From contig RSEH01000209.1 in assembly GCA_006503475.1 (NCBI GenBank), positions 1-64,000 of the forward strand: a DNA stretch of 64,000 bases, written 5' to 3'. A program made the translations under genes and the position numbers. This document shows positions 1-64,000 of the stretch, one piece after another (the first letter of the stretch is position 1; every line of letters starts with the position of its first letter). This DNA is from Stentor roeselii. Its lineage: Eukaryota > Ciliophora > Heterotrichea > Heterotrichida > Stentoridae. Below the pieces are notes generated by a model. That model searched no databases, was not told where the DNA came from, and saw nothing but the letters and a program-made list of their open reading frames with translations.

Positions 1-406
1 TATGAAACGATTATAAAATTAACCCAGTGATTAAAAATTTATTTTAAGTAGTATTAGAATAGATCCATGATGATAAAAATTATATAAATCGATTTTAGAT
101 GACATCTTATATAAGATTGATATGAATTCAAAAATTAATAAGAATCGAGATAGCCTAGCTGTTAGAAACTCTCAAGAATCAGATGTTTTTTTGAATTATT
201 TATACTTTTTCTTTTAAATTCAAACAAAGCAAAGTTTGATTGAAATAGTTTTATTCTTTAATTTCTATGATCAATTCATCAACTACTTTAGTTTGTAATT
301 TAAGATATTTAATCTTTATTGATCTTTGAGGTATAATTATGATATTTGTATAAATCCATTATAGAAAAATCTTTAAATTTGGTTGTTTACTTATCTCTTT
401 GTATTG
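1..406. other. AT-rich intergenic DNA
   Basis: I see no gene, RNA or repeat here. The sequence is AT-rich with stops in all frames. It may hold the upstream region of the small RING gene that begins at 407. Confidence 0.5.
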
Positions 407-817
407 ATGAAAAATATGAATCAAAAAAAATTGTGTGTTTATTGTCTGAGAAATCTAGCATCAAACTCCCAAACAATTCTTCATTGTAATTGTCTTATAT
501 GCCTAAAGTGTATCGATTTTTTAAAGGAAAGTAATAGTTTTTCATGCCCCTTGTGCAGCACTGAATTTATAGATAATGAGACTCAAGATTATAAAATAAA
601 GCAACCAGAGGAGTCAACGAGCCTATCTTCATCTAAAAGTATGCAAAACAAAGAAAGTATCCTCTTAAAAGAAAACAATATTTCACGAAGGTCAAGACAA
701 CTGAAGAATTTTATGAAAGCATCCAAACAGAAAAAAATACTCACTTCAAACTCTTGCATCTCTTCGGAAAAACGAAGAAATAATGGCAAGGGCTTCATCA
801 ATGCAGGATTCAAGTAG
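407..817 (+). CDS. Small RING-like zinc finger protein, possibly a gene remnant
   Basis: The protein is about 136 residues from the first ATG; the frame is open further upstream but only through a TTG. Residues about 10-55 carry a cysteine pattern CxxC, then CNC, CxxC and CPLC, resembling a RING finger in which the usual His is replaced by Cys, as in C4C4 RINGs. RING fingers bind zinc and usually recruit E2 ubiquitin-conjugating enzymes. The rest is a Lys/Ser-rich tail with no domain I recognise. A second coding-like frame overlaps its end (783-1235) and no 15/16-nt intron cleanly joins the two. The gene may therefore be the 5' part of a frameshifted longer gene. Confidence 0.45.
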   Translation: MKNMNQKKLCVYCLRNLASNSQTILHCNCLICLKCIDFLKESNSFSCPLCSTEFIDNETQDYKIKQPEESTSLSSSKSMQNKESILLKENNISRRSRQLKNFMKASKQKKILTSNSCISSEKRRNNGKGFINAGFK

Positions 818-1235
818 AATCGCTTCATTACTTGAATTCATCAAGTCAATGAATCTCTATCAATTCAATCAAGACTACCCAAGAATTCTTTTTAACCATT
901 ACCCAAACTGTTGTGCCACTGAAATATTCGAAATATCAGAAATCGCATTAAAAAGAGAAATTTTAAAAATTTTCGACTTCCAAAGCTGCATCTCACTCGG
1001 TAGTCGATTAAATTTTTTTCAGATTAGCAATTGAATAGCGTTTAACAGGTTCAAAGTTCTATCAGGTGATCCTGTTTTAGTGACTGAAATCGGTTTTGGA
1101 AATTCTGTAGGTCTTGATTCAAGTGTATTTATCATGAATTTTGAAGTTTTAGAAGATGATGAAAGGGTTTGCTATGAGAGTCCTGAACTCTTTGTTACTA
1201 ATAATAACTCAAGACTTACTTTTAGTTTGGTCTAA
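783..1235 (+). pseudogene. Coding-like frame with one in-frame TGA, probably a decayed gene 3' part
   Basis: This frame overlaps the end of the RING gene. It reads about 83 codons, meets a TGA at 1032-1034, then continues in the same frame for about 67 more coding-like codons to a TAA near 1235. No GT...AG stretch of 15 or 16 nt covers the TGA. The first part has a helical segment loosely like a SAM domain (weak inference). The piece after the stop is acidic and mixed. Most likely it is the remainder of a longer gene that has lost its frame. A sequencing error is also possible. Confidence 0.3.
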
Positions 1236-1619
1236 CTAAATGGATAAAAAAATATTTCCTAACCAAAAATTCGAATTTTCATATTTTTCCCATATGCCTT
1301 AATCAAAGGAATCTCTTTATCAAAGTCTTAAAAGTGTTTTACCTTTATTCCAGTTTGCTATTATGATAAAATAATAAAAAGGTTTGAAGATTTTTTTATT
1401 TTTAGATATCGCTACTTATGTCATCGAATAGTTTTGCTCTAACTTTTAGATTATCTAGTAAGTCTTTCATGCCTATAAAGCATTCCGGTAATTGCATAAA
1501 ATAAAGATGTTATTAATGAGAAACTTGAACTTCTATTGACCAGGTTTAAGTGTCAGCTACTTGGATTTATTTCATTTTAAGCATTTGTAAATAGTTTTGT
1601 TATTGGTGGTATTTAATTA
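1236..1619. other. Intergenic DNA, nothing seen
   Basis: AT-rich, stops in every frame, and no recognisable repeat or RNA gene. It lies between two decayed coding regions on opposite strands. Confidence 0.5.
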
Positions 1620-2533
1620 TCACATTTCTTGAATGATATGCAACGAATTCTTCTTGTCTTCTTTTAAATTCCAAATCTTTACTGTATCATCATATGATCC
1701 TGATGCAATAAATTTTTCATCATTCGAAAAACATACTGCTCGTACTTATTCTAAATGTCTGCCGATAAATTCATCTTTTTTTTCTTCTATATTCATTAAT
1801 CTCATGCAATTTTCATTAGATCCCGTGCCAATAAATTTTCCAGTTGGAGAGAAGCACAAATATCTTACACTTCCATTGTGTTTTATTGTCAATATCCCAT
1901 ATTTTAACAGCACCATCATCTGATCCTGAGGCCAAAAGGTTAGTTTCAGGTGAAAAGCATCTACTCTTACAATATCTAAATGGTCTATAGATAACTCCTC
2001 TTTTTTTTCTTTAATATTCCAAAGCTTTACTGTCATATCATCAAATCCTGATGAAATTCTATTGAAATATGACAAAAAGCACATTGATCTTACTTTATCT
2101 AGATGATTTCCGGTGAATATTCCTCTCTTTTCTTTAATATTCCATATTCTTACAGTTTTATCATCTGATCCTGAAGCAAGTATGTTTTCATCAGCTGTAA
2201 ACATATATCTCTCACTTTCGTTTATGGCTTACTAAGAAATCTTCTCTTTTTTTAAAAATCTTCAAATTTTTACAGAAAAATCTAAGGATCCTGAGGCAAT
2301 AAAATCTCCCGTTGGAGAAATATGATTGAATTTACTTTACCCAAATGAGATACACTTAACTCTTCTGTATTCTCATAAAGATTCCAGACTTTAACATAGT
2401 AATCCTTCGAGCCACTAGCTAAAAAGCATCCATATCGAGAGAATGCGACTGTCTTAATAGCAGACATGTGAAAAAATTTATTGTAAGGAATTGTCCTGAT
2501 TCCTAGCATTTTTTGATTAATGTAATCAAACAT
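1620..2533 (-). pseudogene. WD40-repeat protein pseudogene
   Basis: Read on the minus strand from 2533, at least five WD-repeat cores appear. Each has FSP-type strands, an ASGS(D)D turn and a VKIW or VRIW end, separated by linkers of the form NIKEKK..HLDKVR. WD repeats form beta-propeller scaffolds for protein complexes. The cores lie in different frames, so several frameshifts are needed. One repeat has TGA where the family has the Trp of VKIW, and a TAA follows HLE where sister linkers have Lys or Ile after HLD. No 15-nt intron explains these breaks. The repeats are very alike, suggesting recent internal duplication before decay. The original partner is unknown. Confidence 0.7.
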
Positions 2534-3244
2534 TTAATCATCGATCTTAACCTGCTTTACTCGTTTTGAAGGTTAAGAAAGATCTTTTTCTATCAGCCTA
2601 TACCTAGGGGCTAGTCTACCTGAAGTACCCGCAGCAGATTGTAAGCTTGAAGTTATCATTTATAAAGATACAACTTTTTGATACGAAAAAGAATCCTAGA
2701 TTTAGCGATAATAAACTAAAATTTTAATTAATTATCATTCTTCTTATAGTTTGACCTTTACATCAACTTGAACACATGAGAATCAATATTAATCAAGGTA
2801 TTTTCAAATTTAATTATGAAATTTATTCAATTTACAAATTCTTTACAACAGCATCCAAAGGATTTTAAATCATAAAAACTAGGTTTTATTATACAAATTT
2901 ATCTAATATAAAGTTTTCAACAAATATAAAATATTAAGTTTTAAGTTACTAAAAAAGTTAAAAAGATAAGCCTGCTCATAGTACATGATTTTTCTTAATA
3001 TTCTTAAAAGATGAGCTTATGAGAGATATTACTTTATACCATGTATTCAAAATAATATATATATTATTAAGTTGGGTTAATATGGGATATACTTCATTTG
3101 AAAGACTCTGATTTAAGCAGCTTAACTGAATTTAAAGTAAATCATGGATTAAAGTAAGGTGAGATATAAGAGATATTTAATCAAAGTTAGCTTGGGATAC
3201 TAAATTTAGGAAAAAAACAACTTTAGCAGATAATTTTATAGTGG
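2534..3244. other. Intergenic DNA, nothing seen
   Basis: AT-rich spacer between the WD-repeat pseudogene and the discoidin-like gene. I found no open frame of note, repeat or RNA signature. Confidence 0.5.
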
Positions 3245-3631
3245 TTATCTAAAACTAATATCTCTCCAATTAACTTCTGATGTTGTTCCTGTAGTTGTGA
3301 TTCTGAAATAGCGAATATCATTATAAACGCTCATAAACAACTTATCACCTATTCTTCCTTCCCCTAAGCTTATAGTTTCGAATTCATCCAGATTAGGAGT
3401 GCATCCTACAGTAACCGAGTGACGAGTAGTGAGATCATAGATATCATGACCAAGAGTAAGTATTATCTCTCTGATGTACATAATACTGCCAAGGTCAATT
3501 TCTATCCAAACAGATGGATAGCTACGAGCCCACCAGCCACCTCTGCCTAGTGCATCCATTGCATACCTATTATTGTGGGATGCCCGAGCTGTTGCCATAC
3601 TTTTCACCTTTTTTGCTGTGGTGTAGTCCAT
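3245..3631 (-). CDS. F5/8 type C (discoidin-like) domain protein, 128 aa
   Basis: A single small domain fills the whole protein. Near residues 17-55 it has an Asn/Arg-rich turn, then GGWWARSYPSVWIEIDLG and a REI strand. This is the usual start of an F5/8 type C or discoidin galactose-binding-like fold, in which a Trp-containing strand precedes DLG. The end has the YFRI strand typical of the fold's last sheet. Such domains bind sugars or phospholipids and are usually extracellular, but no signal peptide is visible. It starts at an ATG just after TAATTA. It is the only clearly intact frame in the first 7.8 kb and could be a fragment of a larger protein. Confidence 0.6.
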   Translation of the reverse strand: MDYTTAKKVKSMATARASHNNRYAMDALGRGGWWARSYPSVWIEIDLGSIMYIREIILTLGHDIYDLTTRHSVTVGCTPNLDEFETISLGEGRIGDKLFMSVYNDIRYFRITTTGTTSEVNWRDISFR

Positions 3632-3909
3632 TAATTATATTAAGCCAAGATCAGAACAAATAAACCATATAAGCTTAAAATAATATATCAATCTAAAACA
3701 GCAAACATATCTATATTTATTTAAATTCATAATTTTCTACTCACAATTCATAAATTTAACATCACTGCCGCTTCTCAATCATCAACTAAATTCAAATTCA
3801 CTACATCTACTATGAAAAATTCCAATCTTCAGTCAGAAACAGTATCCTCAGTCTTTCTAAAGATGAATAAATCGGTACCCCACATAAAATTAGGAGTAAT
3901 AGATGATTA
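3632..3909. other. Intergenic DNA, nothing seen
   Basis: Short AT-rich spacer between the discoidin-like gene and the repeat block. No gene or motif seen. Confidence 0.4.
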
Positions 3910-4262
3910 TATTAGGAACCCCAGCACAGTCACCACAGGTAAAATGGCTTGTATATAAGGTACGCAGCATAGTATCAGCAGAAAAACTGGCTGATTAAAT
4001 TAAGTGCCCAGTCTAGCATCATCAGAAAAATGGTTGATTTAAGTAGGCACCTCAGAATAATCTAGGATTATATGTATTATTAAGTTATATACCCCAGCAC
4101 AATAACCAGCAGGCAAGATGGCTTGTTATATAAGATACCCCAGCATAACATCAGCACACTAGTCAAGCATATCATCACTTAAAAATTACTAAGTCAACCT
4201 AATTACCCCAGCATAAGCAACATTAGTAAATTTTTCTAAGTCTTTTGAGGTACCCCAGCATA
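3910..4262 (-). repeat. Degenerate tandem repeats next to the LSU rRNA 3' end, likely rDNA spacer
   Basis: About eight imperfect units of roughly 42-60 bp. Each begins near TACCCCAGCATAA and often continues with ATCAGCAG, AAAATGGCTTG and TATATAAG. They directly abut the 3' end of the inverted LSU rRNA fragment, where the 3' external or intergenic spacer of an rDNA unit would lie. Ciliate and other eukaryotic rDNA spacers commonly carry such short arrays, so I infer they came along with the rRNA piece. The units are well diverged, in keeping with an old copy. Confidence 0.55.
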
Positions 4263-5530
4263 AGACTTGAATGAGGATGGATCTCAGGATATCATAAGAC
4301 AAGTTTACTCTCATAGTTAGAATCCTCTTTCCATGTAATTAGTCTGCAAAAGATTTGTGCCCGATAAAGTTTGGTTGTTATAGCATCCCAGTCTGCGTCC
4401 ATATGCAACTTCCGGACGTCGCATTCCAGTATTGATTTGACTCATAGTTGTTCAGTTATAATCAAACAGATGGCAGCATCGCAGCACTTCCTTGTCAGGA
4501 AATCGCATGAACCAGTGATCAGAACTAACGGATCCTCTCGTACTGAGTTGGATTACTGTAGCGACATCGGTCATCAGTAGGGTAAAACTAAACTATCTCA
4601 CCAAGGCCTAAACCCTTACATCCCTTAGCAGGTGAACAATCCGACACTTGGTGAATTCTGCTTCACAATGATAGAAAGAACAGAAATCGAAGAATCAAAA
4701 AGGAACATTGCTATGAACGCTTGGCTTCCACAAACCTCTTATCCCTGTAGTGATTTTTCTGACACCTCTGGTTTAAGACTTTTAAAAAGGAAAGGATCGA
4801 TAGGCCATGGTTTCACAGTTTGTATTTATATTGAGAATCAAAATGAAGAAAGCTTTTCCCCTTTTCGTCAACAAGAGATTTCTGTTCTCTTTGAGCTTGC
4901 CATATGACACCTGAGTTACCATTTAACAGATGTGCCGCCCCAGCCAAACTCCCTACCTGGCCCTGTCTCCTGCCAAAAATAAACTAGAACCCGGAGGTTT
5001 CTACATCAAGAGATAAGTAAAATGACATCACCTACGCCATTTCACAAAGCCGGACTAGAGTCAAATTCAACAGGGTCTTCCTTCATCCTCTAATTCACCA
5101 AGCCCCTCCCTTGGCTGTAGGTTCGCTAGATGGTAGATAGGGACAGCAGGAATCTCGTTAATCCATTCATGCACGTCACTAATTAATGACGAGGTATTTG
5201 GCTACCTCAAGAGAGTCATAATTACTCCTGCCGTTTACCCGGGCCTAGATGAATTTCTTCACATTGACATATAGAGCACTGGGAAGAAATCACATTTTGT
5301 CAACACCATTTATGGGTTTCACAATGCTCTGTTTTAATTAAACAGTCGGATTCCTATATCGCTGCTCCAGTTCTGAGTTGGCCATTCGCTGTCAAGGGTA
5401 ACCTGAAAATCAAGGCATCGCTGACGCCTAAAGTTTACCCCATTAGCCACAACTATCCCGATCAGCAGGGCCCTTAACCTGACCCTCAGAGCCAATCTTT
5501 TTCCCGAAGTAACAGAAGAGCCCCAATAAT
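4263..5530 (-). rRNA. Partial, decayed LSU (28S-type) rRNA, 3' third, antisense (pseudogene)
   Basis: The reverse complement matches the conserved 3' third of eukaryotic LSU rRNA in order. It contains the helix-69/71 segment with GGTAGCCAAATACCTCGTC, GTTTGGCTGGGGCGGCAC, the peptidyl-transferase region, and the sarcin-ricin loop as AGTACGAGAGG. It starts abruptly near 5530 and lacks the 5' two thirds, 5.8S and SSU. Universally conserved sites are changed: the catalytic-centre stretch reads GGGATAAGAGGT instead of GGGATAACTGGC, and the segment after GATTCTTCGAT is also altered. It is therefore not a working rRNA gene but an integrated, mutated copy. Short open frames on the plus strand inside it are accidental. 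Confidence 0.9.
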
Positions 5531-5571
5531 AAAAAACTATTCTAATTGATCATATCCTAGCCCTGCCTCTT

Positions 5572-6108
5572 TTAAATAATTTCATTCAAAATTAAAAGAA
5601 GCGGGCTTTCAATTATCAACCCTATCGAGAGTATATAAATGAAAGTTCTAAAGACTTTCTTGAGCCTGCTTCTGTATTCACAATTATTAATGGGAATATC
5701 AAGTAATTCACCTCCAAATGAAAGTAACTTCAAGATATCCCTTAACTTGACTTTCAAGAAAGATTCCTCCTTGGCAAGCCTCTCAATCATAGATTCTTCA
5801 TATCCTTCAATTTTTAATGAATTCGAAGAAATCGTGTTTCCCTCATCCCCCCAATGCTTAGGCTTCCTAGTCGAGACTCAGTACTCCTGCCAATCCAAGT
5901 CATTTTCCTCCTCCCTTCCAAGATCCTCCCCATCCACAATCCTTTTCCTTTCCGCCTCACCTGACCCTTCAATAACCCTCTGCTCCTCAAAGTTCTTCGA
6001 AGCTACCACATTATTCTTCAAAACCTCTAAAAAAAGCACAAACCTCGCAAAATCTCTGATTTTCCGAAAGTTCCACAGCCCGGTATCATCTTTAGTATTT
6101 TTAATTTA
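5572..6108 (-). pseudogene. 3' part of an unrecognised gene, truncated at its 5' side
   Basis: The minus strand reads as ordinary mixed-charge protein for about 178 codons to a TAA at 5572. It has a hydrophobic segment close to the C-terminus, which may be a membrane anchor. The frame is entered from a TAA near 6108 without an ATG, so the beginning is missing. One in-frame TGA lies inside an 18-nt GT...AG stretch whose removal keeps the frame. That is longer than the 15-nt introns elsewhere here, so it may be an intron or a nonsense change. The opposing plus-strand frame (5639-6109) is Ser/Pro/Phe-rich, as expected of an antisense shadow. The stop lies about 40 bp from the rRNA fragment edge. 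Function unknown. Confidence 0.4.
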
Positions 6109-6109
6109 A

Positions 6110-7180
6110 GCAGAGTCAAGACACCTGAAATCCTGCGAAAAGTGCTTCTCAGTGCTGAACAACGGAATCTAGGAGCCGTTCATCAATGGCTGATCAGTTC
6201 TTCCCTGGCTCATGAAGTATCTTCGGATACTGGCTGACAAGTGAAAACTTGTGAGTTCTTCAAATGCTATGAGAGATCTGTTCAACAAATCAGTACCAAA
6301 GCATTCTTCAGAGAACTCGAGTTACAATTAATACCCTAAACCTTGAGACGCTATGCGATTTAGCCTGATGCTCTAAATTTGAGCAAAAACCGCAAAAGAG
6401 AGAAAAATCATACTCAAAAATTAGATGTTTTAAGAAGCATTATGGACACCTTTCAATCAAATCAATTATCAGCCAGATAGAGTACTTACTGTTTAAGGAG
6501 AGTATCTTTATGAAGACAGATTTCAGATGGAAGACTTTCAGCGAAATTGCAAATGAAGGTCAGACAATTTGAGATTACGAAGAAAAGATGGAAGAAGTAA
6601 AACAAAAAAGTGAAACTTTCAAGCAGCTGCTTGAACAGGAGAAAGTCAAGAGCGAGAAGCTGAGGAAGCACTTCGAAGAGGAAGAAGCCAATAGCTTAAA
6701 AAAAGAGCGAGAAGTTGAGCAAGCAGCTTTAACAGGAATAAAGAAAATGCACTGAGTTCTAGAAAAAGGAGGAAACCAAGAGCGAGAAGTTGAAGAAGCA
6801 ATTAGAAGAGGAAAAAGCAATTAGAAGAGGAAAAAGCAATTAGAAGAGGAAAAAGAAATTAGAAGAGGAAAAAGCAATTAGAAGAGGAAATAGCAATTAG
6901 AAGAGGAAAAAGCCAATAGACTTAAGTGAATAAAAGAGTGAGAAGCTGAGGAAGCAGCTTTAACAGGAAGAAGCCAAGAGACTAGAAAAGAAAGTAGATA
7001 CACTGAGCTCAAGCAAAAGTATTAAGAGCTCCAAAAATAGTAGGCTATCGAGGAGGAAAGGAAGAAAGAAGATAAAAGATAAAAGAAGAAAAAAGGATAG
7101 AAAAGAAGAAGAAAGCGAAAGAAAACTAGAAGAAAAGAAAATACGGAAAAGAGGATTGATTTAGGTATTAAGATAGTGAA
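6110..7180 (+). pseudogene. Decayed coiled-coil gene remnant
   Basis: From about 6460 the plus strand encodes Glu/Lys/Gln-rich heptad-like sequence, for example EEVKQKSETFKQLLEQ and EKVKSEKLRKHFEEEEA, typical of long coiled coils. The frame is interrupted by several stops, and the 19-bp repeat block at 6801-6914 cannot be translated through. Upstream (6110-6460) coding-like pieces occur in more than one frame, with stops. I take this as the dying remains of a structural coiled-coil gene. No intact version is present in the window. Confidence 0.4.
6801..6914 (+). repeat. 19-bp tandem repeat, six copies
   Basis: The unit ATTAGAAGAGGAAAAAGCA recurs with a strict 19-bp period, starting at 6801, 6820, 6839, 6858, 6877 and 6896, with one or two substitutions between copies. 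Since 19 is not a multiple of three, each copy shifts the reading frame. The repeat therefore expanded after, or caused, the loss of the coiled-coil coding frame in which it sits. Confidence 0.85.
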
Positions 7181-7384
7181 ATAATAACTTTCTTTGAATT
7201 TATAGGAAATCTGAATATTTCCTCTAAACTTTCAAAAAATAATTTCGAAAATAAATAAACCTTAAATTTTTTCTTTTATTTTTTAAATGCATCCTATACT
7301 TTGGGACTATTTTAGTGTTAGAAATTGGTAAAAGTCCTTTACTTACTGATTTCACTTACAAATCGAGCTCTGCGAACCTCTTAG

Positions 7385-7860
7385 TAATTTAAAACCATCT
7401 AAATGACACCTGTGATCGATATTTAAAAACTTCTTCAAGGGCTTTTCCAGTGATTAGATTCTTCATGGTAACAGTCTGCTCATTCTTCTGAATGTAGAAG
7501 ATATTTTAATTCACAAATATCATTCTTCTCATAATCTTACTTGGTAGTCTGGAGTCCCAGCGAAAATTTTCATAATTCTTGATCATTTAATTAAATCGCC
7601 AATCTTAACTAATCTTCCTAAATAAGCCACTACTCCGGTAAAAACAAGTTTTTCTCATCATAAAGTCTGAAATTCTCATCAGGGGCAAAGGCAGAAGCCC
7701 TTCTTGATTCATTTTGCCAGGTCCAGCAACTTCTCAATTCATGCATTGCATCAACTTGATTAATGATAACAGAAAAAATATCAATTTCTGAATATTTTTT
7801 TAATCCTTCTTCATTATAACTGATCTGCTTGACCAGGGAAAATAGTCATGCTATCACCAT
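7385..7860 (-). pseudogene. Decayed minus-strand gene fragment downstream of the giant ATPase gene
   Basis: Two coherent protein-like stretches are readable on the minus strand but in different frames, with several stops between them. One (about 7640-7810) contains a Trp/Arg-rich piece beginning INQVDAMHELRSC. The other (about 7390-7520) reads FYIQKNEQTVTMKNLITG. They lie just beyond the stop of the giant gene at 7886 and could be the remains of a neighbouring paralogue or of a lost extension of that gene. I cannot tell which. No family recognised. Confidence 0.35.
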
Positions 7861-7885
7861 TCTAAGAGAATTTATCTAAACTATA

Positions 7886-10800
7886 TTATTCATTCTGAAT
7901 CATCTTTCTTCCATTATAAAAAATCTCAAAATAATGAGAAAACCTGCTAAATACCCCAAAGTTTCTAACTTCTGCGATTTGAACAATAAGATTTTGAGGA
8001 TTACTCGTGAACAGGCATTTATCATGCCCAAGAATCTTCATCCTATGCTCAGGCTTGACAAATCCTGAAGGCTCAATCAATTCTAAACCCTCAACCCGAT
8101 TAAGACTCATAGATCCGGGGCAATAGCCAATAAATTTAAAAAATTCATCAACTTCGAATTCATTCAAAAACATTGAGCCTGCAAAAACAGCCACCTGCTG
8201 AAGTAGTTCTCGAGGAATTTCAACGTTGAACCTTGAAAACAAGAGCTGCTGGCCAACTCTCGACCTGGGCATCAACAACGCGAGGCTCGTGGCCTGGTTT
8301 GAAAAGTTCCTTAAATGATATTCAGCTTCAAAGGCACTGATAATGACGAGATGTCCATTGGGTTTCGAGCTATTGTAACAGATCCATCTTGGATGTTTAA
8401 GGAAACTGTCTCCATGAAAGTCTTTAGAAACTGTGTTGATGAAATCAGAAGATAAAAATATTCTCTTGCTCCAAGATGATGCCTGTGAAATGTTCTTAAG
8501 GGATGATAAAATGAAACCTTGACCGATGTGAATCAACTCTTGAGAGTTTTCTGGAACTACTCCAGTTTTTATGAAAAGGTTCAGTCCTTTTGAAAGTTGG
8601 GGTGTTAATGGAACTGCAGATTTTCTAACTTCTATTTGAACTTCTTCTTCCAGTTCGATTTTCCGTTCAAGATTGAGTAGCTTTGAATCAATATTTTCAG
8701 TGATGGTTTCAAGGATCTTTGCAGCAAATTTATCAAAAAGTGATGAACTGGTTGAAGAACTTTTAAGATTTTCTGAGGTTTTTTTAATTTTTTCATTTAA
8801 ACCATCCAGAGCCAATGTTTGAATTCTATCCGACTCATAAAGAGAAAAAACATCTATTTCTTCCTTTTCTTCAAATAAAGCTGAATATTTAATCAAATCA
8901 TTTTCATTAAGATAGTTTTCAAATAATTGCAATTGACGATAAAAACTGATGCCTTGTAAAGCCCAATTCAAAACTTGATCTTCAATAAAGTTTCTGGTAT
9001 TTTCAATCGACCATTCAACAATTTCCTTCACTCCAACATTTGGTTGATTTTTTCTAATAAAAAAATCAACTTCATGACTAGCGAAAAAACTGACTCTGTG
9101 TCCCTCTCCAAGCAATCTCATTCTCATACAAGCCTGGATTAGCCTATCTTTTGTCAGTCCCTGAGCTAAAGTAACAGCTGCTATAGTCCCTTCAGGGATT
9201 TTCAAGTCAGTTCCGCGGGTATGAAAATCGTCCAGATAAATAACACAAGCCTGCAAATGACTCTTATACGGAGAACATTCGAATGAAGAGACATTGCCTT
9301 TTTGATCAATCACTTTAATTTCATCGTTTTCGTCAAAGTAAATCCCTGCTTCTAGGTCAGGTCTGAGTTCAAGCCATGTCTGGACAAGCTGCATGTTTGA
9401 TGGTTCAAGCATCAAGGCTCCAACATCAAGAATTACTTTTAACTTTGGGTCAGTCTTTGAAATTATTCTCAATAATTCTAAAGTGGAGGTACCCGGCTGG
9501 ACTGTGTAGTAAAAATTATTATCTGGATGAATAAGTTTTTCTAATATGCTTCCGTTTGTTCCTGAAAGATTACTCATATGTAAATAATGGGTATTTAAGG
9601 GAAGGAGAATTTTTGAATCGCTTGTTCCACTGAAACCTGAGGAGAGACTCTTGTCGAGGCTTAAATCCCAGCACGAGGTACTTAGTTTCGAATTAAATTC
9701 TTTTACTTCTTTTGGGTAAATGTAATTGTTTAACCAGTAGTTTATAACACTTGTATGCATTCGAAGAATTGGGTAGAGGATCTTTTGCTTTTGATTAAGA
9801 TCATAGGAATTTACTTCTTTAAGTGATTTTAAGGAGGTTTGGAGGGGAATACTTTTCGGAATACTCTGAATCCAGCTTTCGTATTCTGTTTCTGAAAAAG
9901 AGTCGTTAGTGAGTTTATCAAATACCTCGTCTAATTGTCTATCAGTCAAACCGCTATAGAAGTAACTAAGTTGAGTCAATAAAATCGCTATATCAGGATG
10001 CGCGAATAGAGAACTTTCAGCAGGTACATCCTTTGCTCTGAAAGGTACAGCTTGCTTCAGAATTTCAGATTTACCATTAACCCCGTAGTTAACTCTCCAT
10101 CTTTTGCTAAAAGCTTTGAAAAGAATATCAAATGCGAACAATCCTCTAAGAAAAGTGAGTATTTCATAGTTTTGACTATCTTTTCTAAAAATAATTTCGA
10201 TTTTTTCTCTACTTAAACTAGAAACTTCATGATTCAACAGGTATTCAGAGACTAGATCAATATCAAAGTCCTTTAATTCAAAAAAATTAATATGTCTGCA
10301 CTTACCTTGAAGAATATCATAACAGATTAGTTTACAAAAATCTTTATAAGCATCTCGATTTATAAATCTAAAGTGAGGATATGCAATAATGTTGCATGAT
10401 TTTTGCAAAAAAACTGATTCTTTTCCATAAGTTTTTTCAAGTGTTGAAAAATGATGTTTTGCGAGATCAAGTACAGCCTGAGAAACCTTCAATCTTAGAT
10501 TTCTGAAGCAAGTTTGTGAGTGTTCTCCAATAGTGTACACAAGTTGGCATTTCGGAGTGAATATTTCATCTGCTTCATCAATTAAATCTCTACAATGACC
10601 TTCGAGCCATTTATGCACCATAATAAATCTCTCTGCCAATTCTTTTTGATTTGAACTTCTAGCCAATTCCAAGCCTTTTAATTTGAAAGACAAGCGAAAC
10701 TCAGGTAAAGTAACAAGCACTCCTTTTTTATCAAGACACTCCTTCAATAAATTATGAACCGTTGTGACCTTATTCAAATTAAACTCACTCTGACGTGTAC

Positions 10801-13800
10801 AAGGCAACACATAAACTCTTCTACTAAGCACACCTCCAAGTAAATTCGTAAAATAATTTCTATTGATATGAAAAAGTGACTTTAAAACATTGATTCTGAC
10901 AAGAAAACCTTGATTACCTAAGATCAACGCCATCATTGGAAGAATCACAGAAGTTTTTCCCTCTCCCATCTTCAGATGAATGACTTGGCTTTGATGATTT
11001 TCTGGATTCATCATCGCCTTCGCCACATCTACCTGAACTGGCCGAATCATTAAGTCAAGTTCAATTTGCAGAATCAACCATTCAGGGTACTCTTCTGGGC
11101 TCCAGTTCTGGTAAGGAACACTTTCTAATTCCCTAGAAAGAGCCAAAGCCTCTGAACTGCCCAGGCGCAGATAAGACAAGCATCGTTCCACTCTTTGCTC
11201 AAGAGTCCAAAGCACGCAAATCGCTCCACAGTAGGAAAGAAGATCCTTTTCTAACTGGAAGAAATGACTTGAAAGACTTAGGACCTGCTTTTGGATTTCA
11301 GTTGATGTGAGTTGAGGAAAAATCAGAGAATTTTGAAGTAGTTGGTTGGACTTGTTTGAGGTGAAAAGAACTGATTCTAGGGTGTTGAGATATTCTTTTA
11401 TTTTACTTTGATATGAATTTTTTAGGGAAGTTAGAAGGGATTCTAGAGTTTTTACTTGTTTCAAGGGTTTTGAAGAGAATTTTTGGTTTTGATGGTCATT
11501 CCAGCTGCTTTTGAGTTCTTGCAGTAAATTGTTGAGTAATTTGGAAGAGGATGTAGAATTTAATGGAAATTCTGGAATTTCTCTGTTATTACTAGGATCA
11601 TTTTCATGATCAACTTCAATTAGATTCTCTTGGATAAATAAACCTGTTTTGAATATTTGCTTTGCACATGCTAAATCACTGAGTAAATTAATATCCTGAG
11701 AGGATGATGATAAACTAGCTTGAAAAGAATTGACAATAAATGGCGTTGGAATTTCCATTGAAACACTCTTTAAATTTACCTCCGATGCTTGAGGTAAAGA
11801 TGCATAAATTTCTTTAAGTCTTTTAAAAAAATTGCTTAATTCAAAATTCTTGAACCATTTGCATAATTCCTCAGAAACTTGTTCAAAAATCGCTTGACAG
11901 TCAAAAAACGGGTTAGAAAAGCTCTCTACTTTAGCGCAAGGCCATTGATTTTCTAAGTCTTTAAGAATACTCTGCGCATTTAAACTAATATCATTTGAGT
12001 ACCTTTTTTCTATTTCCTTGGCAGAAACATTAGAACTTGGTCCATAGTTAATTGAGGAATAACTTTGTAGTGTAATTGCTTGAGCAGTAATAATGTCTTT
12101 TATATCTTTTCTATTAAAACTGTCTTTTTCTGTGTCTTCGTACGCTTCGTATTCCGGAGCGAGGAGGTGATTGAACATTGACTGATAATTTAAAACTGCT
12201 GCTAACACCCTAACAAGTTCAATGTCAGCTCCGACATAAGCACACAAACTAAGACCGAGCAAAACTCCGAATTTATCCTCCTCAGGACAAGTTCTGCATA
12301 ATTCATAAACTTCAATGAAACGATCAGTCAATTTTTTCGCTATAATCATCCATGAAGACACAGAATAAACAGGAATTTTTCCTATTTTTCCTCTAAGAGT
12401 CTTCAGTTTGTAAAACCTTGAAGCAAGTGATTTAAAATTGCTTTGTCTTCCATTCAAAAACGCGACTTTTCTTGCATTGATTATTGACTCTCGGTTCCAG
12501 TTGACCTTCAAGTCATTTCCAAGAAAACTATTGCTTGAAGCACTCGAAGTAAGAATATAATCAAAGTCCTTCGAAACTTTCAGATTGAGTGGCAAAAGTC
12601 TTTTATAAGCTTTAACGTACAAAGTCTTGATCATTGAATCAACGACTTCGACATTATTGTCTAATCGAAAACTGTCTTCTTTTATCCGAAAAGTCAAGAA
12701 TTTAAAAGCGTCATGCGAGACGTAACTAGGAATCCATTCTGGCCAAACCACTCTTTCTACTAATTTCTGATCAGGAGGAACATATTTCCTTAATGGACTT
12801 AAAGATGAGATCTCTTTTAATACTGTTCTTGAGTCTTTGTCAAGTGGAAGGCATGAAAATATGAGAGGACTTTGAAGTATTTCTAAAGCTCTTGCTGTTC
12901 CTGTTATTTTTAAAAAGGGATCTGGCAAAATACTTGAAGTAACAGCATGCAAGTTTGCAAGATAAATCCAACTTAATCGAGAGTCTCCGGCTTTGAGGAC
13001 TCCTAGCCTGTAGTCGATATTGTAGATGAAAAACGAAGGACTTCTGAGATTCTGAAGGTCAATATCAACATTTTGATGACTTTTTCCTTGAGAAATAATT
13101 AGTTTACCGTTGGGAATTATTATTTTCTTCTTTAAAGTTTTACCGGTTTTTATTAAAATTAAACCTTTTTCAAGGCCGATTAGAGTTTCAAGAGTCTGCA
13201 CTTCAGAAACCTTGAAGCCGCTGAACTGCTTTGATAAAATTTCAGACCTGTTTAGAGAAAGCTCGAAATTTAGACTGAGCCTCGGAAAGTCTATTCTTAT
13301 CTTCTGAACTGGACTAGGCTGAAGAAACATGAGAATGTTTCCATAGGATTCCAGTCTGAATCCTACTTTTGAGTAGAATTCATTGAAAGTATTACTGTTA
13401 ATGCTTATTAGTTTATGTTTTGTCGAATTTTCCTGAATGATATGTTGATTCAGATCTAGAGTAAAAAATTTCTGGTTACTGAAAAAGTTTGTTTTTAAGT
13501 TTTTTACTCGGAAGTAAATTTTTCTTTCTAACCTGTCGAGCCAATGACTGTAATCTTCTATTAAATTAATTGGAAGAATATTAAGAAAGAATGTGTCTGG
13601 GATAAGCTCAAGCTCTGAAATGTTTCCGTTATCATCACATGTTTCTTTTATCTGGAGTACTGAAGAATTACTTGCCGTATATGTAAACGTGTAATTGAAT
13701 CTTAATGATTCGTTGATGTTTATCCAGTTTGTCGTCTTGGAATTCTGGTCAAAAAGTGAGGGGCTAACGTCGAAATCGGTTTTTGAAAATAATCTTGTGA

Positions 13801-16800
13801 ATAGTCTGTGATTATAAATCTCACTTGGCAGTTTAGAAAGAGGCTCGTTGTTTATCAGAAAGGCTCCATCTAAGCCGATTTCGATTGATTTTGAGATGTT
13901 TTTATCTGTTACTACTTCATAAAGAATTGAAAATGTGCTTGGGTCGTAATCAAAAGTTGAAGATTTTTTGCATTTTAGTGACTCTGGCCATTTGATGTGC
14001 AAAAGTTCTGCTAAGGATGAAAAATTATTTCTTATTTTATCGATTAAATAGTCTTCTAACTCTTTTATAACCATTCTTGTCCATGAAAGAACATTTTTTC
14101 TAAAAGGACTTTTGGAAGCATCATGCAATATTTTTAAGTCATATATTTTTGTCATCGATAACAAAAGACAGATAATATCTTCATTTTCCTTCAGCACATA
14201 TTCCAAATATTTTTTCTCAACATAAAATGTCAGGACACAAAAACAACAAATTTCCAGAAGTTTACCCTTTGCCTTAATTTTTGATTCCTGATTCAAATCA
14301 TCTGTATTTAAAAGCCTTTCTTCAATTTTTTTAATCCACTCAAATCCAATTTTTCTAGTCCTTAATAATAACTCCAAATAAATATTCAATTGCTCAGGTG
14401 AAGAACTAAAATTCACAACTCTCAAAATGATAAAAACGACATTACCCAGGACAAGATGTTGATTCCAGTTAAGAACACAATCATCTAGCAAATTCGATAA
14501 CGATTTATGAAGTTGATATAAAAAATTATCATTTTTCAATAATTCCTGACCCCTCGTGAATTGTGACTTTTTTGGGTCTTTTTGAAGTAAAGGTCCGACT
14601 TCCCATAAAGTTTGACAAACTAAATAAAAAACTGATTTTTTCCCAAATGAAAGGCTTTTGGTCTCAACAGCATCAAGCAAGTTGTAGAGAACCAGATTCG
14701 ACCCAGCACGAAACATTGTAAATTTCAAGAATTCTTTTTTACTTAAGGCTTGGTGACAAGTTCCTTGACTGGCAATGGCTTCGTTTTCATTATAAGAGTT
14801 TGACAACAGAACCCATTGAAGCTCTTTATATTTTCCTTCTGTTTTAAATGAAAAATTTTCTTTGAGTTTTTCTGAAAACTTCTTTGAACCTACGAAATTT
14901 TCTTCATCTCCATAGTAACAGTTGTAACCGTTGGGCTTTATATAATCTAATATCGAAGAGTTGTTGCAGATGCGGATCTTTGAAAAGTGAGTCTTTGCAA
15001 AAGTGTTTGATGTACTTCTAAGGGTCACTGTTTTCTTCACAGTGTTTGAGTAACTTGCTAGTCGCTCTTCAGAATTCCAAGCTCCTTTAAATTCAGCTGG
15101 ATTTTGAGTCTCTTTTAAAATTATTTTCCGGTAGATTTGTAGAGCGTCTCGAAGAGTTGCGATGTTTTGTGGCATCAATAGTTCGAAAATTACTAGAGAT
15201 CTTTCACGCTTTTTTTCTGGTAGTAATTTCTCATAAATACTTATCGACATATTACGAATATAGTCAATTTTGGAACATTTCTCACAGGAGTTAGAGTTAA
15301 AATCATTAGACATGGAATAATTCTCACACTTGCAACTAATTGTTTCTAATGATGATAATAAGGAGAGATAGCCACTTATAGAGGATTCAAACTCTTTTTC
15401 TTTGTCTTGAATGTTTTTTTCATCTTGTTGATCTATTTCATTTTCTAGGTTAGAAAATTTTGTATATTTGCTATAAAACCTTTCAGCGAACACCCTTGTA
15501 TAATTATTAGAGTGTGTTAAAAGATCTGGGTAATGACCTGCCTCCCTAGTAGAAAAATAATTAAAAATTTCTTGAGCATATTGTAAGTCACTGAGCGTCG
15601 GAAGTAGCAAATCAGAAAACACATTCGGACTGATTCCTAGTTTGTAGTCCAAAAGTATTGAGAATTGTTTAGAAGCGACAAAATCAATAACATAAAGTAT
15701 CTTTGATGCTGTTAAGACCATTCTGGAGTACCCAACTGGATCATCATTGTAATATTTTATCGCAGCATTAAGATAAGCACTTAATAAACTGAAAATCTTG
15801 AAATTCTCAGCAGAAGAATACGTATTTTCATTCGGGTTCAGTGAAGTCCTCACCCATGCTTCAAAGTCTTGAAGAATAACTGATTCATTGACTATTCCAT
15901 CAAATATTTCTGTTTCCGGAATAGCTGAATCAATTTTGACTCTAATAAACTTTCTATTGATTATTGAAACATTTAAAAAGTCACTATTTGTAACCAGTTC
16001 ATTTTGAATCCTTTCAACTAAGTACCTGAAATCATGAAAAATATCTTTGGTGGAGATTTTATAAGGATCGAGTAAAGACTTGCAAGACCTTGACTGCAGG
16101 ACAATATCTTTAAACCATAAATCCATCATTTCTCTTCGTATCCTTATAAACTCATGCAAATCATCATCGAATACCGCCACCAAGTCCGGGTAATCCTTCC
16201 TGAAACACTCAAGTTTATTAATTCGTTTCGCAAGTTTTTGAATCACTTCAAAATCAACTTCAGGCTCAGTAGGAACAAGTTGAGCTAATATAAAATGAGC
16301 AGAAATCATCATGATTTTAAAAATAACTTTTCCCTTTACCTCCCCGAATCTCTTCACAAGTAAAACATTCAAAAGAGTTTTCACAGTGAACCACATGCCA
16401 GACCTTCTGAAAGGTGCTCCTTTTATATCACTGACGGCATGATCGCGATACTTTTTTATCACCTGCACTAAATTTTCAGAGGACTTCGAACAGCAAAAGG
16501 GAAGAAACCATTCGTAAACCAGCTTTGGTGAAATAGTATCTCTTAACTCTTCAATCTCAGTGTATTTCTTTGTTGATGTTGATTTGCTTACATCATTCGA
16601 GAAGTTCGATAAGTCAGCTAAAAATTTTGAAAACGCTTTTGTTTTTATTATTGAGTTTTTTGTGAGTTCAAAGCCCGCTGTTGGGTAAAAGCTTGAGAAA
16701 TCATTGCATGACTCCATGAAAGCTTTACTCTTGGAACTTGGCTGAAAGATTGTTATTTCAGCTGACTTGGACTCGTCTTCTTCTGTGGAAATCGCGATTG

Positions 16801-17182
16801 AAGCATTCTGACCGCGTAGGTAGAGAAGTAAGGGGATCCCAGGCTTTAGGTTCTGAAGGTGCAACTCAAGGGCCTTCTCATTAATGTTGTGAGAGTTCTG
16901 AATGCTGAACCAGTTTCTGAAAGATTCAAAAAGTGACTCAAGATCTATTTGGATACCTTGAAACCGGGTTTTAACTTCAAGAAAAGTTTCTAGTATGAGG
17001 AGAATATAGAGGTGCTCTTCTTTATGATTGTACTTGCAATTCAACTCTTCTTCATCCATTTCGTTCGAGCCAAGATCTTCTAGCCTTTGGATTAGTTTTC
17101 TTGGAAAGAATACCGTGTTGTATAGTATTCTTAACGTTGAGTCATCTAATCGCAGAGAGGATAGTAATGGTCCGAAGTTCAT
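7886..17182 (-). CDS. Giant DUF3638/DUF3645-type helicase-like ATPase, 3098 aa
   Basis: One uninterrupted frame of 3098 codons, the usual size of this family in fungi and protists. Near residue 2071 it has MGEGKTS, a Walker A loop. Near residue 2200 is LIDEADE, a DEAD-like Walker B followed by the family's xYTIG context. Near residue 2680 is QACMRMRLLGEGHRV, a helicase motif VI-like arginine finger. The order matches the DUF3638 and DUF3645 core. Databases often label such proteins ubiquitinyl hydrolase, but their activity is poorly established. The N-terminal two thirds are helical with no motif I can name. No signal peptide or membrane span is seen, so it is likely cytoplasmic or nuclear. 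The ATG directly follows TTTATAAA. The stop is TAA. Its unbroken length is the best evidence for the standard code. Confidence 0.85.
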   Translation of the reverse strand: MNFGPLLSSLRLDDSTLRILYNTVFFPRKLIQRLEDLGSNEMDEEELNCKYNHKEEHLYILLILETFLEVKTRFQGIQIDLESLFESFRNWFSIQNSHNINEKALELHLQNLKPGIPLLLYLRGQNASIAISTEEDESKSAEITIFQPSSKSKAFMESCNDFSSFYPTAGFELTKNSIIKTKAFSKFLADLSNFSNDVSKSTSTKKYTEIEELRDTISPKLVYEWFLPFCCSKSSENLVQVIKKYRDHAVSDIKGAPFRRSGMWFTVKTLLNVLLVKRFGEVKGKVIFKIMMISAHFILAQLVPTEPEVDFEVIQKLAKRINKLECFRKDYPDLVAVFDDDLHEFIRIRREMMDLWFKDIVLQSRSCKSLLDPYKISTKDIFHDFRYLVERIQNELVTNSDFLNVSIINRKFIRVKIDSAIPETEIFDGIVNESVILQDFEAWVRTSLNPNENTYSSAENFKIFSLLSAYLNAAIKYYNDDPVGYSRMVLTASKILYVIDFVASKQFSILLDYKLGISPNVFSDLLLPTLSDLQYAQEIFNYFSTREAGHYPDLLTHSNNYTRVFAERFYSKYTKFSNLENEIDQQDEKNIQDKEKEFESSISGYLSLLSSLETISCKCENYSMSNDFNSNSCEKCSKIDYIRNMSISIYEKLLPEKKRERSLVIFELLMPQNIATLRDALQIYRKIILKETQNPAEFKGAWNSEERLASYSNTVKKTVTLRSTSNTFAKTHFSKIRICNNSSILDYIKPNGYNCYYGDEENFVGSKKFSEKLKENFSFKTEGKYKELQWVLLSNSYNENEAIASQGTCHQALSKKEFLKFTMFRAGSNLVLYNLLDAVETKSLSFGKKSVFYLVCQTLWEVGPLLQKDPKKSQFTRGQELLKNDNFLYQLHKSLSNLLDDCVLNWNQHLVLGNVVFIILRVVNFSSSPEQLNIYLELLLRTRKIGFEWIKKIEERLLNTDDLNQESKIKAKGKLLEICCFCVLTFYVEKKYLEYVLKENEDIICLLLSMTKIYDLKILHDASKSPFRKNVLSWTRMVIKELEDYLIDKIRNNFSSLAELLHIKWPESLKCKKSSTFDYDPSTFSILYEVVTDKNISKSIEIGLDGAFLINNEPLSKLPSEIYNHRLFTRLFSKTDFDVSPSLFDQNSKTTNWININESLRFNYTFTYTASNSSVLQIKETCDDNGNISELELIPDTFFLNILPINLIEDYSHWLDRLERKIYFRVKNLKTNFFSNQKFFTLDLNQHIIQENSTKHKLISINSNTFNEFYSKVGFRLESYGNILMFLQPSPVQKIRIDFPRLSLNFELSLNRSEILSKQFSGFKVSEVQTLETLIGLEKGLILIKTGKTLKKKIIIPNGKLIISQGKSHQNVDIDLQNLRSPSFFIYNIDYRLGVLKAGDSRLSWIYLANLHAVTSSILPDPFLKITGTARALEILQSPLIFSCLPLDKDSRTVLKEISSLSPLRKYVPPDQKLVERVVWPEWIPSYVSHDAFKFLTFRIKEDSFRLDNNVEVVDSMIKTLYVKAYKRLLPLNLKVSKDFDYILTSSASSNSFLGNDLKVNWNRESIINARKVAFLNGRQSNFKSLASRFYKLKTLRGKIGKIPVYSVSSWMIIAKKLTDRFIEVYELCRTCPEEDKFGVLLGLSLCAYVGADIELVRVLAAVLNYQSMFNHLLAPEYEAYEDTEKDSFNRKDIKDIITAQAITLQSYSSINYGPSSNVSAKEIEKRYSNDISLNAQSILKDLENQWPCAKVESFSNPFFDCQAIFEQVSEELCKWFKNFELSNFFKRLKEIYASLPQASEVNLKSVSMEIPTPFIVNSFQASLSSSSQDINLLSDLACAKQIFKTGLFIQENLIEVDHENDPSNNREIPEFPLNSTSSSKLLNNLLQELKSSWNDHQNQKFSSKPLKQVKTLESLLTSLKNSYQSKIKEYLNTLESVLFTSNKSNQLLQNSLIFPQLTSTEIQKQVLSLSSHFFQLEKDLLSYCGAICVLWTLEQRVERCLSYLRLGSSEALALSRELESVPYQNWSPEEYPEWLILQIELDLMIRPVQVDVAKAMMNPENHQSQVIHLKMGEGKTSVILPMMALILGNQGFLVRINVLKSLFHINRNYFTNLLGGVLSRRVYVLPCTRQSEFNLNKVTTVHNLLKECLDKKGVLVTLPEFRLSFKLKGLELARSSNQKELAERFIMVHKWLEGHCRDLIDEADEIFTPKCQLVYTIGEHSQTCFRNLRLKVSQAVLDLAKHHFSTLEKTYGKESVFLQKSCNIIAYPHFRFINRDAYKDFCKLICYDILQGKCRHINFFELKDFDIDLVSEYLLNHEVSSLSREKIEIIFRKDSQNYEILTFLRGLFAFDILFKAFSKRWRVNYGVNGKSEILKQAVPFRAKDVPAESSLFAHPDIAILLTQLSYFYSGLTDRQLDEVFDKLTNDSFSETEYESWIQSIPKSIPLQTSLKSLKEVNSYDLNQKQKILYPILRMHTSVINYWLNNYIYPKEVKEFNSKLSTSCWDLSLDKSLSSGFSGTSDSKILLPLNTHYLHMSNLSGTNGSILEKLIHPDNNFYYTVQPGTSTLELLRIISKTDPKLKVILDVGALMLEPSNMQLVQTWLELRPDLEAGIYFDENDEIKVIDQKGNVSSFECSPYKSHLQACVIYLDDFHTRGTDLKIPEGTIAAVTLAQGLTKDRLIQACMRMRLLGEGHRVSFFASHEVDFFIRKNQPNVGVKEIVEWSIENTRNFIEDQVLNWALQGISFYRQLQLFENYLNENDLIKYSALFEEKEEIDVFSLYESDRIQTLALDGLNEKIKKTSENLKSSSTSSSLFDKFAAKILETITENIDSKLLNLERKIELEEEVQIEVRKSAVPLTPQLSKGLNLFIKTGVVPENSQELIHIGQGFILSSLKNISQASSWSKRIFLSSDFINTVSKDFHGDSFLKHPRWICYNSSKPNGHLVIISAFEAEYHLRNFSNQATSLALLMPRSRVGQQLLFSRFNVEIPRELLQQVAVFAGSMFLNEFEVDEFFKFIGYCPGSMSLNRVEGLELIEPSGFVKPEHRMKILGHDKCLFTSNPQNLIVQIAEVRNFGVFSRFSHYFEIFYNGRKMIQNE

Positions 17183-17644
17183 TTTATAAAGTTCGGAAAA
17201 ATATGAGATCGATATTCATAAAAGATTATATCATCGAATTATATTTCTTCACAGAAAATGCAGACCTCTTAATCTTTTTCAAATATTTTAACCTTAGACA
17301 TCCCAATATGATAAGCCTTGTGAAACATAGTAATAAATTATATTTGGAAAAGATATAATCACTTTAGATTTTTTATTTAAATGAGATTAATAGCTGAATA
17401 CTGATAAGTTTGACTTTTAGAAGTTTGTCTAGGATGAAGTTTAAAGATTAGGTATTTTACTTCAATTTCATTGCTAAAAGTTTATTCTAATACCTTGTTT
17501 CTGAATTCTTTTATTCAAAACTTAAAAAGCATCAATATTTAGATATAATGATTATAAAAATATTAAATTCTAAATTCGATGATACAAGTTCTATAAAAGT
17601 TATTTATTCTTTTATGAACTATCTTAAATTTACCTAAACTAAGG
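17183..17644. other. Intergenic DNA, upstream of the giant gene
   Basis: AT-rich spacer between the giant ATPase start and the 3' end of the next minus-strand gene. No gene seen. A small open frame (17101-17358, +) is chance. Confidence 0.5.
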
Positions 17645-20600
17645 TTATCCCAACTTATTTCCATTTGTTTCAATATCTGGAGATGTTTGGCCTCTATACT
17701 TAAGACTAGCTCTTTTCGATTTGATTTTCTGAATGCACTTCTTCAACCCACTCATAAAAGTGGCATTGGTATGATACAACCCAATGAGAGTGACAAAAGT
17801 CCACTGCGCATAAATAATATAGATACAAGTATAGCTGCCTGACAATGATTGCATCAATGAATTGTCAACTTGACTTACAAAGACAACACAAATATAAGCA
17901 GCGATAATTAGTTCATTTGTAACATGAAAGAAATTATGAGTCATATTCTTAAAGCACCTAGTTACTCCAACATACACCGAGACCTAAGTAAACCTTACAA
18001 CAAGTGTCATGAAGAGATGAACAGTCAACTGAAAGGCAGACAACTTGATCAAATGGATAACAATGATCAGAATTAACCTTCTGCAAATAAACAAAAAGTA
18101 AAAAAGTCGATTCCCAACTCCTAAATCTTTAAAATCCTCAAAAAAAGTTGAATACCTCGAAACAAATTCATTAATTTCACCATCCCTACTCAAATTCGAT
18201 CGTTTCCTTAAAACCATCAAAATAATCAAGCACATAAAAAGATGTCCACAAATAATCCCAATACAAAAACAATAATCAAAAGTCTCTAAACTTCCATCTT
18301 TCTCACTGAAATACATTCCAAACGTAGCAGCAATCATCATCTCGAAGTTAGCCTGTATCCAAAACCTCAAAAAGAACCCAAACTTCAAACTTCTACTAAA
18401 TCGACTTCTAAGATTTTGCGACACAAGACTTAAAAGAGCCATTCCAGCAATAAGAGCGAAAAACAAGGTCAAATGAAAGCCGAGGTTAAGAATTGCCAGG
18501 TTTCTTTCAAATCCGTATTTTTCCAGCTTTTCGTTCGTTGACTGGCCGAGGTGAAACTTCCTGAGCAGGTAAAACGGAGTAGGGATGTACTTTATCACTT
18601 TCATTCCTACCAAAAACTCAGAAAGGACCGGGTTCAGCCCGAGGTCGAAGAAGTAAACCGCGTAAATCATCTCTAAAGAGTTGAAAAACTCGAACATTGC
18701 GAAAGGTTCTGAATAAGTCCAGGCTAAGAAGCATAAGATACTTGTGATGATGATTGAAATCAAATTTGCATAGTTTTTCGAATTTTCAGCTTTTTCTTCT
18801 AGTTCTTCCTGGTCAATCATTACTTGAGTCTTCGTCAGTCTTCCTTCTAGTTCTTTAGTGCTGAGGAGAGAGTTGTTGAAAGAAACAATTTCTTTCAAGA
18901 ACTCAAGAATTAGCTTTGAGTCGTTCTTGACTTTGTTAATCTCTGGAATAATCTGATACTCATCTAAACTCACTTCTTTTAACTTGAATTTTTTTTCTTT
19001 TTCATTGACTTTCACTGAAATCATCTCTGAAGTGAGTGAGTCTTGTAAAAGTTCACTGAAAGTGAGACTTGCTATGTTTTTTGAATTGACTTTCATTTGT
19101 GCTGAGAAGTTCTTTCTTGAACAGTACCCGGTGAACTCGTATCCAGCGGAGCAAGCACAGAGGTCCTCGAGTATCTCGCTGTTGTCATTGCAGGTGAGAC
19201 ATTTGGACAAAGAAGAGCAGCTTGAACACAGTTCAGGACATTTATCACAAGTTTTGTTGAAAGAATTGAAATATTTTGAATTTTCACATCGAAAACATGC
19301 CCCGTTTTTCAGTTCGAAGCCAGATTTACATGATAAACAACTGTTTTTTTCGTAGTTCTCGCAGTTTAAACAGTTGTTGTCGTCGCATGAGTGACATTTT
19401 GTTGAACTTTTACAGTATTTAGGGCATTTCGAAGGGCATTTCTTGCAGGAGCCGTCTGAAGAGAACTCTGAGATTTCACAGTCAGAGAGACAAGAACCTT
19501 CACTTGTGCAGAGTGAACAGGCAGGACATTCATTAACTACTGATTCCACAGGCATTACTTTAGAAAAAAGCTTAAAATCATACATAAACCCTGTAAAAGT
19601 GTTGTTTTCGTCTTTGTTTCCGCCGAGATATACGTAATCAGAGTAGTCGTCCACGTAGTAAAAGCTTGAAATGACTTCTTGCACCAGCAGCTGCTTATCT
19701 TTCATTAAAGTCGCCTGGGTGGTAGATGAATACCCGATGCTCAAGTACAAGTTCATCCATTTTTCCCCTTCTTGTTCAGGACTATTCACTAATGATAACT
19801 GTTCATTAATCAAAACTTCAACTGAAAGTTGATTTGAGCTCCAAAAATACTTGATTAATGAAGGTTTATAAAAAATATATCCTTTCTGAGATTGCGGCTT
19901 CACCCAGATAGTAATACAGAAGCTTGAACCGATCAGCATAATTCCAGATACATTTACCCTGAGCATGTTCGACCCATCAAAGAAAACTCCTCTCTGATAA
20001 ACACTTTTCACTCCATCAGTTTCAGTATCACCAGTCAGTGCGAGCTGTTCAGCGATATACCCATGAACAAAATCACGATAAAAATTTCCGACATCGAGAA
20101 ACTTAAACTCCATAATCGTTTCATTACCTTCAACAGGAATGCAAAGTTCATCCAACAAGACATAATTCGCAGGACATTCATCAAGACAACTATTCAAAAA
20201 CTTGACAACTTTGCATGTCAAGCAGTCAAACTGTGAAGGGCCCGAGCATGTGAGACATGTTTCATTACAAGGAATGCAAGAGTCGCTGTCAACATCATAA
20301 AAAAAACTAGACTTGCATGAACAGAGCTTTGTTGAGTTCTTCTCAGCGTTTTCATCCCAACATGTGGAGCATTCGCTTGGAATCATGCAGGTTCCGCATG
20401 AAACATCGCATTTGTTGCAGAAGGGCTCTTCGGTGGCGGTTTTTGAGTTGTAGTATCCTGCTGAGCATACGCATTTTCCGTTTATTATCTCGGATGAGGC
20501 GTCTGTGCAGAGGTCACAGGCTAGTCCTGATGAGCAGCTCTTGCAGGAAGGCTCGCATGGCTCGCAGGTTATTCCTGATTTGTAGAACTTTGTCAGACAG

Positions 20601-22243
20601 TCGCAGGTGTATTTTAGGTTTGGAAGGGAGTCAGGGTCCTTGCATGAATTGCATTTGTAGTTTATGTCGCATGAGGTGCATTCGTCACTGCAAATCCAAC
20701 ATTGGTTGTCGGGGTTTAGACCATATCCACTTTTACACGTAGTACAAGCTGTTAACTCAGTATTAACATCCTTGCAAGTATCACAAGAGACCAAATTACT
20801 GCATGTAGCGCACTGACTAAGACATTGAGCGCAATTCCCAGTAACAGTATCCAAGAAATAAGACTCATCACACTCGCACCCAGCCACAGAAGAAGCCACT
20901 TTACTCGTATTAATACATGTCAGGCAAATATTCGCCTGGTTACAAGTCTGACAGTCAGCATGACAAGCAAAGCAAGACCCTACAGCGATTAAATTCGTTC
21001 CATAAAATTTATCTTTACAGGCACATCCAGAAGTAGAGGGTAAAGCATTTAAAGCCTTGCAAAACAAGCAAACATTAGCCACATTACAAGAACTGCATTC
21101 AGAGTGACAAGCTTTACAAGCATCAGTGGTGTCCAAGTTGGCATTATCAAGATAGTACCCATTGTTACAAGCGCAAAGCGAACTGCCTGTCAACGACGCG
21201 TATGTCGCAATACATCCAGTGCAAGTTGCGCTGTTCGTGCATGTCAGACACTGGCTGAGACACGGAAGGCACTCGTCGAACTGATAGTAAAACTTACTTG
21301 CACATGTGCAGGTCGTCGTTGTAGACGTCGCCGACGTGGTGCATAGACAATACGGAACATCCGATATTAAAATGCAGCTTCCGTGAGTACAAGTGCAAGT
21401 CATGCAGTAGTCTTTGTTAGAGCTGCAGCTGACTCCAGCTGAAGAGCAAGAATTCCCACATCCCTGCTTTTTCGAGTTCTTGTCTTTATTCATTTCTTCA
21501 GATAAGCAGCCTTCTTTGTTTAGGTAAATGTCTTTTATTGCTTCTGTGCATGCACTGCATCCGACTACTAAACAAGTACTGCTCGATGAACCGATGAACT
21601 TAGAATAGCTCATCAAAGAACTGGAAAGTTCAGCATAGTAAATGAAACCAGTGTACCCTGAGTAAGTCAAAGCGCTTTTCCCCAGGAAGGTCTCATAAGA
21701 ACCTGACTCTGAGTAAGGAGTAGTCATGGCAAGACTTGAAGACTGGGCAGTGTTAATGTAAACTTTCACGTCCGGATGCGAGTAACTGACGAGTAAAAGT
21801 TTCCAGACCTTGTCGACTAAAGTATTCGCTGATGTTGAGATGAAGGTAGAATCATAAGAACTACTCAGAAACCGGAAGCCAACATTCTTAGACCCCAATC
21901 TTACAATAAGGAAGTAATTTGATGAGTCTTTCTGGTGAAGGAAAAGAACTCCTGCTGAGTCATGGGCTAATAACCAGACAGCGAAGGTAAATGGAGAGGA
22001 GAGGGTTATGGACTTTGTTGGCACAAATGTGTTTGAAGGGTACTTCACATGGGTTGAACCTGAAAAATATGCACCTCGGTCTGTTGGGTGCGTATTTGAA
22101 GCTGTTGTTGAGTGCGAGTCCCCGTTCACACCATGGAAGCCACTACCTGACAGGTCCTTGTAGACTTCACCGAAGTTGTAACCTAAATGGTAAGAAACAC
22201 TCATCGTCAGAACTAGCAAATTTGCAACCAATAGTGGTTTCAT
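17645..22243 (-). CDS. LamG/Cys-rich repeat multi-pass membrane surface protein, about 1527 aa
   Basis: Two exons joined by a 15-nt intron (17984-17998). The first ATG at 22243 begins a signal peptide (MKPLLVANLLVLTM); an upstream TTG is not needed. Order: LamG/concanavalin-like domain (about 35-215), a long block of CxxC furin/EGF-like repeats (about 225-720), a second LamG-like domain (about 735-945), more Cys repeats (to about 1110), then a set of hydrophobic spans continuing into exon 2 and a basic cytoplasmic tail. Ciliates encode many such proteins, thought to be cell-surface or cortical, but ligands are unknown. Without the splice, the last membrane spans would be lost after RFT. Confidence 0.8.
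17984..17998 (-). other. 15-nt intron
   Basis: Minus-strand sequence GTAAGGTTTACTTAG carries an in-frame TAG. Removing it joins ...MTLV to VSVYVG... and continues the membrane spans. GT/AG ends, A at position 10, phase 0. Confidence 0.9.
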
Positions 22244-23854
22244 TCTATTATATTTCAATAATTCAACAACTTTTGAATTGGCAGAAGAGTTATAAGTTTG
22301 AATTATATACTTTTAGGACTTGAAAATTTTTCTTTTGGGTGAGAGTATTTTTTAGAGTGAATGGGAGAGTTGATAGGTTTGATTTAATCAGAGAAGATTT
22401 TTCTTTCAGGAAGATTTGGCTATTTAGACTAGTTTCATCACTGGGGTTTAAGTTTTAGATATTGAAATAGGTTCAGGGTGTGGATTATTCAAAGTTACCC
22501 ATAGTTTAGATGATGCTGGTTATATTAAACTTAGATTAGGAGTTAACAAATTTATATATTTGGGGATTTGGGTTAAAAATAAAGATTGAGTAAAGGTCTT
22601 AAGTTTTCCAAATGTTACTCTAAGTACATCAAATTATTTAACTGTCAAATAATTTAATCGGTAGTAAACTTGTATAATTTCAATTCCTGAAAGTTTTATG
22701 ATGAAGTAGATGAAGCTTGATATTAATTTGAAGTTACTTGTTTATATTTAGTCTTAAGATTCTAGAATTGTTACTTTTTATTGAATGGAGTTCAAAATTT
22801 TACTTTTATGAACATATAAGAGTCCTCTGATGATAATTTTAAAGTCTTACCAACCAGCTAGCGACTTTCATCAGAGATTATGTTGAAGGATTAAAGATCA
22901 AAACTTTTCTTTAATATTTGAATAAATCGATTCATATATATTATATAAATTTTCTAGTTTAAGATTCTTTAATGTATATTTAAGATGATGGTATAAAGGT
23001 CTAAATCATCAAATAGTATCAATGCAGATTTTTGGATAGTAAAAAAACAACATAAATTAAATCAATTCTTGTCAAAAGATTTCCTTAAAAAGCATCGCAA
23101 GAAACTATGGCGAGGGTTTTAAATTGAATGATAGTCAAGATGGTTAATATATTCATTATAGAATTTAAAACTTATGTTTATTAAGATATATCTTAGGATA
23201 ATTTAGATTTAATTGGTATCTAGATGAAAAACAAATTTATCAAGGGGACTCTCATTTCTAACTCTCATATTAACTTCAAGGTAAACCCTAAACTAATAGC
23301 GATGTAAAATTTGATAGAATTGATGCTAAAGGCCTTTTTGCATTTTAGTTAATATATAATCATTCCAAAAAACTGACTTATATTATAGATGATAAAAGTT
23401 TAAAAGAAAAAATTTCATGATGATTATGTTTGATGGCATATGGGTTACTTGTCTAACTGATTATTCTTCAAAAAAAAGGAATTCTATTTGATGTGCCAAA
23501 TTAAAAATCCTACTTGTACTAACTAAATATTAAATCTCTAAGTTTTAAATATAATATTAACCCCTGGGAAGGTTAACTCGAATTTAATGCTTTGATGAAA
23601 TCCTTCAATAATTTCCTCAGATAATCTTTCAAAGCTATCTATTTTTAATAATATTTCATTCACAAAAGAACTCTAAAATTATAATAAAACTTAGACTTCA
23701 CTCAAGATTCCTGAAAGAAAAAATAAAATTTCAAAAGTCTCTTAATCCAAATCATTAATTTCTTAAAATAAACCTATAAATCTTTAACCAAACCTAAAAA
23801 CACAAATCATTAATTATCCAAATCATCATAATCATCTCCATAAAAATAACCAAT
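22244..23854. other. Long divergent intergenic region with a possible relic
   Basis: 1.6 kb between two divergent genes. The outer ends are strand-skewed: the plus strand is C-poor at the left (upstream of the minus gene) and G-poor at the right (upstream of the plus gene). A 46-codon open stretch at 22452-22589 (+), reading GSGCGLFKVTHSLDDAGYIK and a GIWVKN end, looks coding-like, perhaps a SPRY-like relic (weak). Otherwise nothing seen. Confidence 0.4.
23761..23854 (+). promoter_or_regulatory. G-free segment upstream of the DHHC gene
   Basis: By my count these 94 bases contain no G on the sense strand but 21 C. The same skew precedes most genes in the window. I infer promoter or 5' UTR sequence; no TATA box at a classical distance can be assigned. 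Confidence 0.5.
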
Positions 23855-24613
23855 ATGAAAATATCTCCCAAACCTCGAAAACACGGTTTAAGCCTTCCAT
23901 TAAGTGCAATCCAAATCCTCTGCTGGCTTCTCTACTTATTCGACACCTTAAACTTCACATTCCTGGTACTTCCTGAGTATTCCAAATCGGAAAAACTATT
24001 TCTTTCACTGATTTATCTGAGTTTATTTATCCTACTATTCGTCAGCTGCTTGCAGCTGACCCTAACAGACCCAACAGACCCTCTAATAAATATTTTCCAG
24101 TCTTCAGAGAACCAAGAGTAAATTCTAAACAGATTCAAAGAGTCTCTTAAAGTTCAATTCAAAAGATTCTGCCAGATCTGTCAATCTCCAGTTTCCTCAG
24201 ACAAGACAAAGCACTGCATGAAATGCAATCGATGCACACAAGCCTTTGACCACCACTGTCGTTTCGTGAATAATTGTGTGGGGAAATCGAACTACAAGGT
24301 CTTCGTTCGACTTGTTTTGAGTATTGAGCTGATCGAAATTTTTAATATTTCTGTTATTATTTTAACAGGCGTAAGAAAAAATTTCTTGATAACGCCGAAA
24401 GATGTGACTTTAATTCTCAGTTTCTTGAAAAGTTTAGCCTTTTTTGTTATGGCGAGTCATTTGACTGGTTTTCACATTTTTTTGAGTTTTCGTAAAATGA
24501 CTACTTTGGACTTCATCATGAGGAACAGAAGTAATCAAGTATCGCCGAGGGATCAGGCGATTGACACGAATTTCAAGCAAGGAGATGACCTGAATGAAAC
24601 TTCTAAGCTTTAA
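23855..24613 (+). CDS. DHHC-type protein S-acyltransferase, 247 aa
   Basis: Two exons joined by a 15-nt intron (24118-24132). Two hydrophobic spans lie at about residues 18-38 and 48-70. Then comes a cysteine-rich domain ([21 protein letters not shown]) ending [12 protein letters not shown], which is the DHHC catalytic signature, followed by two more spans. The DHHC cysteine accepts palmitate from acyl-CoA and passes it to target cysteines on membrane proteins. The protein is compact, with four spans, the family minimum. It starts at an ATG after a G-free leader. The gene converges with the MUL1-like gene, 65 bp between stops. Confidence 0.9.
24118..24132 (+). other. 15-nt intron
   Basis: GTAAATTCTAAACAG. 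It carries the TAA that would end exon 1, and removal joins NQ to EFKESL and brings the DHHC domain into frame. A at position 10. Confidence 0.92.
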
Positions 24614-24678
24614 TAAAGTTTTTAATGAATGACTTTTGATATTCTGAGGTTAACCTTTAACTATTTGCTTTAATTGTC

Positions 24679-25569
24679 CTAATAATCTATCTTAAACTGA
24701 TGAGCTATTCTTACTCTGCACATCGGGCACTTAGTGATTTTATTGTTGAAGCAAACGTCACAAAGACACACGTGCTTGCAAGGCCACAAGACAATATTCT
24801 TCTTTCTACTCAAACAGACACTACACTGCAGGTCAGCAGGGACTTCTTCAGGATTAGGCGCAATTGAAACCTTATCCTTAACCACAACAAATCCAATAAT
24901 CAAAGTAATCGATGCACAAATAGCTAAAACAACAGCAGGAGTTTTGATTTTCTTGAAATAATAATCAACAATCGCTTCTTTCGAACTAGCAACGATCTCC
25001 GCATTTAAAACTTTACTTGACTGGTCAACAGTACCAAGGCAAATGACGTGTTTTCCACTGATGATGCGAGTTGTTTTGTTTTTATAACTTCTTTCAGGCT
25101 GGAAGTCTCGTCGAAGCATTGCTGATGAGATTTGTTTGAACAGCAGGAACAAAGCTTCAAAAAAGTTATACTCAATGATTTTGTGAACGATTTCAGGCTG
25201 TTCACAACGAATTTTAAAAGAAGGACTTAGGTTAACTGTGAGATTTGATGAAGGGTCTTGAATGTCTGAGATTTCAAAGGGCTTCTAAGCAGATCTTACC
25301 ACGTGATTCGATACTCTTTTGTTAAGCACTTGTCCGGAACTTGAAAAAAAAGTCTTTTTCACTGAAGAGATTAGAGTTTCTCGCTGGTTTCTTGGAACTG
25401 TTAGTCCTCGGATCATCAGGACTTGAGATGAACTCTTTCCTGGGACTTCTGAAACTTCTATCGTCGGGATGTCCTTTATTTTCAGGTAGTTTATCACCCT
25501 GTAAGAAGTGTAAATTCCACAGACCATAGTCACACATGCTGAAAGATTTAGAAGAAGCGAGTCCGACAT
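24679..25569 (-). CDS. MUL1/MULAN-like membrane RING E3 ubiquitin ligase, 291 aa
   Basis: Two exons joined by a 15-nt intron (25285-25299). The layout is that of mitochondrial E3 ligase MUL1: an N-terminal membrane span (about 5-22), an intermembrane middle domain, a second span (about 195-215), and a C-terminal C3HC4 RING (CSVCLSRKKNIVLWPCKHVCLC...CPMCR) close to the end. The second half of the RING is in the SPL2/MUL1 style, CxHxxxCxxC. MUL1 proteins ubiquitinate or SUMOylate outer-membrane proteins of mitochondria or plastids. Location here is inference. The start ATG (MSDSLLL) is preceded by G-poor sense DNA. Confidence 0.82.
25285..25299 (-). other. 15-nt intron without the usual A at position 10
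   Basis: Minus-strand GTAAGATCTGCTTAG. Removal joins SNHV to KPFEISD and keeps the frame into the RING exon. Position 10 is G, unlike the other seven introns in the window. Confidence 0.88.
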
Positions 25570-25761
25570 TTTAAGACGATTTATAACCTTTAATTTTCCA
25601 TGATTTGAAAGATTTTCCTCGGATTTAATTATCTTCAGGTAAAAAATCTAAAAATTCCAGAAAAAACTGAAAAATCTTCCAAAACTAAAAAAAAAAATTT
25701 CAATTAATTCTTCAATAAAGTTATTTTCACAAAATAATTTCAATTGAATCACTATTCAATA

Positions 25762-28700
25762 ATGCTCCTCTTAATTCTCTTAAAAGTTCAAAGTTTAGAA
25801 TTCGGGTCAAAGGACAACATGGACCCAGGACCCATCAGCTGGCCGAAGTCGGACTGGAGCGTGAACCCGATTGAGTTGTCCTCAAATCATGCAGGTGAAA
25901 CAGTTGACGTCAAGTTCACATTTAACCCATCGACCACTTTGGCCTCAGGGATATTTCTGGTGAACTTTCCTGAAGGCTTTGTTGAAAAGTCCCGATTTGT
26001 GTCAGGCGTTTCGTTGATTTCAGGACAAGACATAACAGTAATAGTGCCTTCTGTTCAGCTACCAGATGATAAAGGAGTTTACGGCCCGGTTTCCATAATG
26101 ACAAGGGTTTCAGAGCATGGAAACATCATCGACTTGAATAAAATCTTCTCAACTATCCTGGTATCAGATAAAAAAAGATCTGCAAAGGCGAATTCCTTGA
26201 CAATCTCATTTGAAAACAGCGACTCAGCAGTAGTATCCAGTAATCAATTCCTTTATTTCTCATTTATCCTCAGTCAAGACCTGTGGAAACACGACCTGCT
26301 TCTTCTAACAATCGATGAAAAATTCTTCCTTCAAGATGAAAAATGCTGGACTCTTGTCGACTTCCTCCGAGGTTCAAACAGTTCCACGATCGAATGTTCC
26401 TTTTCCAGCGCTGAGAACTTTCTCTATATTTACGGCCTTTCAAATGACCTGCGTGTTTCAGACGTTAGCACCACCGGGTCAGTTGAAGTGAAGTTAAAAG
26501 TCGCGACTTTCACAATGCCTGATTCAGCTTACGCGGCAAGTGACTTCAATTGGAACTTATCAATTTTTCGATATGGAACCAAAACAATAGTTGAAGAGTT
26601 CACCGGGAAAGGCCCCAGCATTATCCATGGCGAGGTCTTGATCAAGTCTTGGCAGCCTGCGAATTATGTCCCTGTGAGTGAGATTGTTTCAGGAATGACC
26701 ACTTTTATGGACTTGAAGTTCAGTTTAAATCATAAAGTGCCGAGATCAGGGAAGATTGTTGTCAAGTTTAGTGGAGTCGATGTTAAAAAGACTGTTTGGA
26801 AGTCAGATGAAAGTCAGAGCACGTCTTCAGGAACTACGGAGTATTTGATGGTCAGTCCTTTTATTGGAGGAGTTTGCAGTTTGACCACGAGTCAAGTCAC
26901 GTGTAAGGACTTTGAATCGGATATTGAACCTGGGAGTCTTTCTTTCACTTGTCTTACTCGGTTCAGTGGAAGTTCCGCTAAAGTCGCTTCAATACTCACA
27001 ATGAACGAAAACGGAGATATCATTGATAGGAACTTAGAAGGTGTTACTCTAGTCTACGCCATTGCAGTTAAACAGCAACTTCTCAGTCACTTTTCAATGG
27101 TTTTCGCAAGTGACTCTTCAGGGACACTGGTTTCTTCAACTATGACGCCAGTCATCGGGTACCTTTGTTTTAAAACAGTTTCTCTTCCCAAGTCCACAGT
27201 GCTGACGTTATACCTGCCGATTAACGCAGGTGCTGAGAAGGACTTCACATTAGGCCTGGCCCAAACGACTTTAAAAGCGAAACTTTTGTCATCTTCAAGT
27301 CTTTTAACATCAGGTTACAGTTTCCTTACAAGTAGTTTGGTGAGTCTTTCAGACCCTTCGATATCTTCAAATAAACTATCGATATCCTTATCAGGTCTTT
27401 CCTCATCGACCACTGCATCAGACTACATTTACATATTTCTGACTTCAGACACTGCTGCGGCTTCTCCAGGACTGAAACTTCCTCGTTCCTCGTCAACTTA
27501 CGCAACGAAATACGAAACAATTTTAAACTTTTCAGTGAACGGGCTGATTTACAAGTCATCTCAAGTATTAACAATCACTCCTTCAAGTTTAGGAGCCTCA
27601 GCAAGTCTGTTGTGCACTGACAAGTCTCTTGCTGGAATTCCTTTAACTGTCTCTTTTTTACCTACTCTTGCATATGCCCTGGATTCAGGCTCGAAACTGA
27701 TCGTTGAAGTCAAGTTCGACTCAAGTTACTCAAATGACTTAGGAAGTGGCATATCTGGGGCATACCCAGTTTTCACTTTACTAGAAAAAGTCACATTTGA
27801 CCTCGTTCAAGACTCAGTCGCTCGGCTTCAAATGACTGGCTTGACAACGATTTTTACTACCAAGACCTACAGCTTCACTTTCCCTGTTGGAGCAGCTTCT
27901 ACTGATCGAGTCTTGGAAATTAGGCTTTTTTTCGTTACCAGTGATAGAACTGACATCGAATATGAAGTAATGAAAAATCTTGTCAACATCGCAGCGACAA
28001 CTACTGCAGACTCTTTTTCAAGTATCACTTTTAACACCGTGCCTAACAATGGAGTGACTGTTGCAGATCCTGTCATTGGAGAAAAGTTTTCATTGCAAGT
28101 CTCTCCTTTTGTATCAAGTGGAAATTACAACTCTGGGTATTTAGGAGTTATTTTACCTGCAGGGTTCTCTTTAGAAGATGTTGAAGTTTTTTTAACTTCA
28201 GATTCAGGAATTGTATCAACAGTTTTGTATTCTTTTTCATCAATAAGTGCTGAGTTCAAGTTGACAAGTGTTTTCTTTACCTTGACTAGCTCGATATCAG
28301 TTTCTTCATTCACTCCTGCGATTACTGTTAAGACCTGGAAGGCGCCTGGGTATAGTCTTTCAGCTAAAGTTGCAGTGATTATGGCCCCAAGCTCAACTGG
28401 AGCTTGTCTTGCACAAGGAGAAGAAGAAGGGGTCGATGTCGTTCCTGCTGCATTGGAAGAACCGACTTTTTCACCTGATAAGGTCCAGGCAAGAAGCGCG
28501 AGTTCTTTAATGGCTGATGTCGAACTTTCTTTTACTATCTCTGTCAAGGTCCCTGGAGGTATTTCTCTTAGTTTGAACGAGGACTGGCTTGTCACTGACT
28601 TAACCAGTTATGAGGTTGAAGGACTTTCTGGAGAGTTTCAGGTGAGTTTAAGTGGAAACAGTTATTATATTTCAGGATTCACTGAAATTAAAGCACTCAC

Positions 28701-31700
28701 TGCAGTCACTTTTACTCTTAAAAACTTAAGTCCTCCTGAAAACACCGGAAAAACAGGGTATTTTAAAAGTATTTCAACGTTTCAAGACAAATCTTTCCAG
28801 ATCCCAATTGAAACCTGGACAGATCAAACATCAGACTCATGTGAAATTTTAACAGGAGGAGTTTCATCAACTTCAACAATAAAAGAAGTTTCGGTCTTTC
28901 CAAACGCAGCAGGTGCAAAAGACATTTATTTATATTTAAAGTTTACTCTTCCTCACTCAATCCCTCTGACAGGGCAGGTCCAGATTTCAAGTCCAATCAG
29001 GTTTTCCGAGGTGGGAGACCAGAGTGAAAACTGTTGGAGCTCTCTTAAGTACCAGTCTTGTGAAATCATTGAAGGGTTTCTTTTTTTAACTTTAGCTGAA
29101 AAGTACTTGCCTGGCAATGATATTGAGGTTTTGCTTGATAATGCTTTTGACTTGCCTGAAAGTGGCTTGACTCAAGATGGCTTCGCTATTTTGTCCTCTT
29201 ATAACGGCGTTCAAATAGACCAGGATAGTCTTTTTGAATATAAAGATTCTCAAAAACTTGAAGTTGGACCTGCTCCTGAAGCTACTTTCACCTTGGGACA
29301 GTTGCCTTTGAGAGTCGATCCGAGTACTGAAGGGGAATTGGCTTTGTATTCTTTTAGCTTTAGCATCAATTGCTCGGTTGATATTGGTGATTCGATTTTA
29401 TTCAGCTTTCCGTTTGAGTTTGACCATCTTTTGGGAAATGCGTGGCAGAAGTTTTCATGGGGTGACCCTGACTCATTTTACCTAAACTGTTCAAGCCAAG
29501 CTCTATCAACAGTGACATGTAAAGCAGATCACTGGAACCTAGTCATATCTTCATTATCCCATTCCCTCCCAGCAGACACATTGATAGATTTAAACATTTC
29601 CTACATAAAAAACCCTGAATACACCGGACGAGTATTCAACAACATAGGTGTCTACCTCTACAACTCAACTCACATAAAAGCAGTTCACAGCGAGTACTCA
29701 GGAGTGACGATTTCCGCTGCAGCATCAGCATCCAGAATAAAATCGATTGACTCAAGCAAAAAGAAGCTTCAGTCCTCATCAACGTACACAATAGAGTTCT
29801 TTCTAGACTGGACCCAACTTGACCAAGGCGACTTTCTCCTTTTCCAATTCCCAGACCAATACGACCTGATGCTTGACAACTGGGAATCTTCCAAATCTTT
29901 AAAATGTCAGGCATCTTGGAAAGATCAGTCACCGACAAGTCTAAACGAGGACTGGGAAGATTGGAATTCAGAAAGCCTTGATTGCTTTATTAATGAGTTA
30001 AATCAAGTCGTTTGGCCAGTGCAGCAGTCAAAGCTTTTCCTTCAAACTGACCTGGTCAAGGCAACTGTAGAAGGTTTAAAGAACCCAGAATGGGGCTTTA
30101 CGAGAAATATCGAAAAATATCTGGGAGACCCTAACGTGTTTGGTGATTATGACGTTTGGGTGCAGAAGGTGGAAGTCCTTAGTTACAGTGGAAGGTACTC
30201 CAGGTACATCTCTAGAAGTTACAATTTGCTTCATTCAGCATTTTTAGGCTTTTATTCAGGTGGAGCTTCTGCAGTTGTTAACTCTTTCAGTGCCCAGACC
30301 GGTGAAGGCTTTATTACTTTAGAACCAGGAAGACAATCAGAAGATCTAGTCATTGCAATTTCTTCTGATTACCTTAAAGCGAAACGTTTGCGGTTTTTGC
30401 CTTCGAATCACGGTGCGAACGAGGTGAAACTTGAATTTTCTTCAGATTTGAACAGGTTTTTAATGACACGCGACTTGACATCGATACACTTCCGGGTATC
30501 AGCGCCGTTATCAGCCTCTAACAGCGTGAACTACATTGAATGGGTTTTAGAAGAGGTGCCACTTGACGGCCTTGTGAGTCCTACTTACGTCTCACCAGTG
30601 AAAACTCGAGTAGAAGTCTACCAAAAGTCCTTAGAGTCCTTCGTAGTCGGAATAATCAACACAGTCTACCTCAACATCCAAAGCCTGCCAATAAAAATAT
30701 TCACATCCCATGCCCCAACAAATGAAGTCATCGTCGCTCTTGGACTAGTAGACGATTCAATTCAAGGAGTGACTTTTTCACCTCCAGCTCTTCTTTTCAC
30801 CCAAGATATAAACTCCCTTTACTTTTCCATTCTAGTAGACAATGAAACTTTTACAGGAAAACTAGAAACTCCTGTTTATATCGCTTTTACTGTCACTGAA
30901 TCCAGTCGGTACTCTTCGATAAGCCCTGTTGCTTTTGAAGTGAAAGACAAACCTGCCTTCTTCGCCAGTCAGATCTCGTTATTAACCTTTGCAGACCTGA
31001 CACAAACAGGCCTGTCTCTAAGAATTAAGCTGAACACTGCTGCTGTCGTCTTCTGGGTCTTCGGGCCGAGTAGTTCAGAATTTCCTGACCTTGAAAATGA
31101 AGACTTTCCTCGACTGGAAGACTCGAGAACTGACTTGTTTACTGAACAGGTTCGGGAGTTTTATAGTGGTTTGGATAATACTCCTGATAATGGAGAAAGT
31201 TGGGAAGAGTTTCAGAGAAGACTTTTTAAAGAGTTCCTTGGAAGGATTTGGACTGGAGTGTCTTATGTTGATGCAGGGGTCACTACTGACCTTGTCACTT
31301 TCAAGTGGCTCTGGGCTGGAACTTCTTATTCGGTGAAGGTTTTGACTGATAATAAAAGTGGATACCTCAGCAACTCGACCTACACTCAAGAAACTCTTGA
31401 AAAAAACCCTGCTGTTGAAATTTCTTTGAAATTTAATGAAAAAGTTTCAGAAGTTTTTATACCTGTTGTGAAAAATGCACTTGCTCTTGCATTAGGAGTA
31501 ATCTCTGATTTACTTGTTGATGGAAAAAGTGATGGAGAGTTATTCCAATGGGTACTCAGTGCAGATAGAGCCTCACCTTTATCCCCTTCTACAATAATAA
31601 CCAAATTAGACAAATCTATCTTGAAAGCAAATCTCAAATATGCTGAAATTTTTCAAGATTTTTCTATTGAAAGCAAGGTGTTACCCCAAAGCGCCTTCGA

Positions 31701-32121
31701 AGTACCTGAGTGGAAAACTGAGCCTGACCTTGTTTTAGCTGGTGAGACTTTTGTGACTTTCAATCTTTCTATTCAAGGAAAGGGTAAAACTTGTTGCCAA
31801 GTCGTTTTCAACTCGAGTGAAGACGTGGGGAGCAGTGAGCAGGTCTATTCCGGTGTCAACAAGTTGAACTCACCAGTTCCCAGCTTGTGCTTCAACAGCT
31901 TGAACGACACAGTCGACGAAAAAACAATAGAAGGCCTTTCAGATGGAAATCAATACTCTTTAGTCTGCACCTTGTGCAGTTCTTACCCGCAGTGGCCTGA
32001 ATGTTCTTCGAACTTTTCCTATTTGGACTTTTCATCCGCAGCGAAAATTCTGATAAAAGATGAAAAAAGTGCCTCGATTATGATTTCATTCTCGATTTTA
32101 TTAGAAGTTGTTTTAAACTAA
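25762..32121 (+). CDS. Very large secreted repeat protein, 2119 aa
   Basis: The first ATG begins a signal peptide (MLLLILLKVQSLE); the frame opens 18 nt earlier only through a TTG. The mature protein is built of at least five divergent beta-rich units of about 150-200 residues. Each has a strand like G.I...FP..F, a Cys pair and a closing segment like NPEYTG, for example around residues 40-160, 330-430, 1070-1150, 1200-1300 and 1350-1450. It is Ser/Thr-rich, low in charge, and ends with a short hydrophobic tail (IMISFSILLEVVLN) that could be a GPI-anchor signal. I do not recognise a named family. It is most likely a surface or extracellular-matrix protein. The codons are more GC-rich than the flanking DNA. 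Its stop lies 8 bp from the stop of the opposite gene. Confidence 0.8.
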   Translation: MLLLILLKVQSLEFGSKDNMDPGPISWPKSDWSVNPIELSSNHAGETVDVKFTFNPSTTLASGIFLVNFPEGFVEKSRFVSGVSLISGQDITVIVPSVQLPDDKGVYGPVSIMTRVSEHGNIIDLNKIFSTILVSDKKRSAKANSLTISFENSDSAVVSSNQFLYFSFILSQDLWKHDLLLLTIDEKFFLQDEKCWTLVDFLRGSNSSTIECSFSSAENFLYIYGLSNDLRVSDVSTTGSVEVKLKVATFTMPDSAYAASDFNWNLSIFRYGTKTIVEEFTGKGPSIIHGEVLIKSWQPANYVPVSEIVSGMTTFMDLKFSLNHKVPRSGKIVVKFSGVDVKKTVWKSDESQSTSSGTTEYLMVSPFIGGVCSLTTSQVTCKDFESDIEPGSLSFTCLTRFSGSSAKVASILTMNENGDIIDRNLEGVTLVYAIAVKQQLLSHFSMVFASDSSGTLVSSTMTPVIGYLCFKTVSLPKSTVLTLYLPINAGAEKDFTLGLAQTTLKAKLLSSSSLLTSGYSFLTSSLVSLSDPSISSNKLSISLSGLSSSTTASDYIYIFLTSDTAAASPGLKLPRSSSTYATKYETILNFSVNGLIYKSSQVLTITPSSLGASASLLCTDKSLAGIPLTVSFLPTLAYALDSGSKLIVEVKFDSSYSNDLGSGISGAYPVFTLLEKVTFDLVQDSVARLQMTGLTTIFTTKTYSFTFPVGAASTDRVLEIRLFFVTSDRTDIEYEVMKNLVNIAATTTADSFSSITFNTVPNNGVTVADPVIGEKFSLQVSPFVSSGNYNSGYLGVILPAGFSLEDVEVFLTSDSGIVSTVLYSFSSISAEFKLTSVFFTLTSSISVSSFTPAITVKTWKAPGYSLSAKVAVIMAPSSTGACLAQGEEEGVDVVPAALEEPTFSPDKVQARSASSLMADVELSFTISVKVPGGISLSLNEDWLVTDLTSYEVEGLSGEFQVSLSGNSYYISGFTEIKALTAVTFTLKNLSPPENTGKTGYFKSISTFQDKSFQIPIETWTDQTSDSCEILTGGVSSTSTIKEVSVFPNAAGAKDIYLYLKFTLPHSIPLTGQVQISSPIRFSEVGDQSENCWSSLKYQSCEIIEGFLFLTLAEKYLPGNDIEVLLDNAFDLPESGLTQDGFAILSSYNGVQIDQDSLFEYKDSQKLEVGPAPEATFTLGQLPLRVDPSTEGELALYSFSFSINCSVDIGDSILFSFPFEFDHLLGNAWQKFSWGDPDSFYLNCSSQALSTVTCKADHWNLVISSLSHSLPADTLIDLNISYIKNPEYTGRVFNNIGVYLYNSTHIKAVHSEYSGVTISAAASASRIKSIDSSKKKLQSSSTYTIEFFLDWTQLDQGDFLLFQFPDQYDLMLDNWESSKSLKCQASWKDQSPTSLNEDWEDWNSESLDCFINELNQVVWPVQQSKLFLQTDLVKATVEGLKNPEWGFTRNIEKYLGDPNVFGDYDVWVQKVEVLSYSGRYSRYISRSYNLLHSAFLGFYSGGASAVVNSFSAQTGEGFITLEPGRQSEDLVIAISSDYLKAKRLRFLPSNHGANEVKLEFSSDLNRFLMTRDLTSIHFRVSAPLSASNSVNYIEWVLEEVPLDGLVSPTYVSPVKTRVEVYQKSLESFVVGIINTVYLNIQSLPIKIFTSHAPTNEVIVALGLVDDSIQGVTFSPPALLFTQDINSLYFSILVDNETFTGKLETPVYIAFTVTESSRYSSISPVAFEVKDKPAFFASQISLLTFADLTQTGLSLRIKLNTAAVVFWVFGPSSSEFPDLENEDFPRLEDSRTDLFTEQVREFYSGLDNTPDNGESWEEFQRRLFKEFLGRIWTGVSYVDAGVTTDLVTFKWLWAGTSYSVKVLTDNKSGYLSNSTYTQETLEKNPAVEISLKFNEKVSEVFIPVVKNALALALGVISDLLVDGKSDGELFQWVLSADRASPLSPSTIITKLDKSILKANLKYAEIFQDFSIESKVLPQSAFEVPEWKTEPDLVLAGETFVTFNLSIQGKGKTCCQVVFNSSEDVGSSEQVYSGVNKLNSPVPSLCFNSLNDTVDEKTIEGLSDGNQYSLVCTLCSSYPQWPECSSNFSYLDFSSAAKILIKDEKSASIMISFSILLEVVLN

Positions 32122-32129
32122 CTAGTTAA

Positions 32130-33068
32130 CTAAACTGTGGAAAAGTGTTTTTCAGGATTTTCCAGCATTTCTCGGATACGGTTCTGGATCACGATTGCAC
32201 GCATTCCATCGATGAAACGATGGTCAACATTGCAGCAGATGTTGAGAACTTTCTCTACTACGACCTGCCCGTCAACGACAAGTGCCTCGTCATAAACAGA
32301 AGCGATGCAAAAAAGAGCAGGACATCGAAACAAAGGCACAAGGGGAGGGTACCCGACTTTAACATTAAGCATTCCAACACTGGTCACTACAAATGCACCG
32401 AATTCATGTCTTTTCAAATTAAACATCGGCAAGGGGATCCCCATGTTAGAAGAGATGAAACCTGAGACCTCAAAAATGATGGCAGTGATGCAGGTTGGTA
32501 GAAATTTAAAGATATTTGTTGATTTTTCTTTTAACTCTCTGTCCTTTCCACGTCTTAACGACTCAGCTTTTTTCTTGACTTCACTCGAAATGGCAGTCAA
32601 GTTTTTATTAGGAATGTCATTGATAGGAACGTAGTACAAGTCAACGCCGTCATCCATGCTAACAAGTAAAGTCCCATTAACACTCTTATGGTTGATATAA
32701 TTTCCAAAAGCAATCTTCCCATTCACATCTGGAAAGTCCTTCATCACAGTTCCAATCGCCTTAAAGACCAGATGTGTCAAGGTAATATTTTCGCCTTTTT
32801 CCTTTGAAATTTTATCTAAAAAGTTAAGCGAATTTGCAATCTTCACCTGAAAATATCCTAAAATATTAGGACGCACTGGGTCTGACCATGTCGCGATCTG
32901 TACTTTTCTCCTGATCGAATTGAACTTCGCAGCTGAAGAAGGGATCAACACCCAGCTCAAAATAAAGTAAATCGTCACAAAGAACAAGATAAAGTAAACC
33001 GGAGTCAAGTTGAACAAGAGAAAGTAAAGAATCCCGGCAAGAATACCACAAACGGCCAGTCCATTCAT
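32130..33068 (-). CDS. Membrane-anchored 2-oxoacid dehydrogenase E2-acyltransferase-like protein, 312 aa
   Basis: The last 230 or so residues follow the catalytic domain of dihydrolipoamide acyltransferases. They include an AxxxxxSxNxxDK-like helix region, a GxFxVTSVGM strand and the active-site motif DHRFIDG (His283, Asp287). E2 enzymes move acyl groups from lipoyl arms to CoA. Here no lipoyl or E1/E3-binding domain is present; instead residues 3-45 form two hydrophobic spans. It therefore cannot work as a normal E2 core subunit. It may be a membrane acyltransferase of another pathway. Its ATG overlaps the TGA of the upstream PROPPIN gene (ATGA, 4 bp). Confidence 0.8.
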   Translation of the reverse strand: MNGLAVCGILAGILYFLLFNLTPVYFILFFVTIYFILSWVLIPSSAAKFNSIRRKVQIATWSDPVRPNILGYFQVKIANSLNFLDKISKEKGENITLTHLVFKAIGTVMKDFPDVNGKIAFGNYINHKSVNGTLLVSMDDGVDLYYVPINDIPNKNLTAISSEVKKKAESLRRGKDRELKEKSTNIFKFLPTCITAIIFEVSGFISSNMGIPLPMFNLKRHEFGAFVVTSVGMLNVKVGYPPLVPLFRCPALFCIASVYDEALVVDGQVVVEKVLNICCNVDHRFIDGMRAIVIQNRIREMLENPEKHFSTV

Positions 33069-34090
33069 TTTTTAATATTACAAAAAGAAGTCAACTTCCC
33101 TGCTTGAATCACTCGACTTTCAAAAGTCTCGAAAGAAAGAATCAGAAAATCTGAGGAGTGACTCACGGCAAGGATTGAATCATTTTTACTGCTCAGGGTT
33201 GCAAGAAATCTTGAGGAAAAACCTGTTTTAAACGAAAATATGCTTCGACTTGCCTCGAATCGGTCTTTTAAAGAATCTGAAAAAAAGTAAGTCGCTGCTG
33301 ATGACAGGGTCTTTGAGACACTCCAGGTTGATGGTGATGAAGAGTGTTGCAGTGAAAAAATGTGAAGACTTCCTGATGAACTTGTACAGACCAAGTAGTT
33401 GCTGTCGAAGGAAAAACGAAGGGAATAAGTTTGAGCCGGGTAAAGACCTCGTTTGAATGTGAAAAGTTTTTCACCTTCAGGAAGCGAAAAAACCCGAATT
33501 ATTGTACCTTTAGTAGAGGAAGTAGCAAGAAGATTCCCTGAATAAGAAACTCCAACAACAGCTAAACTGGTACTATGAGCTTCAATCACTCCTCTCATCT
33601 CCATCGAAAAGCAATCACAGACCTGCACAGAGCCTTTTTCCAAACTTGCAGGAAACACCAAAAAGCAATTTTCAGAAGAAGGTGACAAATCCAAAACCTT
33701 ATTCAAATTCTCAACAGTGCGAAAAACATGCTGAGTTTTCATGGTCGTAGTATTATAAACATAAATCGCATCAATAATAGCAACGACGATTCTTAATCGA
33801 TTCATTCTGACAGCTAAAATCGTTTCAGGAAAAGAGGTCTCACAAATAGGCGCTCTTTCAGAAATATTCCAAATAGTCAGTCGTTTCGGAGAAAAAGCTG
33901 GATGTTCCCCCGACCCGACCAGAAGGAGCAGTTGAGTCATTTCGTAGATTTCGACAATGCGGAAACCTGCTCTTTCGTCTTGGTTCAGAAGTTCAAAAGG
34001 CTCGATTTTAAAGACTGAGAAACCTGAAGCTGAACCTGTTGTTAGCAAAGTTGAGTCCTGGTTGAAGCTGACATGTTGCAAGTTTTCCAT
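33065..34090 (-). CDS. PROPPIN (Atg18/WIPI-like) beta-propeller protein, 341 aa
   Basis: WD-like repeats start with a FNQDST.L..G...GF.VF.I strand, the usual WIPI opening. At residues 212-215 is FKRG, in the place of the L/FRRG phosphoinositide-binding motif, followed by the typical YSLRFSFDSNYL repeat. PROPPINs bind PI3P and PI(3,5)P2 and act in autophagy and vacuole or endosome membrane traffic. The first Arg of the motif is Lys, which keeps the charge. Family length is about 340-450, so this is a short member. Its start codon is only 9 bp from that of the divergent golgin gene. It ends in TGA overlapping the next gene. Confidence 0.85.
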   Translation of the reverse strand: MENLQHVSFNQDSTLLTTGSASGFSVFKIEPFELLNQDERAGFRIVEIYEMTQLLLLVGSGEHPAFSPKRLTIWNISERAPICETSFPETILAVRMNRLRIVVAIIDAIYVYNTTTMKTQHVFRTVENLNKVLDLSPSSENCFLVFPASLEKGSVQVCDCFSMEMRGVIEAHSTSLAVVGVSYSGNLLATSSTKGTIIRVFSLPEGEKLFTFKRGLYPAQTYSLRFSFDSNYLVCTSSSGSLHIFSLQHSSSPSTWSVSKTLSSAATYFFSDSLKDRFEASRSIFSFKTGFSSRFLATLSSKNDSILAVSHSSDFLILSFETFESRVIQAGKLTSFCNIKK

Positions 34091-34099
34091 TATGAATAA

Positions 34100-35971
34100 A
34101 TGTGGAAACTCAACAAATTAGCCAATAAAGCAGCTGAAGCGATTCAAAATGCGAAAAAAGGAATTGAAGATATCGCGAAAGAAACTCCTAACAGAAAAGA
34201 AGGAAATAATGAAGAGATACTTAAAAATCAGTGTAGTAAGTATCGAGAACAGGTGGTAAAACTGAAGGAACTCAATCAAAACTTGGAAAAGGAAGTTGAA
34301 AGTTTTAGGGAACGTCAGGGATTCGTTGATTTTAAGGTTTTTATTGGAAGAATCGAACCTGATGATATTGTTTTTGAGTCTCATGCTGCCAAATTTAAGG
34401 AAATTGGAGAAGAGTTGCAGAGAAAACTTGATGAAAAAACTTTTGAATTTGATGAAGTTTTAAAAGAGTTAGAAAAAAACAGGACCCGAAATGCTGAATT
34501 AGATGAAAATTTAAAAAATTCTAGAATTAAAGAAGAGGAAGTTACTGAAAAAGTAAAGGTTTTAAATGAAAACCTTTCACGGGTCTTGGAAAAAAATGCG
34601 AGAGTGGAAAAAGAGATTTTTTTTAGTTTAAAGACCAGTTTTGAATCGATTGGACTTAGTATGGCTGGTGTCAAGGCTGAAGAGCTCGGACTTGAAGATA
34701 TCCAAGAATTTGTTTTTACACAGACAAGGTATATTGAAGACTGTTTCAAGGAAATGAAGAATGTTTGCAGTCAAATTGGACAAAACCCTGAAAATTTAAA
34801 CGATTTTCGAACTATTTTTAAGGATTTTCTTTTAAATTCTCAAAAAACTGTCAAGGCCTGTGAAGAAAATGTGAAAAATCTCATCGTTGAGAATGAAAAA
34901 ATAAGTAAAGAGAAGGACGAGGTCAGCAAATTGAATAAAAAATTATCTGAAAGGGTAAAAATTTTGTTTGAAGAGGTTAAAAAAGCTACTGAAAATGCTA
35001 AAGTTTTGGAAAAGTTGAAGGAAGATAAGGCGCAGAATGAAAAAATGTTTGAAGAACAAAAGAAAAAACTAGAACAAGTTTTCAATGAAAACCTTTTATT
35101 AAAAGAAAAAATCAAGGAATTCGAAAACAACTTCAAACACCTTGAAGCCCGAAATATTAAAAATGAAGAATCTTCTGAAAATCTAAAAAAACGTGTTAAA
35201 ACCCTGAGTTCTGAACTCTTTTCAAAAGAAAAACTGCTGAAAGATGAAGAAAATAAAACTAAAACTTTACTAAATGACTTGGAAAACTTTAAAAAATTAT
35301 CGGAAACTGAAATCACAAAAATAAAAACTGAAAATCTTCAAAATGCAAAAACTTATGAAGAGTCAAGCTTGCAAAAAATAGAAGAAATCTCAAAGAAATT
35401 GAAAGAGACTCAAAATGAATTAAAAGATTTGAGAGTCGAAAACATTCAGCTTATCAATAAAATAAAAAAATTTGAAGAAATAGAAAAAAATTACGAACTT
35501 TTATGTTCTCAAAACAAAAAAAACCTCGAAAAAATCGAAGATCTTTTAAAGGAAAACGAAAAAAACAGCGAAAAATTAAAAAAAATCCAAGAAAAGCACA
35601 GAGCCTTAAAAAACAACACAGAACTCTTAAACAAAACTCTAGAAAATTCCCACCTTGAACATGAGCGATCATTAAAAAAGCTAGAAGAACAAGAAATCCT
35701 AAAAAACTCTTTAATCCTTCAAAACGACATGCTTTCAAATAAACTAAAATTCAACAAAGAGCTAGTCTCGGGAATGGTAGACAAAAGAATGATCTCCACA
35801 TTTTTACTAAACTTTTTAAACGAAAAAAACTCATCAAACTCTAAGAAACAAATGTTAAGAGCGATGTCAGAAGTACTAGAGATGTCTCCAGACCAAAAAG
35901 AAAAACTTTGTCTCCAAGTTGACCCATCTTTTATCTCCCAAGTAAAGGGTTACTTAACAAGAACTCACTAA
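34100..35971 (+). CDS. Golgin-like coiled-coil protein with C-terminal GRIP/GRAB-type domain, 623 aa
   Basis: Nearly the whole protein is Lys/Glu-rich coiled coil with heptad spacing. The last 60 residues (GMVDKRMISTFLLNFLNE ... MLRAMSEVLEMSPDQKEKL) resemble the GRIP-related Arf-binding (GRAB) domain of GMAP-210/Rud3. That domain binds Arf1-GTP and places the coiled coil on cis-Golgi membranes as a tether. The N-terminus starts with an amphipathic helix (MWKLNKLANKAAEAI), which in GMAP-210 is a curvature-sensing ALPS motif; the match here is only in style. The start is an ATAAATG. A shared promoter with the PROPPIN gene must lie within coding DNA or the 9-bp gap. Confidence 0.75.
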   Translation: MWKLNKLANKAAEAIQNAKKGIEDIAKETPNRKEGNNEEILKNQCSKYREQVVKLKELNQNLEKEVESFRERQGFVDFKVFIGRIEPDDIVFESHAAKFKEIGEELQRKLDEKTFEFDEVLKELEKNRTRNAELDENLKNSRIKEEEVTEKVKVLNENLSRVLEKNARVEKEIFFSLKTSFESIGLSMAGVKAEELGLEDIQEFVFTQTRYIEDCFKEMKNVCSQIGQNPENLNDFRTIFKDFLLNSQKTVKACEENVKNLIVENEKISKEKDEVSKLNKKLSERVKILFEEVKKATENAKVLEKLKEDKAQNEKMFEEQKKKLEQVFNENLLLKEKIKEFENNFKHLEARNIKNEESSENLKKRVKTLSSELFSKEKLLKDEENKTKTLLNDLENFKKLSETEITKIKTENLQNAKTYEESSLQKIEEISKKLKETQNELKDLRVENIQLINKIKKFEEIEKNYELLCSQNKKNLEKIEDLLKENEKNSEKLKKIQEKHRALKNNTELLNKTLENSHLEHERSLKKLEEQEILKNSLILQNDMLSNKLKFNKELVSGMVDKRMISTFLLNFLNEKNSSNSKKQMLRAMSEVLEMSPDQKEKLCLQVDPSFISQVKGYLTRTH

Positions 35972-36051
35972 TAACTTTCCAATAAAAACCTGATAAAATA
36001 TATCATTCTTCACCTTCCATAAATCTAACTTTTAAATTCACTTCCATTATA

Positions 36052-37038
36052 ATGAAAATGTGGTCTTTGTTTCTTGTTATTTTAACAACCTCCTCAGTTG
36101 CCAGTGCCAAATGTCGAGTTCTGGTCATGTCAGGAGGTGGATCTCATGGCGCTTATGAAGCTGGAGCGATTCAAGGCCTTGTTTCTTCCTTGCAGCTCTC
36201 AGAGGTCTCCTACGACGTCGTTTCTGGAATCTCTGCCGGTTCGATTAACTCTTTAGGATTCTCTCAGTTTCCCAAAGGCCAAGAAGTAGAAGCTGCAAAT
36301 TACCTCAACCGCCTTTGGCTGAGCATAAACGGCTCAGAGACCATTATGAAGAACTGGCCTGGAGGGGTAATTCAAGGAATCACATTGGAGTCCGGCCTTT
36401 ACGACACTACTCCTCTTAGAAACTTTTTAACTGCAAATGTTGTGAAAAATTTGACCAGGACTACAATTATCGGAGTCACGAATTTGAACACTGGAAAATA
36501 CAATACTTTCACTAATAGAAATTCGATTCCTGATTGGATTACTACTACAATGGCAAGTTCTGCTATTGAAGGTGTTTTTCCCACTGTTAAGTACCAAAAT
36601 GATGTATTTGGTGATGGAGGAGCTGTTCTTTCTATGGATGTCATGGTCGGTGTTGAGGCTTGCTTGAATTCGGGAAGTGCTGAAAGTGATGTTGTTGTTG
36701 ATATGATTTCTTGCTCGAGTAAAACGATTAATAATGATGCTAGTGAAATGAAAACTTTGGATGTTTATAACAGGGCAAGAGATATTAAGGATTATTATGG
36801 AACTTTAAAGCATATTGCTTGGGCTGTTAATGCTTATCCTTCGGTTGAGTATAGGTATTATTTACAACCTTCTGAACCACTTCCTAGTAATGGATTTTTG
36901 GATCTTTCAAAGGCTGCTATTGAAGGCACTCTTGCTATTGGGCTTAAGGATGCTACTTATGTCGTGAATAATGATATTTTTATGGATGATGTCCTTCCTT
37001 CATTGGCTAATGATGATGGAATCGTTTATATTGCTTAA
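36052..37038 (+). CDS. Secreted patatin-like phospholipase, 328 aa (copy 1)
   Basis: Signal peptide at 1-19 (MKMWSLFLVILTTSSVASA). Then comes the patatin core: an oxyanion-hole glycine loop SGGGSHGAYEAG (27-38), the nucleophile elbow GISAG with Ser61, and DGG with the catalytic Asp188. Patatins cleave acyl chains from phospholipids with this Ser-Asp dyad. With a signal peptide it is expected in digestive vacuoles, lysosomes or outside the cell. A paralogue follows 447 bp downstream on the same strand, so this is a tandem duplication. An aspartic protease follows that. Start is CCATTATAATG with a G-poor leader. Confidence 0.9.
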   Translation: MKMWSLFLVILTTSSVASAKCRVLVMSGGGSHGAYEAGAIQGLVSSLQLSEVSYDVVSGISAGSINSLGFSQFPKGQEVEAANYLNRLWLSINGSETIMKNWPGGVIQGITLESGLYDTTPLRNFLTANVVKNLTRTTIIGVTNLNTGKYNTFTNRNSIPDWITTTMASSAIEGVFPTVKYQNDVFGDGGAVLSMDVMVGVEACLNSGSAESDVVVDMISCSSKTINNDASEMKTLDVYNRARDIKDYYGTLKHIAWAVNAYPSVEYRYYLQPSEPLPSNGFLDLSKAAIEGTLAIGLKDATYVVNNDIFMDDVLPSLANDDGIVYIA

Positions 37039-37485
37039 AGGAATTAAATTAGTTATTCGATAATAGTTGTTGCAGGATATCTATTAGAATTGTAAGGTTA
37101 TTAATATGCTTAATTAAATTTCATAAATTATTTCACTGATTTGTGAAAATATTGGAAATATGAGATATTTGTTTTATGTATATTATGCAAAAGGTATTTT
37201 AAGAAATATCCCAAAGATTTCGCTTTGATATAAATTTGTTCTTTTCAAAGAATAATATCATGTGAATCCCTGAACTACTATCATTCATTATAATAAAACT
37301 GTAACTAAATTACAATGATCTATCCTTATAAATAATATCCTTCACTGATTAATAACAAACTCAATCAATTGAAGTAATCCAATAAAATTTAATTCATAAA
37401 ACAATCTTTAATAAATCAACCAACATATTTACTCCTTCAACATTTCCTTAAACAGTCATAATCCAATTCCTCAACACAAATATAA
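37039..37485 (+). promoter_or_regulatory. Intergenic DNA between patatin copies, G-poor toward the second ATG
   Basis: No gene seen. The left part is plain AT-rich. From about 37280 to 37485 the sense strand is nearly free of G and rich in A, T and C, ending ATATAAATG. I infer the promoter or leader of the second patatin gene. Confidence 0.45.
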
Positions 37486-38466
37486 ATGCTATTAATCCAA
37501 TTTCTTCTCCTCCTTTCCACCCCAGTCCAATCCAAGGAATGCAAAGCCTTAATCCTCTCAGGAGGTGGTTCATACGGCGCCTACGAGGCAGGGGTTCTAA
37601 AAGGTCTGGTTGACAATGCATTAGATTCAGACATCGCCTACGACGTAGTAACAGGAATATCAGCAGGTTCCTTAAACACCTTGGGCCTTTCAATGTTCCC
37701 TCCAGGTCAAGAGTCAGCAGCTGCTGATTTCCTGAAAGACTTTTGGTTAAATCTCAACGGGCGAGGCAACGTGATGAAAAGTTGGACGTTCGGAGTATTC
37801 CAAGGGTTAATTTTCAAATCTTCAATTTATAACAACTCGCCCCTCAAGGCTTACTTGAAAAAAAAAATCACCCAGAAGCCAGTGCGACCTTCAATCATCG
37901 GGACCACAAGTTTAAACAGTGGAAAATACGTGACTTATGATAATAACAGGACTATTGGGGAGTTTATCGATGCCAGCATTGCGAGTTCTACACTTCCAGG
38001 AATTTTTCCTCTTTCTCATTTGAATGGCGATGTTTATGTTGATGGAGGAGTTGTTTTTCATATGGATGTTGTTAGTGGGATTGAAAAATGCTTGGAAATG
38101 GGAAGTGAATTAGATGAAATTGTTGTTGATATGGTTTCTTGCTCTGCTAGAAAGATTGAAAAAGACAGAAGTCACATGACGCCTTATGATGTGCTTGAAA
38201 GGGCGAAAGAGATAAGGGATTATTATGATGATATTAAGCATATTGCTTGGGCGAGCCATGTCTATTCTCAGGTTAATTACAGGTATTATATTATGCCTTC
38301 AAGGGATTTTCCTGGGTATATTTCTTTGGAGTTTGAAAAGGAAGATATTGAGTTTTGCTATGATCTTGGATATCTCGATAGTTCTTTTGTGGTCCGTAAT
38401 AAGATCATGGCAAGAGACGTCTTTCCGAAAATGTTTAACTCAGACGGGACAATCTACGTAAATTAG
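37486..38466 (+). CDS. Secreted patatin-like phospholipase, 326 aa (copy 2)
   Basis: Paralogue of the preceding gene with the same layout. A signal peptide (MLLIQFLLLLSTPVQS) is followed by LSGGGSYGAYEAG, the nucleophile elbow GISAG with Ser59, and VDGG for the catalytic Asp. The two proteins align end to end, including the shared C-terminal PYDV/ERA.EIRDYY and HIAWA segments, but differ at many positions, so the duplication is not recent. Expected activity is phospholipid acyl hydrolysis in a secretory or digestive compartment. 88 bp downstream lies a pepsin-like protease with a signal peptide, possibly for the same compartment. Confidence 0.9.
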   Translation: MLLIQFLLLLSTPVQSKECKALILSGGGSYGAYEAGVLKGLVDNALDSDIAYDVVTGISAGSLNTLGLSMFPPGQESAAADFLKDFWLNLNGRGNVMKSWTFGVFQGLIFKSSIYNNSPLKAYLKKKITQKPVRPSIIGTTSLNSGKYVTYDNNRTIGEFIDASIASSTLPGIFPLSHLNGDVYVDGGVVFHMDVVSGIEKCLEMGSELDEIVVDMVSCSARKIEKDRSHMTPYDVLERAKEIRDYYDDIKHIAWASHVYSQVNYRYYIMPSRDFPGYISLEFEKEDIEFCYDLGYLDSSFVVRNKIMARDVFPKMFNSDGTIYVN

Positions 38467-38554
38467 TTATTTCTTAGACAATAAATCTTTCCATATTCTA
38501 ATAAACTAAGTCAATTTTCATACTTTCTCTAGTAGTCGTTTTACACAAAATAAA

Positions 38555-39733
38555 ATGATGAGTCTTTTATTGTTACTAGTCCTTTGCAAGTCATTTCATT
38601 TAGACCACGACAAATTCATAAAAATTCCTCTAGAAAAGCGAGAGCTTGTTCAAACAAGTTCAAAAAAATCATTATCTCCTCTTCGTCACACAACGTACCC
38701 ATCATTCATATCTTCGAAAAGCACAATTCTGCTAGAAGATTATAACAACCAGCAATTCGTAGGTCAAGTAGGAATAGGAACTCCTCCTCAATACCTCTCA
38801 GTGATTTTTGACACAGGCAGTGGAAACTTCTTCTTGAACTCGAATCTTTGCATGGCAAAATCATGTCTTTCCCGAGAGTCTTATGACCATGAGCAGAGTT
38901 CAACTTATTCTAGTCTTGAACTTGATCTTCAAGTCAGTTTTGGGTCAGGAGTGATGGAAGGCAATTTGTGTAATGACACTCTTACCATGGGAGGAGTGGA
39001 AATACCTTCACAGAACTTTGCTGAAGTTATTTATGAAGTCGGGTCAGTTTTTTATGGGGCGAAGTTCAGTGGAATCATGGGACTGGGATTTAGAAGCTTG
39101 GCTCATGAAAGTACTGTACCGGTTTTTGATAATATTATACAGTCTAAAATACTTGAGTGGAATGTTTTCGGATTTTATTACTGCTTGGATGAGAAAAAAC
39201 ACTCTGAGCTCATGATTGGGGATATTGATAATAGGAAGTTTACTGGGAAGATTCATTGGGTGCCAGTAACCCCAGACCCCTACTACTGGACAGTAATAAT
39301 CGACGAAGTGCGTTTCGGTCACAAGAGCACAGGACTCTGCAAAGAAGGTTGCATGGTAGCAATAGACACAGGGACCACTTTAATGTTAGCTCCGTCTAAA
39401 GCCATAGACATTCTATACGATCACTTACCATCAGGTTGCAATTTCAAAAACATGCCAGACTTAGTCTTCATAATAAAAGGCAAGTCCTACAGTATCCCAG
39501 CGACATCCTACATGATAAGTGTTGAAAACGGAGTCGAAGAAGACCCAGGAGTCCACAACGAGAAAGTCCCGGACGACTGTGTATTCGCTTTCGGTTCTCT
39601 CGACATAGACCCTCCATTCGGTCCAGTCTGGGTATTCGGGAATATTTTCATGAACTCTTACTACGTCGCTTTTGACAGAGACAACCTTTCCGTTGGTTTC
39701 GGAAGGTCTGTGAACTGGCATGACTCAAACTAG
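38555..39733 (+). CDS. Pepsin-like aspartic protease (family A1), 392 aa
   Basis: Signal peptide at about 1-14, a basic propeptide to about 60, then the mature enzyme. Both catalytic motifs are present: DTGSGN with Asp86 and DTGTT with Asp271. The flap-region Tyr and WxFG-type segments (IMGLG, WVFGNIFM) sit at the expected spacing. Such enzymes digest protein at low pH in lysosomes or food vacuoles. Length and Cys pairing fit cathepsin D-like members. Its stop lies only 19 bp before the likely start (39753) of the next gene, and an earlier ATG of that gene (39720) would overlap it by 14 bp. Confidence 0.92.
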   Translation: MMSLLLLLVLCKSFHLDHDKFIKIPLEKRELVQTSSKKSLSPLRHTTYPSFISSKSTILLEDYNNQQFVGQVGIGTPPQYLSVIFDTGSGNFFLNSNLCMAKSCLSRESYDHEQSSTYSSLELDLQVSFGSGVMEGNLCNDTLTMGGVEIPSQNFAEVIYEVGSVFYGAKFSGIMGLGFRSLAHESTVPVFDNIIQSKILEWNVFGFYYCLDEKKHSELMIGDIDNRKFTGKIHWVPVTPDPYYWTVIIDEVRFGHKSTGLCKEGCMVAIDTGTTLMLAPSKAIDILYDHLPSGCNFKNMPDLVFIIKGKSYSIPATSYMISVENGVEEDPGVHNEKVPDDCVFAFGSLDIDPPFGPVWVFGNIFMNSYYVAFDRDNLSVGFGRSVNWHDSN

Positions 39734-39752
39734 TGTAGAATATCTGAATAAT

Positions 39753-41105
39753 ATGGAAAGTGAACTCTGCTGCACGATTTGCAATTTAAAATACGAAGAA
39801 CCTTCGAGAACACCACTGATGTTGCCCTGTGGACACACTTTCTGTGCACACTGTCTTCAGACTTTGCTTAATTCCTCACAAGTGACCTGCCCGGAAGACC
39901 AGGAGCCTCTGAGTGTCTCGTCAGTCTCTGAACTTCCGAAGAACTTTTCTTTGATTCGCTTACTTAGCCGCTCATCGTCTAACCCAAATGTCTGCAAAGA
40001 TCATAAAAAACGACTGGAGTTTATTTGCATGGTCGATAAAGCAAAGGTCTGTGGAACTTGCGCCTTGTTTGGGAAACATCGAGGACATGAAGTGAAACCT
40101 ATTGAAGAAATCGTCTCAGATATCGCTAGTAAAGCGGAATGTCTCATGGAAATGCTTCAGCTTGTTGAACAAAGCCAGGAAACTGTTATGAATGATAAGA
40201 CCAAGGCGAGAATGGACAGACTGTATGAAAGGTATATCAAGAAAAAAAGTCAACTTGAAGGAGAAATTCGAGAAGGCTTTGAAAATTTAAGGAAAAGACT
40301 CAAGGAAATGGAACTTGAAGCACTTGAAAGTATTAATAATAACTTCAAGGTTATTGAAAGTCACCTTGTCAATGTCAGGGATATTCCTAAGTTGATTGAT
40401 AACTCAGCGAGTATTTGGATTGGCAAGGTTAAGGAAAAGTTGAATAAAGTCAGTCAACTCTCTGAAGATTTGAACTTCGACTCTTATGATTTACTTGGAA
40501 ATGACTGTACTGACTTATTTCAAGCAGGGGAAAAAGTCCTTGTGGAACTTGACGGCTTGAAAGATATTCGCCTTGACCCTTATGAAGACATGATCACTAC
40601 TTTTTTAGTTGACTTTAAAAAAGTTCTACCGAAAGATCTCTGCAAAATCAACTTCTCGAATAATGTCAGCAAAAATAATGATGAACCTGATGCTTCGAAA
40701 GGACTTAATGAAAAAATCTTTGAACAGACTTTAGATTCTCTTAAACAAAGAAATGTTCCTGAAGTCGACTTCTCGGCAGCTGGAGATCTTGGAGACCTAG
40801 CAGGCAAAATCGCTGCTTATTTACCAGAAAATGAAGTACTTATCAGGTTAAAACTCGTAAAAAATAACATTTCTGACTCGGCAGCTGTTGATATTTTTAG
40901 AGCTCTTGCTGATAACTTTACCTTACAAGAGATTAATTTGAGTCAAAACTCTTTAAGTTCATCAGCTCTTGATGAACTTGTGGAAACTTTGAATATTAAC
41001 ACGACTCTTAAGGATATCAACTTGACAGGCAACCCGAAGATGACTGCTGAGTTTAAAGCGAAATTTGCTGGAATGACTTCTCGGTTTAGAAAAATTCATA
41101 CTTAA
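39753..41105 (+). CDS. TRIM-like RING/B-box/coiled-coil protein with C-terminal leucine-rich repeats, 450 aa
   Basis: Begins MESELCCTIC. A C3HC4 RING occupies residues 6-50 (LPCGHTFCAHC ... CPED), then a B-box zinc finger about 80-120 (CKDHKKRLEFIC, CGTC, HRGH), then a long coiled coil. The last 100 residues hold about three leucine-rich repeats of the ribonuclease-inhibitor/tropomodulin type (LQEINLSQNSLSSSALDEL). TRIM proteins are E3 ubiquitin ligases; LRRs would supply substrate binding. Animal TRIMs usually end in SPRY or NHL, so the LRR end is unusual. I chose 39753 rather than the in-frame ATG at 39720 because the latter overlaps the protease gene and adds residues before the RING with no conserved look. 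Confidence 0.85.
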   Translation: MESELCCTICNLKYEEPSRTPLMLPCGHTFCAHCLQTLLNSSQVTCPEDQEPLSVSSVSELPKNFSLIRLLSRSSSNPNVCKDHKKRLEFICMVDKAKVCGTCALFGKHRGHEVKPIEEIVSDIASKAECLMEMLQLVEQSQETVMNDKTKARMDRLYERYIKKKSQLEGEIREGFENLRKRLKEMELEALESINNNFKVIESHLVNVRDIPKLIDNSASIWIGKVKEKLNKVSQLSEDLNFDSYDLLGNDCTDLFQAGEKVLVELDGLKDIRLDPYEDMITTFLVDFKKVLPKDLCKINFSNNVSKNNDEPDASKGLNEKIFEQTLDSLKQRNVPEVDFSAAGDLGDLAGKIAAYLPENEVLIRLKLVKNNISDSAAVDIFRALADNFTLQEINLSQNSLSSSALDELVETLNINTTLKDINLTGNPKMTAEFKAKFAGMTSRFRKIHT

Positions 41106-41159
41106 TAAAATTGGAATAAGGTTAAGTAATGAGCAGGAAATGATTAGTTTAAGGTCTTG

Positions 41160-41343
41160 ATTAGATTACTTATTAACAATTTTCGTTATTTCAACAAATA
41201 TTTCAAATAATCGACTCCATCTTAATAAAATAACAATTTCAAGTACTACTGATTTTCTGTTTATTTAAAAAAATCCCTTTTTCATCTCTTCGTTTTCCCG
41301 ATTTATTCACTAATATAAAACCATTAATTAAATCCCTTTATAA
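41160..41343 (+). promoter_or_regulatory. G-poor leader of the TauE/SafE gene
   Basis: The sense strand is almost free of G up to the start, which reads TTTATAAATG. Same pattern as before other genes. No other motif found. Confidence 0.4.
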
Positions 41344-42900
41344 ATGTATTTGAAGCTCTTTCTAATCCTTTTAGTTTTATCTAATGCTGAAGATTCTTGT
41401 TTTTCCGACAGTGACTGTATGGAACTAAACACTTGTGTTAACAAGACTTGTAAGCATAAATCCCTTTTCCCTTTAGCAACAACCGAATACATCGGCTTAG
41501 TTGTGATGATCATTGTATCGATCATTGCAAATGCTGGTGGCGTGGGTGGCAGTTCGATGACAATCAGTCTGATGCTACTCATGCACAAGTTCGGACCTCA
41601 TAGCTGTGTGGCTTTGACTCAAGTCTTCATATTCGCCGGCACTGCCACAGCCACTTTGCTGAAAATAAAAGATCGGCACCCCACCCGTGACCGTCCATTG
41701 ATTTACTATGATGTTTTAATGCAAATTGTTTCACCGATTCTCTTGGGAGTCAGCATCGGAGTCATGATTAATCCAGCTTTTCCAGGATGGTTGATTCTAA
41801 GTCTTCTTACTCTTATTGTAATAGTCCTTGTCTGGGACGTATTGAAACGAAGTCTAACACTTTACCGAAAAGAAAAGTCTCAAAATTCAGTGAAACCAGA
41901 CGAACCATTAGACAACAAATCCTTAAAATCAGCCAACATAAGTTCATCAGCAGGAGCCAGACCAGTTGAAAACCTAGAAGCCAACAAAGAAAATCCAGAA
42001 GAACAAAAAGAAGACCTTCCAATATCCCTACCTGAAGTAATCAAAGTCCACAAAGCTCAAGACGGTGAAGGTCAAGAAGGCGGTGCAAGTGCCTCTAAAT
42101 CCTTAATAGAAGATGAAAATGCTGGTAACAATGCAAGTTTATCAATCACTGAAGTGAAACCCGAACTTCTCAGAAAAATAACAACGATTTACCAAGAAGA
42201 AAAGAAAATAATCGCCTGGGCTCCTTTAACTTATTTCATAGTTTTAGCAGCGACCAGCATTGTCTTCTCATTATTCAAAGGAAGCTCTTCATCGAAGTCA
42301 ATAGTTGGTATAAAGCAATGTTCTTCGGAGTACTATGGATTGACTTTCAGTTATTTCATTTTCATGATTTTCATGTCGATTGTGGCCTCTTTGTACTTGG
42401 TGCGAAAGACTTATGTATGTGAAAATACAAATTATATTTTTGATGAAGGAGACATCAGGTGGAATTATAAGAAATGTATCATTGTTAGTACTGCCTCTCT
42501 TTTCGCTGGAATCGTTGTTGGACTTCTAGGAATGGGAGGAGGTAATCTCATTGGACCCATTTTGTTGTCTTTAGGAGTTAGACCTGAAATTGCTACTATT
42601 TCTTCGAGTTTCACTATTTTTATTAGCTCTGGAACTGCTGCTGCTCAGTATTTTATTCTAGGAAAAATTGACTTGCAGTACTCGGGATGGTTTTTTATGC
42701 TCTCGATTACTGGAAGTTTAATTGGAATTCTTGGGTTGAGGAAAATTGCGATTAAGAAACAACGGGTTTCCTTGTTGATATTTTGTTTGTTTTTCATATT
42801 GTTTGCATCGCTTATAATCATACCTACTATTGGAATACTCACAGCGATAAAACAGTCAAATGAAGGAACATTCCAATTAGGGTTTAAATCTCTTTGTTGA
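41344..42900 (+). CDS. TauE/SafE family membrane transporter, 518 aa
   Basis: Signal peptide (MYLKLFLILLVLSNA), a small Cys-rich lumenal piece, then four hydrophobic spans with the family signature NAGGVGGSSMT. A long hydrophilic acidic loop (about 180-285) follows, then four to five more spans with the second half-signature GLLGMGGGNLIGP. The two inverted halves are characteristic of TauE/SafE (DUF81), which in bacteria export sulfite, sulfoacetate or other organosulfur anions; eukaryotic members are mostly uncharacterised. The length (about 500) fits eukaryotic versions with a loop between halves. It ends in TGA. With standard decoding nothing further is lost. Confidence 0.88.
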   Translation: MYLKLFLILLVLSNAEDSCFSDSDCMELNTCVNKTCKHKSLFPLATTEYIGLVVMIIVSIIANAGGVGGSSMTISLMLLMHKFGPHSCVALTQVFIFAGTATATLLKIKDRHPTRDRPLIYYDVLMQIVSPILLGVSIGVMINPAFPGWLILSLLTLIVIVLVWDVLKRSLTLYRKEKSQNSVKPDEPLDNKSLKSANISSSAGARPVENLEANKENPEEQKEDLPISLPEVIKVHKAQDGEGQEGGASASKSLIEDENAGNNASLSITEVKPELLRKITTIYQEEKKIIAWAPLTYFIVLAATSIVFSLFKGSSSSKSIVGIKQCSSEYYGLTFSYFIFMIFMSIVASLYLVRKTYVCENTNYIFDEGDIRWNYKKCIIVSTASLFAGIVVGLLGMGGGNLIGPILLSLGVRPEIATISSSFTIFISSGTAAAQYFILGKIDLQYSGWFFMLSITGSLIGILGLRKIAIKKQRVSLLIFCLFFILFASLIIIPTIGILTAIKQSNEGTFQLGFKSLC

Positions 42901-42959
42901 GTAGTTGAATAATTTAGTTATGATTAATAAGTTTAAGTCTTTAACTGAGAAAAATAAAG

Positions 42960-43167
42960 AAAATTTGAATAATTCTTAACGATCCCATCAACCTAGAAAA
43001 AACTTCAAAAATAGTGATAACAACTGATTTCCCCTTCTAAAATTCAACCATTCCAAATAAAATCTTCCTACAAAGCCTTTCCATCTAAAACTATCATATT
43101 CTAAAATATTCTTTAAAAACATTCATTCTAAATCCAACAATTCAATAATAAATTCTTCTTTTTCAGT
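42960..43167 (+). promoter_or_regulatory. G-poor leader of the GOST-like gene
   Basis: About 200 bases with very few G on the sense strand, ending in a pyrimidine tract and CAGTATG. The CAG just before the ATG could look like an acceptor site, but no donor at 15-16 nt is present. Confidence 0.4.
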
Positions 43168-44463
43168 ATGCAAAAAATGTTTGCCACTTTTTTGCTGGTG
43201 ATCGGAGTCACGTCGGAATTCGTAGGAAACGTGACAACGCTTCCCGACAACAAGATATTTAAGGGACTTCATTGTCTAAGCCGTATTTGCAGTCGAAACA
43301 TCGACCCAGTGCACCTGAAAGTCCAGATCTGCCGTTCATCGAACTGCACGAATCAGACAATTATTTATCGGTCGAGACAGTTCTACTTTGAGCACTCAAA
43401 AGAACAGAACCCTCTACTGTCGATCATTCTAACCAACAACTACTCAATGATCAACTCTAGCCAGTTGATATTTGCACTACCTGAGCGGCATTCAGCTGGT
43501 TTGATGAACGAGTCTGTCGAACAACTTGATATTCGTTATAACTTTGATTGTAACTTTTATTTAGTTCATTGTTCTGAGAAGGTTCCGTCGTTTGTGTTGA
43601 AAACACTATTTTTGGCCTTGTGGGTAGGAATTACTGGTCTATGGATTTATAATAACCACACAACCAACAGTGCAGATGCTGAGTTATTTCACAAGTTCTC
43701 AACAGTAATTCTAGTATTCAAGACACTGAATCTATTAGCCATGTTTTCAGCTTCAGTATTTTGTCCAATAAGAAACATGATGACCTGGGAGTTTTTAGAG
43801 CTCTTCGAAAAACAGACTCGATCCTTATACGAGACGAGTTTCTTCGCATATTTATTACTTCTAAGCAAGGGCTGGGTGTTAGTCGTGAATACAATGGACA
43901 AAAAAGAGTTCAATTACTTGATAATCGTTATCATCTTCATCTACATCCTAGATAGTGCCGTGAATATCATAGGTCTCGGAATCATTTATCTCGTTTATTT
44001 ACTCTATCTTGTCGTCATCGTCCATGTGGCATCATTTTCAATCACAAGCTTAAAACTGATAAAAGCTCAAATCTTGCTAATACAAGAAACTGGAATCGAC
44101 TCACTTCTTCCTGTTTCTAAAGAAAAAAGACGACAGTTTTTAATATTCTTGGTCGTTAGTTTCTCTTACTTCATCAGTGAATTTTGCGTCCACTGGATCT
44201 TCAACGAAGTAAAAGAACTAGACTTCAAAAAGCAAAGACTTTCTTATTTATCCCATGAAATAATCGAGTTAATTCCAATCGCAACTATTTTTTACTTATA
44301 CCGAGCACGGAAACTAGGAAGGTTTTATTCAGTAGAGCTTCAAAGTTCTCCAGGATTTCAGCGAATTTTACCTTTTTACGAGGCGAAAAAAGACTGTTCC
44401 TCTGGGATTCTTCTGGCAGTGACTCTTCCAAAAGGCACATTGAAACTCGGAAAATTAGTTTAA
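43168..44463 (+). CDS. GOST-type seven-transmembrane protein (GPR180/intimal-thickness-receptor-like), 431 aa
   Basis: Signal peptide (MFATFLLVIGVTS after a short lead), a lumenal domain of about 120 residues with paired Cys and N-glycosylation sites, then seven hydrophobic spans from about residue 140 to 385 and a short cytoplasmic tail. The third-fourth span region reads FFAYLLLLSKGWVLV, the hallmark LLxxKGW of the GOST family (GPR180, TMEM87, TMEM145, GPR107). These proteins work in Golgi and endosomal traffic. Which branch it belongs to is uncertain. The PS synthase gene starts only 21 bp after its stop. Confidence 0.72.
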   Translation: MQKMFATFLLVIGVTSEFVGNVTTLPDNKIFKGLHCLSRICSRNIDPVHLKVQICRSSNCTNQTIIYRSRQFYFEHSKEQNPLLSIILTNNYSMINSSQLIFALPERHSAGLMNESVEQLDIRYNFDCNFYLVHCSEKVPSFVLKTLFLALWVGITGLWIYNNHTTNSADAELFHKFSTVILVFKTLNLLAMFSASVFCPIRNMMTWEFLELFEKQTRSLYETSFFAYLLLLSKGWVLVVNTMDKKEFNYLIIVIIFIYILDSAVNIIGLGIIYLVYLLYLVVIVHVASFSITSLKLIKAQILLIQETGIDSLLPVSKEKRRQFLIFLVVSFSYFISEFCVHWIFNEVKELDFKKQRLSYLSHEIIELIPIATIFYLYRARKLGRFYSVELQSSPGFQRILPFYEAKKDCSSGILLAVTLPKGTLKLGKLV

Positions 44464-44484
44464 TAGCTAAACTTGGTTATATAA

Positions 44485-45729
44485 ATGAAAGAGGTGGCTG
44501 TTCAAACTGTGTCGGATACTTCAGTGAGTCCACAGGTCTTGTCCAAGACACCTCTTCCGGAATATGAGTTTCCTCAGATCCTTTACAAGGCGCATACAGT
44601 TCTTTGGCTGCAAGCTTTGGTGGTGTTTTTAAGTTATTTTACTTATACAAGGACTGATGATGATACTGGTAAAAATCTTAAACTTGGAATTTTGTTTGCG
44701 ATTTTTACTTTTGTGTTTATTTCAGCTGTTCATTTGCCTAACTCGGTTTATTTGTCTAGACCTCATCCTGTGTTTTGGAGAATGCTTCAGGGACTTTCCT
44801 ATGTGTACCTCACTTTACTTGTTTTTGTTTTGTTTCAAAATGTTAATGATACTCGTGGAATGCTTAAACTTATTGATAATGATTTAGGGAAACCGCTACC
44901 TGAAAGAGAATATGCCAAGGATTGTGAAGTGTTTACACCGGACCACCCAGAGTCTTACTTTTTCCACCTAAAGCAAAACATATTCGACTTCTACGTGATT
45001 GCCCATTCGATAGGTTGGTGGTTAAAGATGCTAATAGTTCGAGACGTAAAACTCTGTTTATTCCTAAGCGCTTTATTCGAATTCCTAGAGATATCTCTTC
45101 AACACCAGCTTCCAAATTTCAAAGAATGTTGGTGGGACAGTTTAATCCTCGACTTCATCATCTGTAACGGCGGAGGAATATTTTTAGGCTGGTTGACTTG
45201 CAGAGCCTTCGAGGTAAAAGAGTACTACTGGGGCATGGGCGACGACAACCGAAGCCGGAACGAAAAGTTCAACGCATTGACTCGTAGTGCAGAGCAATTG
45301 ACTCCTTATTCCTGGTACACTTACAAATGGGAGATGTTTACTTCAAGTAAGAATTTCGTGACAACAATTTGGTATATCACCTTCGTTAACCTTGTAGACC
45401 TTGGGTACTTTTACTTGAAGTTTCTGTTGTGGATCCCTCCAAATCACTGGATTATTGTTTCAAGAGTAGGATTTTGGGCGATTTTCGCAATTGCTTCGAC
45501 GAGAGAGTACTATGAATATGTTAGTTCTGGATTTAAAATTAGACTTGGAGCTCATTGTTGGACTGCTCATGTCATAATCGCTGTGGAATGGATGATTGTT
45601 TTTAAGAATAGTGAAGGACTGTTTAGTGCTCAGGCACCTCTTTGGCTTTCTTTTATCTGGAGTCTTGTTGCGGCTTTTCTTGTAGGAACGGGTTTGTGTT
45701 TGTTTTATAAGGATCTTAGTAAAAAATAG
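44485..45729 (+). CDS. Phosphatidylserine synthase (PSS1/PSS2 base-exchange type), 414 aa
   Basis: Multi-pass membrane protein with the eukaryotic PSS signature. It has RPHPVFWR after the second span, then FDFYVIAHSIGWWLKMLIVRD, and the highly conserved LPNFKECWWDSLILDFIICNG.GI segment (about 210-235). The enzyme exchanges serine for the head group of phosphatidylcholine or phosphatidylethanolamine in the ER. Length (414) is close to the family's 450-480. The start is a TATATAAATG 21 bp after the previous stop. The stop is 5 bp from the stop of the opposite-strand gene. Confidence 0.93.
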   Translation: MKEVAVQTVSDTSVSPQVLSKTPLPEYEFPQILYKAHTVLWLQALVVFLSYFTYTRTDDDTGKNLKLGILFAIFTFVFISAVHLPNSVYLSRPHPVFWRMLQGLSYVYLTLLVFVLFQNVNDTRGMLKLIDNDLGKPLPEREYAKDCEVFTPDHPESYFFHLKQNIFDFYVIAHSIGWWLKMLIVRDVKLCLFLSALFEFLEISLQHQLPNFKECWWDSLILDFIICNGGGIFLGWLTCRAFEVKEYYWGMGDDNRSRNEKFNALTRSAEQLTPYSWYTYKWEMFTSSKNFVTTIWYITFVNLVDLGYFYLKFLLWIPPNHWIIVSRVGFWAIFAIASTREYYEYVSSGFKIRLGAHCWTAHVIIAVEWMIVFKNSEGLFSAQAPLWLSFIWSLVAAFLVGTGLCLFYKDLSKK

Positions 45730-45734
45730 CTCAT

Positions 45735-46466
45735 TTAGATTAGGTGTTTCCACAGCAGGAAGGATAATCTCGCTGTAGTGTTTAATGATTGGCTTAGGTT
45801 ATGGATGGTTAAGCAAGGTTTTAATTTACGAGGATGCAGAAGTTTCAGGTCTTTTTTTAAGGATTTTTTTAAAGAATCTTTTAGAAATTTGAGATTTGAT
45901 GATGAATCGTGTAAGGAGGTGGATTCGAAGGAGCTTGTTCTTCGACTTGTTGTTGGGATTTCTTGGTATTCAACGATTTTAGAGTCGAGTAAGTTGAAAC
46001 ATGATTTTCTTTTGGTAAGTTGAGAGTTTTTACTTTTCGATGATTTTTCAAGTTTTAAGTTTAGTGATTTGTTTATGTGACTTTTTATTATTGTCGCTCG
46101 ACTGGAAGTTGTAGGGGGTTTTATCGGCTTTGGCTTTGATTTGGTCGTTTTTAGGAGGATCCCGTAGGAGTTTAATGCAGGGGTTTTTAGGTAGTTGAAA
46201 AAATTTTTAGAAGGGTCTTTAGAGGATTGGCTGGTGAACTTTAATGCAAGTTTTTTTACCAGTTCTTCGAATTCATCGAGGGTTAGTCTGGACCCCGCAG
46301 CCGTTGCTCTGAACAAGTTTTCCAGATCCGATGCTTGAGCAAGGTCAGGATAAATCTTAAGCGACGTTGCAATATTCAAGAAATCCGGCAGCGTTAGCTG
46401 CCCTTTAAACTGATGCGTTTCAAAAATCTTCAACAAACTAAGACGGTTGACATCAAAAAGGTTCAT
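45735..46466 (-). CDS. EF-hand-like/basic Ser-Lys-rich protein, 243 aa
   Basis: Residues 1-80 are helical and look like a pair of degenerate EF-hands (helix-loop-helix with LTLPDFLNIA and LTLDEFEELV), but the calcium loops lack the full set of acidic residues, so calcium binding is doubtful. The rest is rich in Ser, Lys and Pro and probably disordered. No catalytic motif. It may be a microtubule- or cortex-associated protein, by analogy with TPPP-like proteins (inference only). The start lies 16 bp after the stop of the coiled-coil gene on the same strand. Confidence 0.6.
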   Translation of the reverse strand: MNLFDVNRLSLLKIFETHQFKGQLTLPDFLNIATSLKIYPDLAQASDLENLFRATAAGSRLTLDEFEELVKKLALKFTSQSSKDPSKNFFNYLKTPALNSYGILLKTTKSKPKPIKPPTTSSRATIIKSHINKSLNLKLEKSSKSKNSQLTKRKSCFNLLDSKIVEYQEIPTTSRRTSSFESTSLHDSSSNLKFLKDSLKKSLKKDLKLLHPRKLKPCLTIHNLSQSLNTTARLSFLLWKHLI

Positions 46467-46482
46467 ATTTAATATCTAAAAT

Positions 46483-47196
46483 TCATTGGGAAAAAGAACC
46501 CGTTAGTCGTTTATCTACTCTTAAAAGTTCTTCAAGTCGATTGATTTCAGAGTTTTTCTCATGAATCCTTTTATCAGCGACTTCTTCTGCCTTCAATCTA
46601 TTAGCTTGTTCATTTAAAATCTTATTACAAAGACAAGAAGCGAGACTTTTCCAGTCATTTTCATCTTTCTGAAGGACCTGCTCGACTGTTTCACTGACTT
46701 GAAGGTGATAAGCACGGGTCTTGGGAAATCTTTTCAATGGAAAAGGTTTTAATGAGTCTGAAAGTTCTTTTGCACTTTTCGAGTACTTGTGAATAAAACC
46801 GCTGATTGATAAAATCTCAGATTTCAGCTGCTTCTCGTAACTTGTTGATAGTTTATTGTCTACAATAGATAAAGTCATTTCAGCGAGAAGGGTCTTCATT
46901 GCTTTGTTTGATTTGCTTAATTCTTCGATTTTTTTCTCTTTTCCTGCGATTTCTTCTGCTGATTTTTTCATTAAAGGGCTGCAGGAAAAGTCGGTCCTTG
47001 ATTTTGTTTTGAACTTTTCTTGTTCTAGACCTGTTTGAAGGGTTTTTAACATTTTTGACTCTTTTTGAGAGTATTTCAGAAGGGTTTGTTCCTTGTGGTC
47101 TTCTAGGCATAGCAGCTGGGATAGAATGTCTTGAATTGTTGATTGTAATTTTTCTGGTGGTGAAATTTTGGGTTTTGAAGATTTTCGTAGCTTCAT
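46483..47196 (-). CDS. Coiled-coil protein of unknown function, 237 aa
   Basis: Basic N-terminus (MKLRKSSKPKISPPEK), then Lys/Glu/Leu-rich helices with heptad spacing over most of the length, notably 25-130 and 165-230. No domain recognised and no signal peptide. It ends in TGA 16 bp before the start of the next minus-strand gene. Upstream sense DNA is strongly G-poor. Both genes may belong to a cytoskeletal complex, which is only a guess from their composition and neighbourhood. Confidence 0.65.
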   Translation of the reverse strand: MKLRKSSKPKISPPEKLQSTIQDILSQLLCLEDHKEQTLLKYSQKESKMLKTLQTGLEQEKFKTKSRTDFSCSPLMKKSAEEIAGKEKKIEELSKSNKAMKTLLAEMTLSIVDNKLSTSYEKQLKSEILSISGFIHKYSKSAKELSDSLKPFPLKRFPKTRAYHLQVSETVEQVLQKDENDWKSLASCLCNKILNEQANRLKAEEVADKRIHEKNSEINRLEELLRVDKRLTGSFSQ

Positions 47197-48890
47197 TTTT
47201 AGGATGATTTGGATAATGAGAGATTTTCTTGATTTAGTTGAAAATGGTGTTTTGGGCTTGGAAGTTGAATTTTTAGAATAGGATTAATAAAGTTTTAGAA
47301 ATGGTTTTGGTTGAAGGTCTAGGGTTTATCATTTTTTAGGGTTTCTGTGATAATTGTAGTTTGATTAGGTGAATTGATTTAAAATAAAATAATTATGAGT
47401 GTTTTAATACACTTAATTCTTGTTAGTTGAATCAATTTAAACCATAATTAAAGGATCATTCTAAGTTTTTTATATATAAACTATGAAAAAACTTTAAGAT
47501 TTACACAAAGATAAAGAGATTGTTTATTTATCTGAAATCTTAAAAAAAATTAAATAGTATTTTAGGATTTACTCTGAGTATGAAGTCCATCAAATATTTA
47601 TGTCAAATATTCTAGTTGTTATTGGTTCATTTTCATGATGCTCGGAATATTTCTATAGTTACTGGTGGTTTTATTAAGTTGAAAACTCGTGCCATAATTT
47701 TTTATTTTAAGGCACATCAACACCTCGGAGTTCCAATTTTTACAGAAAATAATCTCTAAAAGGGTATTTTTCTATTATCTTTCTGTTAACCTGCAGAATT
47801 CAATGATTTTTTATTTCTCGTTTTTATTATGAATAATTTCTGAAAATAATGCTTTGGTCCCGATAGTAACTCAATAAAGTCTGGTGAAAACTTTGTTTTT
47901 TTTTAAGTTTATGCTACTTTTTACGTTTACTACGGTGAATGTGAAGATCTTTTACATAGAAAAAAATGTGCTGATTCATTTAAAATCTTTAATAACTGTC
48001 TATAGTTTAGTCAAGTTAGTCTTTAATGTTATTCTTCCCTTAAATATAATTAAATTTTGATTTGAAAATCTTTACCTTCTTGATAAAGAAGCTGAATTTC
48101 ATTTAAGGTTAGAGGAGTCTTCCACTTACTCTCAATTAATTAATTAACTTAAATTTTACATCTTATTAATTAATACCTTAAAAATAATTGGAAAATTCTT
48201 AAATATTTAGTTTAAATTTACTCCTTGAGCCAGTTTTAATTAGGTTTTCAAAACGAATCAAGTAAATGGCCAGCGAATAAACAGGATTTAATTTTTATGA
48301 ATCCGAAATCTTAACTAGGGTTAGTTTCGACTCATGAAACGTAAAAATATTTAAACTAGATTTGAAATTTTAGCTTAAACTCTTGGTTATCATCTCTTGA
48401 ATAAATGCCAGGGACTAATTAAAAAATTAGAACTTTTTTGTTTTTTACTTTTTTGATCGGTTTAAGATTGTTTAAAACTTTTTATGTGTTTTGGGTTAAT
48501 TTAAATTTACTGAAGTTTATGAACAGAGGAAAAACTCTAAGATGAAAATCAGAATAATTAATATGAATATTAGGAAGATTAAGAGTGAAATTCAATAGAT
48601 CAGGCCTGAACGAGAAATTTTTAAGCAAAAGATTTTTATAGAACAATTAGAATCTAAAGGGAATTTCGAGCTACTCTAATTAAGACCTTCAGGAATGCTT
48701 ATAATCTCATACCCAATTAAATCCATCGAAATCGAATGCATGAGAAAAGTTCTTATCTTTATAAGCGAAACAAGAAAATAACTTTTCTATCAGGTTTTTC
48801 TTCAAATCTATTATCATAGGAATTCATTATAATTTGATAGCAATTTCAAAACTTGGAAATATTAATTTCTTTTGCGATTTTGAAGGCTAC
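47197..48890. other. Gene-poor AT-rich stretch
   Basis: The first 250 or so bases are C-poor on the plus strand, the expected leader of the minus-strand gene at 47196. Beyond that I find no intact frame, repeat or RNA gene. Short coding-like snippets with stops occur, too weak to call. Confidence 0.45.
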
Positions 48891-49335
48891 CTTGAATCCA
48901 CTAGCTTCTCAAATGATGGGAAAATGGTTTCTTTTGGGTTATCCAAACAAATCTAAGATTATTCTTTATTTAAGACAATAAAGAATATTCATATATTCAA
49001 TATCAAAACTAGGTTCTCAACTTGTTTCAGTAATTTCGGAAGACATTTGGCTTCAGGTTCTCTAGAGTTAATAATTTCTCTATGGAAACTTGAAGAAATA
49101 TTCGAATATTACAAATTACTTGGCCATTAATCTGCAGTTAGGTATATGTGTTTTTCATTTGATGATGAATTACTAGCTTTTGGTTCATTTAATAGGATAA
49201 TAAGGGTTTGAAGTGTGCAAGAGAGACTAATAAAATTTCATATAGATGAAAACGTATATTAAATTAGTTTTTTAACTAATCCAAATATAATTGATTCAGG
49301 ATCATCTGATAGCACAATTATTATAATTAACAAAG
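48891..49335 (+). pseudogene. WD40-repeat relic with stops in one continuous frame
   Basis: A single plus-strand frame shows successive WD cores: FSNDGKMVSFG, FSNFGRHLASGS ... ISLWKL, GH-stop-SAVRYMCFSFDDELLAFGS ... IIRV-stop, and NPNIIDSGSSDS. Four stops interrupt the frame (three TAA, one TGA). The TGA stands where the repeat ends in Trp, and one TAA follows the conserved GH. No frameshift is needed across about 445 bp, unlike the WD pseudogene at 1620-2533. Reading on in this frame to about 49841 gives further mixed sequence with seven more stops, but the family link is lost. Confidence 0.55.
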
Positions 49336-51636
49336 CATTTAATATTTTAATGGATTTGTGCTTCAAATATAAATCCAAGTAATCTGAGTTGTTTTCATGA
49401 TCATTCAAGAAAATGATATAAAAGAGTAGTGAGAAAAATAGGGAAGATTGAATGAATATGATAAAAAAGTTTTTAATACTATTCAATAACTGGAGGATTA
49501 AAATAATGTCATATCTAGTCCTTTGAATATTTTGTTGTGTAGCTATTCCTCTGACCATCGAGAGCGAATTAAGCATCAAATGGTATATAGGAATTAATTT
49601 TCAAATTTCTAAGTATGCTCCAAACAGACAGTATTGCATCAACGATATTCCAAGTATTGAAGAAATATTTTTGTATTTAGATCTATAAAATTTCCTAAAT
49701 AAATATCAAACAATAAGTTCTCCAGAATGGGAAAAAATTTGTTTATTATATTTTTTAAAGACTAAAAAATATTGTGAAGCAAATTTACCTTATCCAGAAT
49801 ACTTATGTATCTTAATTACTCTACTAATAATCTTAAATTGATGTTTTAGTAGTGATCTCATTTTTAAGTGAAATAATATTAATTTTTAGCAAAAAATCTT
49901 AATAATCCATTTAAATTATTTCTTAAAAATAACTATTCCCAGCTTTCAAAGTTAAAAGAAATCATGAACTCAAAAAATAATCAGTTTACTAATATCTGCT
50001 TTTCAATTAAATAACTACCTTCGATAATAAACACATTAAATTTAACAAATACTTTCAAAGACATTTTTAAAATGTCTATTAACAGTCCAGTTACCAGAAA
50101 TTAAGCCTTGAAAAAAAAAACGAATTCTTAGTAATACACAATTCTTTCGTCCATTAAAAGAATAAATAGAAATATTTTAAATTCATGCTTAGTCTATTAA
50201 GATGCCTATTCGTAATTTTTTGAAACTTTAATCTAAAACAACTAGAATGTTAAATTTTCCAATAGCGTCCCTTAATCTAACTGAAAATCTAGATTTCAAA
50301 ATTTTTAAAAGAAATTCAACTCTTTTAAACACTTGATACAGTTTTCCATAGACTCATTAATGAGAAATTAAGTTAGTTGAATAATAATCTAGAGAGTATG
50401 AGGATATGTAATATATAGAATAAGTATATAAATTGACCTTCAAAGCCATTCAGGGTATATGGAAATATCTGCATATCTTCAATAAAATTATTTCGTTAGT
50501 ATATCAAAAGAATAGTAAATTATTGAATGATTAGGAATTCAAAATAATAGTAAATCAATTCATTATTAAGAATTTAAAAGAAAAGGATCTTTCTGTGCTG
50601 AATAAGCATCAAAATTATAGTAATTGTATCAATATTTCTAGAGACATATCAAAAGCTTAACAGGTATCGTATAAGTGCTATTATTTTGTTGATTTATTTA
50701 GATTTAAAGAAGAATTTCTGTTTCAGGTAATTGTTATGTGTTTATTCAGTAAAATATACAAGAGGTGGAAAATTCGATGACACTTAAAGAATAATTTTGA
50801 TGAAATGAAAGAGAAACAGTATTTTTATTAGCATGGCCACAGATAATGAAAAAGCTATTAGCATACTGTTTCAATTTTAAAGCATTTGTTGACTGAGAAT
50901 TAAATTATTATACTGGGTGAAATTATTATTTAACCAGGAAAATTTTATAAATATTTAACGAATAATCATGGTTTGTTATCAGATATCAAACTTTTTAAGA
51001 AGCTTCAGTTTTTTAATTTTTTTTTATTTGGATTTGATATTTCTATATTTCAAAAGATTTACGATTGCATGGCTTATAGCTGATATTAAAAGTAAAATTT
51101 GAGATGATTTTTTAGATAGATTGAGATAATTTTTAATATTTAATGAGAATAAAAATCTACAACAAGGTGTTAGATTATTATCCTAAATATCAGATAGGTA
51201 GTATTTATTACTGTAGAAATTCAATTTAGAGCACGAAAACTATAATTTACCTTATCGTGAAAGTATTTATTCAAGAATATAACTAATCTAAACATTAAGA
51301 TAATTTATTTCATTTCTAAATATAACTTTAACCCAAATATCTACTTATATAATTTATGAAAATTATAATCATTCTATAATTAAGTCAAACAGATTATTTC
51401 TAATAATTATAACATCAATACTAAGATAATATTTTTGTAAGAATCATAATAAAAATACTAACCTTACATAAAATCCTCATATCTTAAAGCTCTATAAAAA
51501 CCTTTCAATAAAATAAAAATATTAAAATATCCAAAACAAAATCTTAAACTCTTCTCAACCAAAACTATAAAATTCCAGATCCACTTCAAAATCCATTCAA
51601 GAGCTCATCACATCTAAATTCTGTTGACCCATATAA
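49336..51636. other. Gene-poor AT-rich stretch ending in a G-poor leader
   Basis: No intact gene. Possible further remnant of the WD relic up to about 49841. Low-complexity AT-rich DNA follows. The last 156 bases (51481-51636) have about 6 G against about 35 C on the plus strand, the leader pattern seen before other genes. Confidence 0.45.
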
Positions 51637-52194
51637 ATGTTTAAAAAATTCGTCAACTGGTTCCAGTCAATCTTCTGGAACCAAAACCTTCAACTATCAG
51701 TTCTCGGTCTTCAAAATGCAGGAAAATCCACTTTTATAAACGTTCTGACAGGTAATGAGTTCAGCGAAGATACAATCCCGACAATAGGTTTCAACGAAAG
51801 ACACATAAACAAAGGTCGAGTTCATTTTCAGCTTTGGGATTTAGGAGGTGACCAAAAGTTCCGAAATATGTGGGAAAGGTTTTCTAGAGACGTTGATTGC
51901 ATCATCTTTGTTGTAGATTCTGCCGACTTTAGGCAACTTGACAACTCAAAAGCTGAACTGCATCGATTATTAGCCTGGCCTTCTTTGAAAAATACTACTT
52001 TGCTTGTCCTTGGGAATAAAAACGATTTGGAAGGCGCTTTAAGTGAAGAAGAATTAATCAATGCACTTGACCTGCAGTCGATTAAAGGAAGAGATGTGGC
52101 TTGTTACTCGGTAAGCTCGAAGAGACAGACTAATATTGATACGGTTTTAAACTATCTCAGTAGTTTGAGGAATAAAAGAAAAGGTAAAGCTTAG
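51637..52194 (+). CDS. ARL8-like small GTPase, 185 aa
   Basis: Arf-family GTPase with P-loop GLQNAGKS (24-31), switch I IPTIGFN, switch II WDLGGDQ, GNKNDL and the closing CYSVSSK (SAK-like) motif. ARL8 features are an N-terminus without Gly2 but with an amphipathic aromatic helix (MFKKFVNWFQSIFW), SEDTIPTIGFN, and FRxMWER after switch II. ARL8 moves lysosomes by linking them to kinesin and recruits HOPS for fusion. Oddity: the catalytic Gln of WDxGGQ is Asp here (GGDQ), which should slow intrinsic hydrolysis. The ATG follows CATATAA. Confidence 0.88.
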   Translation: MFKKFVNWFQSIFWNQNLQLSVLGLQNAGKSTFINVLTGNEFSEDTIPTIGFNERHINKGRVHFQLWDLGGDQKFRNMWERFSRDVDCIIFVVDSADFRQLDNSKAELHRLLAWPSLKNTTLLVLGNKNDLEGALSEEELINALDLQSIKGRDVACYSVSSKRQTNIDTVLNYLSSLRNKRKGKA

Positions 52195-52668
52195 TGGAAA
52201 TTTTAGTTAAAATGAAGAAATATTGGTTTATTTGGTTGGAATGGTTAAGATGGAGTTTATAGATAAGTTCATTAAAGTGCTTTGGGTTTAAGGAATTTCG
52301 TAGTTTTTACTGTAGTTTTTATTCACATTTTCTCAATTTTGATATAAAGAATCTGATAATACATTTTTATACTTATCTCACTACCAAACCTCAACTTTAC
52401 TTATTCTAAAATCCCTAAAATCCAATAAGAAACCAATTTAAATCATAAAACTCTCTAAAATCCCAAATCCTCCAAAAATCTTAACACCCTAAAAATCCAA
52501 GCTCTTCAAAACCAAAAAACCATTCCATTTTCCTGAATTGCAAAAAAAATCCTGAATTTTCTGAACCATTTGAAAACCTATCTAATTTTCCATAAATTAT
52601 ATAAAATCAGCCCTTTTATCCCTGAGCCATTTAAAACTTCAAAATTTTTTCTAACTTTCTAATAATAA
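52195..52668 (+). promoter_or_regulatory. Intergenic DNA, second half G-poor leader of the PH-kinase gene
   Basis: No gene. From about 52380 the plus strand consists mostly of A, C and T with CTAAAA/CCAAA-like runs and few G, ending AATAATAAATG. I infer promoter or leader. Confidence 0.45.
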
Positions 52669-54534
52669 ATGGGATCTTGTCCAATCAGTTCAGGTAAAAG
52701 GTCAACTCGTAGACAAGTAAGCACGAAAGTTCAAACCGAAAGAAGTACTCATCATCTAGTGAACACAAAAGAAATGGAATTATTGCAACATTTATTTAAA
52801 GACTTAGCCCTTCGCAACTCCGCTTTTGACTACCTAGAAAAAAGCACTTTTCTTAACTTCTGTAAACTTCCAGTATCTTCTATTCAGGGCTTCCTCGGCG
52901 AGAGACTCTTCGATATGCTTGCAGAATTCGAGGAATTTACAATAAAACTTGAAAAATTCACGTATATCTTAGAAGTCATGTGCAGAGCAAATGAAAGTGA
53001 CTCAATTTCAGTCATTTTTCAGCTGATTGACTTGGAAAACTCGAAACTTTTAACAGTGAATTCATTTAAGATGTTGGTAGTTCTTAAATAGTGCTACAGT
53101 TTTTTTTCCTTCTTGAAAAATCACTCTTTTGACCAGCCTCCAGAAGGATTTAGAAAAAATTTGAATTTTAATGAAGAACTTTTTAATAATTTTTCAACGA
53201 ATTTGAAAAAAATCGATGAAAGTCTTGTTTTAGTTGAATTGGATCAGGTTATTGAGGCTCTTTTTAAAAGATACTCTAATGGGGCACATGGAGTGACTTT
53301 AGAGAAGTTTTATCTGGTGGTTAAAGAATTTCCTTGTATTTTTGAGCAGATTGGTAAATGTTTCACTCATGATTTATGGTCAACCAGTTCTGTTCTAGGT
53401 GTAAGGAATGCTAATGTAGGAGGGCAAAGGTCAAGAAGAGATCTAGAGACAGTCTTTATATTGAAAGACCACTCTTTAATCGAGTACTATGCTGAAATAA
53501 AAGGATCCTTGTTAATCCTCATGTCCCAAGGCAAGTCTTCTAAAATCGAGCAAGTTCTTTTCCTTGAAAACTGTTACATCAAAGAAAATTCCCGCTTTTC
53601 AGTCTGGATCCTGAGCATTTTCCATTCCACCCAATACGACCCTAAAGTAATCCTTGCCTTTCGATCAGAAGAAAAACAAGTGAAATGGTTAGAAACCCTA
53701 TCAAAAGCAGGAAACATGCGAAAACTAAAAGACTATTATCGAATCGAAAACAAAATCTCACATGGAAAGTTCTCTGAAGTCTTCATAGCAATCAACAAAA
53801 CTTCAAAGGAAAAATTCGTAGCGAAATTAATCCGCAAGAGAAAATTAGACTACGTCGAGCGAGAGATGATGCGAAACGAGGTACACATCTTATCTTTGCT
53901 GAATCACGAAAACATCATCAAGCTTTTCGACTACTTCCACAGTCAAAAGTCCTTAATTTTGATTTTAGAAAATGTTGAAGGTGAAGAGTTGGTAAAAGTG
54001 ATAAAGTCTTCAAGTCTCTCAGAAATGCAAGTCAAGTCAATAATCTTCCAATTATTAAAAGCTGTTGATTTCATGCATGGTTTTGGAATCTTACATCGAG
54101 ATATCAAACCTGAGAATATTATTTTAAAGAAAAAGACTGTAGATGATTTTTCTTTAAAACTCGTTGATTTTGGCTTCGCTTCTTTTGAACTACAGAATTC
54201 TTTGAACATGATTCATTGCGGGACTTTCGGGTACTCTGCACCTGAAATATTGAAAAAAGAAGCTTATGGCAGATCTGTCGACATGTGGTCCATCGGGATA
54301 GTGGCTTATTCAACGATTACAGGAAAACTTCCGATTTACGATTCAGATCATCGAGTAGTGTACAACAAGACAATCAACTTGGAAATCGACTATAAAAGCG
54401 AAGCTTGGTCGAAAGTGTCTCCAGAAGGCTTGGATTTCGTTCAAAAGCTGCTGAAAAAAGACCCTAAACAACGACTTGACAGTTCTTCTGCTCTTTCTCA
54501 TCCTTGGTTTATCAATTTAAATAAAACCTTTTAG
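52669..54534 (+). CDS. Protein kinase with EF-hand-like N-terminus and PH domain, 616 aa
   Basis: Two exons joined by a 15-nt intron (53077-53091). The N-terminus MGSCPIS could be myristoylated on Gly2 and palmitoylated on Cys4. Residues about 35-230 are helical and EF-hand-like without clear calcium loops. A PH domain lies at about 253-343 (ends with a Trp helix, KQVKWLETL). The CAMK-type kinase domain covers 353-615: VAK Lys381, HRDIKPEN (471), DFG (495), GTFGYSAPE and the DMWSIG helix. All catalytic residues are present, but the glycine loop is degenerate (ISHGKFSEV). It is probably membrane-bound and responds to lipid. The stop is 3 bp from the stop of the convergent gene. Confidence 0.87.
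53077..53091 (+). other. 15-nt intron
   Basis: GTAGTTCTTAAATAG, phase 0, carries an in-frame TAG. Removal joins ...SFKML to CYSFFSFLKNH. A at position 10. Confidence 0.9.
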
Positions 54535-54537
54535 TCT

Positions 54538-54906
54538 TTACATTATATGACACTCGCAGGAGGACTTTTTTTCATTTAAAAATTTTGCCTGGTTAATGTT
54601 TTGCTTTAAAAAAAGGTTTTCGACTTCTTTGTCTTGCATCCTGATTAGAGCTGAGTCGATTTGAAGGTTTAGGTCAAAGATTTCGCTTTGAAGGTTTTGG
54701 ACTAGTTTTATGATTTCTCTTTCTTTTTTCACGTCTTTTGAGGCATTTTCTAGAAGAAGGCAAGACTGTGAAGCGAGTTCTGATCGCATTTTAAGAAGTT
54801 CCTCGCAGATCAGGCTGGTTTCTCGAGTTAGTTGATGAACCGTGGGACTAGCGTCAGGAGGACCTTGGCGATTTTCTAGGCTTTTTGAGAACTTTTCACT
54901 GTCCAT
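54538..54906 (-). CDS. Small coiled-coil protein with C-terminal CaaX box (CHIM), 122 aa
   Basis: Ser/Pro-rich start, then helical Glu/Leu/Gln heptads over residues 25-110. It ends SSCECHIM: Cys at -4 with aliphatic residues and Met last, the farnesylation type of CaaX box, with a further Cys two residues upstream that could be palmitoylated. Predicted to sit on the cytoplasmic face of membranes. No family recognised. It is divergent from the other CaaX-ended coiled-coil gene at 55377, with the 39-bp minisatellite between them. Confidence 0.75.
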   Translation of the reverse strand: MDSEKFSKSLENRQGPPDASPTVHQLTRETSLICEELLKMRSELASQSCLLLENASKDVKKEREIIKLVQNLQSEIFDLNLQIDSALIRMQDKEVENLFLKQNINQAKFLNEKKSSCECHIM

Positions 54907-55029
54907 GAAGTTAATTTTAACTATTCTTTATGTTTAGGTTTTGAAAGTGGAAATGACTGAAAGGACTGAAGGACTAAAGGACTTTTCCTAAGATGATAAA
55001 TATTTAATTATCTTGAAGAATGTTTAAAA

Positions 55030-55336
55030 GGTTATCAATTGAAACGTTATGTAAAAGAATTTATAAAAGGTTATCAATTGAAACTTTATGTAAAAGAATT
55101 TATAAAAGGTTATCAATTGAAACTTTATGTAAAAGAATTTATAAAAGGTTATCAATTGAAACGTTATGTAAAAGAATTTATAAAAGGTTATCAATTGAAA
55201 CTTTATGTAAAAGAATTTATAAAAGGTTATCAATTGAAACTTTATGTAAAAGAATTTATAAAAGGTTATCAATTGAAAGGTTATGTAAAAGAATTTATAA
55301 AAGGTTATCAATTGAAACGTTAAGTAAAAGAATTTG
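55030..55336 (+). repeat. 39-bp minisatellite, eight copies, in a divergent promoter region
   Basis: Units start at 55030, 55069, 55108, 55147, 55186, 55225, 55264 and 55303 with a strict 39-bp period. Each opens GGTTATCAATTGAAA and contains ATGTAAAAGAATTTATAAAA. Copies differ mainly at two bases after GAAA: cg, ct, ct, cg, ct, ct, gg, cg, which suggests a three-unit (117-bp) higher-order step. As 39 is divisible by three, several frames on both strands stay open through it; I regard those as accidental. Confidence 0.92.
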
Positions 55337-55376
55337 GAAATAGAGGAATAAAGGTTATCAAATTAATAACTTATGT

Positions 55377-56033
55377 ATGATAAAGATTCTAATCACATTA
55401 ATAAGCAATTCTAATTATTATTTAATGCACAGTCTCAGAATCCCGTCATCTCTTCAGCCTGACAACTCAACCACTCAACTAAGCTTCTCCACTCTGCCCA
55501 TGAAAACAATCAAAGATGTCAAAGAACACTCATCTTCTCAGTCTTTCGACTCAAGTGAAGAAGAAGTTTCAGTCGACTCAGAAGTCTTAAAAATCAAAAA
55601 AATCACTGCGGATCTTTCACTTGAATGCAAAGAAAACCTGAAAAAACTTAAAAAAGTTCATAAAATATTCACAAGTCAAACTGAAGAACTTGCCAAACAA
55701 ATGAACAACTTGACTGAAAAGAAAAAATTTATCACTCCAATCAACAACTTAAAAGAAAAAACTTGCGAAATCAACCAAATCTTGGTTAAAAGTCTACAAA
55801 ACACGAAAAAAATCTCAGATGATGACCACTTCAGCCTAAACGATGGAAATTTTCATGAAATTTTCACAAAACTTCAATTCGGCATCGAAAGCGTCAATGA
55901 AAAGTTCGAATTAAGCCAGAAAGTTATAGAAAAATGCACTGAGACCACCTCAGCAAATCAAACTTTCAAGGAAAATAACGCAAAACTAGAAAATGAGTCT
56001 AAAAATGAGGCTTGTTCATGCGTTTTGCTTTAA
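55377..56033 (+). CDS. Coiled-coil protein with C-terminal CaaX box (CVLL), 218 aa
   Basis: ATG at 55377; another in-frame ATG at 55422 (MHSLRIPSSL) may be the real start, since the first 15 residues are hydrophobic and lie near the repeat. The middle is Ser/Glu-rich, followed by Lys/Glu/Asn heptads. It ends EACSCVLL, a CaaX box with final Leu that favours geranylgeranylation, plus an upstream Cys for palmitate. Expected to be a peripheral membrane protein. Together with the minus-strand CHIM gene it forms a divergent pair of prenylated coiled-coil proteins. Function unknown. Confidence 0.75.
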   Translation: MIKILITLISNSNYYLMHSLRIPSSLQPDNSTTQLSFSTLPMKTIKDVKEHSSSQSFDSSEEEVSVDSEVLKIKKITADLSLECKENLKKLKKVHKIFTSQTEELAKQMNNLTEKKKFITPINNLKEKTCEINQILVKSLQNTKKISDDDHFSLNDGNFHEIFTKLQFGIESVNEKFELSQKVIEKCTETTSANQTFKENNAKLENESKNEACSCVLL

Positions 56034-56061
56034 AATGATGGTTTTCCTATAATAGACTCTA

Positions 56062-56457
56062 TTAAATATCGCAGTTTTCATCTTCTGAGTCTTCAGGATC
56101 GTTTTTAACTTCTTTGATTTCATCGTCTTGAACGATTTTAACACTTGAACCGACTCCTGAATTGCAAATATGCACGTCGCTCAGGACTTTATCCATTTCT
56201 GGATCGTTTTTTATCGCCATTTGGATGAAATTAGGACTTATTCGCTTTTTGCGAAAGTCAATTGCGGCTTGTCCTGACATTTCAAGCATTTCGCAGGTTA
56301 GGTACTCGAGGACTGCCGCTAAGTACACCCCTGCTTTTTTACTCACCCTTTCAGCGATTTTGGCCTTTTTGAGGTATCTCTGCACTCGCGATGCGGGGAA
56401 AAGAAAGTCTTGGCTGGTGGGAATGGTTTTAGAGAAGTTGGTGCAGTCTCTGTTCAT
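56062..56457 (-). CDS. Divergent histone H2A variant, 131 aa
   Basis: Residues 19-100 follow the H2A fold: FPASRVQRYLKK, AGVYLAAVLEYLTCEMLE, and RISPNFIQMAIKND. The acidic-patch glutamates of helix 2 (LEYLTxExxE) are kept, but the C-terminal patch reads NDPEMDK instead of NDEELNK. The N-tail is short and lacks the usual SGRGK sequence. The C-tail is strongly acidic (DDE, EDSEDE) with no SQ motif of H2A.X and no H2A.Z signature. It probably replaces H2A in special nucleosomes. Ciliates, with two nuclei, have several H2A types; which nucleus this serves cannot be seen. Upstream sense DNA is G-poor. Confidence 0.88.
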   Translation of the reverse strand: MNRDCTNFSKTIPTSQDFLFPASRVQRYLKKAKIAERVSKKAGVYLAAVLEYLTCEMLEMSGQAAIDFRKKRISPNFIQMAIKNDPEMDKVLSDVHICNSGVGSSVKIVQDDEIKEVKNDPEDSEDENCDI

Positions 56458-56805
56458 TATAGGGGGACTTGGTAAAGGGGATGAAGGATTAAATATGAAA
56501 GGTTTATGGGGATTGTTTAGGTTGTAAAGGGGTTTTTTTAGGAGTTTTGGGGGGTTATAGTGAAGATTTTTAGTGGATTTTAGAGATTTAGGGTTTGGGT
56601 TTTTTGGATTATAAGTTAGAAATTGATTGATTTAGTTGAATTGATCGTTTATTTCAGCAGGGTTTGTATTTTGAGAAGTGGCTTGTTTAGGATTATCATT
56701 TGTTAGAATTTTAGGTGGTAGGTTTAAAGGGATTTGGAATTACTAGACTTAGGTTCTGAGATATAAGTATAGATATCTTTAGGTTTAGGAGTTTGATGTT
56801 AGAGA

Positions 56806-56891
56806 GGCGGGAGGCCGTCTAAAGAGACAGCACAATAAATCTCTATTGCTTTGTGCACCTGTTATAGCAGGCCAAAGGCCCAACAAGCGCC
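56806..56891 (+). ncRNA. Candidate structured RNA (hairpin cluster), uncertain
   Basis: In otherwise AT-rich DNA, 86 bases hold several short perfect hairpins in a row: GTCT-AAAG-AGAC, GCACAA...TTTGTGC enclosing CAATA/TATTG, CCTG-TTATAG-CAGG and GGCC-AAA-GGCC. GGCG at the start can pair with CGCC at the end. There is no TTCGA-type T-loop, so it is not a tRNA. The strand is unknown. It could be a small RNA gene or just the 3' flank of the minus-strand gene at 56923. Confidence 0.2.
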
Positions 56892-56922
56892 ATTTATATC
56901 CTATCAATTTACCTATTTTTCG

Positions 56923-57816
56923 CTATTCAAACTTGCTGATAAAGAATCCTAAATCATATCCAAAGTCATAAAAGTACCCAGCTTTAAGTGCATCTTTCGC
57001 TTTCTGTACATCATTAGCAATAGCGACTCCATTGAAAAGTATATCTTTTGCGATAAGCAACTTATACCTGAAAGGATGACTGAGTACATACAAAGCAGAT
57101 TCAACTTTCGCGACTTCATCAGCAAAACTCGTATCACAAGACTTGACCTGACTCATGACAGCCATTCCCGCGAAAGCGATTTTCTTGAGTCCCATTGCGA
57201 CAGTCCAAATTCGAAAAGATTCCAAGTCCTTCAGGCCTTCTTCGAACTGTTTAATGGAATTTTCAGGGTTTTTAAGACATCCTCTTACATTCGAAGTCAG
57301 TCCCACGCCTCTAACGAACCCTTCAAAGAAATCTTCTAGTTCTTTTTCGCTGGTTTCACGAAAGAGCATCTTGCGGACTAGTCCTCCTAGAGTCAAACTT
57401 ACCTGATAAAGGTTGTTTTCAAGTAAATTAGATTTAATCATATTCAAGTCATCGTTGATCACCTTTCCTCTGAGTGAAACAAGACCTGTTATCGACAAGT
57501 TAAAATCCTGTGGCTGTTGAAAGACCTTAAAAGTCTCAGTAAACCTTCTACAGTCCTTTGAAAGTTCAGACTTACAAGAGCTGATTTCATTCGGCACTGA
57601 TTCCAAGGCAGAACTGACAGAATTCAAACAATTCTTCACATTTTCAATATTTTTCCCATCAAATTGTCTAAAAGGTGCAATTTTTCCAATCACGTCCTGG
57701 ATATTTTTAACACATTTCTGAGAATCTTGAGGAAGTTGAAGGCCGATAACAAGTCCTAGTTCAGGTGACAGGTCTTTGGTAAATACTTCCGAGATGATGA
57801 AAAGAAAGAGAATCAT
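56923..57816 (-). CDS. Secreted helical Cys-containing protein, 297 aa
   Basis: Signal peptide (MILFLFIISEVFT) then an all-helical domain with six or more scattered Cys and no membrane span. It ends AGYFYDFGYDLGFFISKFE. A tail of this shape (x..YxxGxDxGxxxS) occurs in a ciliate-expanded group of secreted proteins of unknown role; I say this from memory of the style, not from a search. Start context is ATATAAATG. It starts 6 bp after the TGA of the upstream gene on the same strand. Confidence 0.65.
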   Translation of the reverse strand: MILFLFIISEVFTKDLSPELGLVIGLQLPQDSQKCVKNIQDVIGKIAPFRQFDGKNIENVKNCLNSVSSALESVPNEISSCKSELSKDCRRFTETFKVFQQPQDFNLSITGLVSLRGKVINDDLNMIKSNLLENNLYQVSLTLGGLVRKMLFRETSEKELEDFFEGFVRGVGLTSNVRGCLKNPENSIKQFEEGLKDLESFRIWTVAMGLKKIAFAGMAVMSQVKSCDTSFADEVAKVESALYVLSHPFRYKLLIAKDILFNGVAIANDVQKAKDALKAGYFYDFGYDLGFFISKFE

Positions 57817-57822
57817 TTATAT

Positions 57823-58695
57823 TCAACAAATTCCTAAAGATAAAAACTGGTCTTCAGTCATTCTGCCTTTCATGATAAGTTCCAGGCGACTTCGGTAGTC
57901 TTCCTCGATTTTTCCTAATTTCCTTGAAAACCCTGGAACGTTCTTCGAAAACAGCTGCCCTGCTGAATGAATGACCATGCTCGGCGAGTCTTCTAAATAC
58001 AAAAGTCCGTATTTTTTAAAGATCACTTGTTTTTCCCCTTCAACTAGTTCCTCAATTTCAATTTCCACCAGGTTCATTTCAGGACTTCTAAAGTCAATTT
58101 TTACTCCTTTTTTCTTAAGATCTTCGATTTTATTATAAGCTGTCGTCAATGTAAAGCAGTAAATTTCGTCTAGAACTGATAAAACTAGGCTTTCATTGAC
58201 AAAGGATGGGACTGAATTTTCAAGTCTTGGGATTTCTCCGCGATAAGCGGATTGAATCGCGGTTTTTATTTCTTGGACGAGACTCTGAATGTCTCTGATT
58301 GTTTCTTACAAATCATTCAAGAATTCTTCTTCTAATGCTGACTCGACTTGAGACTTGCTGAGGTTGTACCTTAAAAAGATCCTTTCTTGAATAAGTTCGA
58401 TTTGTTGAATGAAGTTGCCTGAGAAGCGGTTACAGTTGTTTCTGATAACGTTTTCAATGTCGCTCTGGCGGGAAAAATTGTACTCGGACTTGACCCATTT
58501 TGACATGTTGGCCAAGGATATGAGGGGACCAGTAAGTTCACGTTTGAGTTCTTTCAACAATGACAACAAAACAGTTTTCGACAAAGCCATGGTTACCTGT
58601 TTTTTTTCTTCTGAAAGCAGATAAATCAAGGTGCACCCTCCGATTCCTACAAGAGCAGCCCCTATAGCCCATTTTTTCATGATATGTATAATCAT
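57823..58695 (-). CDS. Single-pass membrane-anchored helical protein, 285 aa
   Basis: Two exons joined by a 15-nt intron (58295-58309); without it two unrelated short frames would appear. A short N-terminus (MIIHIMKKW) is followed by one membrane span (about 9-27, GAALVGIGGCTLIYLL). The rest is helical and charged, with no catalytic motif. It resembles in layout small outer-membrane anchored proteins such as peroxin Pex3 (N-terminal anchor, helical cytosolic domain with an LLxELKxExxxPL-like stretch), and the length is near Pex3's, but identity is uncertain. It sits 13 bp after the Vps60 stop. Confidence 0.65.
58295..58309 (-). other. 15-nt intron
   Basis: Minus-strand GTAAGAAACAATCAG, containing the TAA that would end exon 1. 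Removal joins EEFLNDL to DIQSLVQEI. A at position 10. Confidence 0.9.
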
Positions 58696-58708
58696 AATCT
58701 AAGATTAA

Positions 58709-59314
58709 CTAAGTCGTATGCATCTCTGCATTCTTTTCTTGCGTCTTGGGCAAGTACGAAGGGACTTCCATGGACTCCCGATTTAAGTCATCAAATAAAT
58801 CAGCTTCATCAAGTTCATCAAGTTCTCTTTCAAGTTCTCCTTCATCCACTTCACAAGCGTAATTTCTGCTCATTATTTCATTGATTTCTTCAGTGTCCAT
58901 CATCATATCAGCCATATCGTCCATCATCTTCTCGACGTCGCCGACTTTTAATTGTTTCAACTGCTGGGTCTGGACCTTGTGGGCTTCTTTCATCGCTGTG
59001 ACCGTGTTGATCGTGTCTTGAATGCTTTGCGCTGTGAAGGTCATCTGCTCGATGTTGAATTGAGTCCCCATTAGACCTTCAAGTTGACTTGCGTACATCT
59101 TTCGACGCTTTAGAAGTTGAACTGCTCGTTGTTTGTTCATCTGTTGAGTACTTCCTCGAGAGTTTTTTATCGCCTCTCGTAGTTGGACCAGTTCTCGGTC
59201 GCATTCGGAGACTTTCTCTTTTAAGGACTGTACTCGGGTGTCCATACTTGCGTTCGCTTCTTCTAAGGTTGGACCTTTCGCTGGTTCTGGTTTTTTTTTT
59301 CCGAAGAATCTCAT
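58709..59314 (-). CDS. Vps60/CHMP5 ESCRT-III subunit, 201 aa
   Basis: Begins MRFFGKKKPEPAKGPTLEEA, the CHMP5 style of start, with the Snf7 helical core after it: the basic helix (KQRAVQLLKRRKMYASQL), MEQ-like FNIEQMTFTAQSI, then the DMADMMMDTEEINEIMSR segment, and an acidic tail (ELERELDELDEADL). Length 201 fits the family (about 220). ESCRT-III subunits polymerise on membranes during multivesicular body formation; Vps60 binds the Vta1/LIP5 cofactor of Vps4 through its tail. ATG follows AAAAA, and sense DNA upstream is strongly G-poor. Confidence 0.92.
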   Translation of the reverse strand: MRFFGKKKPEPAKGPTLEEANASMDTRVQSLKEKVSECDRELVQLREAIKNSRGSTQQMNKQRAVQLLKRRKMYASQLEGLMGTQFNIEQMTFTAQSIQDTINTVTAMKEAHKVQTQQLKQLKVGDVEKMMDDMADMMMDTEEINEIMSRNYACEVDEGELERELDELDEADLFDDLNRESMEVPSYLPKTQEKNAEMHTT

Positions 59315-59500
59315 TTTTTATTTGGGGGTTGATGAGTAGAGGATTTTGGGAAAGTTGATTGGGTTTGGATTTTTTGGGGTTTTTGGTATTCTGATCAGGT
59401 CTGAAAAATGAAATTTTTGGAGGTTATTAGGGATGTCTAAGTTTTTAGAGGCTTTAGAGTTTAGGTTAGGAGATCTTTTGGTATTTGGATTTTTTTATTA
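59315..59500 (-). promoter_or_regulatory. G-poor leader of the Vps60 gene
   Basis: On the plus strand C is nearly absent: bases 59341-59400 hold 2 C and about 21 G, so the sense strand of the minus gene has almost no G. Clearest minus-strand example of the leader skew. Confidence 0.5.
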
Positions 59501-59673
59501 GTTTTGAAAAAAATTGAGATATTATTTTGGTATTTTATTCTTTAGTGTTTGTGATTTTTAGACTTGAAGGATTATTCATATCAATTTCCTAAAATATGCA
59601 CAAAACAATTTAAATCATCTTAATACTCCAAAATAAGCAAGCCCTTCTGATGTCACACAAAATTTATTAAGAA

Positions 59674-59871
59674 TTAAAACGATTTCAAGTACCAAACTCT
59701 TTCTAAAAAGCCACGTTTACGAGATTTTGGATAAAATATCTTATCTAAAATCAATGTAAAAAAAACTAACAGTAACCACAATCCTAGTTTCCAAAAAAAC
59801 CTAATATCAGTATATTTTTTTAATCTAATGTTTTTAACCGAGAAAAGCCACAACTTCAGCAACCCTAACAT
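59674..59871 (-). CDS. Possible 65-aa membrane protein
   Basis: An ATG-started frame with a basic/aromatic start (MLGLLKLWLFSVKNIRLKK), one strong hydrophobic span (about 30-45, LGLWLLLVFFTLILD) and a basic tail (PKSRKRGF). The positive-hydrophobic-positive layout fits a small tail-type membrane protein. It lies in a gene-poor stretch next to relic DNA, and AT-rich DNA easily gives such frames, so it may not be expressed. Confidence 0.28.
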   Translation of the reverse strand: MLGLLKLWLFSVKNIRLKKYTDIRFFWKLGLWLLLVFFTLILDKIFYPKSRKRGFLERVWYLKSF

Positions 59872-61122
59872 ATCAATGCCATACTTCGAGCTTTATTTTC
59901 AAAAGATGAAAAACTCTGAGATTTAACAAAACAATAGAATCACTTCTTCAATACCTGCCAAATGAAAAAAAAGAGTTAGTCAAGTTGAAACAAACAAGAA
60001 AAAATAATCCAAGTTCGAACTTTCAATTTCATTGAAAAAACCTGAAAATTACTTGAATGGCAGTCTTAAGCAGGTCAGTTCTTTTTCTCTTTGGAAGGGC
60101 AGAACCTGATATCATTCATGTTCAAAGAAATTTCAAAAGAACTCGAAATCAAGATAATTAAAGCTGAAGCTTAAAAATTTACTTGGAAAGGCATGTAAAA
60201 ATTGACTCAGAAAAAAAAATTGGCCTATTTCTATCGATTTTTTAATGGGATTTGTGGAGAAGATCAGAAAAAATGTAAAATCGTTTTGAAAGCTCCTCAG
60301 AAGGCTGCTAATTACATGATTTTACTTTGGGATAGCATTTTAAATCACTTAAGTGAAAATAAGTGTTTTTATTGAACTTTGATGGGTTTGACGAAATTCT
60401 TCTGGTTTTTAGTCAATGCAAAAGGTGATCATGGGTTTTGATGATTTCGATTGAAGAACATGCGATTTGGCGAAAGCTGTTTGATTAGCTCTTGCTAGAC
60501 CTCTCGTGAAAAATTATGACCTTTACCTTGGTAAAGTTGATATCGAAAAATGGTTCAAGTCTTTGAAGGTCAGACCAGAGATCAGAGGTTTGAGATTCAA
60601 TTTAAATACCTGAATAAGGAGCTAAATATATCAAAAGTTTCTTTAAAGTTTGAATACAAATAAAAATTAGTTTTAGCATGGATTAAATTTATTTCTGATG
60701 AGTTTAAGAAATTTTTGTGGAAATTGGTATTCGAATTAAAACTTAAAATTAGCTGCATGAGTCTGAAGATTTTCATGAATACAGAAAAAATAGTTATATA
60801 TTTACTTTTGACATGTTGAATAATCTAATTAGCTAATCACAAAAAACTTTAAGAATATTATAAGGTTCTATAATTAATGGATTCACCTGTCTAATCTTTT
60901 TGATTATCTTGAGTATATAGGCAAGTAGGTTGAATTAAATTATAGAAACTTCCGAATTTTCTATAATGACCTTGCTTAATCGATTTTCGATCTCTATATT
61001 TTCTTCATTCAAAAGAATCTTATATAATTGCCTATGAAAATATATGTGAGTTTATAATTCACAAAGCACTTATTTCATTCAAATTCATCACCTTGATTTA
61101 ATCTTATTGGAAATCAATATAA
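59872..61122 (+). other. Gene-poor region with plus-strand coding relic (about 59990-60620)
   Basis: Pieces that read like protein occur on the plus strand in changing frames with stops: SLEGQNLISFMFKEISKELE, LAYFYRFFNGICGEDQKKC, FDGFDEILLVFSQCK and NYDLYLGKVDIEKWFKSLK. I take them as one decayed gene of unknown family. The last 100 bases before 61123 are AT-rich and end CAATATAAATG. Confidence 0.35.
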
Positions 61123-62217
61123 ATGGAACACTTGGCTAAAGTTCTTCAACAAATAAAGCCTTCAAGAGACCTTCTCTTGAATCATAGACTATACCAGTCT
61201 GTCAAATCCATCCCAGATACAAAGGTTTTCATGAAAAATCACATTTTTGCAGTCTGGGACTTTATGTCATTACTAAAATCCATGCAGCTGAAATTAACTG
61301 GAACAAAAATTCCTTGGGTGCCGTGTAATGACCGAATTTCTACTTATTTTGTGAACTCAATAGTTCTTGCTGAAGAAAGTGATGACCTTAGTATTTGCTC
61401 AGACAGCTCCATATCTCATTATGAGCTGTACTTGGAAGCTATGGCAGAACTTGGAGGATTTTCAGAACCGATTGAACGGCTCATAAAAGACCTGAAACAA
61501 GATATAGCTTTTGGACCAGCCATTAAGCAGAACATTAAGGACTATTCAAAAATTATTTCAAAATCAACTTTTGAGTTCACTAGAAAAAACCTCGAAATTT
61601 CAACTATGGGAAATATTGAACAAGTGACATCTTTTTTCATATTCGGTAGAGAAGACCCAATTCCTGAAATGTTTACTTCGATTATTAAAGAAATCGATAA
61701 AAATAATATAAAAGCAGAAAAATTTAAAAAATATTTGGATCGACATGTAACCCTGGATGGTGATGAGCATGGGCCTATGTCTATGAAATTATTGTGTAGA
61801 ATATGTGGAAATGACTCTCAGAAATGGAATATTGTTTTAGAATCAGCATTAGAAGCGATTCAGGAAAGAATTAAACTTTGGGATGGCATCCTTTTAGAAT
61901 TAGGAAAAAAACCGACATTATATGAAACTGCTGGAGGTTTCAATGGGATTTATAAAGCTCTTAGTGAACATAGAGAAGATATCATAATCGGAAGTGAAAA
62001 TATAAATAATAGAGTGATTGAATTAGCGAAAGCTATCGGTTCTATTATTGGAGGTCCTTCTTTTGAAAATCAAGTTTTTAACGCTGGAAAATTGGATTAT
62101 GAGGAAGCTGGAGAAGTGATTGGGAATGAAGTGAGGATAAGGAATGTTGAGTTAGATCCAAAAGTTATTGCGATGGAGGTCAATAAAATGAAAGGACTCT
62201 TGAAAGCAAGAGTTTAG
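61123..62217 (+). CDS. DUF3050 (heme-oxygenase-like fold) protein, 364 aa
   Basis: Residues 1-255 follow DUF3050, a family known mainly from bacteria. The blocks are present in order: HIFAVWDFMSLLKSMQLKLT (40-59), IPWVPCNDR, a LAEESDD block, SHYELYLEAM, and near the end VTLDGDEHGPMSMKLL and KLWDGI. The His and acidic residues in these blocks are those expected to hold a metal in the heme-oxygenase-like helical fold; the reaction is not known. An extra C-terminal segment (about 255-364) is not usual. No intron, ATATAAATG start and AT-rich codons show it is adapted to this genome. Likely acquired from bacteria (inference). The next gene starts 61 bp later. Confidence 0.78.
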   Translation: MEHLAKVLQQIKPSRDLLLNHRLYQSVKSIPDTKVFMKNHIFAVWDFMSLLKSMQLKLTGTKIPWVPCNDRISTYFVNSIVLAEESDDLSICSDSSISHYELYLEAMAELGGFSEPIERLIKDLKQDIAFGPAIKQNIKDYSKIISKSTFEFTRKNLEISTMGNIEQVTSFFIFGREDPIPEMFTSIIKEIDKNNIKAEKFKKYLDRHVTLDGDEHGPMSMKLLCRICGNDSQKWNIVLESALEAIQERIKLWDGILLELGKKPTLYETAGGFNGIYKALSEHREDIIIGSENINNRVIELAKAIGSIIGGPSFENQVFNAGKLDYEEAGEVIGNEVRIRNVELDPKVIAMEVNKMKGLLKARV

Positions 62218-62278
62218 TTAGATATAAGATTATTAGATTTCATAAATTTACCTAAAAGATTCATTATTTAAAATATTA

Positions 62279-63634
62279 ATGGATGAAATAGAATCTTCAC
62301 TAAAAATTGAGGGATTTTTCAACGAGATGAAACATTTGATATATAAAATTGATTCACCTCAAGGTAATTTATTAACATTCAAGTGAGTTAAACTTAGAGT
62401 TGAATCAGAAAGATTTACATATATTGACCTCTCTTTTTCCGATTCCGAAGAATTGATTAAAACATGTACTTAACACAAAGGCAAAACAAAGCTAAGAAAA
62501 ACAGGAAAAAATCAAGTAGTCCTTTACATCTACCCAGAACAACACAGCCCAACCTCTTTCATCGGTATAAAAACCAGCAAAGGCGATCATTCTCACTTTA
62601 ATCTAACATACACAAGCCACCCAGCCCCTATCCTCCAAGAACTCCATTCAACTCAATCCCTAACCCTTCAGTCACCCTCATATTTTTTTCATTCAATCGA
62701 TCCTGAATGCAAAAGACTAGAAATTCTTCTATTCCCATCATCAGTAGAAATATGTTTCAGCTTTGAAGACCGTTATCCTGAATCCAACAACATCGAATCA
62801 CTTGACTCTTACCTAAGCCACGAACTCGACAAAACAGACCAAATCAAAAGTTTAATTGACCAGGTCTGCCCCTTGGCCTATCCAAGCGACTCAAATCTTC
62901 ACCAATCCCCAGATCCTCTCTCCAGATACTGCATAAACCCTTCAGATCTCGGAAAACCCGCTGAAAAGCTTTTCTTAAAATTAACGCCCTTACACCCTGG
63001 GCCAGTTTCACTAACTATAAACAACTATCAAGAAAAAGACCTGATATCTGCTGAGATTTTAAAGCTCAAGTCACAGTTTCAAGAGATTTTTCAAAATGAC
63101 CTAGGATATGAGTTGTCTTTAAAGGAGAGGAAGTCAGAAGAAGTGATGAATAAGCCAGAGTTTACTTATGGAGAAGTTGAATTTCTGCCAATTATTCCTG
63201 TTTTTCAAAGCCTGCCAGTGCAGGCCAATGCGCGAGTTTGGGACCTGGGATGTGGAACAGGAAAGCTTTTAGCGACATTGTCGTTAGTTTTTCCATCATT
63301 CGAACTTTCAGGAGTTGAGTACCTGGAGTCCCTTTACCAACAGTGCAGGTCAAACCTATCAAAGTTATCCCAAGGGTCATTAATTTCCCTGATTCACGGC
63401 GATTTGCTATCAACAGACTGGTCTTCAGGAGACGTTGTGTACTGTGCAAACCTGTGTTTTCCCGAGTCTCTAAACAATCATCTATCCCTTCAAAGCACTT
63501 CATTAAAGCCAGGAAGTTTTTTGATCCTTTTAAAGCCAGTTGACTTGAAAGGTTTTACAAAGTGGCGAGAGTCTTCAATAGAAATGTCCTGGGGAAGTAC
63601 TTCACTTTACATCTACCAACGACTTAATAGTTAA
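62279..63634 (+). CDS. SAM-dependent methyltransferase-like protein, 441 aa
   Basis: Three exons joined by two 15-nt introns (62383-62397, 62466-62480). Without splicing only the part after 62873 would be called. The first 230 or so residues have no domain I know, though the style is beta-rich (VVLYIYPE, FIGIKTSKG). The C-terminal 180 residues form a class I methyltransferase: VWDLGCGTGKLL (motif I), LSGVEYLESLY (acidic end of beta 2), then HGDLLSTDW and a Cys/Asn-containing motif IV region (VVYCANLCFP). The FTYGE segment before motif I recalls the DOT1/class I lead-in. The substrate is unknown. The next gene's ATG lies 2 bp after its TAA. Confidence 0.82.
62383..62397 (+). other. 15-nt intron
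   Basis: GTGAGTTAAACTTAG; carries an in-frame TGA. Removal gives LLTFKVESERF. A at position 10. It is the only one starting GTG. Confidence 0.88.
62466..62480 (+). other. 15-nt intron
   Basis: GTACTTAACACAAAG; carries an in-frame TAA. Removal gives LIKTCKTKLRKTG. A at position 10. Confidence 0.88.
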
Positions 63635-63636
63635 TC

Positions 63637-64000
63637 ATGAAAAAAAAATGCCCTCTGACCTCAGTCACGCCACTTCCAGTGGACTTCGCAGATCGGGTGC
63701 TTCGACTTGAAATAAGCGTCGACGTCGAATGCTCAATCGAGTCTCTCCGGTCATTACTCGAGCTGTACTCCGTATGTTCCACTTAGCAAGCAATCGAGTT
63801 TTACGAGTCCATCAACGACCTGAAGTTCAAATACTACCAGGACCGCATGATCGAAATCCTTCAAAAGCAAAACAACCTGCTTCTTAAAAGCAAAGAAGAA
63901 GAATCACCTCCAAGACCTGCTCAACCCACTTTGATAGAAAAACGACAGGCTGACCAGACAATCAAAAAAAATGAAAATGAAACTCGCATGGTCACCAGAC
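63637..64000 (+). CDS. 5' part of an unknown coiled-coil-like protein, cut by the window end
   Basis: ATG 2 bp after the methyltransferase stop. Exon 1 reads MKKKCPLTSVTPLPVDFA and on. A 15-nt intron (63772-63786) removes an in-frame TAG, and exon 2 runs open to the window edge with helical Lys/Glu/Gln-rich sequence (YYQDRMIEILQKQNNLL) followed by a Pro-rich and charged part. No family can be named from this fragment of about 116 residues. The very short gap suggests either an internal promoter within the previous gene or a shared transcript. Confidence 0.7.
63772..63786 (+). other. 15-nt intron
   Basis: GTATGTTCCACTTAG; its removal joins LLELYS to QAIEFYES and removes a TAG. A at position 10. 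Confidence 0.88.

Follow-up and report, generated by a model that had tools for sequence, protein, structure and literature searches.

Strand-specific G depletion and its counterpart at stops beside long intergenic spacers in Stentor roeselii

Just upstream of a number of genes in a 64,000-nt stretch of the Stentor roeselii genome (contig RSEH01000209.1, positions 1 to 64,000; hereafter the window), the sense strand is nearly free of G and retains C. Do these G-poor leaders mark the starts of genes, as promoters or leader signals would, or are they part of an asymmetry of the DNA that is independent of the start codon?

G-poor segments upstream of genes in the window

The sequence-only reading of the window had named 11 starts preceded by such DNA, and the base counts that it quoted are exact (0 G and 21 C at 23,761-23,854; 6 G and 35 C at 51,481-51,636). 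When the spacer up to 250 nt is counted, C exceeds G on the sense strand upstream of all 11 named starts, with binomial p values of 4e-17 to 4e-5 for ten of them and 0.056 for the eleventh (start 41,344). Start 22,243 (reverse strand) shows no skew near its ATG, the last 50 nt holding 6 C and 6 G. The G-poor segments, two mirror segments at stops and one very short spacer are as follows:

23,598-23,876, forward strand: G-poor, C-rich segment before a DHHC-like gene (name given by eye; ATG 23,855); maximal-scoring segment, score 26.2; last 100 nt with 21 C and 0 G
51,276-51,636, forward strand: G-poor domain of 361 nt before an Arl8-like gene (ATG 51,637)
59,313-59,576, reverse strand: G-poor segment before a Snf7-family (Vps60-like) gene (ATG 59,314); last 100 nt with 32 C and 3 G
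56,456-56,807, reverse strand: G-poor segment before a histone-fold gene (ATG 56,457); score 41.1, the highest in the window; last 100 nt with 38 C and 1 G
47,117-47,409, reverse strand: G-poor segment before the gene with ATG 47,196, reaching 80 nt into the gene
52,356-52,670, forward strand: G-poor segment before a kinase-like gene (name given by eye; ATG 52,669)
37,265-37,485, forward strand: G-poor domain of 221 nt before the second patatin-like gene (ATG 37,486), which resembles the first
35,962-36,053, forward strand: G-poor segment occupying the whole 80-nt spacer before the first patatin-like gene (ATG 36,052)
42,968-43,165, forward strand: G-poor segment before the gene with ATG 43,168
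41,165-41,345, forward strand: G-poor segment before a TauE-like gene (ATG 41,344)
22,271-22,402, reverse strand: G-poor segment before the gene with ATG 22,243, missing from the last 50 nt
25,640-25,785, forward strand: G-poor segment before the gene with ATG 25,762, an addition to the starts named earlier
37,008-37,209, reverse strand: mirror segment at stop 37,038; the minus strand is G-poor, leaving the sense strand short of C in the region of the stop and downstream of it
52,159-52,323, reverse strand: mirror segment at stop 52,194, of the same kind
34,091-34,099: spacer of 9 nt separating two divergent ATGs, too small for a G-poor leader

The signal is strand-aware and not explained by AT-richness, as had been proposed: in strongly skewed genes (the strong class), G+C is.28-.29 at -20 to -100 and.28 at -400 to -1000. 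On this unchanged G+C, a net loss of GC, or simple deamination, was rejected as the cause.

Frequency of the skew and its dependence on spacer length

Our sample covers 324 kb and 156 predicted genes, of which 28 were excluded because their upstream neighbour lies outside the retrieved stretch. C makes up at least 0.7 of C+G in the last 100 nt in 45 of the remaining 128 genes, in 13 of the 28 genes of the window, and in 31 of the 62 genes with an upstream spacer of at least 160 nt; the skew itself is real, but "most genes", as first claimed, is too broad. The mean per-gene skew, (C-G)/(C+G), upstream of the ATG is +0.36 (70 genes with 100 nt of upstream spacer), and its distribution is bimodal, with G down to about 4% in strong genes.

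That the pattern is an artefact of gene finding, or chance, is very hard to credit. The starts come from a gene finder of our own making and the weak class includes genes at locus edges, as an artefact would have it; but G-poor segments number 173 in the real DNA against 14 in one dinucleotide-shuffled set of the same DNA at the same threshold, and outside the window C exceeds G in 33 and falls below it in 10 of the 45 genes with an upstream spacer of at least 160 nt, a significant excess. The MGCx family (20 of 63 matches taken), whose starts are fixed by homology, points the same way: 7 of 20 genes are strong, every one of them belonging to the 11 that have room upstream, a split chosen post hoc, and the pooled family is not significant (C>G in 10 vs C<G in 8, p 0.38).

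Beside spacers shorter than 40 nt, the skew at fourfold sites is -0.01 at 5′ ends (32 genes) and -0.02 at 3′ ends (60 genes), and such genes show no 5′ effect even at codons 33-100. Either these genes lack an initiation site of their own, therefore, or transcription alone is insufficient.

Passage of the skew across the ATG

The skew is highest in the bin from -50 to -75 (C.200, G.084; 80 genes). Since the split into strong and weak genes is defined by the skew itself, the question of a step at the ATG was judged only on genes not chosen by skew and grouped by the length of the neighbouring spacer. For the 39 genes with an upstream spacer of at least 400 nt, the skew is +0.43 at -100 to -60 and +0.35 at -30 to -5; at fourfold sites it begins at +0.36 (codons 0-33), is still +0.30 and then +0.29 as far as codon 100, drops to +0.15 between there and codon 150 (35 genes), and is -0.16 thereafter (26 genes). 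There is no step at the ATG in these 39 genes, and the bias continues past the start codon. With an upstream spacer of at least 160 nt (62 genes), the skew is +0.35 at -30 to -5, and the fourfold values (+0.25, +0.26, and +0.21) lie slightly below the noncoding one. This continuity into fourfold sites, together with the absence of skew beside spacers shorter than 40 nt, argues against a leader signal and for an asymmetry at the level of the DNA.

We therefore regard it as unlikely that 5′ leaders, A/C-rich and without G, were selected to be unstructured and AUG-free so as to suit scanning ribosomes. Consistent with such selection, 19 of the 59 G-poor segments in 5′-leader position have their end no more than 2 nt from the predicted ATG, and G in strong genes is about.04 upstream vs.08-.12 at the fourfold sites in the first 35 codons, in a class that is leader-selected and hence biased. 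Against it stand the mirror asymmetry at stops (see below), the genes with divergent spacers down to 9 nt that manage without such a leader, and the L025 pair, in which one gene is preceded by 0 C and 16 G.

Composition of the G-poor leaders

Strong leaders have lost G after each of the four bases (to 0.30-0.54 of baseline), and ATG is slightly rarer in them than expected (11 observed vs 16.1). Avoidance of upstream ATGs is thus rejected as the cause: there is little extra avoidance, and G is not lost mainly where an ATG would arise. Predicted folding of 10 stretches leaves the leaders nearly unfolded, with a minimum energy of 0 in six, as selection for open leaders would have it; but 9 of the 10 deviate by at most 1.1 SD from shuffles with the same dinucleotide content, and the tenth (25,662-25,761) folds better than most. 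Avoidance of structure beyond composition was not seen across these 10 stretches. The two Arl8-like paralogs are 71% alike over 510 nt of coding DNA, and their upstream regions are both G-poor (27 C and 5 G, 29 C and 3 G per 100) yet unalignable.

Could the composition be read directly by chromatin or by the pre-initiation complex, as a directional promoter or nucleosome-positioning code? At held-out positions in 26 strong genes the domain has a fairly sharp 5′ edge (G from.117 to.054 across adjacent 20-nt bins), and longer spacers have longer domains, up to about 350 nt, a relation that is partly built in, as a domain cannot exceed its spacer. But a common motif or TATA position was not found, five TATA-like or AT words tested having no fixed position and no word being prominent in most leaders; and synonymous coding sites and stop sides are affected as well, which makes such a code decidedly improbable. 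The two meanings first offered for the signal, a promoter or a mutational footprint of transcription starts, are partly supported: the missing step at the ATG in unselected genes and the loss of G after every base in strong leaders favour a footprint at the DNA level over a leader code, with the correction that starts are not the only sites marked.

A search for hidden RNA genes gave no Rfam match in 12 ten-kb loci (of 25). The 64-kb window has one LSU rRNA match.

Opposite asymmetry on the stop side

On the stop side, as on the start side, the strand leading from the spacer into the gene is rich in A and C and poor in G and T. The sense strand is accordingly C-poor beside stops, with a strength near the codon similar to that at starts and over a shorter stretch: where the spacer is at least 400 nt (25 genes), fourfold sites in the final 33 codons have a skew of -0.37, and the 30 nt that follow the stop one of -0.36. 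The skew is not start-specific, and so is not a marker of starts only; the equal asymmetry around stops that the sequence-only reading had named as a refutation is partly present. This asymmetry at stops, the passage into synonymous sites and the link to how long the neighbouring spacer is all go beyond that reading.

At fourfold sites the 3′ effect is also present beside convergent spacers (-0.44, 12 genes; -0.67, 6 genes). As convergent spacers should hold no promoter, the stop side is probably not due solely to the promoter of the neighbouring gene. Flanks at tandem and at convergent stops do not differ (p 0.21-0.87).

These observations bear on replication. If long spacers were bidirectional origins, the outward-leading strand would turn A/C-rich on both sides, an explanation that we think improbable and that has several points in its favour. 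In tandem spacers of at least 120 nt the expected sign prevails by 19 to 4 on the start side and 20 to 3 on the stop side, and the outward strand carries more of both A and C (A.390 and C.198 on the start side, A.386 and C.200 on the stop side); the sign change across tandem and divergent spacers is independent of gene orientation; a long spacer is required; and the effect at fourfold sites extends to the stops of convergent genes. In yeasts, likewise, replication-associated skews enrich the leading strand in adenine and cytosine (Marsolier-Kergoat, 2012, PMC3459929). Unlike those skews, ours are short-range, reaching a few hundred nt and not kilobases, and the origins at their centres are putative. 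The start domain extends further than the stop domain, and in the convergent spacers the skew is itself weak (11 vs 6, p 0.3; they are few, and some have coding-like stretches). A single spacer-centred process, though attractive, is weakened by the two sides of the same spacer: their strengths are uncorrelated (Spearman 0.02, 53 spacers), both being positive in 29 of the 53 vs 28.7 expected, although in tandem spacers only the correlation is 0.41 (p 0.046, n=24). The more specific form, in which replication in the macronucleus, amitotic and highly polyploid, would start at nearly every long spacer and mark both flanking genes, over a few hundred bases, with the A/C signature of a leading strand, is a little less probable again.

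A proposed bias linked to transcription initiation

With roughly even confidence, we favour a strand asymmetry of the DNA whose most likely cause is biased substitution or repair at transcription initiation, beside spacers long enough to hold a gene's own promoter; 3′ ends would carry a narrower bias of opposite sign. On the start side the asymmetry spans roughly -200 to +300 nt relative to the ATG, with G (and some T) lost and C (and some A) gained on the sense strand; on the stop side it takes in about 33 codons before the stop and 60 nt after it, with the sign reversed. Observed here are the pattern itself, its unbroken course across the ATG, its tie to spacer length and the deficit of G after all four bases; from them we infer transcription as the driver, and mutation or repair rather than selection as the agent.

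The tubulins may count against initiation as the source. In plants, the 5′ C and 3′ G skew is stronger in highly expressed genes; tubulin genes are presumably highly expressed, and 2 of 8 are strong (14 of 23 matches taken, 6 of the 14 stretches being excluded because the short motif gave no start). The sign of the skew is also opposite to that of plain cytosine deamination on an exposed non-template strand.

Comparison with skews in other genomes

The Stentor skew looks like a strong instance of one that fungi and plants already show, and not like a new kind of signal. Unicellular fungi have C-biased 5′ and G-biased 3′ gene ends, fourfold sites included (PMC3315797). Stentor shares with them the C-biased 5′ end including the promoter, the G-biased 3′ end including the UTR, the effect on fourfold sites and the gradual change within the gene; it differs in being a ciliate, in the bimodality of the per-gene skew, in the low G of strong genes and in the absence of an effect beside the shortest spacers. 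In plants and fungi, C exceeds G at transcription starts (Fujimori et al., 2005, PMC555766), and in both those groups and Stentor the C excess has its maximum 50-100 nt upstream of the translation start. Table 1 of the same study (PMC555766) gives no significant C excess in 11 protists, Tetrahymena included, for the 100 nt downstream of transcript 5′ ends, unlike the mean skew reported here, which was taken upstream of the ATG.

Among ciliates, Halteria (PMC7858049) and Nyctotherus (PMC2633312) have subtelomeric strand skews on gene-sized chromosomes, and the Halteria paper sets a cause linked to transcription against one that has nothing to do with it. The gene-flanking skew and the similar composition of forward and reverse strands are common to these and Stentor; but the Stentor skew lies in spacers inside contigs and theirs at chromosome ends, and that of Nyctotherus is a purine skew. 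If the pattern is genome-wide, a ciliate would join the fungi and plants with 5′ C and 3′ G skew, with an amplitude visible by eye in single genes. Both skew states and both spacer lengths within one compact genome are internal controls, with which the parts played by transcription, by replication and by selection on leaders in skews at gene ends could be told apart.

Introns and genetic code

The gene structure agrees with that described for Stentor, i.e., 15-nt introns with the branch A at position 10 and the standard code (PMC9505925): the introns are 15 nt long with A at.92 at position 10 (matrix from 29 introns with an in-frame stop), and open reading frames of up to 3098 codons are free of TAA, TAG, and TGA.

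Host genome and gene models

The contig that holds the window (its bases 1-64000) is 87 kb long and belongs to a eukaryotic assembly of 44.4 Mb and 522 contigs. TAA, TAG, and TGA are all absent from open reading frames (ORFs) as long as 3098 codons, consistent with the standard code; the gene models built here required 15-nt GT..AG introns, and intron position 10 is adenine at a frequency of.92 (29 introns with an in-frame stop). Stentor coeruleus is described, in the parts of PMC9505925 drawn on, as having the standard code, 15-nt introns (93%), and a branch adenosine mostly at position 10, so we read the host as a Stentor-like heterotrich.

Genes were predicted with our own small gene finder (codon bigrams, a strand-symmetric background, and 15-nt introns), run on the window and 25 stretches of 10 kb from elsewhere in the assembly; in these 314 kb it called 149 genes scoring over 15. 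With an adjoining 10 kb included and the cut-off reduced to 10, the set grew to 156 genes and 130 spacers (DNA between neighboring genes). The gene at 23855 was placed by hand because the finder's start was too late. The genome is compact, with median spacers of 89 nt (tandem), 29 nt (convergent), and 241 nt (divergent).

C excess upstream of gene starts

The sequence-only reading had described a sense strand that is nearly free of G but keeps C ahead of most gene starts. Both G/C counts that it quoted were exact on recount, and at all 11 starts it named C exceeds G over the spacer upstream (250 nt at most), significantly at 10; the excess is borderline at 41344 (p = 0.056), and the last 50 nt before 22243 are flat, without C/G bias. 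Sample-wide, the interval from -50 to -75 has.200 C and.084 G, compared with about.15 of each farther off, and the bias has faded by -250. Beyond the window, 33 of the 45 genes with an upstream spacer of at least 160 nt have C>G and 10 have C<G (p = 6e-4). G-poor segments over threshold number 173, against 14 when a single set of dinucleotide shuffles is scanned; of the 173, 59 occupy a leader position, with 19 of them ending within 2 nt of a predicted ATG. Per-gene skew, (C-G)/(C+G), is broad with two modes, and 5.2-fold overdispersed (70 genes with 100 nt upstream). “Most genes” is wrong, since a C share (of C+G) of 0.7 is reached by only 45 of the 128 genes with a known upstream neighbor (31/62 with a spacer of at least 160 nt).

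The same skew at gene stops

Each spacer was read on the strand entering the adjoining gene (the outward strand). Stop and start sides are alike on this strand, and the skew is not specific to starts. In tandem spacers of at least 120 nt (n = 24), the start side has A.390, C.198, G.086, and T.326 (C>G in 19, C<G in 4), and the stop side A.386, C.200, G.096, and T.318 (20 and 3; p = 4e-4). Divergent starts show C>G in 28 and C<G in 9; at convergent stops the split of 11 to 6 is not significant. Followed on a fixed strand from the left edge to the right, skew rises from -0.44 to +0.35 in tandem and from -0.31 to +0.45 in divergent spacers; convergent spacers (n = 8) start at -0.19 and finish at +0.23, unordered in between. 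Across a short divergent spacer, the partners necessarily mirror each other: at locus L025, where the ATGs are 56 nt apart, C16 G0 precedes one and C0 G16 the other.

Continuity across the ATG and its likely origin

Among genes not selected by skew, the 39 with an upstream spacer of at least 400 nt have a skew of +0.35 at -30..-5 and of +0.36, +0.30, and +0.29 at fourfold-degenerate sites of codons 0-33, 33-66, and 66-100, fading past codon 100 (+0.15, then -0.16); in these genes the skew is blind to the ATG. With spacers of at least 160 nt (62 genes), +0.35 is followed by +0.25, +0.26, and +0.21, so a small drop at the ATG is possible. On the stop side, fourfold sites of the final 33 codons have a skew of -0.37 and the 30 nt that follow the stop one of -0.36; from codon 33 inward, and past +60, it is about 0. 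Beside spacers shorter than 40 nt, fourfold sites are flat at both gene ends (-0.01 and -0.02), as are codons 33-100 (+0.05 tandem, -0.03 divergent); with spacers of at least 160 nt these codons show +0.20 (tandem) and +0.26 (divergent). G is depleted after each of the four bases in strong leaders, and two Arl8-like paralogs keep the upstream composition in sequence that is not alignable; the paralog of the window's gene has CTC opposite that gene's Met, which leaves its real start uncertain.

A process that ignores the ATG, alters composition without a fixed motif, and at constant G+C shifts the outward strand from G and T to A and C is best interpreted as an asymmetry of substitution or repair, which we consider the most likely origin. 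The skew is found beside spacers that have room for a promoter; the downstream member of a tight pair may be transcribed along with its neighbor. Replication is the main rival: the A/C-rich outward strand agrees in sign with the yeast leading strand, reported as A/C-rich in the part of PMC3459929 used here, but the two flanks of a spacer are uncorrelated (all 53 spacers).

Families independent of predicted starts

As a check without reliance on the finder's starts, we used a large paralog family beginning MGCC/MGCx (63 matches in the genome, some being pieces of one gene), whose N-terminus is likely lipid-modified, judging from the motif. Of the matches whose alignment begins at the query's initial Met, 20 were fetched; pooled, 10 of these have C>G and 8 have C<G (p = 0.38), and 7 have strong leaders. 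In nine of the 20, coding-like sequence comes to about 75 nt or less from the ATG, and none of the nine is strong; all 7 strong ones are among the remaining 11, a split made post hoc with the data already seen. For 23 tubulin matches, 14 stretches were fetched; a start was identified for 8 genes, and 2 of these have strong leaders. Three contigs also have a tubulin match right at their end (G000:C305:6-566, G000:C364:3-353, and G000:C350:199-840).

Comparison with known systems

We file the gene-end skew under an already known kind, with a heterotrich as an added case. Unicellular fungi, as excerpted from PMC3315797, likewise show 5′ C and 3′ G with fourfold sites affected; the proposals made there were a mutation pressure that depends on transcription phase and an adaptive role for elongation speed. 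Plant and fungal starts have C>G, and Fujimori et al. (PMC555766) report that none of 11 protists had a significant excess of C. Skews in Halteria (PMC7858049) and Nyctotherus (PMC2633312) are, in the portions cited, close to chromosome ends and alike on both strands. Our literature search, whose scope did not include the Stentor genome paper, found no heterotrich with such a skew.

Tight gene spacing and other loci

Further features of the window are as follows:
4262-5559 (-), 3′ portion of a eukaryotic LSU rRNA (positions 1891-3399 of the model), alone amid protein genes; SSU rRNA had no match within the window
32130-33068 and 33065-34090 (-), tandem ORFs with a 4-nt overlap; the finder starts the downstream ORF later, at 32744
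34090 (-) and 34100 (+), divergent ATGs with 9 nt between; products WIPI/PROPPIN-like and golgin/GRIP-like coiled-coil, both judged by eye
47197-51636, 4.4-kb spacer, about 26% GC, without a predicted gene; on the outward strand both flanks are markedly poor in G
55020-55343, short in-frame tandem repeat encoding repeated KRLSIETLCKRIY-like units; several frames open
57816/57823, 6 nt between

The spacing at 32130-34090 (-) and 57816/57823 is operon-like, in a eukaryote. The ATGs at 34090/34100 are so close that promoters would have to lie inside the genes or leaders be almost absent. Convergent genes across the sample often have 3-30 nt between them, so their 3′ UTRs would have to be tiny or overlap the neighbor.
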